Shown here piece by piece: positions 1-64,000 of a stretch of DNA of 64,000 nt. Position 1 is the first letter of the stretch. Every line of letters starts with the position of its first letter. Made by a program: the position numbers and the translations under genes. The notes below the pieces were generated by a model. It ran no database searches and was not told the DNA's origin. It was given only the letters and a program-made list of their open reading frames with translations. Origin of the DNA: Isoperla grammatica (Eukaryota; Arthropoda; Insecta; Plecoptera; Perlodidae); NCBI GenBank assembly GCA_945910005.1, contig OX246747.1, positions 38,693,190 to 38,757,189 of the forward strand, written 5' to 3'.

Positions 1-435
1 CCATACTCCTCTCCCTACCCACACCTCTATCCCTACCTTGTCGCCCCTCATACCTCCTCTCCCCCCTTACCTTCCTCACCTCTCTTCAAATCTCACTCCT
101 CCCTACTATCTTCCCCTTTCCCACGTCCTGTATTACTTTAACCAGGAGTTCCCCCAACTTTGCATCTCCTTCCCTGTTCAGATGTAGCCCCCCCCATGTA
201 CATTTTCTGTACTAAATGTGTTTTTATATGTTCGACATTTATTAAGAGGGAATTTTAATGTTATTCTTCGATTATTTAATGTGTGAAATAATATAAAATA
301 AGAATTCTGCATTTGAATTGTATAACGAGAAGTTGCGAATTGCTACCATTGGTACAATTGTATCCATAACGAATGTGCTGCTATCTATTTCAAAATAATC
401 GCGTTTCTCTCGTCTGTCAATTGTCAGCTGTAATC
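1..435. other. Upstream flank of eIF4E3, pyrimidine-rich then AT-rich
   Basis: The first 180 bases are almost pure C/T on the + strand and resemble other pyrimidine-rich tracts in the window (29800-29980, 42000-42030) that sit in repeat copies. From about 190 to 435 the DNA is AT-rich and leads to the eIF4E3 start codon, so a promoter and 5' UTR probably lie here. I see no clear TATA box or initiator that I would commit to. Confidence 0.35.
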
Positions 436-3400
436 ATGGCTTCGCTGGATTCAGAAACCGAAGACAGTTCTTGTAATTTGTCAAAAAGTCCCAATTTTTC
501 AGGCATTGAGTTCGATAAACTGAAGGCGCAGAATACAAAAGATGTGCCGCTAAATACCGCTTGGACATTTTGGCTCGATAAGTGAGTAAATACTGATTTA
601 TTTGATTATCTAACAGAATGTCAAACACATTTGGAAAGATCACCATTTTGACGTAAAAGAAGGTTATCGAAGGTCAAGAGCACTATCTTGAGCTAATTTT
701 ATCGTTGCTAAATAAACTTCTTCATTGGAGAATTACTTCTAATGGCAACAGTTTTGGGTACGGAGTCAATGACCTCTCGTTGTTTTCTTTCAGAGCTATT
801 CCCGGAACGACTGCAGCCGAATACGAAGCCAGTTTAAAGAATGTTTACACCGTTGACACCGTCCAAAGTTTCTGGTCTGTTTATCATAACATACCTGCGG
901 CTGCTGAGCTTAAGGTAAAGTTATAAAGTCACCCTAAAGCAGCACGCTTTACCTTACATGTAGACTGACCTTCAACTACTAGACCTGGGTAAACACAAGT
1001 AAATACTCTTTGTGCTGCCAGTCAACTTACAATGTCAACTTAGTGTTTAGTAAGTGATGTAATCTAGAGATTCTATTGTGTACACAATTCCACAGACGCT
1101 GAGATTAAATGCATTGTGCCTCGCAATGTGTGTACATCCAAATTGTGTACACCTGCACAATCTTTATTCACTGCGTTATTAGTATTTGAGTTGTGTAGAT
1201 TCAAATAAGACTAGACTTCTCAGAGTGGATGCCCACAGCCACATGCAATCATGCAATGCTTGGATTGTCGTATGTCAACCTCACCAATTTGTGTGTCACT
1301 AGGTTCGGTACAGCTATCACTTGATGCGGGGCACCAGACGTCCAGTGTGGGAGGAGCCATGTAACCAGCGAGGGGGAACCTGGAGATTGAAGTGCCCCAA
1401 GAGGGATACTGTAAGTGTTGCACCGTGGGCTACTTGTCAGCTAATTGGCCACGGTGATAGTAACTAGTATTTTCGGCAGCATTGTTTTCTCGCTCTATTT
1501 GGCATTGTCTGGTGAAACGCGGTTCCAGCGTTCCAGGTTCGAATCTTGTGAATCGTGTGGCATTTTTATCATCCACTCGTCATCTCGATTGAAGCGTAAT
1601 TGCCAAAACGTTAGACCTGAAGCCCAAATATTACTAGGCATGTCTTAAATCAAATGTCACCAGTAGACGCTCGTTATGAGTAGACTCTTAGGTCACTTAC
1701 CTGGTATCTTTGAAATAAAAATGATGAAATATAAAATATCTATGGTCTGCTTTAGAGTATTATTGGAAGAAGTGCATGGAAACCAAGCTAACGACAAAGG
1801 GATCGCACAAAACAGGTCGATAAAACTCGCATTTAACCGACTCCCTGTTTGGGTTGTGGTTTTTCAACCTGGAAACTCGCCCCGAATGCATCGGTCGCGC
1901 ATGTAACGACTAACGCGTGTGTGTGTCGGCACAGAACCGCGTGTGGAAGGAACTCCTGCTGGCGGCGATCGGCGAGCAGCTGTCCGAGTGTCTGGCCGAC
2001 GGCGACGAGATCTGCGGCGTGACGGTGTCGGTCCGAGAGCGCGACGACCTCGTCCAGGTGTGGAACAGCGTCGCGACGTCGGCGCCCGACGCCAGCGTGG
2101 TCGCGCACGTCAAGAAGCTCCTGCCCGACGTCGTGTTCACGGCGCAGTTCTACAAGCGTGAGTCTCTGTCTTGTGTGTGTCGCTCGCTCGCTCTCGCGCC
2201 GGATTCACAATTAGGTGTGTCGCTCGACTCTATAGGGAGCTGGCGATAACGTCATTTCCGGTATCGCACGGTAGCCATACTGAGGTACTCTGTAAACATT
2301 TGTTTACGTTCTTCCGACACTGCATTGTTGCAATATTGCAGATGTCCTTTGACTGACACAACAACTGTTTTCAAACAAAGGTTCCGTATTATGACTGAAA
2401 ACAAAATAAGAACGCGTAAACTCTGTTTGAAGACAATCATATGTATGTGTTATCATTTTCTTGAACTTTTACCTGCACACATCAATCTATACGGCTTGAA
2501 ACTGTGATATTTCCTGGATAACCTATGTGTCTTCTATTGACAGTAACAAATGTAAACAAGCAATGTGTACCTCATAATGGCCGCCACGTGACGTCTATTG
2601 AAAGGTACCTATTGGAGATTGGCTTGTTCACTGCTGCTTTCTTTCGCTCGTTGCGCTAACGGGGAGCTGGGTTGGGAGACATTAGAGGAGAGGAGAAGGA
2701 GTGATTGGATGTGTAATCTATACAAAGCAGTTAGAGGGAAAAGAGGGTGGGGGGGAAACCCGTAGCAGATTGCAAGAAGAGGTATGGCCTACAGAGCGAG
2801 GGGGGATCATAAATGGAAGTTTCAGCGACAGGTGGTAAAGTGATCTGGGTAGGTTTGGATTTGTTGAAAGAACATTTAGGGAATGGAATGAGTTACCCGA
2901 GGAGGTTTTTGAGTGTGAATCAGTAAGGGAATTTAGAAATAGAATGAGGGATATGAAGTGATGAGGGTGGGAGGGAGGGAGGTTGGGACAGGTTGCCATT
3001 GGGTAGTTATGGCCCATGAGCAGCCTTGAAGTATTTAACATTAACATTAACGTACTAGTTCCCTTAAGGTGACCATACGTCCCGGATTTCCCGGGACAGT
3101 CCCGTTTTTTTACACTCTGTCCCGGCGTCCCGGAGACTTTTTGAAAAGCAATTACATGTCCCGGAATTGTGATACACGTTTCTAATGTCCCGGAAATTAT
3201 CAAATGCAATAAATTATCAATTTAATACAGGCTATGTATTAAACTTCTTCAGGCTATGTTTCATAAATATTAATTTCGTAATTTTAACACTTATGTTTTA
3301 ATAAACAATCTAATGAAACTATCCCATTATTTAGTAGTTAGTCTGAAGCCCAGAACTCATTTTAAAACGCTTAAAACCACATAAAAAACACACTTTTTAA

Positions 3401-4374
3401 AAAAATTGCCTGCAGCGCTGTTGTGGGGGGCTTCCCCCCCACACCCCCCATTGTCGCCGAAAGTTGTGTTTGTCCCGGAATTTTGATTTGTAAATATGGC
3501 CACCTTAAGTTCCCTACTCGTTGAGGTGTCGTGGCCGCTCACAGCTCTCCGTCAATGTAAAAAATATTCAGGGGAACAGAGTCCTAGAAAGTTTTTGAAA
3601 CGATCTAGGACAAAAAAAAATTGCTCTAGTTTTGTTTTACTATATCCTGACTTTTTTTTTTGCTCGAGCGGGCAGAGTGCAGTGGCGCGCTCTGCCTCGA
3701 GCTTTGCGTGAACAAGCCAATTGGCACAAAAGTAATGAATAGTGACAACGTAAGAGAAAACTGCCTTAAAATAGAACGTTGTTTCTTGGTTGCAAAACTA
3801 ACAGCATGCATACCTGGTAAAGTAATGAATAGTGACGGCGCAAGAGGAAAACCGCCGCAAAATAGAACGATGTTGCTTGGACGCAAAACTAACAGCATGC
3901 ATCTAGGCAACCATGAGGAAAATGGGATAGGCCTAGTACCCCAATAACGCATGATTGCTTGCTTGCTATGCCAAAATACAGGCATATCAGAAGAAAACAT
4001 TCCTGTAAGTATCATGTTCTTAATTACACAATCTCCTTTTGGGGTCAAACAGTTTATGGTAATTATTTTCATTTGTTATAACTCAAACCCTCTGTACTGT
4101 GTTTATACCTTAAGGATATTAACCAACCCCTCCTATCTCTCTTCTTCTCTTCTCTCATGCCCACATTGACACATTTATGTCATCATGCGTCTCGCCAACC
4201 AATAGACACAAGCCTCCTGCTCCTTCCTGTACAGCCCTCCTGGCATCTATCTCTCGGTCGATCAAATGCATGAACTACATTTGCAAACGGCAATTTGCTC
4301 ACAACTGTAACGTCTTCCTTTCAGCTCACCAGACCCACCTCGCCTACGAAGGGGACAAGTCCAAGTTCATGTGA
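436..4374 (+). CDS. EIF4E3: Eukaryotic translation initiation factor 4E type 3, five exons, complete
   Basis: Exons are 436-581, 794-914, 1303-1410, 1935-2157 and 4325-4374. They join in phase (2,0,0,1) to give 648 nt, or 215 aa, close to the vertebrate length. Class III eIF4E family blocks are visible in order: PLNTAWTFWLDK, IPGTTAAE, VQSFWSVYHNIP, YHLMRG..RPVWEEP, VWKELLLAAIGEQ, EICGVTVSVR and QFYKPHQTH. eIF4E proteins bind the mRNA 5' cap through two Trp side chains. The second is present (W in RPVWEEP). The position of the first, Cys in vertebrate eIF4E3, appears to be Tyr here (TTAAEY). Exon 3 is short and is easily missed because it has no long open frame of its own. Splice sites are GT-AG throughout. 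The start at 436 gives the first Met ahead of the conserved core. Intron 4 holds retroelement and hAT debris. Family assignment is strong; the cap-pocket comparison is from memory of the family. Confidence 0.92.
1440..1640 (+). mobile_element. Possible tRNA-derived SINE fragment in eIF4E3 intron 3
   Basis: A B-box-like string, GGTTCGAATC, lies at about 1537-1546 with tRNA-like sequence before it. No clear A box, tail or target duplication was found, so this could be chance. Confidence 0.25.
2690..3055 (+). mobile_element. 3' end of a non-LTR retrotransposon (LINE), degenerate
   Basis: The frame at 2854-2961 ends with a segment containing RTFREWNELPEEV, then EFRNRMRDMK and a stop. This is the typical extreme C-terminus of reverse-transcriptase proteins from Jockey/CR1/I-type LINEs (an R..WN.LP..V pattern followed by F...L/M). 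A G-rich 3' UTR follows and ends in a short tandem tail of ATTAAC units at about 3038-3052. The upstream part is truncated, as is usual for 5'-truncated LINE insertions. It lies in eIF4E3 intron 4, in sense orientation. Confidence 0.6.
3065..3507. mobile_element. Non-autonomous hAT-like DNA transposon
   Basis: The left end TAAGGTGACCATA is an inverted match to the right end TATGGCCACCTTA. The element is flanked by a perfect 8-bp target duplication, AGTTCCCT (3057-3064 and 3508-3515). Eight-bp duplications are the hAT hallmark. The 443-bp interior has several copies of GTCCCGG and no transposase frame. It lies in eIF4E3 intron 4. Confidence 0.8.
3730..3909 (+). repeat. Imperfect 90-bp tandem duplication in eIF4E3 intron 4
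   Basis: AAGTAATGAATAGTGAC starts at 3730 and again at 3820, and both copies end near AACAGCATGCAT. Both contain AATAGAACG. The copies differ by about ten substitutions, so the duplication is old. No coding meaning was seen. Confidence 0.7.
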
Positions 4375-7300
4375 TCGTGATCGGCATAGGCATAATATAC
4401 GACCACAATATATTATATTTTCTACGAGAATCTACCCTTTTAACCAACTTAGATTATTCGTAAGGGGTGTCGGCTCAATTGACTGTGTGGAACGTGGCCC
4501 GCGTCCCTCCGATACAAGTACGTCCGGCTAACTCGGCATTCTAGCACAGACAGCGTGGCACGGGTAATAATTAATTATACATGCAGTATACTGTATTTAA
4601 TATATTGGAATACAATGTTTAACAGTGTGACTTTTAAAGAAGAGTCAACTGTTAAAAGTTTACTTCTTAAATAAAAGAAAGAAAAACAAAACGAAGAAAT
4701 ATTTTGGGCGAGCACGTTTGGTAAGCCTTGTGTAAACCAAATTCTTTTTTTTAAAACACAGTTGGATTGTGTTTCTTTGGCACAGTTAAAGTACGTACGT
4801 ACAAGATAAAAGAACTGAGGTAAATCTTGGGCGTCGGTAGATGTTTACAGCTACTTGGCCCGCAGCGAATATTTCGATGCTGGTTAATTTTATAAACGTC
4901 AATGAAGCATAAACTTGTAAAATAGGATAGGAATATTGGTGCAGGGGGGAGGGGGCAATATGCCCTCTTTGATATATGAAATTATTTTAAACTATGGCGA
5001 GCTCATACTATTCTTTATGGATTGTGCAACATTAAATTGTGTACGGTACCAGATCAAGTTGATTGATAATGATTAATTGTTTATTAATTTACTGTTATTA
5101 GTTGTCTGTTTTGTAAAACGATCAAAGCTTTAATTACTTTTGGTGCATACATTATCTTGTTCCCCATAGGAGAGTAGATGACACAAGATGTATGTTAAAT
5201 GTGTGCATCATAAGTTAGGACATTTACATGTTATCGTTTCCGTTGTGGGTCTGCTAGCTCTTTGACCCAATGTATGCAATGTCAGGAGTGGCCCCCTGTC
5301 TCCCCTCCCTCCCCAAAATCCGATTGGGATTGTGATGACGGTTCTTTCTTACCGACTTCTGTGTTGTTTATAAACTTGAAAGGTGAATTTTTTAAGCCAA
5401 GCATTATCGCAGGATAGAAGAAGATGGAGAGGCTTATCTTCAATGCCTGCCGACCCAACGGAGAGTTGGACGTGGCAACAGATGATGATGATGAAGCATT
5501 ATCGTTTAGAATCCGGTTCGGCGAGTCGAAAGTCGGTACACCGCGACAACAAACAGCTGTATTAAAGCGTTTTAACATTCAATACTCTTTAACGAACTAC
5601 TACCTCTTTACGTTTGGCCCGACGTGGTGTGTCAAGAAGCGGCCGCCCGATCGTTACGTAGCTAAGAATCAAAATAGGGGTTGTCGACGAAAATCATACC
5701 GGCAGTAGATTTCTGCTGTTATATAGTTGTAGCAGGCTGTGAGTTCAGTTTCAATTCGCTTTATGATAGAGTCCGCTTCGGATCGCTGCGATGTACCAAC
5801 GAGGAGTAACTTGGGTCGATCTATCGTTGTGGTATCGGTCTATCGTGGTGTGTTTTGCCAGCCGATGATACCGTCGTCGTTTACCGCGCTAAGTTCTAAT
5901 TCAATCCGTTCTTTGCCTGTGCCTCTCTCGAATCGATAGTTTAGCTGTACATTTCTCACTTGTGCGGCCAGTAGGCATAGTAGGTACCTGTTTATGTGAA
6001 GTTTAAAAACAAGCACTGCGCATATATAAGTGTAATCGTGTAACGTAGCATACGTTGAGGTCCTAGAAACTGTTTGTACGTTTAGAATAACCAGAGAAGT
6101 CCACGTAAATAAAAGTGAAAAATCGACGCCCGGTGTCAATTGTCCATTTTCATCAATTTTGTGAATTATTGAGCGCTCGGTAATAAGGAAAAACAATAAT
6201 TTTCATGAATTTTGTAAATTATGAATGAATATTGTAAATCTCGGTGCGGTTGGGCTCGATCCTGGATTCGAGGAATGGACCTGAAAAACAAGGTTTGCTC
6301 TTCCCATGCAGATACCGATTGTTTTAATGGACTATAAACACTTTAAGTTCTAATACTTTACTAGGCATTATGTTTAATATCTGGAAGCTCGTTTACATAC
6401 CACTCCACTTACCCAAACTTGAAATCAACAAGAGAGAAAAGCACTGAATCAAATAAAAATATTGTTGCTAGCTCAAGTTTAAAAGATGAATATGATAATA
6501 TATGGGCTAGTTGTTGCTATCCAAATTGAAGAATAAATGTGCAAAACATAAATAATAGATATTAATTGATAAAGAAAAAGATTTTAGAAGAAAGTAAAGC
6601 TCACCTCCTTGTAAAACACATTAGGCAGTTGTTTTTAATCTTGATGTGTGGTCAACCTACAAACCGTTACGAGAACGGAAGGTAATTGGTAACAATCCCA
6701 ATGCCCATCGTTAACGAGCGTATAGGTTAGCGCACAAATTGACCGAACCCAGTTGACATTCATCGTTGACGGTCGTTAAAGTTTGCATCCGCTCGTTTAG
6801 ATGAGCTCAAAAAGTCGTGTCAGACCGCAAGAGTACGAGTCATCAAGTGACATCGGCCCGTGTAATGAAATCGTTTCCCAGTTTGTACACGCACGGTGAT
6901 GTACGACATTCGTGGGACGCACCGTGCAATGTCGCATGGTACTTCAAAGGTGATAATCAATCTTGTAAAAATGGGTGAAAGTGTTCAATAGTAATAAGGA
7001 TGTTAAATAAACGTAAGTTTTTTAAAAAGGAATTGTCACACCCCTTATTGTTAGTAATATGTATCATAATCTTCAGCTGCCAATGCACTAAGTCGTGTAC
7101 ATCAATGTACTATATTGCACTGTGTACTGTGTAGTTGTGGATACGTGTGTGCTATTTTATTGATGAATGTAAACATAAGAACTGTATGAATAAACTATTT
7201 TTAGTACATTTGTAATGTATTTTTGTCTATGTAGTGTTTGGAATTGCCTTTGTATACTTGTATCGATGTATGAAGCAATGTGCTTTCGTCCTAGCTGTGA

Positions 7301-8436
7301 AATTCTCAGAACGGACGGTGGCTTTCAGTAGAATTCACTGCCGCATATCCCAGTACCTGCTTGTTCCTGTCATATTGCATAAAGTGCACTAGCTGTGGTT
7401 GAAATTCGCCAAACAACTGCCAAAAGATACGCTGATAGTATCACTACAATACCAGAAGCAGAGAACCAGATGCAACTAGATGCATGGAATGAAACAAAAC
7501 AACTGGAAATTTTGTCTCATTCCATGCAACGTATATATTTCTCCAGGGACAGGTGTTCTCACATTATCAGACAAGTTGTAGAGCTATGTGAAAACACCTG
7601 TTTCTGGGAAAAGAAATACGTAACGTTTTACAATGAGTAATAACAAAGTAATGAGTAATAAATAACTACGAGGTGTGATTCAAGTAGTAGTTTGAACCCA
7701 GTATAATCAAATTAACACCCAAAAATGCATTCGTTCGCGAATCGCTACTCGAAAACACAGACAGCAAGTACTTCCTCATACAAAGCCACAGGTTTTCCCC
7801 AACTGTTGAATGTTTGAGTTTCCCGCCAAGCCTAACCTCGAAATTCCTCTCTCGAGGTCAACGTACGTCACCGCAGCTGTCATTCATCTATCGATCTTAA
7901 TCATTTTCTTGGAACTCCAAAAGGAAAACGTAAATAGACTAGACAAAAAGCCCTGACATGCACACTGACGTAGTGGGGGGGGGGGGGGCCCTCATGCGTG
8001 ACTTGTGAATATCCAATGAGTGAGCTTGAATCCACACTGTGCCAGGAACCGTAATGACTGCTAGATCAAGAATCTCCGGTAAGAAATTCTAACCTGTTCC
8101 GTCGACGTCAAATTTAAAAATACTAACAGTGACGGACTTAACCCTTCTATACAGATAGAGGTGGAGGAAGCTAACGCACTCAGCAACAGATGTAAGTAGC
8201 CTGGCTTGTATTGATAGATATGTAGTCCTATTTATAAACTAGGCGTTGCTTAGTCATAGCCTAGGCCAAGGCCTAGCCCTCCTAGATCGTAAGGTTTGAC
8301 CTCTGAGGTCTGTTTGTTTATCTTGTTGCTGACTTGTAGGCAGTTTAGTTTTGTAGACTAGACTACTCTAAAACAATCTCCACTTGTTATAGCTTTGAGG
8401 TTATCATTCTTTGGATTGAGTAGCGACGACAAAGAA
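4375..8436. other. Intergenic DNA between eIF4E3 and ninjurin A
   Basis: The first few hundred bases should hold the eIF4E3 3' UTR; AATAAA-type signals occur near 4668. The rest is mostly AT-rich with a poly-G run near 7976-7988. Short open frames at 5424-5708 and 7395-7640 show no family resemblance and no splice context. A candidate 5' UTR acceptor (TTGTTATAG) for ninjurin A ends at 8392. I see no other gene. Confidence 0.5.
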
Positions 8437-11400
8437 ATGACAAACAGGAACTCTGTTCCGTTGTCGTACCTCCGAGACGATGGTAACACGAATAGAGCGA
8501 ACGAGAGGCCGTTCACTGGCCCGGAGATTGACGACATAGAGCCGGCAGATTCGGGGATTGACGATGGATTATTGCCGCCGCCAAGGAGACCGTCGTTGAC
8601 GCCGTCCAATCCAAACTATCCACCGAGTCCGTCGGGTTTTCCTTCATTCAACCCGGAAATACCGATAAATACCGTGAGTTCCAATTACTAGGTTTCGGGC
8701 CTACGTTTGTCATTGAAGCAAAGTCTGAACTAGCCTGCCAGTGTGAAACATAGGTCTAATGCAACAACAACAATTGTTAGATATAGACCACAAGCTCGCT
8801 TATTTTAGTTCAATATCGATGCGAGGATAAACAGAAATGCATCAAGCAGGCCTGGAGTAGGGCCTAGTTGACCTGTGATTTTGGTTTAACTCATGTCGTA
8901 AATCGTAATCCCTTTAAAGTAAATACTTTAAATAGTAGGATATAATAGAATTTAGGTGTGTGTCGTTCAGAAACGTTTACTAAAAACTGGCTTCATTAAC
9001 TCTTGGATTGGAGGACATTTCGTAGTTGCCCTTTTTTATGTATGTACCGCATACACGTGCGTCGGTCTATTATGTCTATCGTTCTAAGTGTCGCCTGATA
9101 TTGTAGGAACCGGGAAGGAGAGTGGATGTCAACGTCTACCAACAAAAGAAGACGCTAGCGCAGGGCATGATGGATCTGGCCCTGTTGAGCGCAAACGCCA
9201 ACCAACTTCGGTACGTCCTTGGAATGAGAGCCACCCATCCGTATTTCTACCCGAGCATCGTGTTCATCAGTCTCTCGTTGATCTTGCAGGTAAGCTATGA
9301 AGATGAATGAGCTACAATCCATTAATTCAAATAACAAAATCAAATTTCTCGACAATTCAAGGCTCTCCTAATCTAAAAGACATGTGTATATATATCTGTC
9401 TTAGCCTGTAGGCCCTATCTGTTTTAAATTTTTACACCTAAATGGAAGCCAAAATTTCTTTAAGAAAATTAGAGAACGCCACACTTGTAGTTTGCAAGGT
9501 AGGACCACGAAGTGTTCATTCGGCACGACTTAAACTTAACGCTCTCGTTCCTGTGTATGCAGTAATGTAGGTAATTGATTATGCGCACCACTGAAGGCCA
9601 ACTACCATTAAGATTAGGCATAACAGATTTACATTGCATAATGTCAGGTCTACTTGCATGTTAATTAGGTGACTGCTATGCTTGGCCTTGGTATTTCAGC
9701 TGTTGTTGGCGGTTTCAGTGTTCCCATTTTGTGTACGTACATTGTGTCATTTTAAATAGTATTGATTATTTATTCTAAAGCAGAAAACTAGAATGTTGTT
9801 ACCACTTTGAATAGAGACTTGAAGCTATAAAAAAATGTCTGTGACTGGGATTCGAGCCCAAGACCCCTGTTACCGGGCAAGCGACGGGCTGACCTGGGTT
9901 TGAGAGGCCTATTTAAACATTCTCTTTCTCCTAAAGTGTGTGTATGTCCAGCTGAAATGTTGAGCATAAAATTGTCTCTAATAGATGATTATTTCAACAG
10001 AATATAAAGCCTGTATTACACAGTCAAACTTTTTCATCCAACTCCTTGAATTCAAGGACAAAAGCGCATCAAAAACAGTCAGTATGTTGTCAAATACAAC
10101 AATAAGAATTATTTATTGATGCGCTTTTGTCCTTGAATTCAAGAAGTTGGATGAAAAAGTTTGACCGTGTAAAGCCTGTATTACACAGTCAAACTTTTTC
10201 ATCCAACTCCTTGAATTCAAGGACAAAAGCGCATCAAAAACAGTCAGTATGTAGTCAAATACAACAATAGGAATTATTTATTGATGCGCTTTTGTTCTTG
10301 AATTCAAGGAGTTGGATGAAAAAGTTTGACCGTGTAACACAGGCTTAATACATATTAAGAAATTCCAACAAAATTCGAATTTTTTGTCAGTTAAACTTTG
10401 ATTGTATCTGTTTGTTGATAAGTATTTGTGTGTCTGTTACGTGTGCAGGTGGCGGTGGGCGTGGGGCTCATCATGAACAGCCGCTACAACATCAACAAGG
10501 ACCAGGACTGGATTGTATCTGTTTGTTGATAAGTATTTGTGTGTCCGTTACGTGTGCAGGTGGCGGTGGGCGTGGGGCTCATCATGAACAGCCGCTACAA
10601 CATCAACAAGGACCAGGACTGGATTGTATCTGTTTGTTGATAAGTATTTGTGTGTCCGTTACGTGTGCAGGTGGGCGTGGGGCTCATCATGAACAGCCGC
10701 TACAACATCAACAAGGACCAGGACTGGATTGTATCTGTTTGTTGATAAGTATTTGTGTGTCCGTTACGTGTGCAGGTGGCGGTGGGCGTGGGGCTCACCA
10801 TGAACAGCCGCTACAACATCAACAAGGACCAGGACTGGATTGTATCTGTTTGTTGATAAGTATTTGTGTGTCCGTTACGTGTGCAGGTGGGCGTGGGGCT
10901 CATCATGAACAGCCGCTACAACATCAACAAGGACCAGGACTGGATTGTATCTGTTTGTTGATAAGTATTTGTGTGTCCGTTACGTGTGCAGGTGGCGGTG
11001 GGCTCATCATGAACAGCCGCTACAACATCAACAAGGACCAGGACTGGATTGTATCTGTTTGTTGATAAGTATTTGTGTGTCCGTTACGTGTGCAGGTGGC
11101 GGTGGGCGTGGGGCTCATCATGAACAGCCGCTACAACATCAACAAGGACCAGGACTGGATTGTATCTGTCTGTTGATAAGTATTTGTGTGTCCGTTACGT
11201 GTGCAGGTGGGCGTGGGGCTCATCATGAACAGCCGCTACAACATCAACAAGGACCAGGACTGGATTGTATCTGTTTGTTGATAAGTATTTGTGTGTCCGT
11301 TACGTGTGCAGGTGGCGGTGGGCGTGGGGCTCATCATGAACAGCCGCTACAACATCAACAAGGACCAGGACTGGATTGTATCTGTTTGTTGATAAGTATT

Positions 11401-14400
11401 TGTGTGTCCGTTACGTGTGCAGGTGGCGGTGGGCGTGGGGCTCATCATGAACAGCCGCTACAACATCAACAAGGACCAGGACTGGATTGTATCTGTTTGT
11501 TGATAAGTATTTGTGTGTCCGTTACGTGTGCAGGTGGCGGTGGGCGTGGGGCTCATCATGAACAGCCGCTACAACATCAACAAGGACCAGGACTGGATTG
11601 TATCTGTTTGTTGATAAGTATTTGTGTGTCCGTTACGTGTGCAGGTGGGCGTGGGGCTCATCATGAACAGCCGCTACAACATCAACAAGGACCAGGACTG
11701 GATTGTATCTGTTTGTTGATAAGTATTTGTGTGTCCGTTACGTGTGCAGGTGGCGGTGGGCGTGGGGCTCATCATGAACAGCCGCTACAACATCAACAAG
11801 GACCAGGACTGGATTGTATCTGTTTGTTGATAAGTATTTGTGTGTCCGTTACGTGTGCAGGTGGCGGTGGGCGTGGGGCTCATCATGAACAGCCGCTACA
11901 ACATCAACAAGGACCAGGACTGGATTGTATCTGTTTGTTGATAAGTATTTGTGTGTCCGTTACGTGTGCAGGTGGCGGTGGGCGTGGGGCTCACCATGAA
12001 CAGCCGCTACAACATCAACAAGGACCAGGACTGGATTGTATCTGTTTGTTGATAAGTATTTGTGTGTCCGTTACGTGTGCAGGTGGCGGTGGGCGTGGGG
12101 CTCATCATGAACAGCCGCTACAGCATCAACAAGGACCAGGACTGGATTGTATCTGTTTGTTGATAAGTATTTGTGTGTCCGTTACGTGTGCAGGTGGCGG
12201 TGGGCGTGGGGCTCACCATGAACAGCCGCTACAACATCAACAAGGACCAGGACTGGATTGTATCTGTTTGTTGATAAGTATTTGTGTGTCCGTTACGTGT
12301 GCAGGTGGGCGTGGGGCTCATCATGAACAGCCGCTACAACATCAACAAGGACCAGGACTGGATTGTATCTGTTTGTTGATAAGTATTTGTGTGTCCGTTA
12401 CGTGTGCAGGTGGCGGTGGGCGTGGGGCTCATCATGAACAGCCGCTACAACATCAACAAGGACCAGGACTGGATTGTATCTGTTTGTTGATAAGTATTTG
12501 TGTGTCCGTTACGTGTGCAGGTGGCGGTGGGCGTGGGGCTCATCATGAACAGCCGCTACAACATCAACAAGGACCAGGACTGGATTGTATCTGTTTGTTG
12601 ATAAGTATTTGTGTGTCCGTTACGTGTGCAGGTGGCGGTGGGCGTGGGGCTCATCATGAACAGCCGCTACAACATCAACAAGGACCAGGACTGGATTGTA
12701 TCTGTTTGTTGATAAGTATTTGTGTGTCCGTTACGTGTGCAGGTGGGCGTGGGGCTCATCATGAACAGCCGCTACAACATCAACAAGGACCAGGACTGGA
12801 TTGTATCTGTTTGTTGATAAGTATTTGTGTGTCCGTTACGTGTGCAGGTGCAGGTGGGCGTGGGGCTCATCATGAACAGCCGCTACAACATCAACAAGGA
12901 CCAGGACTGGATTGTATCTGTTTGTTGATAAGTATTTGTGTGTCCGTTACGTGTGCAGGTGGCGGTGGGCGTGGGGCTCATCATGAACAGCCGCTACAAC
13001 ATCAACAAGGACCAGGACTGGATTGTATCTGTTTGTTGATAAGTATTTGTGTGTCCGTTACGTGTGCAGGTGGCGGTGGGCGGTGGGCTCATCATGAACA
13101 GCCGCTACAACATCAACAAGGACCAGGACTGGATTGTATCTGTTTGTTGATAAGTATCTGTGTGTCCGTTACGTGTGCAGGTGGCGGTGGGCGTGGGGCT
13201 CATCATGAACAGCCGCTACAACATCAACAAGGACCAGGACTGGATTGTATCTGTTTGTTGATAAGTATTTGTGTGTCCGTTACGTGTGCAGGTGGCGGTG
13301 GGCGTGGGGCTCATCATGAACAGCCGCTACAACATCAACAAGGACCAGGACTGGATTGTATCTGTTTGTTGATAAGTATTTGTGTGTCCGTTACGTGTGC
13401 AGGTGGCGGTGGGCGTGGGGCTCACCATGAACAGCCGCTACAACATCAACAAGGACCAGGACTGGATTGTATCTGTTTGTTGATAAGTATTTGTGTGTCC
13501 GTTACGTGTGCAGGTGGGCGTGGGGCTCATCATGAACAGCCGCTACAACATCAACAAGGACCAGGACTGGATTGTATCTGTTTGTTGATAAGTATTTGTG
13601 TGTCCGTTACGTGTGCAGGTGGCGGTGGGCGTGGGGCTCATCATGAACAGCCGCTACAACATCAACAAGGACCAGGACTGGATTGTATCTGTTTGTTGAT
13701 AAGTATTTGTGTGTCCGTTACGTGTGCAGGTGGCGGTGGGCGTGGGGCTCATCATGAACAGCCGCTACAACATCAACAAGGACCAGGACTGGATTGTATC
13801 TGTTTGTTGATAAGTATTTGTGTGTCCGTTACGTGTGCAGGTGGCGTGGGGCTCATCATGAACAGCCGCTACAACATCAACAAGGACCAGGACTGGATTG
13901 TATCTGTTTGTTGATAAGTATTTGTGTGTCCGTTACGTGTGCAGGTGGCGGTGGGCGTGGGGCTCATCATGAACAGCCGCTACAACATCAACAAGGACCA
14001 GGACTGGATTGTATCTGTTTGTTGATAAGTATTTGTGTGTCCGTTACGTGTGCAGGTGGCGGTGGGCGTGGGGCTCATCATGAACAGCCGCTACAACATC
14101 AACAAGGACCAGGACTGGATTGTATCTGTTTGTTGATAAGTATTTGTGTGTCCGTTACGTGTGCAGGTGGCGGTGGGCGTGGGGCTCATCATGAACAGCC
14201 GCTACAACATCAACAAGGACCAGGACTGGATTGTATCTGTTTGTTGATAAGTATTTGTGTGTCCGTTACGTGTGCAGGTGGCGGTGGGCGTGGGGCTCAT
14301 CATGAACAGCCGCTACAACATCAACAAGGACCAGGACTGGATTGTATCTGTTTGTTGATAAGTATTTGTGTGTCCGTTACGTGTGCAGGTGGCGGTGGGC

Positions 14401-17400
14401 GTGGGGCTCATCATCAACAGCCGCTACAACATCAACAAGGACCAGGACTGGATTGTATCTGTTTGTTGATAAGTATTTGTGTGTCCGTTACGTGTGCAGG
14501 TGGGCGTGGGGCTCATCATGAACAGCCGCTACAACATCAACAAGGACCAGGACTGGATTGTATCTGTTTGTTGATAAGTATTTGTGTGTCCGTTACGTGT
14601 GCAGGTGGCGGTGGGCGTGGGGCTCATCATGAACAGCCGCTACAACATCAACAAGGACCAGGACTGGATTGTATCTGTTTGTTGATAAGTATTTGTGTGT
14701 CCGTTACGTGTGCAGGTGGCGGTGGGCGTGGGGCTCATCATGAACAGCCGCTACAACATCAACAAGGACCAGGACTGGATTGTATCTGTTTGTTGATAAG
14801 TATTTGTGTGTCCGTTACGTGTGCAGGTGGCGGTGGGCGTGGGGCTCATCATGAACAGCCGCTACAACATCAACAAGGACCAGGACTGGATTGTATCTGT
14901 TTGTTGATAAGTATTTGTGTGTCCGTTACGTGTGCAGGTGGCGGTGGGCGTGGGGCTCATCATGAACAGCCGCTACAACATCAACAAGGACCAGGACTGT
15001 ATTGTATCTGTTTGTTGATAAGTATTTGTGTGTCCGTTACGTGTGCAGGTGGGCGTGGGGCTCATCATGAACAGCCGCTACAACATCAACAAGGACCAGG
15101 ACTGTATTGTATCTGTTTGTTGATAAGTATTTGTGTGTCCGTTACGTGTGCAGGTGGCGGTGGGCGTGGGGCTCATCATGAACAGCCGCTACAACATCAA
15201 CAAGGACCAGGACTGGATTGTATCTGTTTGTTGATAAGTATTTGTGTGTCCGTTACGTGTGCAGGTGGGCGTGGGGCTCATCATGAACAGCCGCTACAAC
15301 ATCAACAAGGACCAGGACTGGATTGTATCTGTTTGTTGATAAGTATTTGTGTGGCCGTTACGTGTGCAGGTGGCGGTGGGCGTGGGGCTCATCATGAACA
15401 GCCGCTACAACATCAACAAGGACCAGGACTGGATTGTATCTGTTTGTTGATAAGTATTTGTGTGTCCGTTACGTGTGCAGGTGGCGGTGGGCGTGGGGCT
15501 CATCATCAACAGCCGCTACAACATCAACAAGGACCAGGACTGGATTGTATCTGTTTGTTGATAAGTATTTGTGTGTCCGTTACGTGTGCAGGTGGCGGTG
15601 GGCGTGGGGCTCATCATGAACAGCCGCTACAACATCAACAAGGACCAGGACTGGATTGTATCTGTTTGTTGATAAGTATTTGTGTGGCCGTTACGTGTGC
15701 AGGTGGCGGTGGGCGTGGGGCTCATCATGAACAGCCGCTACAACATCAACAAGGACCAGGACTGGATTGTATCTGTTTGTTGATAAGTATTTGTGTGTCC
15801 GTTACGTGTGCAGGTGGGCGTGGGGCTCATCATGAACAGCCGCTACAACATCAACAAGGACCAGGACTGGATTGTATCTGTTTGTTGATAAGTATTTGTG
15901 TGTCCGTTACGTGTGCAGGTGGCGGTGGGCGTGGGGCTCATCATGAACAGCCGCTACAACATCAACAAGGACCAGGACTGTATTGTATCTGTTTGTTGAT
16001 AAGTATTTGTGTGTCCGTTACGTGTGCAGGTGGGCGTGGGGCTCATCATGAACAGCCGCTACAACATCAACAAGGACCAGGACTGTATTGTATCTGTTTG
16101 TTGATAAGTATTTGTGTGTCCGTTACGTGTGCAGGTGGCGGTGGGCGTGGGGCTCATCATGAACAGCCGCTACAACATCAACAAGGACCAGGACTGGATT
16201 GTATCTGTTTGTTGATAAGTATTTGTGTGTCCGTTACGTGTGCAGGTGGGCGTGGGGCTCATCATGAACAGCCGCTACAACATCAACAAGGACCAGGACT
16301 GGATTGTATCTGTTTGTTGATAAGTATTTGTGTGGCCGTTACGTGTGCAGGTGGCGGTGGGCGTGGGGCTCATCATGAACAGCCGCTACAACATCAACAA
16401 GGACCAGGACTGGATTGTATCTGTTTGTTGATAAGTATTTGTGTGTCCGTTACGTGTGCAGGTGGCGGTGGGCGTGGGGCTCATCATCAACAGCCGCTAC
16501 AACATCAACAAGGACCAGGACTGGATTGTATCTGTTTGTTGATAAGTATTTGTGTGTCCGTTACGTGTGCAGGTGGCGGTGGGCGTGGGGCTCATCATGA
16601 ACAGCCGCTACAACATCAACAAGGACCAGGACTGGATTGTATCTGTTTGTTGATAAGTATTTGTGTGGCCGTTACGTGTGCAGGTGGCGGTGGGCGTGGG
16701 GCTCATCATGAACAGCCGCTACAACATCAACAAGGACCAGGACTGGATTGTATCTGTTTGTTGATAAGTATTTGTGTGTCCGTTACGTGTGCAGGTGGGC
16801 GTGGGGCTCATCATGAACAGCCGCTACAACATCAACAAGGACCAGGACTGGATTGTATCTGTTTGTTGATAAGTATTTGTGTGTCCGTTACGTGTGCAGG
16901 TGGCGGTGGGCGTGGGGCTCATCATGAACAGCCGCTACAACATCAACAAGGACCAGGACTGGATTGTATCTGTTTGTTGATAAGTATTTGTGTGTCCGTT
17001 ACGTGTGCAGGTGGCGGTGGGCGTGGGGCTCATCATGAACAGCCGCTACAACATCAACAAGGACCAGGACTGGATTGTATCTGTTTGTTGATAAGTATTT
17101 GTGTGTCCGTTACGTGTGCAGGTGGCGGTGGGCGTGGGGCTCACCATGAACAGCCGCTACAACATCAACAAGGACCAGGACTGGATTGTATCTGTTTGTT
17201 GATAAGTATTTGTGTGTCCGTTACGTGTGCAGGTGGCGGTGGGCGTGGGGCTCATCATGAACAGCCGCTACAACATCAACAAGGACCAGGACTGGATTGT
17301 AGCTGTTTGTTGATAAGTATTTGTGTGTCCGTTACGTGTGCAGGTGGGCGTGGGGCTCATCATGAACAGCCGCTACAACATCAACAAGGACCAGGACTGG

Positions 17401-19436
17401 ATTGTATCTGTTTGTTGATAAGTATTTGTGTGTCCGTTACGTGTGCAGGTGGCGGTGGGCGTGGGGCTCATCATGAACAGCCGCTACAACATCAACAAGG
17501 ACCAGGACTGGATTGTATCTGTTTGTTGATAAGTATTTGTGTGTCCGTTACGTGTGCAGGTGGCGGTGGGCGTGGGGCTCATCATGAACAGCCGCTACAA
17601 CATCAACAAGGACCAGGACTGGATTGTATCTGTTTGTTGATAAGTATTTGTGTGTCCGTTACGTGTGCAGGTGGCGGTGGGCGTGGGGCTCATCATGAAC
17701 AGCCGCTACAACATCAACAAGGACCAGGACTGGATTGTATCTGTTTGTTGATAAGTATTTGTGTGTCCGTTACGTGTGCAGGTGGCGGTGGGCGTGGGGC
17801 TCATCATGAACAGCCGCTACAACATCAACAAGGACCAGGACTGGATTGTATCTGTTTGTTGATAAGTATTTGTGTGTCCGTTACGTGTGCAGGTGGCGGT
17901 GGGCGTGGGGCTCATCATGAACAGCCGCTACAACATCAACAAGGACCAGGACTGGATTGTATCTGTTTGTTGATAAGTATTTGTGTGTCCGTTACGTGTG
18001 CAGGTGGCGGTGGGCGTGGGGCTCATCATGAACAGCCGCTACAACATCAACAAGGACCAGGACTGGATTGTATCTGTTTGTTGATAAGTATTTGTGTGTC
18101 CGTTACGTGTGCAGGTGGCGGTGGGCGTGGGGCTCACCATGAACAGCCGCTACAACATCAACAAGGACCAGGACTGGATTGTATCTGTTTGTTGATAAGT
18201 ATTTGTGTGTCCGTTACGTGTGCAGGTGGCGGTGGGCTCATCATGAACAGCCGCTACAACATCAACAAGGACCAGGACTGGATTGTATCTGTTTGTTGAT
18301 AAGTATTTGTGTGTCCGTTACGTGTGCAGGTGGCGGTGGGCGTGGGGCTCATCATGAACAGCCGCTACAACATCAACAAGCACCAGGACTGGATTGTATC
18401 TGTTTGTTGATAAGTATTTGTGTGTCCGTTACGTGTGCAGGTGGCGGTGGGCGTGGGGCTCATCATGAACAGCCGCTACAACATCAACAAGGACCAGGAC
18501 TGGATTGTATCTGTTTGTTGATAAGTATTTGTGTGTCCGTTACGTGTGCAGGTGGCGGTGGGCGTGGGGCTCATCATGAACAGCCGCTACAACATCAACA
18601 AGGACCAGGACTGGATTGTATCTGTTTGTTGATAAGTATTTGTGTGTCCGTTACGTGTGCAGGTGGCGGTGGGCGTGGGGCTCACCATGAACAGCCGCTA
18701 CAACATCAACAAGGACCAGGACTGGATTGTATCTGTTTGTTGATAAGTATTTGTGTGTCCGTTACGTGTGCAGGTGGCGGTGGGCGTGGGGCTCACCATG
18801 AACAGCCGCTACAACATCAACAAGGACCAGGACTGGATTGTATCTGTTTGTTGATAAGTATTTGTGTGTCCGTTACGTGTGCAGGTGGCGGTGGGCGTGG
18901 GGCTCATCATGAACAGCCGCTACAACATCAACAAGGACCAGGACTGGATTGTATCTGTTTGTTGATAAGTATTTGTGTGTCCGTTACGTGTGCAGGTGGG
19001 CGTGGGGCTCATCATGAACAGCCGCTACAACATCAACAAGCACCAGGACTGGATTGTATCTGTTTGTTGATAAGTATTTGTGTGTCCGTTACGTGTGCAG
19101 GTGGCGGTGGGCGTGGGGCTCATCATGAACAGCCGCTACAACATCAACAAGGACCAGGACTGGATTGTATCTGTTTGTTGATAAGTATTTGTGTGTCCGT
19201 TACGTGTGCAGGTGGCGGTGGGCGTGGGGCTCATCATGAACAGCCGCTACAACATCAAGAAAGACCAGGACTGTCACAAGGCGGACCGAATCAACGACTT
19301 CACCGTGCTCGGGATCTTCCTCGTGACCATCATCAACGTGTTCATATCTGCGTTCGGGGTGGACAACGCCAACCCTTGGACCGGACTCACCGAGCAGCTG
19401 GTGCTGACTGGGGAGAACGCGACCACCTACTCATAG
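8437..19436 (+). CDS. Ninjurin A, three coding exons, last exon preceded by 80 decoy copies
   Basis: Exons are 8437-8673 (disordered acidic/proline-rich N-terminus), 9107-9289 and 19212-19436, all phase 0, giving 214 aa. Ninjurin family blocks are KKTLAQGMMDLALLSANANQL, split here between residues of exon 2, then PSIVFISLSLILQ (first membrane segment), then VAVGVGLIMNSRYNI and INDFTVLGIFLVTIINVFIS (second hydrophobic segment). Ninjurins are two-pass plasma-membrane proteins in homophilic adhesion; vertebrate NINJ1 clusters to rupture membranes in lytic death. Exon 3 must be taken from the terminal repeat copy, because only this one reads NIKKDQDCHKAD and on to the second segment. Every upstream copy reads NINKDQDWIVSVC and stops. 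The intron 2 acceptor is GTGTGCAG. The start at 8437 is the first ATG in the exon-1 frame; a 5' noncoding exon is likely. Confidence 0.88.
9830..9910 (-). mobile_element. Probable tRNA-derived SINE fragment in ninjurin A intron 2
   Basis: Read on the - strand, the sequence has a B-box-like GGGCTCGAATCCC ending with a CAGTCACAG segment and a T run. Upstream on that strand is tRNA-like TTGCCCGGTAACAGGG. Only about 80 bp is recognisable; it could alternatively be a decayed tRNA pseudogene. Confidence 0.4.
10008..10345. mobile_element. Two tandem fold-back MITEs with TAA target duplication
   Basis: Each copy has inverted arms that begin AGCCTGTATTACAC and include CTTGAATTCAAG and GATGCGCTTTTGT. 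The first copy runs 10008 to about 10171 and the second from about 10173 to 10345; they share a central TAA. Outer flanks are TAA at 10005-10007 and 10346-10348. TAA/TTA duplications fit PIF/Harbinger MITEs. The element ends only 54 bp before the large array. Confidence 0.75.
10400..19273 (+). repeat. 111/105-bp minisatellite, 81 copies of ninjurin A 3' splice site plus exon-3 start
   Basis: Each unit holds about 49 bp of intron end (from GATTGTATCTG through CCGTTACGTGTGCAG) and about 62 bp of exon-3 start. Acceptors run from exon position 10449 to 19212, a distance of 8763 bp. By hand count there are 61 steps of 111 bp, 16 of 105 bp (loss of GCGGTG) and 3 of 104 bp (near 11000, 13840 and 18230), which sum exactly to 8763. 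That gives 81 copies including the functional one. Units differ by isolated changes such as ATCATG/ACCATG, ATCAAC, GTGTCC/GTGGCC and CTGGATT/CTGTATT. In the ninjurin frame every decoy ends in TGA a few codons after the exon fragment. In another frame most units are open, which creates long meaningless open frames. Confidence 0.95.
15000..16951 (+). repeat. 981-bp higher-order duplication within the ninjurin A array
   Basis: A nine-unit pattern (six 111-bp and three 105-bp units, 981 bp) is repeated. Diagnostic changes recur at a constant offset of 981: CTGTATT at 15000 and 15981, GTGGCC at 15684 and 16665, and the ATCATCAAC variants near 15506 and 16487. This shows a recent block duplication superimposed on the older unit amplification. 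Confidence 0.88.
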
Positions 19437-19448
19437 GTAGATGGGGTG

Positions 19449-19520
19449 GTCTACCAACCCCTGGACCGGACTCACCGAGCAGCTGTGCTGACGGGGGAGA
19501 ACGCAACCACCTACTTGTAG
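19449..19520 (+). repeat. Partial copy of the ninjurin A coding end, just after the stop codon
   Basis: Thirteen bases after the TAG at 19434-19436, the DNA repeats the last about 67 bases of the coding region (from the NPWTGLTEQ codons to ENATTY) and ends in its own TAG. The copy has a 1-base deletion in the GCTGGTGCTG stretch, so it is frameshifted in the middle. It lies in the 3' UTR. Confidence 0.8.
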
Positions 19521-19589
19521 ACACGGTGGTCGTGTTTTCTAGCTTTTACCAAAGATTACTGAGTGGGGAAGATGTTTCATCGCCGTGTT

Positions 19590-19895
19590 AAAATATCTGC
19601 GCGAGTTTTAGCAAAAAATTTTAAGTCTCGCCGCTAGTTCGAATTCTGACCGCAAGGAGCGCTAGCCCTGCACGTTTGACCAAGGTCCACGAAATCCCCT
19701 GGCGGCTACTAGCGATCTAGTAGACCTTGCGTTTGACTTGGTTACCGTTAAACAAGGTCTACTAGATGCTAGTACGTGCCAGGGGATTTAGTGGACCTTG
19801 AGTTTTAAACTTTTGGAAGAGCGACTCTTGCGGTGAGAATTCGAACTACACGTCGGACTAGGAAAATTTTGCTCAGTTACGCGCAGACGAATTCC
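19590..19895. repeat. Nested fold-back element downstream of ninjurin A
   Basis: Outer arms are CTGCGCGAG..TTTTAGC near 19597 and GCTCAGTTACGCGCAG near 19886. Inner arms include TTCGAATTCT / GAGAATTCGAA and AGGTCTACTAGAT / GATCTAGTAGACCTTG with CCCCTGGC / GCCAGGGG. The arrangement is MITE-like; no clear target duplication was identified. Confidence 0.55.
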
Positions 19896-21308
19896 CATAT
19901 GGATGAACTATCTACTCTAGTTTGTAATCTTTGCTGTTACTAAGCAAATTATCTTTCATGTTTCTGTATTGAGATGACCCTGTTTTGCCCCGTTTGTTTT
20001 TACCTTCAATCGACAAGGGATCCCCACTTGATGTGGAGGTGAGATTGGAGGGAGTGGGCTGGTGCAATATGTTATCTACAGCCACTACCAGGTTAAAAAC
20101 AAGACATTTTTTAGCTATTTTTTATCTAGAATTAAGGTTTTATATTTGTGTTCGATTCAAACTCGTGTTTGGATTCACCTTACCATGCGCCGACAATTTA
20201 GAATCGAGGTGACACAAAACGTGTTATAAGTACGTGTTCACATGGCAGCTTCTTGTTTTTTGTTTCATATGGTTCGCCGGAAATCGGAGATGGAAATGAA
20301 ATGAGCAATATTTTGTTAGATTACAAAGTGGATCTATTTTGTAACTCGATACCTACAAGGGAGTTTGAATCTGTATCTGTGTTTTTGTTTATAGAGATGA
20401 AATAGCAAAAGTCATTGCTAGAGCATGTACGTAGCCCCATATGTTCATCTGTCCTTGATCGCTATGCTTAGGTGTAGTAAAATAGTCGAACATAGTTGTC
20501 TATGTGGTTAGCTTCTTCCCTATATCCGTAGCGTGTGAACAAACAAGTAGTGGCTGCCGGAAGCCACTTGGTGTTCAATTGTGTTCTATTTAGCATCTAA
20601 CATACGACACCGGTCATAAAATAAGCTAGAATAAAACTGCCAATAATTAGGTTTCACACACACTCGCACGTGAAACCTATATGCTCACCGTTACTTTGCG
20701 TTTGACTTGCCTTTAATCATCGGTGTTACAAGTGTAGGTTAGTGTTGCACGAGAGCTGTTTGGGTAGGGGAGGTGAGTTTGCTAGTGTAATTGATAATTA
20801 TTAGGTGGTGCAAGAACAAGTCTCGGTTTATTTTCGTGCAATACATGTAACGTTTAGTAACTAGGTCTTTGCAATTATTTGAATTTCGAATAATGAGTTA
20901 TCGAGATGAATCTCAAGGATTGTTATTCCTATCTAAAAATGTATTTTACGTACATATGAACCAAAGTTTGTAACATTGTGCAGTAGTACTATTGTATGGT
21001 ACAATTGAGTGAGATCCAGAGTACATATTCTAAAACATTTCCGTCGAGTTCTTATAAAAGAAGACATTGATCATTGATTTAACTAAACATTGAAATTTGA
21101 GCCTTTCTATTTATTCATAAAACATAGTTTCTTTTTTACCATGACTTTTAAGCTGTAAGTTGTATGCTTAGTATCTATAGTGATATCCTTATAGTGTTTG
21201 TATTCATTTGGTATTTGATTGTAGTAGGTCATGTACCCTCTTACCGTAAGATTCAACACCAAACAGATTAATTCCAAGATGTGTTCCCGTGGCTTTAACG
21301 AGGTAAAC
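19896..21308. other. Intergenic DNA, nothing recognised
   Basis: AT-rich sequence downstream of ninjurin A with scattered short frames only. The polyadenylation site of ninjurin A may be here but no single signal stands out. Confidence 0.5.
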
Positions 21309-21760
21309 TAGGGATGTCAATGGTAATCCAACGTCGATAACATGTTATTGCGATAAGAAGCTGGGTGTTGATTTATAATTTAGCGCCCGCCACGCGAGAG
21401 ATCTTCAACAGCTTTGAGAGCTGATGACCCCCCCCCCCCCCCCCCCCCCCCGGAAACTGCTGTGTCGCTTTAATTAATAAATAGGCTAATAGTAAACAAT
21501 GACATTATGATTAAATATTAATATTATGTGTCGGCTGTTATAAATTTAACGGTGTAATTTATAGGTGTGGGAAATGCCTACCGGCTGTAATTTGTAACTT
21601 TGATTTTAGGATATATCCTGAAAATACCTAAAACATGTCATATCACCACACGATATTATTTAAAGGTGGCTATAACCGCAAGATATTTCTTGTGAGCGAT
21701 ATTAAATTTTATATTTTAGCCGATTATCGACGAGGATTTTCATATCATTTGACATCCCTA
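21309..21760. mobile_element. hAT-like MITE with TAGGGATGTCAA ends
   Basis: Termini TAGGGATGTCAA and TTGACATCCCTA are perfect inverted repeats. Flanking octamers AGGTAAAC (21301-21308) and TGGCAAAC (21761-21768) match at six of eight positions and so look like an aged 8-bp target duplication. The interior contains a run of about 26 C at 21427 onward. The same termini occur on the element at 62154-62868. Confidence 0.7.
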
Positions 21761-21801
21761 TGGCAAACTGTTGCAATATGTATATTTAGTCTCGATTAAC
21801 C

Positions 21802-22161
21802 TTGTTGTATAAATTGAGCGTTAAGTCTCAACGTAGTTTACGTATAATAAGTACCGTTTGGAAAAGATATGTCTATATTCTTGGTGCAATAATATACATT
21901 GTACTTAATTGTACCCTCCTAGTATGTTCACAGAATCTCTTTTGCGATGTGATGCAAGTAGGAGCTCTACTTGCTCTCTTTACTGAAACAGCCACGTTCC
22001 TCATGTTTTGTTATTATTTATGTACTAAATCTCTACCGTGGGCATTAGACTATTTAGTATATTGTGACAAGTTTACCAGTTGTGTCATTCGCAGAGAAAT
22101 ATCAGCATTGTATACATTACAGTGTTCGGCATTGTTACAGTTGCTTCGAAAAGAAAGTTAA
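21802..22161 (+). CDS. Hypothetical hydrophobic open frame, 119 codons
   Basis: This open frame has two hydrophobic stretches (around YILGAIIYIVLNCTLLV and ALLALFTETATFLMFCYYL) and ends with a stop after LLRKES. The first codon is TTG, so if real it would be an exon fragment rather than a full gene. The general layout, two membrane segments in a Cys-rich context, is loosely like the N-terminal part of insect chemoreceptors, but I recognise no diagnostic motif. It begins 40 bp after a hAT-like element. It may be a decayed gene fragment or chance. Confidence 0.2.
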   Translation: MLYKLSVKSQRSLRIISTVWKRYVYILGAIIYIVLNCTLLVCSQNLFCDVMQVGALLALFTETATFLMFCYYLCTKSLPWALDYLVYCDKFTSCVIRREISALYTLQCSALLQLLRKES

Positions 22162-24247
22162 TTTTCAAATCTATGTTGTCGACAACTGTTTTTTACCGCC
22201 AGAGTGCGGTAAGTAGGCCTACACCGTATTTCGTAGCGATATTGATGTTGTGAAAGTTTTCTAACTCGCTTGCCTGGGCCACTCAGTCGGTCAGGTTCTG
22301 TATGCCGACTGGGATCTTTGTCATGGTATTTAACACGAATCTCAGTTCACTAGATCTGAAACGTTGCGTCCGTTGCTGTACATTTGTTAAACGAGTCCTA
22401 CGAGACATTACGGGGTAACGAGGCGAGATGCACAGCCTTCCAAGAGTGTCCGTCCCAAGGCTTTAACGTCTCTGCCGTTCAACGTGGCAATAATCAACCA
22501 ATCAACCAATCAACCTGTTCATAAATTACCGTAGCTTGATTTAAAACAGAACTCTGGATTCTGGAAGCTGCTTGCCTAATTTCTATTCAATATATGTCGT
22601 TGATCCTTTAGAACAAGGAATGTTGTGTAGAACAAACTCTCCTTTCAATATAGTTGTTAACTTTTGCAATACTTTACATCTAGATTGTATTTTGTCTGTG
22701 TGTGATTCACTTTTTTTTTCAGACTCTAAACTTGATTGCCAATAGCACATCTTCACTAATAGTACACTTATTGGCTACATCAGTGGTGCACTATTATTTT
22801 TCTTAATCTAAGACAAATGTTGGTAACATTTCACATTTAATGAAAATGTTTGTTGTGATTCTGTACAAATTTTATTTGGTGCTCAATATATATCTATTTT
22901 TTATTTTTTTAAATTATATAACTATATTCTTTAAATAGTGTGTAACTGTAGCATTCATTTTATTTTGTATAATGTGATTATGTATTGTGAGCTTGTATGA
23001 AATGGTCTGACTGATGAGATGTGTTATTTTGAATTCTAATTTAAACTGAGGGTTGCTGTGATGCGAGTTGCCCACATTTCTACAAGTTGATTTATTGGTC
23101 TGCAAGAAAACTTGCACTGAAACGTCAGATTAGCGATGGCATACAGGGATTTATTTCAGAGTAAAATGCGTTCAAAATTATTAGTTATAATACAACCAAC
23201 GCGGTCTCATCTTACGCAAGTTAAAAACTTCATCTGAAGACCAATGCCATATTTTTCAAATTTCTTGTATTTGAAGTGGTTAAAATTACCATAAAATTGA
23301 GTAAAACATTATATTTTCTAGTCTGAAAGAGTAAAATTAGAAAAAAGTAACTAGCAAATCTGTAGAAATGTGGGTTAAACTGAGTTGTTGTGCTTATTAT
23401 AAGGGGAGCACAATACCGTGTATGTTCTATTAGAATGCGAGACACCTTCAAGCCTCTAGGTAAGGCATGGACTTTAACGGTGTTGTCCGTATGAATGGCA
23501 AAGCACTAGACTTGATACGAATGACGCACTGAGTAATACTTTACTATTACAAACTGTGCAGCTATATTCTAATCTAACCTGTAAAGGGAACTAAACGATA
23601 TTACAATGCTTGGAATTATAATTGTAGCCGCCTGCAAACACAGTGGCTAACTACGTACGTAGTGCATTGCCGCAAGTAGTGGACGGTAAAAGAGTTACCA
23701 ACCTGATTAATATTTATGATATAAATGTATATATATATTCTGTAACGCCTTTGTGAAAATGTGTTCTAACGTTAGTTGGCGCTTTTTAACGATTGTGATT
23801 GAAATGTTATGGTTGTTATTTTTGTATCGCTTAATGTTGTCAATGTTGTTAACAAAGATGTGGAACGAACGGTAACTTGACACTAGATCGCAGCATCGCC
23901 TTCATAAAGAGCTGCTTTTAGATAGTAACAAGTACTAAACAGGTACTAATACACTCACTGACATTGGCATCACATGCATTACATAATATGTACTCAGTAG
24001 CGAGACGTGAAATGTAACGCTAACTTTAACGTTATTATAATAAAGGAAGAATATGCAAAGATTGCAAGTTATTTCCTTGTACCTATTCTGATTTTGTTAT
24101 GTTTTTCAGGTAAAGATAAGTAGATGAAGATAAATAAAAACACAGGTAATAAGAAAGTAAAAACATGTTTTATTTTAACATCTTTAAATACAAACTATGT
24201 AATAAGGTATTTACAAATGATGATAAAGATATGTAAAGCAACAAGAA
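22162..24247. other. Intergenic region between the ninjurin genes
   Basis: A short AATCAACC tandem lies at 22490-22515, at the end of a segment (about 22260-22515) that may be a short retroelement 3' end with an (ATCAACCA)n tail. The remainder is AT-rich with no convincing gene. AATAAA-type sequence near 24040 and 24130 may serve the converging ninjurin transcripts. Confidence 0.4.
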
Positions 24248-26955
24248 TCAGTCTGTGGTGACGTTGTATGCCTCCCATTCAACGGTGGTGCTGGTGTTGG
24301 TATCGTTGTAGGGGAGGCAACCCTCCTGTGGACACCTGTAGTGCGAGGGCTCGTTGTTGATGCACAGTATCAGCACGTTCATGATGAAGATGAGGAAGAC
24401 GCAGACGGAAGTGAACCGATTGGACTCGGGTTTCTTGGCCGAGTCCCGAGTTGTGGTCGTGCTCTTGGTCATTATCATCACGATGCCGACCAGTATCTGC
24501 GGACAAGGAAACGGTTACTATGGTAACCGTCGCCGCGAGACATTCCCTTCTCGTCTCTTAGGTCACCATAAAGGTAAAGGATGTGTCGAGTGTGCTCACA
24601 TAAAATTATCTGTGAATACACTATTGGCCAGGATTTATTATGATATTATTAATTATTATGTTTATATATATATAACGAAGTTGAAGCAGAAAGACTATGG
24701 AAAAACCGTGAGAGATGGAGGGAACTACTAAACAGCCCTCTGGTAACGCAAGAAGTGATCGAGGAAGAGGTTGAGGAGGTGGTTGTGTCAGGCCTGGCTA
24801 GCCGGCAACGAAGACATTAGCCCAAGACATGGAGTACTTTGCTACTCCCCCCTACCCGATAATTAATGTTGGAAACGGGGTCAAGATATATATATTATGT
24901 TTATGGCTGTTAACAGAATCTCAGAACTAGTTTTTGAGCTGAAGAATGAAAAAAGAAGATTGGGAAGACCTTGAGACTAGCAAGACAGGTAGGCCTACAG
25001 ACATGTGGAAGAGAGTGAGTGTTTGTGTGGTGGGATGAGGTACCGAGCTCGGCAGGGCCGGTGCCGATTCCGTGATGCCCTAGACTGTTGGTGGGAACAC
25101 CCGTTTATCCAACTGAATGATGTTGAAACTTAGGTTGGAATTCATAGTCGGCCCCTACACCTAGGGGCACCCATTGTTGCTATGGATTTGTTTTGTTTAT
25201 GGGAAATAACATGGAAACAACTGTTACCCTAGTAACAATGGGCGCCCCTAGGTGTAGGGGCCGACTATGAATTTCAACCTAAGACCCTTTGGTCCAGTCT
25301 TACAATGTCCCAATAACTACTTATTCGTCGAATAGCTTGTTTTCTCCATGGCAACGACCAATCAAAACTCTTGAAATCCTCCAAATAGCTTAATTGCTAC
25401 AAATAACTTTCCTATTAGAAGATTGTAAGATGGGAGGATTTTAAATGAAAACACACAAAACGGTAACGACGATCATAACTTACAAAAATCGCTTACCTAA
25501 GTGCGTTAATTTTCTAGAGCGTTCGCTCTCTTTCTCAGACGCGAAAGTAGCTCCCGTCTGAGGAAGAGAGCGGACGTTTCGAAAATTAACAAATTTACAA
25601 GGGTATGACTGTGGTTGCTGTTCGTGTTGTGTGTTTTTATTCAACTGAATGATGTTGGAACAAAGAGCGGAGACATATCAACATATTGTAGTGTGAAAAT
25701 GGAAGTTTATTCATTTTCACACTGGATTCCTTCACTGTCGTGTTTTATTCTACTCGATTGTGTGTGATCAAAACAGAGTGTTGTTTACCCATGTCACAAT
25801 CAAGTAGAATGAAACAAGACAGTGAAGGAATCCAGTGTGAAAATGAATCACACTAGAATATTACATGTCTGTGCAGCTATGCCCACCTGTAGCCCGATGG
25901 AAGAGCATATCAGCGCTAGACTGATTATCTCAAACAACTCCCACGTAGTCTCGAAGTTTGGCTTCCTCAGCACGTTGGCGAGCTGGTTGGCGTTGGATAG
26001 GAAGAGAGACACGTCCATCATACTGGACGCGATCTTCCGCCAGACCTCATGGTAGAGGTTTTTGTTGGAGTCTCCGTGCGACATACCCGGCTGTAAGAGA
26101 ACACAATAACTCGAGTATAGGTCAGAGCCTCCCAAGCTTCTGTAAATTGTGTAGTAGCCTACCCTAAACAATTCCCCAAAAATGTAATTGACACTTGCAC
26201 ATTTAAACAATGTAATACCACTCTCGTTAACATTATTATGGTACGTTTACAGCTACGCGTTGCGAGCGAAGCGAGGGCGCGAGCTCCAATCAGTGGCCGA
26301 GTTTCAAGCAAAGAAGTTAATAGTTTCAGCAAACTCGGCCACTGATTGGAGCTCGCGCCCTCGCTTCGCTCGCAACGCGTAGCTGTAAACGTAGCATTAC
26401 TATGCTTACCGCCCCCTCTCCTGTGTCCCCCCCCCCCCCCCCCCCCTCCCTTCTATATAAGACAACCTCATTTCCTACTATTATTTATGAGAACAGATGT
26501 GAAGTCAACCCAGTCTCATTCATGAAATAAAACATTAATTTATAACTACGAACATTATTTGTAAACTCATTAATTTTTACTCAATTTCGCGACCCTCCGT
26601 GTACCCCAGTTCGGTAATCTCATGGTATGGACAGCATGTATAGTCAATTAAAGCATTGAAATAGGCTCATACACACGACGTACAACGCCAATAGTTTCGG
26701 CTTACATGGAAAGAGTCTTCGTCAGTCAATTAAAGCATTGAAATAGGCTCATACACACGACGTACAACGCCAATAGTTTCGGCTTACATGGAAAGCATCT
26801 TCGTCAGTCTCGGGTGGCTCCGCTGGCTTCGTCATTTCGGACGACTTGAGTGGCTTCATCAGTTCGGGCGGCTGAAGAGGCTGCATCGCCATCGCATCTG
26901 CAGCGAGGTTGTTCAGGGACCTCGCGAAGGCCTTCCTCATGTCGCTTGCAACGCT
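24248..26955 (-). CDS. Ninjurin B, three exons seen
   Basis: On the - strand the exons are 26955-26788 (phase 0, after acceptor TTTCAG), 26090-25887 and 24496-24248, all phase 0. Reading from the Met at 26940 gives 201 aa; the exon could also be entered from an upstream exon. The N-terminus is a low-complexity Pro/Lys/Glu segment (LQPPELMKPLKSSEMTKPAE). Ninjurin features follow: IASSMMDVSLFLSNANQL, a first membrane segment around LFEIISLALICSSIGLQ joined to ILVGIVMIMTKS, then VCVFLIFIMNVLILCINN. The C-terminal tail has possible N-glycosylation sites (NDT, NTS, NVT). Exon order and intron positions match ninjurin A, with the exon 2/3 junction after LQ in both, so the two are paralogues lying tail to tail. 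Donors are GTAAGC and GTGGGC. The last intron holds three fold-back elements. Confidence 0.85.
25133..25279. mobile_element. Fold-back MITE, family B
   Basis: Arms GGTTGGAATTCATAG and CTATGAATTTCAACC flank a palindromic core with CCCTACACCTAGGGGC / GCCCCTAGGTGTAGGG. Flanks are TTA and TAA. A second copy, in opposite orientation, lies at 55831-55970. Confidence 0.75.
25497..25592. repeat. Fold-back sequence in ninjurin B intron 2
   Basis: GTTAATTTTC and GCTCTCTTTCTCAGACG pair with CGTCTGAGGAAGAGAGC and GAAAATTAAC. The segment would form a strong hairpin and is probably a small MITE. Confidence 0.6.
25689..25853. repeat. Fold-back MITE-like sequence adjacent to ninjurin B exon 2
   Basis: The arm TCATTTTCACACTGGATTCC followed by TTCACTGTC pairs with GACAGTGAA followed by GGAATCCAGTGTGAAAATGA. 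The second arm ends about 35 bp from the exon-2 donor at 25886, so it is almost at the splice site. Confidence 0.65.
26239..26396. mobile_element. Fold-back MITE with TTA target duplication, family D
   Basis: Ends TGGTACGTTTACAGCTACGC and GCGTAGCTGTAAACGTAGCA are inverted repeats flanked by TTA at 26236-26238 and 26397-26399. The interior arms carry GAGCTCCAATCAGTGGCCGA. A related copy lies at about 31962-32113. PIF/Harbinger-like. Confidence 0.78.
26643..26804 (-). repeat. 81-bp tandem duplication spanning the ninjurin B exon-1 donor
   Basis: GTCAATTAAAGCATTG starts at 26643 and again at 26724. Each copy includes, on the - strand, the exon end (GATGCTTTCCAT or GACTCTTTCCAT), the donor GTAAGC and about 60 bp of intron. 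The genuine donor is the upstream one on the - strand (26787-26782); the second copy at about 26706-26701 is a decoy. Confidence 0.82.
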
Positions 26956-27950
26956 CTGAAACTTAAAATTGTCACAAAGTTACCCTTAGAGTATTTAGTG
27001 CTCTGTCTTATCAAAGTCGATACTGAAGTTTTCCCGCCAAAGGAGAACGCTACCTTCACATTGTCCTTGTGTATAAATTAGTTTTATTACTGAATAGGAT
27101 AGACATTGTCATTAAATAAATAAGATAGTAAAGAAATAACAACCAAGTTCATTACTAACTCAATAAAAATGTTATGCGATTTTTTTTTCAAACACAATTT
27201 ACTATCTTGATTAAAATCCACAAAAATTAAAAACCCCTGTCATCACTAAAGAAGCAACCAACTTACTTGTCTGTCTATCCAGTCACTGTCTGTCCACTCA
27301 CTGTATGTCCAGTCTACCTGTGTTCGACCAACACACTGTCCCAACTACTATAATGGCTACCGTACCAGACCACAACAATCATTATCAGGCCCGAAGGTCA
27401 GTAGGTCAGTGGCCACTCTCTCGCCATTGTCTTATATATCTGGACAAAGAAGCCGGAAGGTATGGCCCACGTCTTATCAATCATACAGGTGTGACATCAC
27501 AGCCACTGTGATATTGCAACAGGTGATAACAAATCAGTGCAATGATGAACAAGTATATGGGCGACTCACTGCGACACATTTAAAAGGGTTATTTCGTACA
27601 AGATTGTAATGATCGACGAATTTAATCTATCACTATTTGAATAAAGCACGAAATGAGTTAACAAAAACATACAGATAACACGTTTATTGATGGGAGCGCG
27701 CAGTATAGATAATCTAGGCTAGGTGTATTATTATTGTAACAATACATAAGTTATCTATGGTGTAAATTAGATCCAGGTCAGTTAAGTGGGAGATTTTTCA
27801 GCGACCATTGCAACAGAGACATAGTGAAGTGAATAAATGGGGCGTTTTGTAATCAAATATGGTACCCTACGAATAAAGTCCGTTGGGTCACGTGGGAACA
27901 ATAGACTGTTGGGGAGCCCCCGATTCCTGTATAGGGATCTAGCCAAAGGT
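26956..27950. other. Intergenic region upstream of ninjurin B
   Basis: AT-rich, with pieces such as repeated CTGTCTGTCC-like tetranucleotides near 27270-27310. The true first exon and promoter of ninjurin B may lie here, but I could not identify them. Confidence 0.35.
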
Positions 27951-28259
27951 ATAGGGCACTAGCAACACCAAAAGACAACAATGGAACAAATGAATTGAAC
28001 TGATGGACAAACAATCAGCTGTCAAAATAATATAATTGCAACCATGGAAATAAAAACAAGTGTAGCAATAGTAACTGCTCGCCATTTAAAACTTTTAATG
28101 ATAGACAACGACTAGGTGAAAGTTTTGTGTGTGTATTTGTTTGTTTTTTCTTTTGTTTTTCAAAATCAGAAGAAATTATTTTTTGACATCTTGTTGTTTG
28201 TCCATCGATTCAATTCATTTGTTTCATTGTTGTCTTTTGGTGTTGCTAGTGCCCTATAG
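27951..28259. mobile_element. Fold-back MITE, family C
   Basis: Arms ATAGGGCACTAGCAACACC and GGTGTTGCTAGTGCCCTAT, followed inward by AAAGACAACAATG and its complement. About 309 bp. A second near-identical element lies at 38018-38327, and a degraded relative follows directly at 28265-28575. Confidence 0.75.
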
Positions 28260-28264
28260 GCTTC

Positions 28265-28575
28265 TTGCAAGCTTGCTTTACAACAATGAAACAAATGAAA
28301 TGAATCGATGTACAAACAACAAGTTGCCAAACAATAAAATATTCTGATTTTGATAACAAATCTTCAAAACAAACAAGAAACATACAAAACTTTCACAACT
28401 TGGTTGCCCATCATTAAACGTCTTAACTGGTGAGCAGTTACTATCGCCATACCTCGTTTTCTTCATAATGTTGCAATTTTATTATTTTGACAGCTCGTTG
28501 TTTGTCCATCAGTTCGATTCATTTGTTACATTGTTGTAGTTCGGCAGTGACGTCAGTTGCAAGTTCCCTATAAAC
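28265..28575. mobile_element. Degraded relative of MITE family C
   Basis: AACAATGAAACAAATGAA with GTACAAACAAC and, at the other end, GTTGTTTGTCC with ATTCATTTGTTACATTG form inverted arms like those of the element immediately to the left. The outermost ends have changed to CTTGCAAGC/GTTGCAAG. Confidence 0.5.
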
Positions 28576-28699
28576 AAAACAAACAACATTTTAGCAGTAA
28601 TCTTTGATTTTAGCTAGGCTCCCTAAGATTCATGTACATTGTTAGTTAGCACCAGTGTTGGTTTTGGAGTACTTATTGTTTAACGACGCACTCGACAAT

Positions 28700-28925
28700 T
28701 ATGAATTATGATCATAATATGACGTCGGGGGGTGATTGGAGGACAGGGACAAGTAGGACGTGGACTGTCTTTCGTCTGGCTTCTCCATCACAAACCTATC
28801 CGGCTAGGTGGCCCTATCAGAAGCTCAAATAGCCAATCATCTCCCAAGCCCGACGAAGCTCCGCTAGACGACGCAGCTTTCAATGCAGAAGGTCTAGGAT
28901 TCGATTCCCGGTACGGGTAGAATTT
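28700..28925 (+). mobile_element. Possible tRNA-like SINE
   Basis: A B-box-like GGATTCGATTCCC sits near 28897-28909, preceded by a tRNA-like segment (CTAGACGACGCAGC) and followed by a T run. No target duplication found. Confidence 0.35.
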
Positions 28926-30034
28926 TTTAAAGTTGGAACTTGCCTTTATTTTTATCTAGATGATTCACCGAACCTCTGCTATGGGATTGACGGACCATGG
29001 GATAGATCAAAGATATTAGAATATTCCCTACGTGGGATAGATGATCGGACCTTGTCCACTTCTTTGGATTGATATACCAAAGATCTTGAGAAGTTTAGTA
29101 TCAAGGAGGCCATGACTGTTCGTTTGTATTGTCACTTTGACAGCCTTTCCGTTCGGGCTTTATTTTTTTTGTAAACACTTTCACTTCGTTGAGGTTATTT
29201 TCGTATCTTATCCCAATAACTATTGGCAAGCAACAATATTGGAACATTTACAACGATACTTAGATTCAGTAACAGGTAAGTCTATAGGCTATATTTCTTG
29301 ATAAGTTACAGGGTACTGGAAAATAATATTGACAGGTTGTTTATCGATGTTGTTTTTAAATCGGGGTCAAAACAGAAGTTCAAATGCGTTTTTTATCGTT
29401 GAAAAATGACCTCGTGGTGACCGGTGCCTGAAAAGAAGGCTCACGAGATTATTTTTCAAACACTTTCTATTATCCCTATCTAGACCCAGGGTAGAATTTA
29501 GGCCAGGGTGACTCTGCCAGTTGTAATAGGTGATAAACAATGATGAGGACCTCTAATTTCCCTTTTCACCCATTAACCCTTCTAAATCTATTGTTCCCTC
29601 CTACCTGGCCCTTCCACCAATCTCCTCCTACGTCATATAACCTCCTGACCTACCGTCGCGTACGTCGTACATTTTTCATTCTTCAATACCAATTGCTCAC
29701 TTTACCCTTTTTTCATCCTTCCCTAGGGAAGGAAAAAGGGGTAAAGTGAGAGGGTAGTGAAAATGAAAGTGAAAGGGTAAAGAGAGGCAGCTATCTCTCT
29801 CCCCATTCTCATGCCTGTCGGTTCTCTTTGCTACCTATACGCCCTCTACACCCACCTAAGATCCCCCCCCTAAATGCTGTTGTTTCCCCCCTTTTTCCTT
29901 CCCTGTCCCTCTCACCATTCTCATGCCTGTCGACTCTCTTCGCGCCCCCCACCTTAGCCCAATGGTTTTGTTTCCTGTCGTGTGTACATCGTAAAGTAGC
30001 CTAAACCCCCCCCTTGTCACTGTCCAAGGGGAGG
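28926..30034. other. Region upstream of the RSP3 gene with pyrimidine-rich tandem blocks
   Basis: A block beginning CCATTCTCATGCCTGTCG occurs at about 29802 and again at about 29915, each followed by a CTCTTYGC stretch, so there is a roughly 113-bp imperfect duplication. GGTAAAGTGAGAGGG-type purine tracts at 29740-29790 pair with the pyrimidine tract just before them. An upstream exon of the radial spoke gene may be hidden here; none was recognised. Confidence 0.4.
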
Positions 30035-33000
30035 ATGCATCACCAAGGTCACGCCGCCGTGCTGGAGGTCACAATGGAGGGCAAGCTGGCCGCCCGTCCC
30101 GGCTACGTCACGGCCAACGCCATCAACACGACACGCAAGATGTATCGCGACCCGCACAGCTTCCGCAGTCCCATGTTCGACCGTCGCGTGGCGCGCGGCA
30201 GCACCGTCACCCTGCAGCACGTCGGCTTCGGCACCGCCCTCGTGATGGGCACCGTCAAGGAGCGGGACGAGAAGGCGGTGGCCAAACGCGCCGCCAAGAT
30301 GGCAAAGAAGATAGAAAAGCGTACGGCGAAGAGAACCTACGGTCAGATCAGTTGTGACCCGCCGATCGTCACGCAGCGCGAACCCGAACCGGTCGATCTA
30401 TCGAAACATCTCGAAGAACAGATCGAAGTCGAAACGATTATGGAGAATTTTGAATGTCAAACGGATATCTTCATAGAACGTCCGGAGACGCCTCCGTACG
30501 TTCCCGCCAAGACCGGCATGGACGCGACCACACAGATCGAACCCACGGACCTCTGGGACTACGACCTGGAGGTGTGGCCGGTGCTCGACGTGGTCGTCAA
30601 CAAGACGCTCGAACAGGCGCTGATCGAGGTGTTCGAAGAGGAGGAACTGGCGCGTATCCTCGAGGCGCAGCGGCGACTGATCGAGCACCGCGACTCCGAG
30701 GTGACGGAGAAACTGCGCCTGGAGGAGGTCGAGCGACTGATGGCCGAGGAGCGAGACAGACGCATCAGAGAGTTCACCATTGCCAAGGCGGTGCAAAAGG
30801 AGACGGAGGAGAGGGTAGCGGCGTCTGTGCTCGCGCACGGATACATGGCCGACCTGTTGCCCGACGTGCTGCGCGGGTTGGAGGTGTCTGGCCACCTGTT
30901 GGACGAGATCAGAGAGTTTCTCGAGATGGACTTCCTGCCGGAGCTGCTTGATCGCGTGGGCAACACGTGCGTACCTGTCTTCATTCCTTTCCTTCCTCGC
31001 TTTCATTCATAACAACATGATTTCTTGAGGATATTGAGGGAGTATTAGGCCCGAATGCATAGTTCAGACTCAAGCCTTCCTCTCCTCAGCCTCGCCCAAC
31101 CACCAATCACGGAGAGGCATTGTCGTGTGGACGGCTCTGTGATTGGTGGCTAGGTGAGTCCGAGGAGAGGCTGAGTTGAGGAGGGCTTGAGTCTGAACTA
31201 TGCTTTCGGGCCTAAAGCTTCGTTCCCATGCCTGCGTTTTCCCAACGCAACCCGCTGCCTTGACGTGGATTAATTCAATTTATGTAACTTGTCATGCAGA
31301 TCTCCTAATGGGAATAGTAGGCCTGGATATAATTGTTTTAATGAACATTTTAATTAATTTCTCCTGTATGGTGGAGGGGCCGGGTCTGGGGAAGTACTCT
31401 TCACAAGTGCCCGGACAATGACAGATGACGATGACGACTATGACGATGACTATGAAGATGATGACGATGACGATGATGACTATGACGATGACTATGAAGA
31501 TGATGACGATGACGATGATGACTATGAAGATGATGACGATGATGACTATGACGATGACGATGACGACGATGACGACGATGACGATGATGATGATGATGAC
31601 GATGACGACGACGATGATGATGACTATGACGATGATGATGACGATGATGACGATGACGGGTCTCCCCCAGGTTGACGGCGCGCGTGACGGTGCACGATAT
31701 CCTCACGACCATAGTGCGAGAGATCCAGGAGACCAACGCCGTCCTCTACCGACGTCTGGGCGAGGAGACGACCCCGTCGCCGCCCCTCATCCCCCGGGAG
31801 GTGATGAGTCAGCCGTGGGTGGAGCGCGACCCCTCGGCGACGGCGTCACACACCGAGATCAAGGTCATGGGCGGCGTGGAGGACGAGGCAACGCCGCCTG
31901 AACCGGAGCCGGAGGGCGTCAAGGGGAAGCGGCTGTGAGTATAATTATAGGGGGCGGCGTAATACAAGCGTAGCTACGCGTTGTGAGCGAAGCGAAGACG
32001 CGAGCTCCAATCAGTGGCCGAGTTTGCGTGAAACTATTAACTTTTTTGCATGAAACTCGGCCGCTGATTGGAGCTCGCGCCCTCGCTTCGCTCGCAACGC
32101 GTAGCTGTAGCATTAGAAGCGGTCCGGCCAACAGCAACTATAACGTTTGACAGTAGAATTCAAACTATTTGACTATCCTCGTCTAAACCCGTTGTAGAAT
32201 TGATTCGGTGTAGCTCTGCCTGTCGTAACAGGCGCCTAAAAGGCCGGCATAGCTGTCGAGTACGTTGTAAATACAACAAATAATCAAACTCTTTGACTTC
32301 TTTGGAATCAGTGCCTCCTCACGAGGTTTTCGGTGACTTCTAGTAGCTCTGGCTGTCGTAACAGGCGACTAAAAGGCCGGCATAGCTGTCGAGTACGTTG
32401 TAAATAAAAAATAATCAAACTCTTTGACTTCTTTGGAATCAGTGCCTCCTCAAGAGGTTTTCGGGTAGTTCTAGTAGCTCTGCCTGTCGTAACAGGCGAC
32501 TAAAAGGCCGGCATAGCTGTCGAGTACGTTGTAAATAAAAAATAATCAAACTCTTTGACTTCTTTGGAATCAGTGCCTCCTCAAGAGGTTTTCGGTGAGT
32601 TCTAGTAGCTCTGCCTGTCGTAACAGGCGACTAAAAGGCCGGCATAGCTGTCTAGTACGTTGTAAATCAAACTATTTGACTTCTTTGGAATCAGTGCCTC
32701 CTCAAGAGGTTTTCGGTGAGTTCTAGTACCTCTGCCTGTCGTAACAGGCGACTAAAAGGCCGGCATAGCTGTCGAGTACGTTCTGAATCAAACTATTTGA
32801 CTTCTTTGGAATCAGTGCCTCCTCAAGAGGTTTTCGGTGAGTTCTAGTAGCTCTGCCTGTCGTAACAGGCGACTAAAAGGCCGGCATAGCTGTCTAGTAC
32901 GTTGTAAATCAAACTATTTGACTTCTTTGGAATCAGTGCCTCCTCAAGAGGTTTTCGGTGAGTTCTAGTAGCTCTGCCTGTCGTAACAGGCGACTAAAAG

Positions 33001-33384
33001 GCCGGCATAGCTGTCAAGTACGTTCTAAATCAAACTATTGGACTTCTTTGGAATCAGTGCCTCTTTTCGGTGAGTTCTAGCAGGCAGTACTCAGTGGCCG
33101 GAACGCTCGCAGCGCTGCAGTCACCCCATAAGTACGATAAGTACTATGTGTAGTATATGAGGTCTTGCCTGAATGTGTCTGTTCCTCTTGCGTATAGAAC
33201 GACGAAAATCCCCGCCGAAGGGTACAAGGGATTAGTGTTGCGTCCGCTCCCCACCACGGCAGCACCGGCGGCAAAACCGGCGGCGGAAGCACCGACCGAA
33301 GAGGACGCGCTGCCAGGCGAAGACGCGCTGCCTGGCGGAGACGCGCCGCAACAGCCTGAGAGCGAGCAGCCCACGGGCTCCTAG
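30035..33384 (+). CDS. RSPH3: Radial spoke head protein 3 (RSP3 family), three exons seen
   Basis: Exons are 30035-30966, 31671-31934 and 33198-33384, phases 2 and 2, giving 460 aa from the Met at 30035. Family features: an N-terminal block with MYRDPHSFRSPMFDRRVARG, a Lys/Arg-rich segment (KRAAKMAKKIEKRTAKR), a TLEQALIEVFEEEELARIL helix that may be the PKA-RII-docking amphipathic helix known in RSP3, a long charged coiled coil, then YMADLLPDVL and ARVTVHDIL. RSP3 is the dimeric scaffold of the axonemal radial spoke. The C-terminus is a Pro/Ala/Glu-rich tail with the repeat EDALPG. The protein may begin further upstream: the first codons follow an AG, so 30035 could be an internal Met. Intron 1 holds a MITE and a GAY microsatellite that reaches to within about 13 bp of the acceptor. 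Intron 2 holds a MITE and a tandem array. Confidence 0.85.
31048..31212. mobile_element. Fold-back MITE, family A, in RSP3 intron 1
   Basis: Ends GGCCCGAATGCATAG and CTATGCTTTCGGGCC are inverted; arms continue with CTCAAGCC and GGCTTGAG, and the loop region has CCACCAATCACG / GTGATTGGTGG. Flanks are TTA / TAA. Copies occur at 36552-36727 and 54191-54366. Confidence 0.78.
31420..31660 (+). repeat. GAT/GAC (GAY)n microsatellite abutting the RSP3 exon-2 acceptor
   Basis: About 240 bp of GATGAC-type trinucleotides with TATGAC and GAAGAT interruptions. It ends at GACGGG, followed by TCTCCCCCAG and exon 2. In one frame it would encode a run of Asp/Tyr/Glu, but the exon-1 donor at 30967 and the acceptor at 31670 place it in the intron. 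Confidence 0.88.
31962..32113. mobile_element. Fold-back MITE, family D, in RSP3 intron 2
   Basis: Arms GTAGCTACGCGTTG and CAACGCGTAGCTGTAGCA with GAGCTCCAATCAG / CTGATTGGAGCTC inside match the element at 26239-26396. The left end is degraded; TTA follows the right end. Confidence 0.65.
32180..33090 (+). repeat. Tandem array of about seven 120-130-bp units in RSP3 intron 2
   Basis: Units begin near TAGCTCTGCCTGTCG (about 32211, 32344, 32475, 32605, 32728, 32850, 32970) and include GGCGACTAAAAGGCCGGC, GACTTCTTTGGAATCAG and AGAGGTTTTCGG. The same sequence occurs singly and inverted near 50790-50935, so the array arose by tandem amplification of part of a dispersed repeat. The rightmost copy continues into the dispersed repeat's flank (CAGTGGCCGGAACGCTCG). 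Confidence 0.85.
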
Positions 33385-33990
33385 ATCCTCGACGCTGCCT
33401 CTGGCAGTCACGTGATTCTGTACACCTTTGAAATTAAATTGTTATAATACCTACTACTATGGAACAATCTATTTTCAAATGTTACGTCAATGTGATCGTT
33501 ACTCATTGTTGTCAGTGAAGATTTAGAGGACCGTGATTAACTCTATTTAAAACTGTTCTTAACGTTCTGTTCGAGTTTCAGTTAGAATTCAGGGACAAAA
33601 ACAAATCAAAGAAAGTGGAGCATTGTTGTATTTTATTATCAACTCATGTTTTGATTCCTTTTTTGTCCTTGAATTGAAGGAAACTTGAAAGGAACATTGA
33701 ACCGTCTAAAACGGTTAAGATTATTGGCCCGAACCCCAGGGCACCAACAAGTGGCAATGATTCGCAACCCCCTCCTCCTCCCCCTCATGGTCCTTCCTCA
33801 AGCAGCTATAGCAACATCAGACCACACCCTCATCTTGACTGGCTATTTGCTTATGTCTCTAACCACGACTGAAACCCTTTGAAGACGCCAGAATTACACG
33901 AGGTCTCGCAAAACGAAACGGAACTAGATGATTTTGGAGCCGTCATAGCACATAATGAGTGCTCTAAAAAAATCTACCACTGAAAATCGG
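33385..33990. other. 3' flank of the RSP3 gene
   Basis: AAATTAAATTG near 33430 may be part of the 3' UTR. A weak fold-back (TTCAGGGACAAAA / TTTTTGTCCTTGAA, about 33588-33676) is the only structure seen. Confidence 0.4.
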
Positions 33991-34620
33991 TTATTAATGG
34001 GTAGACAATAAATACAAACATATTCGAATTATTTATTTCGAATTAAGCGCGTTGGGGTTGCCTAGCGACGATATACTGTAAGCAAGTGGTGCTACCTAGC
34101 GGAGAAATGTTGAACCCAGTTTTAAATACAAATATATTTTAATTATTTATTTCGAATTACGCGCGTTTGGGTTGCCTAGCGACGATGTCCTGTAAGCAAG
34201 TAATGCTACCTAGCGGAAAAATGTTGAACCCAGTTTTAAATACAAATATAATTTAATTATCTATTTCGAATTAAGCGCGTGTGGGTTGCCTAGCGACGAT
34301 GTCCTATAAGCAAGTAGTGCTACCTAGCGGAAAAATGTTGAACCCAATTTCTACGGTGCCTTGCATTCGGTGTTTTCCGAGTTGGTTGAGTACTAGTGGC
34401 GAAAGTGCTGCGACCTAGCAGGTAATTGTTGAACCTGTAGTACGTCGGCCTCGGTGTTTTCCGAGTTGGTTGGAGCACTAGTACCGAAAGTGCTGCGACC
34501 TAGCAGGGAAACGTTGAACCTATATTTTGTTGTTTTCAGTGTTTTCTGAGTTGTTTGGAGTACTAATGGTGAAAGTGCTGCGACCTAGCAGGAAATGTTG
34601 AATCTATAGTGCATTGCATT
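33991..34620. repeat. Two adjacent short tandem arrays
   Basis: Three units of about 112 bp carry TTATTTCGAATTA, GGTTGCCTAGCGACGAT and GCTACCTAGCGG (about 34020, 34135, 34250). They are followed by three units of about 85-90 bp with GTGTTTTCCGAGTTGGTTG and GTGCTGCGACCTAGCAGG (about 34370, 34453, 34540). The two unit types share the TGCYRCCTAGC..AATGTTGAACC core, so they are diverged versions of one unit. Confidence 0.75.
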
Positions 34621-35950
34621 CGCTACAATAATTAAAATACATTTAAAAAAAATATATTTCTAACATTTCTTATTTTTATCATTCCAATGTAAGAAAAGCT
34701 CTAAATCAATCTAATTTTCGGGGCATATCAAAATTCCCTTATCTTTAAACGCTCTTTGTAAGTAGGAATTTTGAAACGTCTCTAATGAAGGACCTCAATT
34801 CTATTGAAACGAAAATGATCACAATACTAAGGATTTAAAGAACTTTTATAGCTAGACCTTTATTATTTATGTAATTACTGGCTGTCCTTTTTAGTTATAA
34901 AAATAATTTACAAACGAGAATTATAATTGGGATTGATTGTTGTATGACAAAACGGTATTTACTATTTAGAATGAGAGTAATTGCTGTGACGGAAGTGCCA
35001 ATGTCTTGTAGTACTATTTCAAATGTTTGCGTGTGCCCGAACCTGAGATTGTACAGTTAAAAGTGTTTCAAACATCATTGTACATGCACGCCCCTTATTA
35101 TGAACGGTACACTTGTGATAAAAACTTTCATCAAAGTTGATGCATAAGATTACTCTTTCATTTGAATAAAGGCAAAGTTTAGAGACCATTGTCTTTCATA
35201 TTATATCGTCTGAATAATATTATTAGTTTCGTCTGAAGTGGTAACAACTCAAGCAGCTGCGTGTAAGAATACTCCTGTGAAAAATCATTAACTGACTCGG
35301 TAAGTATTATTGTCGTTTATTTACCGTGATTATTAAAATGTGTACATTTAGCGTTCTGCACAATCCGTGTTATAATGTTCATTTTTAAAACACGGGGATG
35401 TGCGCCGTGTGGGGGTTTTACTTATTTCGAGGTTTATCAAAACATGAAAGTATGTAACCAACACATCAGCTCACTTGTTTTTATTTAATTTTAACGATAT
35501 TTTCTAAAAAATTAATTTAAGTTCAGCCATATCAAATGTGACTGTGTATAACTAAGCAGAAATTACCTAGATATGGATTATTCCTAATGGTTTTTTAAAC
35601 GTACCAAATACACCAAACCTGCCCCCCCCCCCCAACCCGGCTACTCGCTCCTTGCTTTTCCAAATATCCACTTTTCTTATCTCTACTCATGGTCGGTAAA
35701 ATAGTGAAATAGTCTAGTACTATTTTAGCGACCTTAAACCACAGTCATTCCGTTATCACCGAAACGGGATAATGAATACTATTACTACCTGTGACGTGCT
35801 CTAGGTTGCCACGTGAATTACCCGCGCATTGATGCCAAGTCTCTCTCTTCTCTGATTGTTCAACTGATAAGATCCCGATCAGGCCGGCTCGCTTCTCCGC
35901 TTGTCCGGGCAACCAGTAGACTCGCGTTGCGGGATGAGCGCGTTCGACGA
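34621..35950. other. AT-rich intergenic DNA
   Basis: No gene or structured repeat was recognised apart from a poly-C run near 35623-35632. Confidence 0.5.
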
Positions 35951-36246
35951 CGGGGCTGATTCAGAGGGATGCAATTGCCCCCCCCCCCCCACCCACCCTT
36001 GAGTATTGAAAAGTTAAATTTAATTTGTAAAAATTAAGTGAGTACAACAAAAAGGTAGTTTTCCCCACAAATAATAGATTGATTTCATAAGACAATGAAG
36101 AAAATACAACCTTGCATACTAGTGTATTTATTTTGTAAATATTACCGCATTACCTAATGTTTTACACCACCCGCTCATCAAATCAGTACACAACCCCCCC
36201 CCCCCAGTTCCCCCCCCCCTTCACAAAGGTCCTGAATCCGCCCCTG
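35951..36246. mobile_element. Probable hAT-like element, degraded
   Basis: The left end CGGGGCTGATTCAG and the right end CTGAATCCGCCCCTG resemble the common hAT terminus CAGGGGCGGATTCAG. Flanks TTCGACGA and TTCGTCAT are only partly alike, so the target duplication is not secure. The interior has poly-C tracts. Confidence 0.5.
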
Positions 36247-36551
36247 TTCGTCATTATATTTGGTGTTTGTTCTGTGTAAGAGGGGGGGGGGGGGGGGGAC
36301 CAGAGATTGATAATCGTCTTGCGATGTGTGTTTTATTTAAATTTCGACGTCATACATGATCTAATAGTTGAGTACGTCGTTCATTAAACACAAAACAATC
36401 CAGAAATGTTTAGTTTTAAAATAAATATTAGTTTTGAGCTATACACTCAGGATAAACCACGTTCTAAAGACCGTGGGAGGGGAAGGGAGGGGAGGGGGAG
36501 CACAATGTCATACATGTTTGGCGGTGATTCTAGCTGTGAGGCTCTAGTCGA

Positions 36552-36727
36552 GGCCCAAATGCATAGTCCACACTCAAGCCCTCCTCAACTCAGCCTCTCC
36601 TCAGCCTCGCCCAACCACCAATCACGAAACGGCATTGCCATGTGGACGGCTCTGTGATTGGTGGCTAGGTGAGGCTGAGGAGAGGCTGAGTTGAGGAGGG
36701 CTTGAGTGTGAACTATGCATTAGGGCC
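36552..36727. mobile_element. Fold-back MITE, family A
   Basis: Ends GGCCCAAATGCATAG and CTATGCATTAGGGCC; arms contain CTCAAGCCCTCCTCAACTCA and its complement. No clear flanking TAA here. Confidence 0.75.
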
Positions 36728-36849
36728 TGAGTCTGTTGGACCTGGAAGAGCTAAACAAGGAGTTTGTGACAGGAAAACGTCCCCTAGTTTAACTAGAGCC
36801 GCTCCGCGTGGAGCGCTGTTGTCGCATTTGGTAAATCCTGCAAGTTTTC

Positions 36850-37165
36850 TAACCACTATCCTGCCCTAAGACTGCTACCTTATCGTGATGGGCAGGTTTA
36901 CGGGCTTTGCTGATCCCGAGAGCTATGCCGGCTGAAGCGTATGCTTCTGGTAGGGCCACCCTAGCCGGACAGGTCGAGGGAGAGAAGTAAGACGAAACGC
37001 AGTCCTTATCCCTCATTTTCCTCCCCTTCCCCTTTTCCCCCTTCCACTTTTCTTCCCCCACCAAACATCTTTATATTTCACCCACTCATCGTCTCGATAA
37101 ACCAAGTTGCAAAAAAATATGGGACATAAAACCCAAATATAAATCAATAAATCCTGGCCGCTATT
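36850..37165 (+). mobile_element. Dispersed retroelement 3' end, copy 1
   Basis: The block contains CTGCTACCTTATCGTGATGG, AAGCGTATGCTTCTGGTAGG, CCACCCTAGCCGGACAGGTC, a C/T-rich tract with CCCCTTCC, then TTTCACCCACTCATCGTCT, GTTGCAAAAAAATATG and an ATCAATAAATC tail. The same order is seen at 41825-42138 and, inverted and shorter, at 56480-56665. The ATCA-type tail suggests a non-LTR element or its SINE. It ends about 40 bp before the UGT-A start codon. Confidence 0.6.
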
Positions 37166-37207
37166 AAGGCCCCTGTTATGCTTGTAGTGCGAGCATCTCC
37201 TCAACAG

Positions 37208-40200
37208 ATGTCAGCACTCCACGCTGCCGTTTGGGCCTGCTGTGCTATTGGCTGCCTAGGCGCCCACATCCTGGCCATATTCCCCGACCCCTCCAAGAGC
37301 CACATCATCGCCTACGAGCCGCTAACTAAGGAACTGGCCGCCAGGGGACACCACGTGACGGTCATATGTTCTCACCCCCAGCCGGAGCCCATTGAGAACT
37401 ACACCGATGTCGCCGTCCCTCTAGCGTGGTTCGGGACAGGCAAGTCTACACACTTCAGTACCGTACTTAACACCTCCCCTTAGCATGTACTTAAGTACGA
37501 GATACTTAAGTCAGGTGCATACTTAAGTACGAGATACTTAATTCAGATGCATACTTAAGTGTGAGCTACTTAAGTCATGTACATACTTAAGTATGAGATA
37601 CTTAAGTCAAGTACATACTTAAGTGCGAGATACTTAAGTCAAGTGTATACTTAAGTACGAGATACTTAAACCAAGTGTAAACTTAAGTGCGAGATACTAA
37701 AGTCAAGTTCATTCTTAAGTACGAGATACTTAAGTCAAGTGCAGTCTTAAGTGCGTAAGTTTAGTACCTCCCTACAGGGACTATTTTGTTAAAATGTGTG
37801 TTGACATAATTACTGTGATCTGTCAATAGAAGACGAACATGTTTTTAACAAACGCAGTAGAACTTGAACTAAACGCCTTTTGGAACATTTCTACAGTCAA
37901 TTACCAATACAACAAAAACAAACATGTCGTTTTGCATCCAACATGGCCGCCAAGCGCATTTATACTATAAAGATATCAACTCATGATTCATTTCAAGTAG
38001 ACATTAGACAAAGTTTCTATAGGGCACTAGCAACACCAAAAGACAACAATGAAACAAATGAATTGAATCGATGGACACACAACAAGCTGTCAAAAAATAA
38101 TTTCTTCTGATTTTGGAAAACATAACAAAAAACAAGCAAATACACATACAAAACTTTCACTTAGTCGTTGTCTATCATTAAAAGTTTTAAATGGCGAGCA
38201 GTTACTATTGCCACACTTGTTTTTATTTCTATGGTTGCAATTTTATTACTTTGACAGCTTATTGTGTGTCCATCAGTTCAATTCATTTGTTCCATTGTTG
38301 TCTTTTGGTGTTGCTAGTGCCCTATAGCTATTTTGACAGCAAGAGATCGGTTTACTGACGCAGTTTGTTTCAGATTCCTACCACCAGTCGCTGTTGAACA
38401 AGGAGTCTACAACGGACGGTGTCGCAGCGACCAACTACGCGGGCCTCAGCCGTTGTCGACACTTCCTCGACAATCCCGGCGTACAAAGTTTGATTCACGA
38501 CGATCGACAACGGTTCGATCTCATCATACTCGAGTTGGATCTGCATCAATGTTTCCTGGGGTTTGCTCACAAGTACAACGCCAGCATGGTGGGTATTCAC
38601 GTGACGTCACCGACATTGTGTGGGGGGGGGGGGCTGCAACGTCATCAGGGATGGAGGTGTGGAGTTTGGGGTCTTCACGACACACATTTCGACGTGGAAT
38701 TGTGAAAAGAAGATTTTTACAATCTTCAAATGAAACCCGCAACGATCAGATAGGAGTGTCCTGCTTATGATTGCGGTCTCCTCTTGAACGCGTCTGGTCT
38801 TGTGAGTGTAATGATCGAGACAAAATTGAGATGTTTTAGGTTTTATGGGTATCATTTTCTTCGTAAACATGTGCTGTATAACATATCCAAAATTAGCTAA
38901 AATCCGTGCGGGGTAAGATTAATAAAATTAGCTTTTAAGGGGACACTATACAACAAAAAATTGAAAGTTTAACAAATATTAACCGATCAACCTGAAATTT
39001 TATACACACATACATCAACACTTTAATATTATGTGGTAATATTTTAAACATTATTTTGCCCTTTTTCGACCTTTGTTGAGAGCATTCTCTTTGTTTAGTA
39101 TAATTTTACCGGAAGGAATGAAAATTCTGTTTATAATGTCCATCCTTATCTTCATTCCTTGCAATATATTAGACATTTAATATTTTTGATATTCATGTTT
39201 GCAAAAATAATTTGAAGCTGTTATCGAAGCCCAGTTTTATGTAATTGCCAGTGTGGTATCAATATTAATTATTGAACACGAGGTATTAATAAACATTCGA
39301 ATGTACACGGTGTTTTAAAACTGTATAGCTGTTCATTACTTAATTCAGGAAACTCAGAAGCACTGTAAACAAATCTTTCTTGAGTATGAACTGTAAGAAG
39401 ATTTTTCTTAGATTGAAATTATATTGATTACGAATATTATTATACGTACCAGTATTGATGTCATAGAATTATTACTTTGTGTTTTCATTGCACATTTGAA
39501 TGATGTCAACAACATCTAGCCAATCACCGTTCATTACCCTCTATGAGCTTACCTCCTCACTACTGTTATTTTACCGACCTTGATAGGCCCGGTAGAATTT
39601 CGCATCTGCTAAAGCCGCATTCACATAAATGACTACTGATTACTGACTATTGACTATTGACTAGTGATTATTGACTACCCAAAGAAAGATATGAACACTA
39701 CACAACTAAGTTCTTTGACACGTATGATCTGCCACCTAGAACAAATGAATCAAACTGATTGACAAACAACGAGCTGTCAAAATAATAAAATTGCAACATT
39801 ATGAAGAAAACGAGGTATGGCGATAGTAACTGTTCACCAGTTAAAACGTTTAATGATGGGCTTAACCAAGTTGTGAAGGTTTTGTATGTTTCTTGTTTGT
39901 TTTGAAGATTTGTTTTCAAAATAAGAATATTTTATTGTATGACAGCTTCATAAAAATAATAAATAAATAATATTCGCCGGAAATAGTCAAAAACAAATAT
40001 ACACTTGACAGTAATTGAATAGTGGTATTGACTTCCGTTGCTCCACATTCATTGGCTGAACGCGAACGTTGTGATTGGTTGTAACTATGACTTCCAGATA
40101 TCTTCAATTCGTTAGTCAATAGTCAATAGTCATAAGTCAAAAGTAAAGTTGTGTGAACGTCAGCACGTATCGCCTATGGTTCAATTCGCTTAGTCACTAA

Positions 40201-43200
40201 TCAATAGTCAATAGTCAATAGTCAATAGTCACTAGTCATTTATGTGAACGCGGCTTAACTTGTTTTATCAGGCTTCCCATTGGTTGTTGGCATAGTGAAA
40301 ACAAGTTAGTAGTCTTCTAAATATTTACCCCTAGTTCATCAAGGTCAACTTGATCTCCGCCTAGCGGAGGCTCGTCGAACTCCCCGAGCCTCCGCTAGGC
40401 GGAGATCAAGTAGACCTTGATGGTTCATAATACCGGTTTCAATATGGCCGTTAAAACGTCACACCTCTAGATCGGTATCTACGGCCACTCCGGCTCTCAC
40501 GCGGTCCACGATCTCGTGGGCAGCCCGAGCCCAGCTTCGTTCGTTCCCGACATCTTTCGGTTCTACTCGGATCGCCTCTCGCTGACGGAGCGGCTCGCCA
40601 ACCTGCATCACGTGACAGAGACGCGCAACAACGCTGACGGTGACAGTCAGCACTACTCCCTGCTGACGGAGGAGTACTTCAGCCACCTGGGAGCGATACC
40701 CAGCACGCGAGAGCTGCAGAGAAGGTTCGCGTTTCTCTTCTTCAACAACGATGTCAGTCTCAACTTCCCGAGGCCGATGATGCCCAACGTTGTGGACATA
40801 CCTGGCATGCACATCCGGCCTGCACAGCAGCTACCTCAGGTAAACACAAGGAGACCGCGTGACAGGTAGTTCCCATTCGAACACCGAAGTTAAGCAACCT
40901 CGGGCTAGGTCAGGAGGTGGATGGGTGACCACTCACCTCTGAAACACTAGTTACCGTTGGTTAGAGCAGATTGGAGGGTTCGAAAGCTTGTGTAACAGCT
41001 TCGTTCTTCTCGTCAACTGCTCGGCAGTCCAGGTTAGTGGAGGAACCTATATGACTGGTCAAAGTTACACCGTCCTTTTGGATGGGACGTAAAGCCGATG
41101 GTCCCCTTGGTACTTTTCGACAGGAGTAGGCTACGTGCCGGTACCAGGCTTCCCCTCCTACCTTCCTCATTATCATCAATCATCACTCATCAGGCTAAAG
41201 GGGCATTGTGCCCTACACTGGCCTTAATTACAATAAAATAAATAAATAAAATATGACAGGTAGAGTGCGCTGTGAGCGATGACCTTCAGTTTACCCCGTT
41301 ATCTTATAATGTTCCAGGTTATCAAAACAAGTCTGTATGTTATCGCTAGTGGACCTGTTTCAACTTGATGGCATAGGAACTAGAGAGAGAAATTAAGTTG
41401 CATTGTATAGTTGGCCCAACGAAAGTATTCTGATGCTTACGACACAGCCGAGTCCAAGGTGACAACTTAATTTTCTACTTCACTAATTTCTACCATCTAA
41501 TCTAAACAGGTCCATTGGGGATAATTTAAGATGGGTACCCTGTAACCACAGACAACTAATCCCTTATCTGTGCTGTAACAGTGGGTGTGTCCAAACCGCC
41601 TGTGCAATTGACTAAGCCGAACCATGCATTAACGAATGAGTGAAAGTGAAAGAACGCCAGGTATCAGTTGATTTTCTTTCAATTGGCGCGGTTGAAAGGG
41701 GCAGTAGACAATGACCAGAGATCGGTATGCTAATACTTTCGTTGGGACTAGTATACTATAATTATTGCACTCTGCTATTTAGAAGTATGTGATCGCTTCA
41801 TACCACATATTGGACAAGACCTGCCCAGGGACTGCTACCTTATCGTGGTGGGCAGGTTTGTCCGCTTTCATGATTTATGGAGCTATGCCGGCGGAAGCGT
41901 ATGCTTCTGGTAGGGCCACCCTAGCCGGACAGGTCAAGTAGGAGAAGCCAGACGAAATGCAGTCCACAACCTCCCCACTCCCTTTTCCTCCCCCTTCCCC
42001 TATTATCCCCCCTCCTAATTGCCCCTTTCCACCAAACAGCCCCCTACTTCATCTTCATATTTCACCCACTCATAGTCTAGATTAGCCAAGTTGCAAAAAT
42101 ATGAAACGTAAAGCCCACACATCAATCAATCAATCTCTTGGACAAGACGGTACTCGTCTGTTTCCAGGACCTCCAAGTACTCCTGGACGAAGCTATGGAC
42201 GGCGTGGTGGTGTTCTGTATGGGGTCAGTGCTGGGGAACTTCATGAACTCATCAGATAAGATACGAGCGTTCGCAGGGGCCTTCGCCAAGCTGAAACAGT
42301 TGGTGATCTGGAAGAGGAAGGAGCCGATACCGGGTCTTGCCGCCAACATTAGGGTCCTGCCTTGGCTTCCTCTAGCGGACATCTTTGGTGAGCTGCACTA
42401 TAGTCACATGTCGACAACATTAGGGTCCTGCCTTGGCTTCCTCTAGCGGACATCTTTGGTGAGCTACACTATAGTCACATGCCGACAACATTAGGGTCCC
42501 GCCTTGGCTTCCTCTAGCGGACATCTTTGGTGAGCTACACTATAGTCACATGCCGACAACATTAGGGTCCCGCCTTGGCTTCCTCTAGCGGACATCTTTG
42601 GTGAGCTACACTATAGTCACATGCCGACAACATTAGGGTCCTGTCTTGGCTTCCTCTAGTGGACATCTTTGGTGAGCTACACTATAGTCACATGCCGACA
42701 ACATTAGGGTACTGCCTTGGCTTCCTCTAGCGGACATCTTTGGTGAGCTACACTATAGTCACATGCCGACAACATTAGGGTCCTGCCTTGGCTTCCTCTA
42801 GCGGACATCTTTGGTGAGCTACACTATAGTCACATGCCGACAACATTAGGGTCCCGCCTTGGCTTCCTCTAGCGGACATCTTTGGTGAGCTACACTATAG
42901 TCACATGCCGACAACATTAGGGTCCCGCCTTGGCTTCCTCTAGCGGACATCTTTGGTGAGCTACACTATAGTCACATGCCGACAACATTAGGGTACCGCC
43001 TTGGCTTCCTCTAGCGGACATTGTTGGTGAGCTACACTATAGTCACATGCCGACAACATTAGGGTACTGCCTTGGCTTCCTCTAGCGGACATCTTTGGTG
43101 AGCTACACTATAGTCACATGCCGACAACATTAGGATCCCGCCTTGGCTTCCTCTAGCGGACATCTTTGGTGAGCTACACTATAGTCACATGCCGACAACA

Positions 43201-46200
43201 TTAGGGTACTGCCTTGGCTTCCTCTAGCGGACATCTTTGGTGAGCTACACTATAGTCACATGCCGACAACATTAGGGTACCGCCTTGGCTTCCTCTAGCG
43301 GACATTGTTGGTGAGCTACACTATAGTCACATGCCGACAACATTAGGGTACTGCCTTGGCTTCCTCTAGCGGACATCTTTGGTGAGCTACACTATAGTCA
43401 CATGCCGACAACATTAGGATCCCGCCTTGGCTTCCTCTAGCGGACATCTTTGGTGAGCTACACTATAGTCACATGCCGACAACATTAGGGTCCTGCCTTG
43501 GCTTCCTCTAGCGGACATCTTTGGTGAGCTACACTATAGTCACATGCCGACAACATTAGGGTCCCGCCTTGGCTTCCTCTAGCGGACATCTTTGGTGAGC
43601 TACACTATAGTCACATGCCGACAACATTAGGGTCCTGCCTTGGCTTCCTCTAGCAGACATCTTTGGTGAGCTACACTATAGTCACATGCCGACAACATTA
43701 GGGTCCCGCCTTGGCTTCCTCTAGCGGACATCTTTGGTGAGCTACACTATAGTCACATGCCGACAACATTAGGGTCCTGCCTTGGCTTCCTCTAGCGGAC
43801 ATCTTTGGTGAGCTACACTATAGTCACATGCCGCCAACATTAGGGTCCCGCCTTGGCTTCCTCTAGCGGACATCTTTGGTGAGCTACACTATAGTCACAT
43901 GCCGCCAACATTAGGGTCCCGCCTTGGCTTCCTCTAGCGGACATCTTTGGTGAGCTACACTATAGTCACATGCCGCCAACATTAGGGTCCCGCCTTGGCT
44001 TCCTCTAGCGGACATCTTTGGTGAGCTACACTATAGTCACATGCCGACAACATTAGGGTCCCGCCTTGGCTTCCTCTAGCGGACATCTTTGGTGAGCTAC
44101 ACTATAGTCACATGCCGACAACATTAGGGTCCCGCCTTGGCTTCCTCTAGCGGACATCTTTGGTGAGCTACACTACAGTCACATGCCGCCAACATTAGGG
44201 TCCCGCCTTGGCTTCCTCTAGCGGACATCTTTGGTGAGCTACACTATAGTCACATGCCGACAACATTAGGGTCCCGCCTTGGCTTCCTCTAGCGGACATC
44301 TTTGGTGAGCTACACTATAGTCACATGCCGACAACATTAGGGTGCCGCCTTGGCTTCCTCTAGCGGACATCTTTGGTGAGCTACACTATAGTCACATGCC
44401 GACAACATTAGGGTCCCGCCTTGGCTTCCTCTAGCGGACATCTTTGGTGAGCTACACTATAGTCACATGCCGACAACATTAGGGTCCCGCCTTGGCTTCC
44501 TCTAGCGGACATCTTTGGTGAGCTACACTATAGTCACATGCCGACAACATTAGGGTCCCGCCTTGGCTTCCTCTAGCGGACATCTTTGGTGAGCTACACT
44601 ATAGTCACATGCCGACAACATTAGGGTCCCGCCTTGGCTTCCTCTAGCGGACATCTTTGGTGAGCTACACTATAGTCACATGCCGACAACATTAGGGTCC
44701 CGCCTTGGCTTCCTCTAGCGGACATCTTTGGTGAGCTACACTATAGTCACATGCCGACAACATTAGGGTCCCGCCTTGGCTTCCTCTAGCGGACATCTTT
44801 GGTGAGCTACACTATAGTCACATGCCGACAACATTAGGGTCCCGCCTTGGCTTCCTCTAGCGGACATCTTTGGTGAGCTACACTATAGTCACATGCCGAC
44901 AACATTAGGGTCCCGCCTTGGCTTCCTCTAGCGGACATCTTTGGTGAGCTACACTATAGTCACATGCCGACAACATTAGGGTGCCGCCTTGGCTTCCTCT
45001 AGCGGACATCTTTGGTGAGCTACACTATAGTCACATGCCGACAACATTAGGGTCCCGCCTTGGCTTCCTCTAGCGGACATCTTTGGTGAGCTACACTACA
45101 GTCACATACTGACCTCAGATCCTTTTCTTCAGCCCACCTCCCATGCGCGTTCTTTCAACACTATAGTAGCTGCCTTTGGATCTATTTTTAATTGCATTTT
45201 ACAGCTAAACCGTGCATCGTAGAGGGAAACGGGGCTTATTCTGGCATCACACAGGCACCCTCACTAGACTCCCATACAACACTAGTGGCTGCCTTGGGAT
45301 CCATTTTTAATTACATTTTACAGCTCAACCGTGCATCGTAGAGGGAAACGGGGCTTATTCTGGCATCACACAGGCACCCTCACTATACAACACTAGTGGC
45401 TGCCTTTGGATCTATTTTTAATTGCATTTTACAGCTAAACCGTGCATCGTAGAGGGAAACGGGGCTTATTCTGGCATCACACAGGCACCCTCACTATACA
45501 ACACTAGTAGCTGCCTTGGGATCCATTTTTAAGTGCATTTTACAGTTAAACCGTGCATCGTAGAGGGAAACATGGCTTATTCTGGCATCACTTAGGCACC
45601 CTTACTAGACTCTCATACAACACTAGTAGCTGCCTTTGGATCTATTTTTAATTGCATTTTACAGCTAAACCGTGCATCGTAGAGGGAAACGGGGCTTATT
45701 CTGGCATCACACAGGCACCCTCACTAGACTCCCATACAACACTAGTGGCTGCCTTGGGATCCATTTTTAATTACATTTTACAGCTCAACCGTGCATCGTA
45801 GAGGGAAACGGGGCTTATTCTGGCATCACACAGGCACCCTCACTATACAACACTAGTGGCTGCCTTTGGATCTATTTTTAATTGCATTTTACAGCTAAAC
45901 CGTGCATCGTAGAGGGAAACGGGGCTTATTCTGGCATCACACAGGCACCCTCACTATACAACACTAGTAGCTGCCTTGGGATCCATTTTTAAGTGCATTT
46001 TACAGTTAAACCGTGCATCGTAGAGGGAAACATGGCTTATTCTGGCATCACTTAGGCACCCTTACTAGACTCTCATACAACACTAGTAGCTGCCTTGGGA
46101 TCCATTTTTAAGTGCATTTTACAGTTAAACCGTGCATCGTAGAGGGAAACAAGGCTTATTCTGGCATCACTTAGGCACCCTTACTAGACTCTCATACAAC

Positions 46201-48510
46201 ACTAGTAGCTGCCTTGGGATCCATTTTTAAGTGCATTTTACAGTTAAACCGTGCATCGTAGAGGGAAACAAGGCTTATTCTGGCATCACTTAGGCACCCT
46301 TACTAGACTCTCATACAACACTAGTAGCTGCCTTGGGATCCATTTTTAAGTGCATTTTACAGCTAAACCGTGCATCGTAGAGGGAAACGGGGCTTATTCT
46401 GGCATCACACAGGCACCCTCACTAGACTCCTATACAACACTAGTGGCTGCCTTGGGATCCATTTTTTATTGCATTATACAGCTAAACCGTGCATCGTAGA
46501 GGGAAACAGGGCTTATTCTGGCATCACACAGACACCCTCACTAGACTCCTATACAACACTAGTGGCTGCCTTGGGATCCATTTTTTATTGCATTATACAG
46601 CTAAACCGTGCATCGTAGAGCGAAACGGGACTTATTCTGGCATCACACAGACACCCTCACTAGACTCCCATTCAACACTAGTAGCTGCCTTGAGATCTAT
46701 ATTTAATTGCATTTTACAGCTAAACCGTGCATCGTAGAGCGAAACGGGACTTATTCTGGCATCACACAGGCACCCTCACTAGACTCCCATACAACACTAG
46801 TGGCTGCCTTGGGATCTATATTTAATTGCATTTTACAGCTAAACCGTGCATCGTAGAGGGAAACGGGGCTTATTCTGGCATCACACAGACACCCTCACTA
46901 GACTCCCATTCAACACTAGTAGCTGCCTTGAGATCTATATTTAATTGCATTTTACAGCTAAACCGTGCATCGTAGAGGGAAACGGGGCTTATTCTGGCAT
47001 CACACAGACACCCTCACTAGACTCCCATACAACACTACTGGCTGCCTTGGGATCTATATTTAATTGCATTTTACAGCTAAACCGTGCATCGTAGAGCGAA
47101 ACGGGACTTATTCTGGCATCACACAGACACCCTCACTAGACTCCCATTCAACACTAGAAGCTGCCTTGAGATCTATATTTAATTGCATTTTACAGCTAAA
47201 CCGTGCATCGTAGAGCGAAACGGGACTTATTCTGGCATCACACAGGCACCCTCACTAGACTCCCATACAACACTAGTGGCTGTCTTGGGATCCATATTTA
47301 ATTGCATTTTACAGCTAAACCGTGCATCGTAGAGTGAAACGGGGCTTATTCTGGCATCACACAGTCACCCTCACTAGAATCCCATACAACACTAGTGGCT
47401 GCCTTGTATAATAATGTCTACTATGTTGCCAGCTCACCCCAACATGCGGGTGTTCATCACCCACGGCGGGCTGCTCAGTCTCCAGGAGGCCGTGTACCAC
47501 GCGGTACCCATATTGGGGATCCCCATCTGCGCCGATCAGTTCTTCAACGTCCAACGGGCCGTGGATCACGGCTTCGCGATCCAGCTGGACTACGAGACCA
47601 TCACTAGTGAGAAGCTAGAGGCGGCGGTGGAGAAACTCCTCACGGACGAGAGGTGAGTGAACCACTTGAGTCAAGTTAACTCTCATCTCACACAACTATC
47701 TAGTAACAGCATAGTGGATAGGGATATTTTCCCGCTGGGAGAATACGGCGTCTGCACACATGCTACATATCTTTTCTGTACATGAATATGAGACGTTTAG
47801 CCAAATATCAATCAATCATAAACAACTCTTTGGATTCACTCTAATATACTTTAACAATGATTCTGGACGGTAGATTAAGATCTTTGGTTCTATTCCAAGC
47901 TGTTTGGTTGCAGCTATCGTATGCTAGCGACCGAGGCGGCCTCTAGGTTCAGAGACCAGCTGACCCCGCCGCTAGAGAAGGCTGTGTTCTATACAACACT
48001 AGGTTACTAAGATCTTTGGTACTATTCCAAGCTGTTTGGTTGCAGCTATCGTATTCTAGCGACCGAGGCGGCCTCTACCGCTAGAGAAGGCTGTGTTCTA
48101 TACAACACTAGGTTACTAAGATCTTTGGTACTATTCCAAGCTGTTTGGTTGCAGCTATAGTATGCTAGCGACCGAGGCGGCCTCTACTGCTAGAGAAGGC
48201 TGTGTTCTATACAACACTATGTTACTAAGATCTTTGATACTATTCCAAGCTGTTTGGTTGCAGCTATCGTATGCTAGCGACCGAGGCGGCCTCCAGGTTC
48301 AGGGACCAGCTGACCCCGCCGCTAGAGAAGGCTGTGTTTTGGACGGAGTATGTCTTACGTCACAACGGAGCTCATCACCTGCGGTCGGCCGCTCTCGACC
48401 TCAATATGTTCCAATATCTGTTGCTGGACGTGTTCGCCGTCCTCCTTCTGGCGGCCATCTTGGGGCCACTCAGCTTCTACGTCGTGTACGGACGCATTCG
48501 GGAGAAATAG
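37208..48510 (+). CDS. UDP-glycosyltransferase A, six exons, complete
   Basis: Exons are 37208-37439, 38374-38588, 40471-40839, 42168-42387, 47433-47652 and 48264-48510 (phases 1,0,0,1,2), 500 aa. UGTs transfer sugar from UDP-sugars to small lipophilic acceptors, usually in the ER membrane. Seen: a signal peptide (ALHAAVWACCAIGCLGA), the SKSH segment where family members carry the catalytic His, an N-terminal FDLIILELD block, DGVVVFCMGSVLG, the signature FITHGG...E...P...P...ADQ for the UDP-sugar, the WTEYVLRHNGAHHLRSAA block, one C-terminal membrane helix and a short tail ending RIREK. Exons 4 and 5 are 220 nt each, exactly as in UGT-B. Intron 1 uses a GC donor (ACAG|GCAAGT). Intron 4 holds the 71-bp and 119-bp arrays; exon 6 is taken from the last of four acceptor copies. 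Exon 1 could also start at an ATG at 37178, but 37208 gives a cleaner signal peptide. Confidence 0.88.
37480..37765 (+). repeat. About nine copies of a 32-bp repeat in UGT-A intron 1
   Basis: The unit is ACTTAAGTACGAGATACTTA with AGTCAAGTGCAT; ACTTAAGT itself is palindromic. Copies run from about 37490 to 37750 with substitutions. The array starts about 50 bp after the exon-1 donor. Confidence 0.85.
38018..38327. mobile_element. Fold-back MITE, family C, in UGT-A intron 1
   Basis: Ends ATAGGGCACTAGCAACACC and GGTGTTGCTAGTGCCCTAT as in 27951-28259, with the same inner sequence. It ends 46 bp before the exon-2 acceptor. Confidence 0.78.
38589..39612. other. UGT-A intron 2, left part
   Basis: AT-rich; a poly-G run follows the donor at about 38621. 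No element or gene recognised in this part. Confidence 0.4.
39613..40255. mobile_element. MITE with GACTA-repeat arms and TAA target duplication, with a nested fragment
   Basis: Ends AGCCGCATTCACATAAATGA and TCATTTATGTGAACGCGGCT are inverted, followed inward by degenerate TGACTATTGACTA repeats. TAA flanks both sides (39610-39612 and 40256-40258). At about 39735-39950 it contains a piece similar to MITE family C (ACAAATGAATCAAAC, GACAAACAACGAG). The arm style matches the element at 57481-57790. Confidence 0.78.
40337..40426. repeat. Perfect-arm hairpin in UGT-A intron 2
   Basis: CATCAAGGTC and TTGATCTCCGCCTAGCGGAG pair with CTCCGCTAGGCGGAGATCAA and GACCTTGATG around a loop of about 20 bases. 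It is about 45 bp upstream of the exon-3 acceptor. Confidence 0.75.
40870..41253 (+). mobile_element. 5S-rRNA-derived SINE with 10-bp target duplication
   Basis: The head contains CACCGAAGTTAAGCAACCTC and GGTGGATGGGTGACC, the internal promoter region of 5S rRNA, as in SINE3-type elements. The body has GGATGGGACGTAAAGCCGATGG, split here as GGATGGGACG and TAAAGCCGATGG, a motif shared by many arthropod SINEs. The tail is (AAAT)n. TGACAGGTAG occurs at 40860-40869 and 41254-41263. It begins 30 bp after the exon-3 donor of UGT-A. Confidence 0.85.
41406..41757. mobile_element. Fold-back MITE-like element in UGT-A intron 3
   Basis: TATAGTTGGCCCAACGAAAG and CTTTCGTTGGGACTAGTATA are inverted with a few mismatches. 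The 350-bp interior has no open frame of note. The target duplication is uncertain. Confidence 0.6.
41825..42138 (+). mobile_element. Dispersed retroelement 3' end, copy 2
   Basis: Same order of blocks as 36850-37165 (ACTGCTACCTTATCGTGGTG, AAGCGTATGCTTCTGGTAGG, pyrimidine tract, TTGCAAAAATATGA) and an (ATCA)n tail at about 42120-42135. It ends about 30 bp before the exon-4 acceptor. Confidence 0.62.
42346..45115 (+). repeat. 71-bp minisatellite, 39 copies of UGT-A exon-4 end plus 5' splice site
   Basis: Each unit has the last about 43 bp of exon 4 (from ACATTAGGGTCC to GCGGACATCTTTG), the donor GTGAGC and about 22 bp of intron (ACTATAGTCACATGCCGACA). CGGACATC occurs at 42376 and lastly at 45074, a distance of 2698 = 38 x 71, so there are 39 copies. 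The first is the functional donor. A variant pair (CATTGTTGG) recurs 284 bp apart (43019, 43303), a four-unit higher-order duplication. The GTGAGC donor is intact in all copies I read. Extending the exon past the first donor gives a stop (TAG in TCTAGCGG) in the next unit. Confidence 0.93.
45133..45170 (+). pseudogene. Relic of a UGT exon-5 start with its acceptor
   Basis: TTCTTCAG followed by CCCACCTCCCATGCGCGTTC resembles the real exon-5 start (CCAG then CTCACCCCAACATGCGGGTG). The similarity lasts about 28 bp. It lies exactly between the 71-bp and 119-bp arrays. It may be a decayed duplicate of the exon-5 boundary; chance similarity is possible. Confidence 0.45.
45165..47405 (+). repeat. 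110-120-bp minisatellite, 19 copies, in UGT-A intron 4
   Basis: The unit holds CCGTGCATCGTAGAGGGAAA, GGCTTATTCTGGCATCACAC, ACAACACTAGTGGCTGCCTT, GGATCCATTTTTAATTGC and ATTTTACAG. CGTGCATCGTAGAG is counted 19 times from 45210 to 47318. Some units are shortened by loss of AGACTCCC. A block of about 460 bp (four units) is repeated: 45201 onward matches 45661 onward. The array ends 28 bp before the exon-5 acceptor. Unlike the other arrays the unit contains no exon sequence that I can recognise, although ATTTTACAG resembles a 3' splice site. Confidence 0.88.
47875..48300 (+). repeat. Four copies of the UGT-A exon-6 acceptor and exon start
   Basis: CTGTTTGGTTGCAG followed by CTAT(C/A)GTATGCTAGCGACC (TATT in copy 2) occurs with exon starts at 47914, 48046, 48155 and 48264 (steps 132, 109, 109). 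Copies 1-3 break off after GAGAAGGCTGTGTTCTATAC and return to intron sequence; copy 4 continues into the true exon (GTGTTTTGGACGGAG). Copies 2 and 3 have lost 23 bp of exon sequence. Confidence 0.9.
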
Positions 48511-49104
48511 TTCCCCCCACTCCTCACGTCCTTATCTTCATAGCCTTATCTTTACATCCTTATCTTACCTTCCTTATCTTCACATCCTTATCTCTACATC
48601 CTTATCTTCACCCCCTTATCTTCACATCCTTATCTTCACTTCCTTATCTTTCCATCCGATCTGTGTGTGTGTGTTGAGTTCTCATCAATATATAATTATG
48701 CACTATAAACTCATAAAGATATAAAAGATATAGTAATATATCAACAACAAAACTGATAGCATTTGATTTGTGCATGACCCAGCGATGATTCATTGCGTTT
48801 TAACCAACGATTTAGGAGTTGGGTAACTTTGTGGATCCAGGAACTTATGTTTGGCTATGTTTGTAATTTTATTTATAACACGTATTTATATTCTATTCAG
48901 TTATAAAACTGATTTATACAAAGGAGGATAATACACAATTAATAATGTAAACATCATAAAATAGCAAGTTTATCAACACAAACAACTATTTAAAAGAGAT
49001 CATAAAACAAACATTAATAAACTGTTTTCAGAACTGATCTATGGTTCTTAGTTAGAAGTAATCACGGCTCTCTAGATCAATTTTTAAAAAATATTGTTCA
49101 TTTA
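48511..49104. other. 3' flank between the converging UGT genes
   Basis: A short tandem of CCTTATCTTCACATCC-like units (16-18 bp) occupies 48528-48655 in the UGT-A 3' UTR. The rest is AT-rich and should hold the polyadenylation sites. Confidence 0.6.
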
Positions 49105-49979
49105 TGCTACGTCCACACGTGTCATTTAAGTGGCTGTGCTTTAAAGTACTTTCATTTAACAACCACTACACGAGCTATCTGTCATATTTTCGTATCACAA
49201 GAGGTCTTAACTAAGGACCGGTCCTAAGTCCTACTGTACCGTGTGTGCTATTATAAATCCATGGTAGGCCTACTACACGGCCCAATTGATAGCTACTTTC
49301 GTAGAAATCACAGTGAACTTAAAATATTGCAAGGCGGTGTTTTAAAGTTTAGTGTTTTGTTTTCTTATACCTCCACAATCTAAAAACAGAGAAATGTGTA
49401 TGTCAAGGTAAGTAAATGATATTTATTTATGTTCACACTTCGAAGTCATAGACGCATTGCCACCATCTTTGAAGAAAGATAAGACCAACTCAGACCGGGC
49501 CTAAATATTTGTCTCAAATGTTTGTTATTTACTAGGGTTTCTTAGCAACGTGGAGTCGAGGCTATGTGTAGGTCCGTATCAGCCAATGGCGTAGTAGTCC
49601 TAAAGTTAGGCCAGGCCTAAGTTAAGACCCCTTGTGAATCCGGCCCTGGTTTTTACTGCTCAGCTTCGTAAGAATTTGTTTAAAATGATGAATTTCGCCG
49701 AATTTTTGGTTCAAGTCTTTCCTTTTGTGTGGCAATGGCGCGAAATATGTAGTTTGACAGTGGACACTTCAATTTAGAGGTTATGTTTTATTGTTTACGG
49801 TAGTCTCACTGCCACCGAATTTGAGAAAAGTAACATTTTAAGAAGGCCGCCAGTCATTTAAGATGGGGTCCTGCAGAACTTTAAATGACATTGACATCTG
49901 ATTTAAGTGAGTGGAGAATCGACTACACAGTACACAGTCATTTAAAGGAGTCGTTTAAATGACACGTGTGGACGTAGCA
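49105..49979. mobile_element. 875-bp MITE with TTA target duplication, containing a nested fold-back
   Basis: Ends TGCTACGTCCACACGTGTCA and TGACACGTGTGGACGTAGCA are perfect 20-bp inverted repeats followed by TTTAA / TTAAA; TTA flanks at 49102-49104 and 49980-49982. Inside, CACAAGAGGTCTTAAC near 49197 and GTTAAGACCCCTTGTG near 49621 form a second inverted pair with GGACCGG / CCGGCCC next to it, so another element is nested. No transposase. Confidence 0.82.
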
Positions 49980-49995
49980 TTAAGGACACCACGTG

Positions 49996-52900
49996 TTAAA
50001 CAGTTCGGCCGTCTTCGGGTGGCGGCACGAAAGCTCGGGTACGCTCGGGTTCCATCTTCGCACAACAGAGTAATCTGAAGACCCTCTTGGCTATCTTAAC
50101 GAACAACAGCGCCGCCAGGATCGCGCCGAGCGCCGTTGCGCCGATCAAGTCCAGCAACAGGTACTTGTAGAGTTTCAAACCGCGCGCCGCGGATCGCAGG
50201 TGTTTGGCGCCTTTATGTCTGATGACGTACTCGGTCCAGAACACAGCCTTCTCGAGGGGCGGGACCGGATGGTCGCGGAATCTGGCGGAAACGAGGCGGG
50301 CGTTCTCGGTGTAGCTACAAACACACAGTGATAATAATAGACTGTATTAGTGATGACGTCAGATTGAATGGCGGACGAGCTATCTGACTCCAAACAACTT
50401 TCCTGAAAAGTAGTTATTATTTAAAGTAGTAATTGTATCATTACAATACTTGACTTATCAATTTAATCAACTTCTTTATCACTGTTTCGTGTTAGGGAAA
50501 ACGAATTATCTGAACGGATAACCCTCGCTACAATGTTTGCAAAAAGAAAACTATCTGTCAACTGTCAACTGTCATGATTGTTTGGAGTCACAAATACGGT
50601 TCGTCATTGGTTGACAGGGGAAACGTGATGTCACACTAATATACTGTATTAATAGTATAATCGTTTGAATGAAACCTGCAGATGCCCCTTTTCAGGGGAC
50701 CATGTATTTTGGGCTGGGCAAGAGTGACAACACCAGTATTTGCCTTCTGACTGAGGAAAATCTCTGAAAAACTTTCAATCAAGGTTCCCTATGGTGAGGC
50801 GAACAACAAACGACTACACTGCAGCGCTTCGAGCGTTCCGGCCACTGAGCTCTGCCTGCTAGAAGTCACCGAAAACCCCTCTAGAAGGCAGTGAAAAGAT
50901 TCCAAAGAAGTCAAGTAGTGTTTCCAACGTCTTAGAAATTCGCGTTGTTGAAAGTTGTGTGTATCCAATATTCAGTGACTGTTGGCCGGATCGCTCGCAA
51001 CGCTCTCTGTGCACTTGTTACGCCTCCCCTTAGAACCGGCGACCTATAGAATGCGAGAACACGCAAGTACCTGTAAATCTTCTCTACTAAGAATGTTACA
51101 GCTGTGACGACAGCAGATTGCTCGATATGTCGAGCCGACTATATAAAACTATATCAAGATCACCTTCTCTTGTGAATGACGTCATTCAGAGCCCAGAGCA
51201 GTGATTGGCTGGTGATGTTGTCATAGTCTAGATAGATGCCGAACCCCGAGCGCTGAGCCTTGTGCACGTTGAAGAACTGGTCGCCGTAAATGGGGATGCC
51301 GACTATAGGCTTGGAGTGATACACGGCCTCCTGCATACCCAGCAGGCCGCCGTGCGTCAGGAAGGCCTTGACGTTAGAGTGCGCTGGAAACAAGAGAACA
51401 TCGATAACAGAAGGCAAAGACCTTAGGATATACAATTAAGATCTTTGTCCTCTAAAAATCCTCCTAGCAGAGTTTTTTAGCTGCTCCACGTGCAGCGAAG
51501 TTTATTAGCCTCACGGGGAATGTGTCCAGTGACAACGCCTGCCAACAGACGCACCGATAGTGTCACATTTGTCACTGCACTATATTATAATCTATGACGA
51601 CCACACCTGGCTGGATACGTGGAGGAACTATATTGTTAAACTTGTCCCAACTCTCTAACTTGTAAGAAATACCAACCTAATTTTCTGCCATCTACTGTAA
51701 ACAGGTAGATTAAATATACTTTACGCCACTGGGTTGGATACACGGTCATTAGTATATTACAGATGCCGTGACTAATGCGGCTTGTGCACTCTGCTAAGTG
51801 GAAGACCGTTTTTACGAATATGTACACGAAAGCAAGAGTTGAAACAGCGTGCATGAAAGGTAAGATTGCTGGGTTTGCATAAAATATTATGTTGGAACTA
51901 CCTAAGACGTCCGCTTGAGGGATCCACTCTTCCAGTCTCACATTCTTGGGAAGCCTCGGTAGCAGACCTCTCCTCTTCCACAGCACCACCTGCTTTAGCC
52001 TCGAGAAGGCGGACAAGAATGCTTCTAGCTTCTCGGGGGCCTCAAAGAACTCGCCCACATGAGAGCCCATGGTGAACACGACCACTCCGTCCGTTGAAGA
52101 GTCCAGGAACGCTTGGAGGTCCTGTAAAGTAGCCTGCTTTAGTCTCGAGAAGGCGTCCAAGAAGGCTTCTAGCTTCTCGGGGGCCTCAAAGAACTCCCCC
52201 ACATGTGAGCCCATGGTGAACACGACCACTCCGTCCGTTGAAGAGTCCAGGAACGCTTGGAGGTCCTGTAAAGTAGCCTGCTTTAGTCTCTAGAAGGCGG
52301 ACAAGAAGGCTTCTAGCTTCTCGGGGGCCTCAAAGAACTCGCCCACATGAGAGCCCATGGTGAACACGACCACTCCGTCCGTTGAAGAGTCCAGGAACGC
52401 TTGGAGATCCTGTAAAGTAGCCTGCTTTAGTCTCTAGAAGGCAGACAAGAAGGTTTCTAGCTTCTCGGGGGCCTCAAAGAACTCGCCCACATGAGAGCCC
52501 ATGGTGAACACGACCACTCCGTCCGTTGAAGAGTCCAGGAACACTTGGAGGTCCTGTAAAGTAGCCTGCTTTAGTCTCGAGAAGGCAGACAAGAAGGCTT
52601 CTAGCTTCTCTTGGGCTCCTGCTTGGAGGTCCTGTAAAGTAGCCTGCTTTAGTCTCGAGAAGGCAGACAAGAAGGCTTCTAGCTTCTCTTGGGCTCCTGC
52701 TTGGAGGTCCTGTAAAGTAGCCTGCTTTAGTCTCGAGAAGGCGTCCAACAAGGCTTCTAGCTTCTCTTGGGCTCCTGCTTGGAGGTCCTGTAAAGTAGCC
52801 TGCTTTAGTCTCTAGAATGCGTCCAACAAGGCTTCTAGCTTCTCTTGGGCTCCTGCTTGGAGGTCCTGTAAAGTAGCCTGCTTTAGTCTCTAGAAGGCGT

Positions 52901-55900
52901 CCAACAAGACTTCTAGCTTCTCTTGGGCTCCTGCTTGGAGGTCCTGTAAAGTAGCCTGCTTTAGTCTCGAGAAGGCAGACAAGAAGGCTTCTAGCTTCTC
53001 TTGGGCTCCTGCTTGGAGGTCCTGTAAAGTAGCCTGCTTTAGCCTCGAGAAGGCGGACAAGAAGGCTTCTAGCTTCTCGGGGGCCTCAAAGAACTCCCCC
53101 ACATGAGAGCCCATGGTGAACACGACCACTCCGTCCGTTGAAGAGTCCAGGAACGCTTGGAGGTCCTGTAAAGTAGCCTGCTTTAGTCTCGAGAAGGCAG
53201 ACAAGAAGGCTTTTAGCTTCTCTTGGAGCTCCTGCTTGGAGCTCGTGTAAAATAACACTCGACTGATCTCTTAGTTGACTGTATTTACGAATGTGTCAAG
53301 AAATATGTTGGTTTTCGTTGAACCACCGTGCATGAAGCGGGATAAAGATGATGGAAGGAAGATGGAAAGTGGAGGAAAAAGAGGAATAGAAAATAGTGGA
53401 GGGATTTGATGAACACATTTTCGGATTAATTATTCTAAAACAAAGGAACAGCCATATTTTAAACGTGTCAGCGTTGCTTACGCCAACTACACGCTATACT
53501 TAAATATATCTTTAAGTAATGTTTATAATTAAATGTTCCGTGTAGTCATCCAGAAATTGTCATTTAAATAAGACAGCCATTTAAAAGTAGCCATTTAAGT
53601 ATAGCGTGTAGAACCCGTATTAGAAGAAGGTTAGCGGGCAATTAAATCTAACAAAATAAATGGCTTTCTCGCTATGCTCATCATTATTTCTGACACATTT
53701 CGGAGATCAGTGCAAAGTTAACCGATGGTCAGTCAGTCAGTCAGTTTCTTTTGGAGTGCTAGATAACCTGTTACCGCCCCCCCCCCCCCCGCCCCCACCT
53801 CCCCCCGGACTCACCGCTGGCAGTTTCCGTGCAGATCCAATGTGCATCCCCGCAACATCCATCACATTCGGCAACATCGGCCTGGGTAGATTCATGCTGA
53901 CGTCATTGTTGACGAAGACGAAGGCGAGCCTCCGTTGCAACTGTTCAGTAGTCGGCCCCTCTTCCCCCCCGTAGAAGTATTGGCTGGTGATCTCGTCGTA
54001 TCTGTCCATCTCACCCATCTTGGTCAGCTTCTTCTCGAGGATGTAGTGAGCGTTGGTGAGGCGCTGCCAGAAGGACATCCGGTCTTTGTAGGCGATGTGC
54101 ACATCCGGTACATAAGAGTAGGGGCTGACGTTGCCCATCATGTCGTGGATCTAAGGGCATGGAGACAACACACTCGTTCACGAACACTTAGGTCCGAATG
54201 CATAGTTCACACTCAAGCCCTCCTCAACTCAGTCTCTCCTCAGCCTCACCTAGCCACCAATCACGGACCGGCATTGCCATGTGAACGACTCTGTGATTAA
54301 TGGCTAGGCGAGGCTGAGGAGAGGCTGAGTTGAGGAGGGCTTAAGTGTGAACTATGCATTCGAGCTTTAGATACGTTAGGAAAGTTGAACGCTCATCCAC
54401 AATGAAAATGAACAGTGCCAGTAAGGTTTTAACCAAGGAGGATTTAGTGTTATGGAGAGGCCTTGCCGTATACTGCGCCGTGCGAGCGCGTGAAGCCGTC
54501 TAGCGCTTCCCCCACTCTCGCACCTCGCCACCACCTTCCCCTACGACAGGCAAGCGGCAAGAGGAGCAATGCTGTTGCACGTTGGAAGTTCAGTCATTGC
54601 AATCTTACCATTTAATGTTGGGATCGGTTTACTGAAGAATACCTTTTTCATCACGCTTGATTTTATAATGGTACCTCGCACTTTCATAGTATATAATAAC
54701 ATATTGTATGTCACACAGAATTATGTATTAATGAACGAAGGAATAACAGGAGGAAAGCTTATAATCAACAAATAAATGTTAATATATTATATATACGTTT
54801 GAAACTTTGTCACGTTTATTTGCACACATACACAATAAAATAGTGTAAAGTATAATGCAATGTTATTAATTATTAATTTAATCAAAAGTAATAGGACTAT
54901 TGGTTTTAATATTACTAATAATTTGTGCCTACTAAGAGTATAATAGTAGAATACATAAAATAGTACAGTATAAAATAAATAGTAAATAATATATAAAATA
55001 ATAAATAAAATAATATAGTAATAGTAATAGTAATAGTAATACATAGAATAGTATAAAATAGTAGAATAGTAGAATGCAACAATGTAGCAATGTAGTTATG
55101 CGTTAAATGTTTATTTGCCAATAGAAATTACCTTCTTCAGATGAGCTGGAAATGCAGGGAAAACCGATGGGACGACATTAGGACGAAGACGAACCGTCTG
55201 ACCAGTCTTATCAAAATCGTCGGGTGTAAAATGTACAGAGCACAAGACGTGTCGTGGTTTGGATTTCCAATCTTTCCGCCTAACAGCGTTCTCCCACTTT
55301 CGTCTTAGGTCTTCATTTTTTGGAAACCTGTAGCACAACAATATAATGCAGTTTAAATGGGACATAACTATAACTATGCCTACTTAGTTAATTATTCCAG
55401 TTAATCTAAGCTCAATTATTGCACTTCGATTTACACTTACCTATGGAAAGTTATCTTGTTTGGTTCACAACACTTCGTATTCCTGTTCGTGCAACCATAA
55501 GCCTCGCAGTTATACACCATCGTAGCATACCAAGAAATAGAAACAAATAGACCAAGACAAAGGCTAGAACACAAAATCGTACAGAACGTTTGGTCTTTAA
55601 TCCAGAACAATGAACGTGGTGTTCGCGCAGTGCCGCGCAGTGCCTGCCTGCCCGACTGCCCGTCTTTCTTGCCTGTACTAATATGGCCGCTCGGGCGTTT
55701 GAGGGGAAATGCTTCCATGGGAATCGGCTTCACGCCGGCGGAGTCAGGGCCTCTCCTCTACACTAAATTCTCCTTGGTTTTAACCAATCGTGTTGGCTGT
55801 TGAGAGCTCATTGTTGCTCATCGGCCAAAAGGAATTCATAGTTGGCCCCTACACCTAGGAGTGCCCATTGTTACCAAGGTTACAGTTGTTTGCATGTTAT

Positions 55901-57031
55901 TTCCCATAAACGAAACAAATCCATAGCAACAATGGGTGCCCCTAGGTGTAGGGGCCAACTATGAATTCCTCATAATAGTTAGTTTTCTTGCCACCAGATA
56001 GTTGTTGACTACTCACGTTGTTGTCGACGCAATGGACGTAGATTCCGATAACGCTCGCGTCGAACTTGTGCGCGAACCCCAGGAAGCATTCGTGAAGGTA
56101 CAACTCTGTGATGATCAGATCGAAGTGAGCGGTCGTCGAGCGGATCAGAGCGCTCACTTGGGGATCGTTCAGAAAGTGATGACATCGGGGGAAGCCGGTA
56201 CCGTTTACAAAGATGTCGTTGTCGGCGGAGACATTGTCGCGGTTTAGTTTGGTGTTTAGCGCCACGTCTGTGGACAGAACGCGTATTGTTTCTATTGTTG
56301 CAGAATTGATCTAGAAGGCCGTGATTTGCTCTATCAAAGGGTCCTTGATAGTTATGTTGAGGAGCAATTTTCATTGTTGTGCATTGTTGTCATTGAAGAT
56401 CTAGAGGGCTGGGATTAGCTCCATCTAAGAGTCCTAGATGAATTCTGAAAAAGGTCTATTAGTTACGTTGAGGACTAATTTATTCTTGGGCTTAACGTCT
56501 CATATTTTTGCAACTTGGCAAATCGAGACAATGAGTGGGTGAAATATGAAGATGAAATAGTGGTCTGTTTGGAGGAAAAGGACAAGTAGGAGGGCGGGGA
56601 GGAATGGGGAAATGGGAGGAAAAGGGAGTGGGGAGGTTGTGGACTGCATTTCGTAAACTGACTACGTCATGCGTATGTCAAATTCCTTTTGAACGCGGCA
56701 AGTATACTGTATACTGGATTTTTCTGTAGGAACGCTTACATTGCCGCTGTCATACTGTCTGCCATATATAGATATACATACTCGGAATATTGTTTCTCAC
56801 TTGCTTACCAGATCCGAACCATTTATGCACCACTGCCAGGTCTGTGTAATTGGCCAATGGTTTCTCCTGAGGATGTGAGCTGATGACAGTCACGGAGTGT
56901 CCCCTGGCGGCCAAAGCTTTAGTTAGCGGCTCGTAGGCAATCACGTGACTTTTCGAGGTGTCTGCGAAGATAGCTAAGATGTTTGCACCGCTAGCTGGCG
57001 TCGCTAGCGCCAGGAACAGTGTGGTACATAT
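49996..57031 (-). CDS. UDP-glycosyltransferase B, six coding exons seen, first coding exon missing
   Basis: On the - strand the exons are 57031-56809, 56267-56017, 54150-53815, 52121-51902, 51383-51164 and 50314-49996 (phases 1,0,0,1,2), 522 codons. Seen: a hydrophobic start (TTLFLALATPASG), DTSKSHVIAYEPLTKALAAR with the family's His, FDLIITELYLHECFLGFAHK, DGVVVFTMGSHVGEFF, EEWIPQADVL, FLTHGG...E...P...P...GDQ, WTEYVIRHKGAKHLRSAA, a membrane helix (LLLDLIGATALGAILAALLF) and a longer tail than UGT-A. The exon 1-2 join and the 220-nt exons 4 and 5 match UGT-A. The first exon seen has no in-frame ATG: it starts at CCGCAG|ATATGT and an upstream frame is closed by TGA, so a short upstream coding exon is needed. 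Exon 4 uses the acceptor nearest the exon body; earlier copies are decoys. A THAP gene lies in intron 2. Confidence 0.87.
50790..51060 (-). mobile_element. Dispersed repeat copy in UGT-B intron 5
   Basis: On the - strand it has GACTTCTTTGGAATC, GGTTTTCGGTGACTTCTAGC, AGGCAGAGCTCAGTGGCCGG and AACGCTCG, the same order as the tandem array and its right flank at 32180-33115. This is the unamplified form of that repeat. Confidence 0.6.
52121..53250 (-). repeat. 144/78-bp array of UGT-B exon-4 acceptor and exon start, 11 good copies plus one decayed
   Basis: Exon starts (GACCTCCAAG or variant, after CTACTTTACAG) lie at 52121, 52265, 52409, 52553, 52631, 52709, 52787, 52865, 52943, 53021 and 53165, with a decayed one near 53243. 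Steps are three of 144, six of 78, then 144 and 78. The 144-bp unit carries 129-132 bp of exon start (to SRLKQ) joined to the 12-bp acceptor region; the 78-bp unit lacks 66 bp, from inside DLQA to EKLEAF, replaced by AGAQ. Both lengths are multiples of three, so the UGT frame runs through, except where TCG became TAG (near 52290, 52434, 52813, 52891). Confidence 0.92.
53263..53814. other. UGT-B intron 3, right part
   Basis: Contains an inverted pair near 53493-53620 (CTACACGCTATACTTAA / TTAAGTATAGCGTGTAG), probably a small MITE, and a poly-C tract at 53777-53810 directly beside the exon-3 donor. Confidence 0.5.
54191..54366. mobile_element. Fold-back MITE, family A, with TTA target duplication
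   Basis: Arms GGTCCGAATGCATAGTTCAC and GTGAACTATGCATTCGAGCT; TTA at 54188-54190 and 54367-54369. It lies in UGT-B intron 2, 40 bp from the exon-3 acceptor. Confidence 0.78.
54370..55110. other. AT-rich part of UGT-B intron 2
   Basis: Contains an (AATAGT)n / (ATAA)n-like low-complexity tract at 54930-55075. This would be the 3' flank of the THAP gene. No further exon was recognised. Confidence 0.5.
55111..55520 (-). CDS. Small THAP-type zinc-finger protein nested in UGT-B intron 2
   Basis: On the - strand exon 1 is 55520-55441 (ATG GTG TAT AAC TGC) and exon 2 is 55327-55111, joined GT-AG in phase 2; 98 aa. The THAP domain fills the protein: C5-x4-C10, a conserved FP after the intron, W38 in the RRKWENAVRRKDW helix, C56-x2-H59 (LCSVHF), then F(x)DD-F and the terminal VVPSVF, equivalent to the AVPTIF box. 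THAP domains are sequence-specific zinc DNA-binding modules found in regulators and in P-element transposases. If exon 2 instead ends at a donor 55131-55126 (GTAATT), the protein continues in exons I did not find. It is on the same strand as UGT-B. It could be a host gene, a retained 5' part of a P-like transposon, or a decayed copy. Confidence 0.75.
55831..55970. mobile_element. Fold-back MITE, family B, second copy
   Basis: GGAATTCATAGTTGGCCCC and GGGGCCAACTATGAATTCC arms with CTACACCTAGG / CCTAGGTGTAG, inverted relative to the copy at 25133-25279. Confidence 0.75.
56480..56665 (-). mobile_element. Dispersed retroelement 3' end, copy 3, inverted
   Basis: On the - strand: AAATGCAGTCCACAACCTCC, pyrimidine tract, TTTCACCCACTCATTGTCT, GTTGCAAAAATATGAGACG. 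It matches the 3' half of the copies at 36850 and 41825. It lies in UGT-B intron 1. Confidence 0.58.
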
Positions 57032-57970
57032 CTGCGGGTACAAGAGCTTTGGTCAGCGTGACTTTCTGCTAAGATGTTTGCACCGCTAGCTGGCGTCGCT
57101 AGCGCCAGGAACAGTGTGGTACATATCTGTGGGTACAAGAGCTTTGGGCAGCGTGACTTTCTGCTAAGATGTTTGCACCGCTAACGAACAGTGTGGTACA
57201 TATCTGTGGGTACAAGAGCTTTGGTCAGCGTGACTTTCTGCTAAGATGTTTGCACCGCTAACGAACAGTGTGGTACATATCTGTGGGTACAAGAGCTTTG
57301 GTCAGCGTGACTTTCTGCTAAGATGTTTGCACCGCTAACGAACAGTGTGGTACATATCTGCAGGTAGAAGAGCTTTGGTCAGCGTGACTTTCTGCTAAGA
57401 TGATTGCGTCGCTAGCGCAAGGAACAGTGTGGTACATATCTGCGGGTAGAAGAGCTTTGGTCAGCGTGACTTTCTGCTAATGGCGGGTTTACATAACTGA
57501 CTAGTGACTAACGACTAGCGACTAAGAGCGCGTTCATGAAACTAACTAGCCGCAACAGGCTTCTCTCATTGGCCGACAGTGGGAATACTGCGTGCTGATT
57601 GGCCGTGACTAAGGACTTGACCAAGGAGTTGAGCTATGTTCAACTTCTTAGTCAAGTCAAGACAAACCTTAGTCACAGCCAATCGGAGAGCAGTATTCTC
57701 AATCGTAGCCAATGAAAGAAGCTCGTGGCTTAGTCACGGGCTCGCTTAGTCGCTAATCGTTAGTCACTAGTCAGTTATGTAAACCCGCCATAAGATGTTT
57801 GCGTCGCTAGCGCAAGGAACAGTGTGGTACATATCTGCGGGTAGAAGAGCTTTGGTCAGCGTGACTTTCTGCTAACATGTTTGCACCTAAGGTTTGCACC
57901 GCTAACGAACAGTGTGGTACATATCTGCGGGTATAAGAGCTTTGGTCAGCGTGACTTTCTGCTAAGACGA
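57002..57970 (-). repeat. Array of about eight copies of UGT-B exon-1 acceptor region
   Basis: Each unit (94 or about 78 bp) has on the - strand the acceptor (CTTGTACCCGCAG or variant) followed by ATATGTACCACACTGTTCC, some signal-peptide codons, then AACATCTTAGCAGAAAGTCA, CGCTGACC and AAAGCTC. Exon starts are near 57031, 57125, 57203, 57281, 57359, 57437, 57830 and 57920. Several copies lack the GCTAGCGACGCCAGCTAGCG segment. The array is split by a MITE at 57481-57790. Confidence 0.85.
57481..57790. mobile_element. MITE inserted in the UGT-B exon-1 array, TAA target duplication
   Basis: Ends TGGCGGGTTTACATAACTGA and TCAGTTATGTAAACCCGCCA are perfect inverted repeats, followed inward by CTAGTGACTAACGA / TCGTTAGTCACTAG. 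TAA flanks at 57478-57480 and 57791-57793; removing the element restores CTGCTAAGATG, the sequence of intact units. Direct evidence of insertion after the array formed. Confidence 0.9.
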
Positions 57971-58588
57971 AAAAGGATGTTTTTGCATGAATTCATTGTT
58001 CAAATTTGATTTGATTTGATGTTGTTACTTTTGATTGGAACTCACTCGTCGATGGTGTTCGGAGCCGACAGGGTTGGTTAAGTCGCTATAAATTAAAAGT
58101 CCCCCGTTGAAAATCAGTCTTGTTACTAAATGTGTAGACTCTAAATGTGAATGTATTTATTACCTTATTAATCTAGATATTTTCAGTTGACTCTTACCAT
58201 CTCCATCTGAACGGTTAAGGGGTAGAGTGGTGTATCTTATCACCGGCCACAGACTAATGCACAACATATCCTAGAGTTTATTGCATATCGACCTGCTGTA
58301 GGAGTCATCCAAGGAGACAATCTCGCATATTAATGGCCGGGACAAAAACTCGTATTGTAATTTACATTAATTATTTGTATTCGTGATTCAATTGTGTTCT
58401 CAACTTGACTTGAGCTTATTAACAGTCACTGTCAGATCTGAACACCATAATTATTTCGTGTGCTTGGAAATACTTCCTTACCACCTCAAATTCAAGGGTG
58501 TCGAAAGCAAAGACGGGGAAGGCAACATTTAGAAGAACACAACAAACACAACAACAAACAACAAACAACTAGCGTCTTGTCTCACACT
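57971..58588. other. Flank of UGT-B, nothing recognised
   Basis: The missing first coding exon and promoter of UGT-B may lie here or further right. AT-rich, with ATTTGATTTGATTTGATG at about 58003 and an (AACAACA)n tract near 58535-58570. Confidence 0.4.
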
Positions 58589-59256
58589 CAGTGATGATTT
58601 CAGGCATATCCCGGGGGGGGCGGAGCCCCCCCCGGCAGTTGTGAATGCCCCCCCCCCCCCCCTAGCAGATTGAAAAAATCACATGATGTAAATTTGCAAA
58701 AAAAAATGCAAAATACAAGAAAATGAGGTATATTTTTCCACCTCATATAGGCCTAGGAAATAAATCGATTTATTTTCTATAGAAACGATGTTAGGTAAAG
58801 GTAAGAATGGAAAATAGGAATCACCTCATATTCGGAAACTGAAAGGATGGCATCAACAGAGACCGTAACCCCCTCCACCCCTGCCTTTTGTCACGGCGCA
58901 TCCCTTCCTCTCGTCAACCAAGTTTTGGGTAATTACGCTCGGAAGAAACCCCGTAGAATCCGACTGCTCTAAACTGTGTAAGTAAATACCTGGTATTTAA
59001 AATAATAAATAGAATTGTTGATTTTATGATTATCTACATTCTACACAACTATAATATGGCGCTAGATTTCACAATTCGTGTGTATCAGGCTCCCCACTGG
59101 TTTTAGTATAAACATCACCCATTTTGTGCATCTTGTATCCCACACACAGGAAGACAATTTGTTTCTAAACCCTAAGCCATAAAATGAGTTACTAATTTAG
59201 CAACACCCCAGATTTTTATCAGCCCCCCCTAGGAAAAATGTCTGAAATCATCACTG
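58589..59256. mobile_element. Non-autonomous hAT element with perfect 8-bp target duplication
   Basis: CAGTGATGATTTCAGGCAT and ATGTCTGAAATCATCACTG are inverted termini. CTCACACT occurs at 58581-58588 and 59257-59264. The interior is AT-rich with G/C homopolymer runs near both ends and no transposase frame. Confidence 0.88.
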
Positions 59257-59264
59257 CTCACACT

Positions 59265-60554
59265 GCGTTGCACGACGATTCACAATCGTTCATTAACATT
59301 ACCAATAACAACCGTAATGATTCAAATACTTGTAACTTTTTAATCCAGTTTTTAGTTGTTACGAAACCACATCATGCTAATTAATAACTTACATATCGCC
59401 ATTATAAATAAATAGTAATTTTCAGATAAAATTTTGCAGTGATTTTGAATTTCAAATGTCCCGCATAAAACACACCTCGCCATTATCCAATCAAAACATC
59501 GTAAACTGGTGGACCAATAGGAAGCTTGGAGGTGACGTGTCATGGCCATCGCAAGTGTCATGGCTGTTGGGGGGCGTTGAAGGACGAGCCGGCCGTATGG
59601 TGATTTTAGCGAATTATGTGGTATTTAAATGTTTTGGCCGTATTATGTATTGAAAAAAGTGAAAAAATAGTTATCTGCGACAAATATAACACCGGCTCAA
59701 GAACTGGGCTTCTAGCATGCTTCAAGGTTAGCTGATACACCCCCCACTATCTTCATTAATTATTTAAATGTTGCATATCAACCCTTTTGTATCATGTCTC
59801 GTCCCAGTGTAGGCCTAGGCGTGATAAATTTCGAACTAGCTAGGACTAACTGGCTAGGCCTAGGTCACAGGGTTAGGGCCTAGGCCTAGGGCCCTAATCC
59901 TAACCCAGGCCTAGGCCCTAGGCCTAGGCCCCTAGCATGAGAGCCCGAAGGGGGCATGGCAAAGGATGTCACTCATAATCGTTACCTGAAACTTCTTCCT
60001 TTCCTCCTTCCCTTTTTCCTTCTTTCCTTTTCCTTTTCCTCCACCTAGACCCTAGACCTAGATCTTCCAACCCGGCCCACCTGGCCCAGTTCATCATATC
60101 CTAGTCGTTAATCTTCGCATTCGTCATTGGTCTTCGTTACTCCCAATACCTTGACTAGGCCTAGGGCCTAGGCCTACCTCCGCCCATATCCTTTTCCTCA
60201 CACTCCTGGCAGCTTGCCTCTGCACCACCTGTAGCTTTCTCATTGTTCGTCTTATGTTGATCCCATACACAATTCCACGTAGGCCCTACTCTGTACCCGG
60301 CTTAACTAATGTTCTGTTTCAAGCTCCATTCCCGTTCCTCCTAATGTATTTGCACTTACCAATCACTCCACTTGTTCCTTCCAATCCAATGAACTCTCAA
60401 GCAGCCAAGTCTCAAACACCATATTCGCCATGTCACGAGACAACCGATTGGCTAAACGAGAAACTCAGACGGCGAGTCGTAAAAAGAGCAGAGAGTCTAG
60501 GCTACTTGAGAGAACTTGGTGCGCTTCAGTTTATAACGTTTCACATGTTTTCAG
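59265..60554. other. Intergenic region with AGGCCTAGG-rich segment
   Basis: At 59808-59935 the palindrome AGGCCTAGG / TAGGCCTAGG recurs many times, giving a low-complexity self-complementary stretch. Pyrimidine tracts (TTTCCTT) follow at 59995-60045. No gene was recognised. Confidence 0.45.
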
Positions 60555-60799
60555 TAGTTGGTTGCGTGAGTGCCGTACCCCCTTTATCTGCTCGCGGACT
60601 GGACTCCTCTCCTCTCACTCGGCTTCAATCGTGTTCACGAATCAGACACTTTGCTGGTTGGTTCCACTACAACCTGAATGCAGTGGGCCTATACTAGGTA
60701 AGCAATGCATTGATTGACTGATTGTGTTTTATGTTATATTGCAAAATTGTGGGGCAAAAAATGCATAGCCTAGAGTTGGTAAGCAAAGTTGGTAGGGAC

Positions 60800-61868
60800 C
60801 AGTGGCGTGCCGTCCATGGAAGCAATGGAAGCATTGCTTCCATTTTATTTTTAACTAAATTACCTATGTATACCCTCAATGCTGGCTAACAATATCGCTT
60901 ACCAGTAACACTAAAATAGAATTAATGAACCAAACTTAACTACCCGAATTATGCGAAATAACTGACAGCGTAATGAAAAATCCTTGTACCATATTCTACG
61001 AGTTTGAATTCGAGCGCCAGGCCTTCGCTGTGGGAGTTGACGAAGAAAAGCCGAGTGGAAGCAATGCCTCGGGTTGCATCCACCCAGCACCCATAAGCCA
61101 GACTGTTCCGAGAGACACGTGGGTTTGAAAGTTGTTCGTGTTTTTACCTCTTTATAACCGTAAAACTGTTTCGTTTATTTTCTAAATTCATTCAGTGTGA
61201 GAAAGAATGCGATTCTACATTGATTAGTTGATTATTTGAGTATAATTGTAGTGTGTGACAAATGTTTGGTGTGTTGTTCATCTACGCGCGAATAAGCAAT
61301 ATGAAGGTTTGCTTCCGAGTCTGCGGGCTCGATCGGATCGCTTGCTGTGGGCCAAGGATCTAGGTCTAGCGCGGATGTGGAGGATCTAGGTCTAGCGCGA
61401 ATGTGCACTCCTTTCTGAATTTGTACTATCAACTTTCAATAACCATGAATATGATTGAATGTTATGTAATCGATGAATTATTTGCGCGCCCATTTAGCAC
61501 TCGATCTTTTCAAGAAAAATGTGCAATTATTGAGAGTGGCCGACCAACATCAGCTCTGCCAAATCTCAATTCAAAAACCAAAAAATGCACTCGGCATTTT
61601 AGCACTGATATTTTATAATGGATCAGATTTTTGTTCGTAAATTTCTAATGGTAAATTGCCTAAAACTCGTTAAAAGGCTCGTACGGCAATCACGATAATC
61701 CAAAAAAATCCGGGGCTATGCGCCCCGGACCCGCATTGACTGGGGGGCCTTCCCCCCAGACCCCCCATGCATGTATTAGGTGGGGGGGGGTCTCACAAGT
61801 GCCATTGCCAAGGGATTACTTAAAAAAGTAGTTGCTTCCCCCATTAGAAAAGTCACGGCACGCCACTG
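60800..61868. mobile_element. Non-autonomous hAT element, 1069 bp, perfect 8-bp target duplication
   Basis: CAGTGGCGTGCCGT and ACGGCACGCCACTG are perfect inverted termini of hAT type. GTAGGGAC occurs at 60792-60799 and 61869-61876. The interior has GGGGCTATGCGCCCC and AAGCAATG repeats near the left end; no transposase frame remains. Confidence 0.92.
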
Positions 61869-62153
61869 GTAGGGACGGTCTAGCTTGATGAGTTATTACT
61901 TCCAACATTGTACATTTGTTTACAGTGAGTGTCTGCATAACACATCCCAGGTGATGGGGGAGAGAACAAACACTTGTGTCTACATGATGCCGCCTCGCCC
62001 GGGTCTTCAATCGTCGGAAATGAATTTACTTCCGGACTACGGCCGTTGAGGTAAGCTCGCAGCATCAACCAATCGGTTGGAATAGTAGCGATACGATCCA
62101 ACAGTTAACCTTTGTGTAAGATGATGACTTTGAGAGTTGAAAGGACTTGAGAG

Positions 62154-62868
62154 TAGGGATGTCAATACCCGGAAATAGTTGTACCCGGGTACCCTTGTGC
62201 CCTACCTGGACTACCCGGGTAGTAAATAATACTAAATATGCGTTTTATCATCATGGGTGTCAAATGATTTGCAAAGTTGTGGAAAGAGACATTATATTGT
62301 TAAACGGTATCAGGTTGCATTGTCTTTGATGAAAACGATCACGGTAGTATTCAACCATGGATTTATAATAGTACCTAAGATACAACTCCATGATTCAACA
62401 AAGCTTCAAAGCTTGCGTCTCCGCTACGGTAGGCGGTGGTCGGCCGCGTCAAAGCGATGACGTCATAGTCCGAGCTCGAACACGAGAACATGATTGCGGT
62501 AAAGCTACAACGGGCGGGTGCGCTCACTTGGACTCGCAACCGTTCTTCAGCATTCTTCCATAGGCCTACCGCCTACAGAAGATGATAGGCCTACTAATTG
62601 GGCTTTACGTCTCATTTTTTTGCGACGATAACTAATCATGACGAGGGGGGGAGGGGGGTGGGTGTCAAGTTAAATGCTGGCAAATTGAAAAGCGTGGCTC
62701 GTACGCTCGCACAAAGATGCCAGTAGGGAAATATCGCAATGTTTAATTGATTTCGTTTTGAACAGAAGAAGGGACCGGGTAGTATCGGGTAACGGGTATT
62801 GAAAAGTTGGAACCGTACCTGTGTGTACCGGGCGGGTAACGGGTACCTGGGTACCCGTTGACATCCCT
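62154..62868. mobile_element. hAT-like element with TAGGGATGTCAA ends, perfect 8-bp target duplication
   Basis: TAGGGATGTCAA and TTGACATCCCTA termini; CTTGAGAG at 62146-62153 and 62869-62876. Subterminal sequence is rich in ACCCGGGTACCC-like palindromes on both sides. Same family ends as 21309-21760. Confidence 0.9.
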
Positions 62869-63579
62869 ACTTGAGAGCTAACTTCCCGTGCGTTAATTTC
62901 TAATGTTTCACATGTTTTCAGTTGATGGTCCTGGTGAGTGCCATGCCCCAGAACTGGACACCTCCACACGACCTCTCCTCTCGCTCGGCTTCGATCGTGT
63001 GAATGAGGCGCTCTGCTAGTTTTGGTTCCACTACACCCTGAATGCAGTGGGCCTATACTAGGTAAGCAACGCATTGATTGTGTAGATTTTATATTTCTGA
63101 TGAATTATGTCTAGGCCTTAGTTTATTACATCATTAGTTATATTCATTTTATTAGAAGTTAAATTATGGTTCCAATATTGAGCCTTTGTACTTGACGAGT
63201 TTTTATTTCCAACATTTTACATTTGTTTTCAGTGAGCGTCTGCATCACACGTCACCCATTGTGATGGGGGAGGGGGGGGGGGGGAGAGAAGGATCACCTG
63301 CGTCAACATGATATCTTCAATCGATGGAAAAGGATTTTCTGTACATCTAGCTCGCCGCGGCAAACTACATCTGGACTATGGCTGTTGAGGTAAGCTGACA
63401 GCTGATAGTTTAGATAGGGCCCATGGGGGGGAGGGGGGGGGGGGTGAATAATCAAATTTTGAGTTGTATTTGCAAATAATTAATACCTTTTATTCATATA
63501 AACTACAGTTCAACGTCTTTTAATACATTCCACTATAGTTCATCCAAAACAACTAAATTAATAATTTTGTATTAATTAA

Positions 63580-63725
63580 GGCGCTTTCATAGCAACACGG
63601 CAACACGTTTTTTCCGGACCGGCAGATCACGTGAACCAATCAGAAACTTGCCGTGCCTGCCCTGATTGGTTCACCAAACTTGCCGGTCCGGAAAAAACGT
63701 GTTGCCGTGTTACTATGAAAGCGCC
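63580..63725. mobile_element. Small fold-back MITE
   Basis: GGCGCTTTCATAG and CTATGAAAGCGCC ends; the arms also hold CAACACGTTTTTTCCGGACC and its complement, with CACGTGAACCAATCAG / CTGATTGGTTCAC inside. Flanks are TTAA and TTTA. Confidence 0.75.
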
Positions 63726-63902
63726 TTTAGGCTAATACTATTAGGCCCTATCAAATTACTTGCCTTACGTTCCTGAGAGATTCAATTCCACCATCTAATG
63801 TGTTCCAAATATTGTTTTCAAAAGTCAGTTTTTTACCCCACACTTCTGCTTAGGCCGACACTTGATGACATTGCATCACTGATATCTCCCATTTGTTTTC
63901 AG

Positions 63903-63986
63903 TTAGTGTCGCGCCTGATGCTTGGCTCGTTGATCTCTCCGTGCGACGGTTTGCTCCGACCGGGTCTGGACTGCTTAGTCTGCGAG
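63903..63986 (+). CDS. Candidate exon of an unrecognised gene continuing beyond the window
   Basis: After CATTTGTTTTCAG the sequence is open in one frame (LVSRLMLGSLISPCDG then LLRPGLDCLVCE) up to GCGAG|GTGAGC. The acceptor context matches that of cassettes b at 61926 and 63233, so this may be a third, coding member of the series. No family recognised; 28 codons are too few to be sure. Confidence 0.4.
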
Positions 63987-64000
63987 GTGAGCTCAATACG

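What the first reader, a model, noticed from the sequence alone, without database searches (positions are those of the whole stretch)
8437..57970. Recurrent minisatellites seeded on exon-intron junctions in at least four genes
Independent arrays in ninjurin A (acceptor x81), ninjurin B (donor x2), UGT-A (exon-4 donor x39, exon-6 acceptor x4) and UGT-B (exon-4 acceptor x11, exon-1 acceptor x8) all have a unit crossing a splice junction. Arrays placed at random would not hit so many junctions. Either junctions are hot spots for tandem duplication in this genome (for example through transcription-linked breaks or template switching), or multiplying splice sites is tolerated or selected. This is the best candidate here for an undescribed phenomenon.
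Basis: partly seen in the sequence, partly recalled or inferred. Interest (0 to 1): 0.93.

Follow-up and report, generated by a model that had tools for sequence, protein, structure and literature searches.

The report
Splice-site minisatellites in insect genes
In this stretch of insect DNA, six tandem-repeat arrays in four genes each repeat a predicted exon-intron border, up to 81 times, and only the copy at the array's edge gives the full normal protein; the surplus splice sites are likely discarded with the intron, as already reported for the "mirage" repeats of lancelets.

Summary
All six arrays exist with the copy numbers given (81, 2, 39, 4, 11 and 8), and each unit crosses a splice junction in gene models that give ninjurin and UGT proteins. 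The phenomenon is not undescribed. It matches the "mirages" of lancelet Adh3, globin, troponin C and PGBD5 genes, reported not to disturb splicing (PMC3087553, PMC3902484). New here are the host, an insect, and the scale: 81 copies over 8.9 kb, and six arrays in four genes. Of 145 splice-site copies only the 6 edge copies give the normal protein; 138 of the other 139 truncate or shift the frame and one adds 48 in-frame codons. Junction arrays exceed random placement (6 of 12 against 1.2 expected, P=0.0004), but only about twofold against a within-gene, GC-matched control (6 of 10 against 2.7, P=0.02). The likeliest account is ordinary tandem duplication plus a selective filter: a duplicated border goes out with the intron, while an out-of-frame duplication inside an exon is purged. 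A mutational hot spot remains possible. It needs the whole genome, which did not answer in 11 tries.

The parts
10400..19273 (+). Ninjurin A intron 2/exon 3 acceptor array: 81 copies, unit 111 bp (49 bp intron end + 62 bp exon start); real acceptor is the last copy, exon starts 19212
   Evidence: 81 of 81 copies keep GTGTGCAG|G; only copy 81 gives the full C-terminus
8437..8673 (+). Ninjurin A coding exon 1
9107..9289 (+). Ninjurin A coding exon 2
   Evidence: homologues
19212..19436 (+). Ninjurin A coding exon 3 from the last acceptor copy to the stop
   Evidence: (no gap at the border against 7 insect ninjurins)
26642..26809 (-). Ninjurin B donor array: 2 copies, unit 82 bp; real donor is the first in transcript order, exon end 26788
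26788..26955 (-). Ninjurin B exon that carries the duplicated donor
42338..45107 (+). UGT-A exon-4 donor array: 39 copies, unit 71 bp (50 bp exon end + 21 bp intron start); real donor is copy 1, exon end 42387
   Evidence: 39 of 39 keep GGTGAGC; only donor 1 gives 510 aa, the other 38 stop after residue 374
47876..48338 (+). UGT-A exon-6 acceptor array: 4 acceptor copies (exon starts 47914, 48046, 48155, 48264; TRF row 47969-48293), spacing 109-132 bp; real acceptor is the last
47989..48002 (+). CTATACAACACTAG in the filler of the exon-6 array, a 14-mer otherwise present in this window only in the 119-bp array of intron 4 (a trace of template switching, inferred)
   Evidence: 8 matches in the window, 6 in the 119-bp array and 2 in the exon-6 array; 0 in 100 shuffles
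45164..47406 (+). UGT-A intron-4 array: 19 copies of 119 bp, wholly intronic (for comparison, not a junction array)
37178..48510 (+). UGT-A gene: exons 37178-37439, 38374-38588, 40471-40839, 42168-42387, 47433-47652, 48264-48510; 510 aa
51989..53222 (-). UGT-B exon-4 acceptor array: 11 acceptor copies, units 144 and 78 bp; real acceptor is the last in transcript order, exon start 52121
   Evidence: 9 of 10 inner copies give premature stops; the 10th (52265) adds 48 codons in frame
56973..57962 (-). UGT-B second-coding-exon acceptor array: 8 acceptor copies, TRF periods 95 and 77 bp (TRF rows end at 57480; the two outer copies found by pattern); real acceptor is the last in transcript order, exon start 57031
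57481..57790 (-). 310-bp element with terminal inverted repeats and TTA target duplications inside the UGT-B acceptor array, so the array is likely older than that insertion
   Evidence: read in the sequence
49996..58206 (-). UGT-B gene: exons 58206-58198 (predicted), 57031-56809, 56291-56017, 54150-53815, 52121-51902, 51383-51164, 50314-49996; 533 aa

Best explanation
Six tandem arrays in four insect genes repeat a predicted exon-intron border and, in each, only the edge copy gives the normal protein, so the inner copies are likely spliced out as intron and tolerated. Proposed steps. (1) A short segment spanning a border is tandemly duplicated; the breakpoints suggest end joining or template switching (0-7 bp of microhomology, and one filler matching the neighbouring array; read from sequence, mechanism inferred). 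(2) By geometry the outermost copy still joins the whole exon: the last copy for an acceptor, the first for a donor (shown by the reading frames). (3) The spliceosome is predicted to favour that copy because it lies closest to the other end of the exon (exon definition), and most messages from wrong copies would be truncated and decayed (inferred). (4) The array then grows or shrinks by unequal exchange and is homogenised like other minisatellites (inferred from near-identical copies and the 438-bp second period of the ninjurin A array). (5) Duplications wholly inside an exon would survive only in frame, so surviving arrays that contain exon sequence are mostly junction arrays: a selective filter rather than a targeted process (inferred). 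These are mirage minisatellites as described in lancelets, here in an insect.
For: Arrays and counts. Edge-copy rule: of 145 splice-site copies, the 6 edge copies give the normal protein, 138 of 139 others truncate or shift the frame, 1 adds 48 codons in frame. Edge-copy models show no gap at the array-bearing borders of ninjurin A (against 7 insect ninjurins), UGT-A exons 4/5 and 5/6 and UGT-B exons 3/4 (against 7 insect UGTs) (the ninjurin B and UGT-B second-exon borders were not put to this test), and match Pfam Ninjurin and UDPGT. Exon-derived parts of the inner copies are not protected: 44 of 248 exon columns vary against 17 of 164 intron columns in five arrays, pooled Fisher P=0.047. Frame rule: the 2 exon-internal arrays have units of 27 and 18 bp, both multiples of 3, whereas 4 of 6 junction units are not (small numbers). 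Breakpoints; filler 14-mer. Precedents: lancelet mirages do not disturb splicing (PMC3087553 passages; PMC3902484 passages); human CBS 844ins68 is a duplicated intron 7/exon 8 border with the distal site strongly favoured (PMC2630376 passages).
Against: No transcript was available, so use of the edge copy rests on reading frames and homology. Inner sites keep the same core as the real one, so competition is expected; human OCT1 with an 8-bp donor duplication is mis-spliced in 38-52% of minigene transcripts, though in only 0.3-0.6% in liver (PMC8137991 abstract). The filter alone does not fully explain the excess: 6 of 10 genic arrays against 2.28 expected with exon-internal placements barred (P=0.012) and 2.69 when also GC-matched (P=0.02). 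None of the 15 arrays with units under 50 bp crosses a junction, which the filter does not explain. Homogenisation that spares the edge copy shows in the exon part of ninjurin A (0.038 against 0.009) but not in its intron part (0.003 against 0.006) nor in UGT-B exon 4.
Confidence: 0.77

Rival explanations
1. Exon-intron borders are mutational hot spots for tandem duplication in this genome, through transcription- or replication-linked breaks at GC-rich exon edges, and the filter only adds to this.
For: The excess remains after filtering and GC matching: 6 of 10 against 2.69, P=0.02; whole window 6 of 12 against 1.17, P=4e-4. Exons are 57.5% GC, introns 41%. A filler that matches the neighbouring array points to template switching.
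Against: One window, found post hoc; P rises to 0.064 or 0.075 when UGT-A or UGT-B is left out. Breakpoints read by eye share no motif that I could see and have 0 to 7 bp of microhomology. No junction duplicate beyond chance at the other 36 of 42 junctions then modelled (whose controls excluded the listed arrays).
Confidence: 0.25
2. The arrays are retained because splice-site number tunes expression: inner copies divert splicing to stop-containing messages, so copy number sets the yield of full-length protein.
For: 138 of 139 inner sites give truncated or shifted frames. Splice cores are invariant among the inner copies of the five arrays aligned. The title of Lievers 2001, seen in a reference list, links a 31-bp CBS VNTR to reduced activity.
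Against: Invariance of a few core bases is expected from recent homogenisation. No expression or population data. Hiding is enough to explain persistence.
Confidence: 0.1
3. The arrays are assembly artefacts.
For: Long near-identical arrays are collapsed or inflated in poor assemblies; reads could not be checked.
Against: Copies differ by scattered substitutions and unit-length variants (ninjurin A: 61, 16 and 3 units of 111, 105 and 104 bp), and a transposon-like insertion splits one array. The six arrays have different units. The exact copy number could still be wrong.
Confidence: 0.05
4. The host genes are decaying pseudogenes, so the duplications are unselected debris.
For: Heavy repeat load in introns and at exon edges.
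Against: Both UGTs and ninjurin A have intact frames when edge copies are used, ninjurin B an open frame from its first modelled exon to the stop, and all four match their Pfam family.
Confidence: 0.03

Closest known systems
Mirages of amphioxus (Adh3, globins BflGb6 and BflGb9, troponin C, PGBD5), PMC3087553 and PMC3902484 (passages read)
   Same: Minisatellite-like tandem repeats whose unit spans an exon-intron border, at donors and acceptors, with many copies keeping splice signals and the authentic border kept; unit lengths of 10-160 bp are comparable
   Different: Host is an insect, not a lancelet; arrays reach 39 and 81 copies against the 2 to 7 named in the passages seen; no RNA, haplotype or somatic data here
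Human CBS 844ins68 (PMC2630376, passages read)
   Same: Duplication of the intron 7/exon 8 border; splicing strongly favours the distal copy so the mRNA is normal
   Different: One extra copy, a polymorphism, not an array
Human CBS 31-bp VNTR, listed as c.1444_1467+7(16.21) (PMC2630376, passages read)
   Same: Tandem array of 31-bp motifs whose named span, 1444 to 1467+7, crosses an exon end into the intron
   Different: Short unit, one human gene; its effect on splicing was not read here
Human OCT1/SLC22A1 8-bp duplication rs35854239 (PMC8137991, abstract read)
   Same: Duplicated donor at an exon-intron junction
   Different: 8 bp, two copies, mis-spliced in minigenes but hardly in liver
[quoted passage not shown]
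   Same: A tandem duplication crossing an intron-exon boundary
   Different: There a new intron and new exon sequence were created; here the models keep the protein unchanged

Membership tests
Mirage minisatellites | Tandem unit spans an exon-intron border | tested here: met
   6 arrays, borders taken from gene models
Mirage minisatellites | Both 5' and 3' borders can be duplicated | tested here: met
   2 donor arrays and 4 acceptor arrays
Mirage minisatellites | Authentic border kept at the array edge, open frame intact | tested here: met
   6 of 6 arrays by reading frame (ninjurin B model lacks its 5' end)
Mirage minisatellites | Regular mRNA splicing not disturbed | not testable with these tools
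   no RNA data for this species
Mirage minisatellites | Length instability between haplotypes or cells | not testable with these tools
   one assembled sequence only
Mirage minisatellites | Concerted evolution inside the array, edge copy excluded | tested here: inconclusive
   divergence from edge copy against diversity among inner copies: ninjurin A exon part 0.038 against 0.009 but intron part 0.003 against 0.006; UGT-A e4 exon 0.042 against 0.029, intron 0.050 against 0.005; UGT-A e6 exon 0.054 against 0.043, intron 0.113 against 0.147; UGT-B e4 exon 0.082 against 0.089; UGT-B second exon 0.25 against 0.19 in the exon part and 0.035 against 0.050 in the intron part (fixed windows, rough)
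Mirage minisatellites | Occurrence in a cephalochordate, the only host group in the papers read | tested here: not met
   nearest named homologues are insects; host is not part of the structural definition
Intron gain by tandem duplication | A new intron absent from orthologues | not tested
   no orthologous gene structures were fetched
Intron gain by tandem duplication | Protein or mRNA gains sequence from the duplicate | tested here: not met
   edge-copy models show no gap at four array-bearing borders; the penultimate UGT-B e4 acceptor would add 48 codons if used

The most novel reading that the evidence does not exclude
In this insect lineage exon-intron borders are a true hot spot for tandem duplication, driven by template switching linked to transcription or splicing, and the resulting splice-site arrays, up to 81 acceptors deep, act as copy-number rheostats that set how much full-length protein each gene makes.
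Probability: 0.1. Interest if true: 0.88.

Novelty: new member of a known kind. Interest (0 to 1): 0.5.

Why it matters
[quoted passage not shown] Six of them in four genes of one insect stretch suggest that duplication of exon borders is a wider route by which genomes acquire spare splice sites, the raw material for new introns and alternative exons. It also poses a sharp question for splicing: how one acceptor is chosen among 81 nearly identical ones. Whether borders are hot spots or merely safe places could be decided with a whole insect genome and its annotation.

Tried and rejected
Hot-spot reading as the lead: kept only as a rival because the excess shrinks to about twofold under the strict null and depends on both UGT genes.

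Coding expansion: rejected because 138 of 139 inner copies truncate or shift the frame. UGT-B exon 4 is the nearest case, with units of 144 and 78 bp (multiples of 3), but 9 of 10 inner copies run into a stop.

Further hidden junction duplicates: a local alignment scan of the 42 junctions then modelled found the six arrays and two weak hits (control fractions 0.012 and 0.04), one in the low-complexity tract beside the RSP3 acceptor and one at UGT-B exon 2; not counted.

Rfam: no match at gathering threshold in the window. Promoter and terminator scan: bacterial patterns, not informative.

Whole-genome test: asked 11 times in the same form, never answered.

Papers: the original mirage paper (Canestro 2002, NAR) is not held; its content is known here only through PMC3087553 and PMC3902484.
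Full report
What is there. The window is insect DNA: the ninjurin A model is 59-63% identical to ninjurins of Zootermopsis, Periplaneta and Timema, and the best named hits of the UGT-A model are UGTs of a mayfly and a katydid (38% and 44%). The order was not pinned. Six genes were modelled: an eIF4E-type gene (4E-HP, name recalled), ninjurin A, ninjurin B, radial spoke protein 3, UGT-A and UGT-B. With edge copies UGT-A gives one open frame of 510 codons and UGT-B one of 533, ninjurin A 214, and ninjurin B 206 without its 5' end. Ninjurin A and B match the Ninjurin family and both UGTs match UDPGT. UGT-A intron 1 has a GC donor; the other UGT introns are GT-AG.

Arrays. TRF gave 40 rows, which I merged by hand to 27 arrays; one of them, the UGT-B second-exon array, I extended beyond TRF's end (57480) to take in two outer copies found by pattern. 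Of the 27, 6 cross a modelled junction, 11 are intronic, 2 are inside exons and 8 are outside the modelled coding spans.

The edge-copy rule. I translated each gene with each copy used in turn. Ninjurin A: 80 of 81 acceptors give a stop after 6 to 26 residues and only the last gives the full 74-residue end. UGT-A exon 4: only the first donor gives 510 residues; the other 38 stop after 374. UGT-A exon 6: only the last of 4 gives the normal end; the others give 460, 466 or a frame-shifted 602 residues. UGT-B second exon: only the last of 8; the other 7 stop after 17 to 43 residues. UGT-B exon 4: the last of 11 gives 533 residues, the one before adds 48 in-frame codons (581), and 9 stop early (298 to 398). 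Ninjurin B: the second donor runs into a stop. In all, 6 edge copies of 145 give the normal protein, 138 of 139 others truncate or shift the frame, and one is an in-frame insertion. With edge copies, no gap falls at the array-bearing borders of ninjurin A, UGT-A exons 4/5 and 5/6 and UGT-B exons 3/4 when aligned with insect homologues (7 ninjurins of 120 listed and 7 UGTs of 120 listed, chosen by me). The ninjurin B and UGT-B second-exon borders were not tested this way.

Inner copies behave as intron. In the five arrays with enough copies, 44 of 248 exon-derived columns vary among inner copies against 17 of 164 intron-derived columns (pooled Fisher P=0.047; no single array significant). So the exon part shows no coding protection. 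The splice cores are invariant among inner copies in all five, but few bases are involved. The ninjurin B array has only two copies and was left out of this count. Whether the edge copy escapes homogenisation, as reported for lancelets, is mixed: it does in the exon part of ninjurin A and in UGT-A exon 4, but not in the intron part of ninjurin A nor in UGT-B exon 4.

Is the junction excess real? Arrays were collapsed to one unit and re-placed at random. Whole window: 6 of 12 arrays with unit of at least 50 bp, 1.17 expected, P=4e-4. Within genes: 6 of 10, 1.92 expected, P=0.005; barring out-of-frame exon-internal placements, 2.16 expected, P=0.009. Barring all exon-internal placements: 2.28, P=0.012. 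Also matching GC within 3 points: 2.69, P=0.02 within genes and 1.70, P=0.002 over the window. Leaving out one gene at a time gives P from 0.005 to 0.075, worst without UGT-B. None of the 15 arrays with units under 50 bp crosses a junction. The window came to me because a reader noticed these arrays, so the P values are flattering. A modest excess is likely; a hot spot is not proven.

How they may arise. Reading the joins between copies: ninjurin A has no microhomology (computed); by eye ninjurin B shares GACT (4), UGT-B second exon TCTTAGC (7), UGT-A exon 4 one base, UGT-B exon 4 one or two. The UGT-A exon-6 unit carries a filler of roughly 13-20 bp (its 3' limit is unclear because the last bases could be changed intron sequence) that includes CTATACAACACTAG. 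That 14-mer occurs 8 times in the window: 6 in the 119-bp array of intron 4 and 2 in the exon-6 array; 0 in 100 shuffles. That looks like a templated insertion, so template switching or end joining is the inferred origin; the direction of copying is not known. Two arrays have shortened inner units that lost part of the exon (66 bp in UGT-B exon 4; about 23 bp in UGT-A exon 6, read).

The filter. Both exon-internal arrays have units divisible by three (27 and 18 bp); four of six junction units are not. At the end of ninjurin A, the last coding stretch is duplicated just past the stop codon, where the first stop protects the protein. These fit a rule that duplications persist where the mature product is unchanged, on small numbers.

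What is known. [quoted passage not shown] PMC3902484 (passages seen) adds PGBD5 and names troponin C. PMC2630376 (passages seen) gives the human CBS 844ins68 case, in which the distal copy is strongly favoured. PMC8137991 (abstract) shows mis-splicing with an 8-bp donor duplication in 38-52% of minigene transcripts but 0.3-0.6% in liver. PMC4974935 (abstract and results section) shows a boundary-crossing tandem duplication that made a new intron in potato. PMC2809761 (abstract) links nonsense-mediated decay to intron gain in Drosophila. I saw no report of mirages in an insect in the listings, all in one open-access library and most of them capped lists (for example 15 of 1,794); the genome-wide Daphnia tandem-repeat paper holds neither 'splice' nor 'intron-exon' in its main text. 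That is weak evidence of absence.

Verdict. A real and striking set of mirage-type arrays in an insect, larger than those named in the passages read, best explained by hidden tandem duplication. A new member of a known kind. The hot-spot question is open and testable.

Noticed in passing
38589-40470 and 56016-54151: UGT-A and UGT-B have intron 2 at positions 11 codons apart (before IGIY in A, after VDNN in B), and the first codons of UGT-A intron 2 (VGIHVTSPT) resemble the sequence at the start of its exon 3: a possible intron slide or gain by border duplication.
   Followed up: partly
57481-57790: A 310-bp element with terminal inverted repeats and TTA target duplications sits inside the UGT-B acceptor array; short parts of it resemble 40186-40252.
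   Followed up: partly
about 55560-55130: Two predicted exons encoding a THAP domain (PF05485, E=4.5e-19) lie on the same strand inside the UGT-B intron between 56017 and 54150.
   Followed up: partly
19355-19520: The end of the ninjurin A coding sequence is duplicated just downstream of the stop codon.
   Followed up: yes
10005-10337: Two tandem copies of an element with internal inverted repeats in ninjurin A intron 2, just before the 81-copy array; a 70%-identical relative lies at 33585-33681.
   Followed up: partly
45164-47406: The intronic 119-bp array of UGT-A repeats an acceptor-like stretch (consensus TTTTTAATTGCATTTTACAG) about 19 times although it does not match the real exon-5 border.
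   Followed up: no
436-4373: A five-exon eIF4E-type gene with an open frame (Pfam IF4E in one exon; model; the name 4E-HP is recalled) without any junction array.
   Followed up: partly
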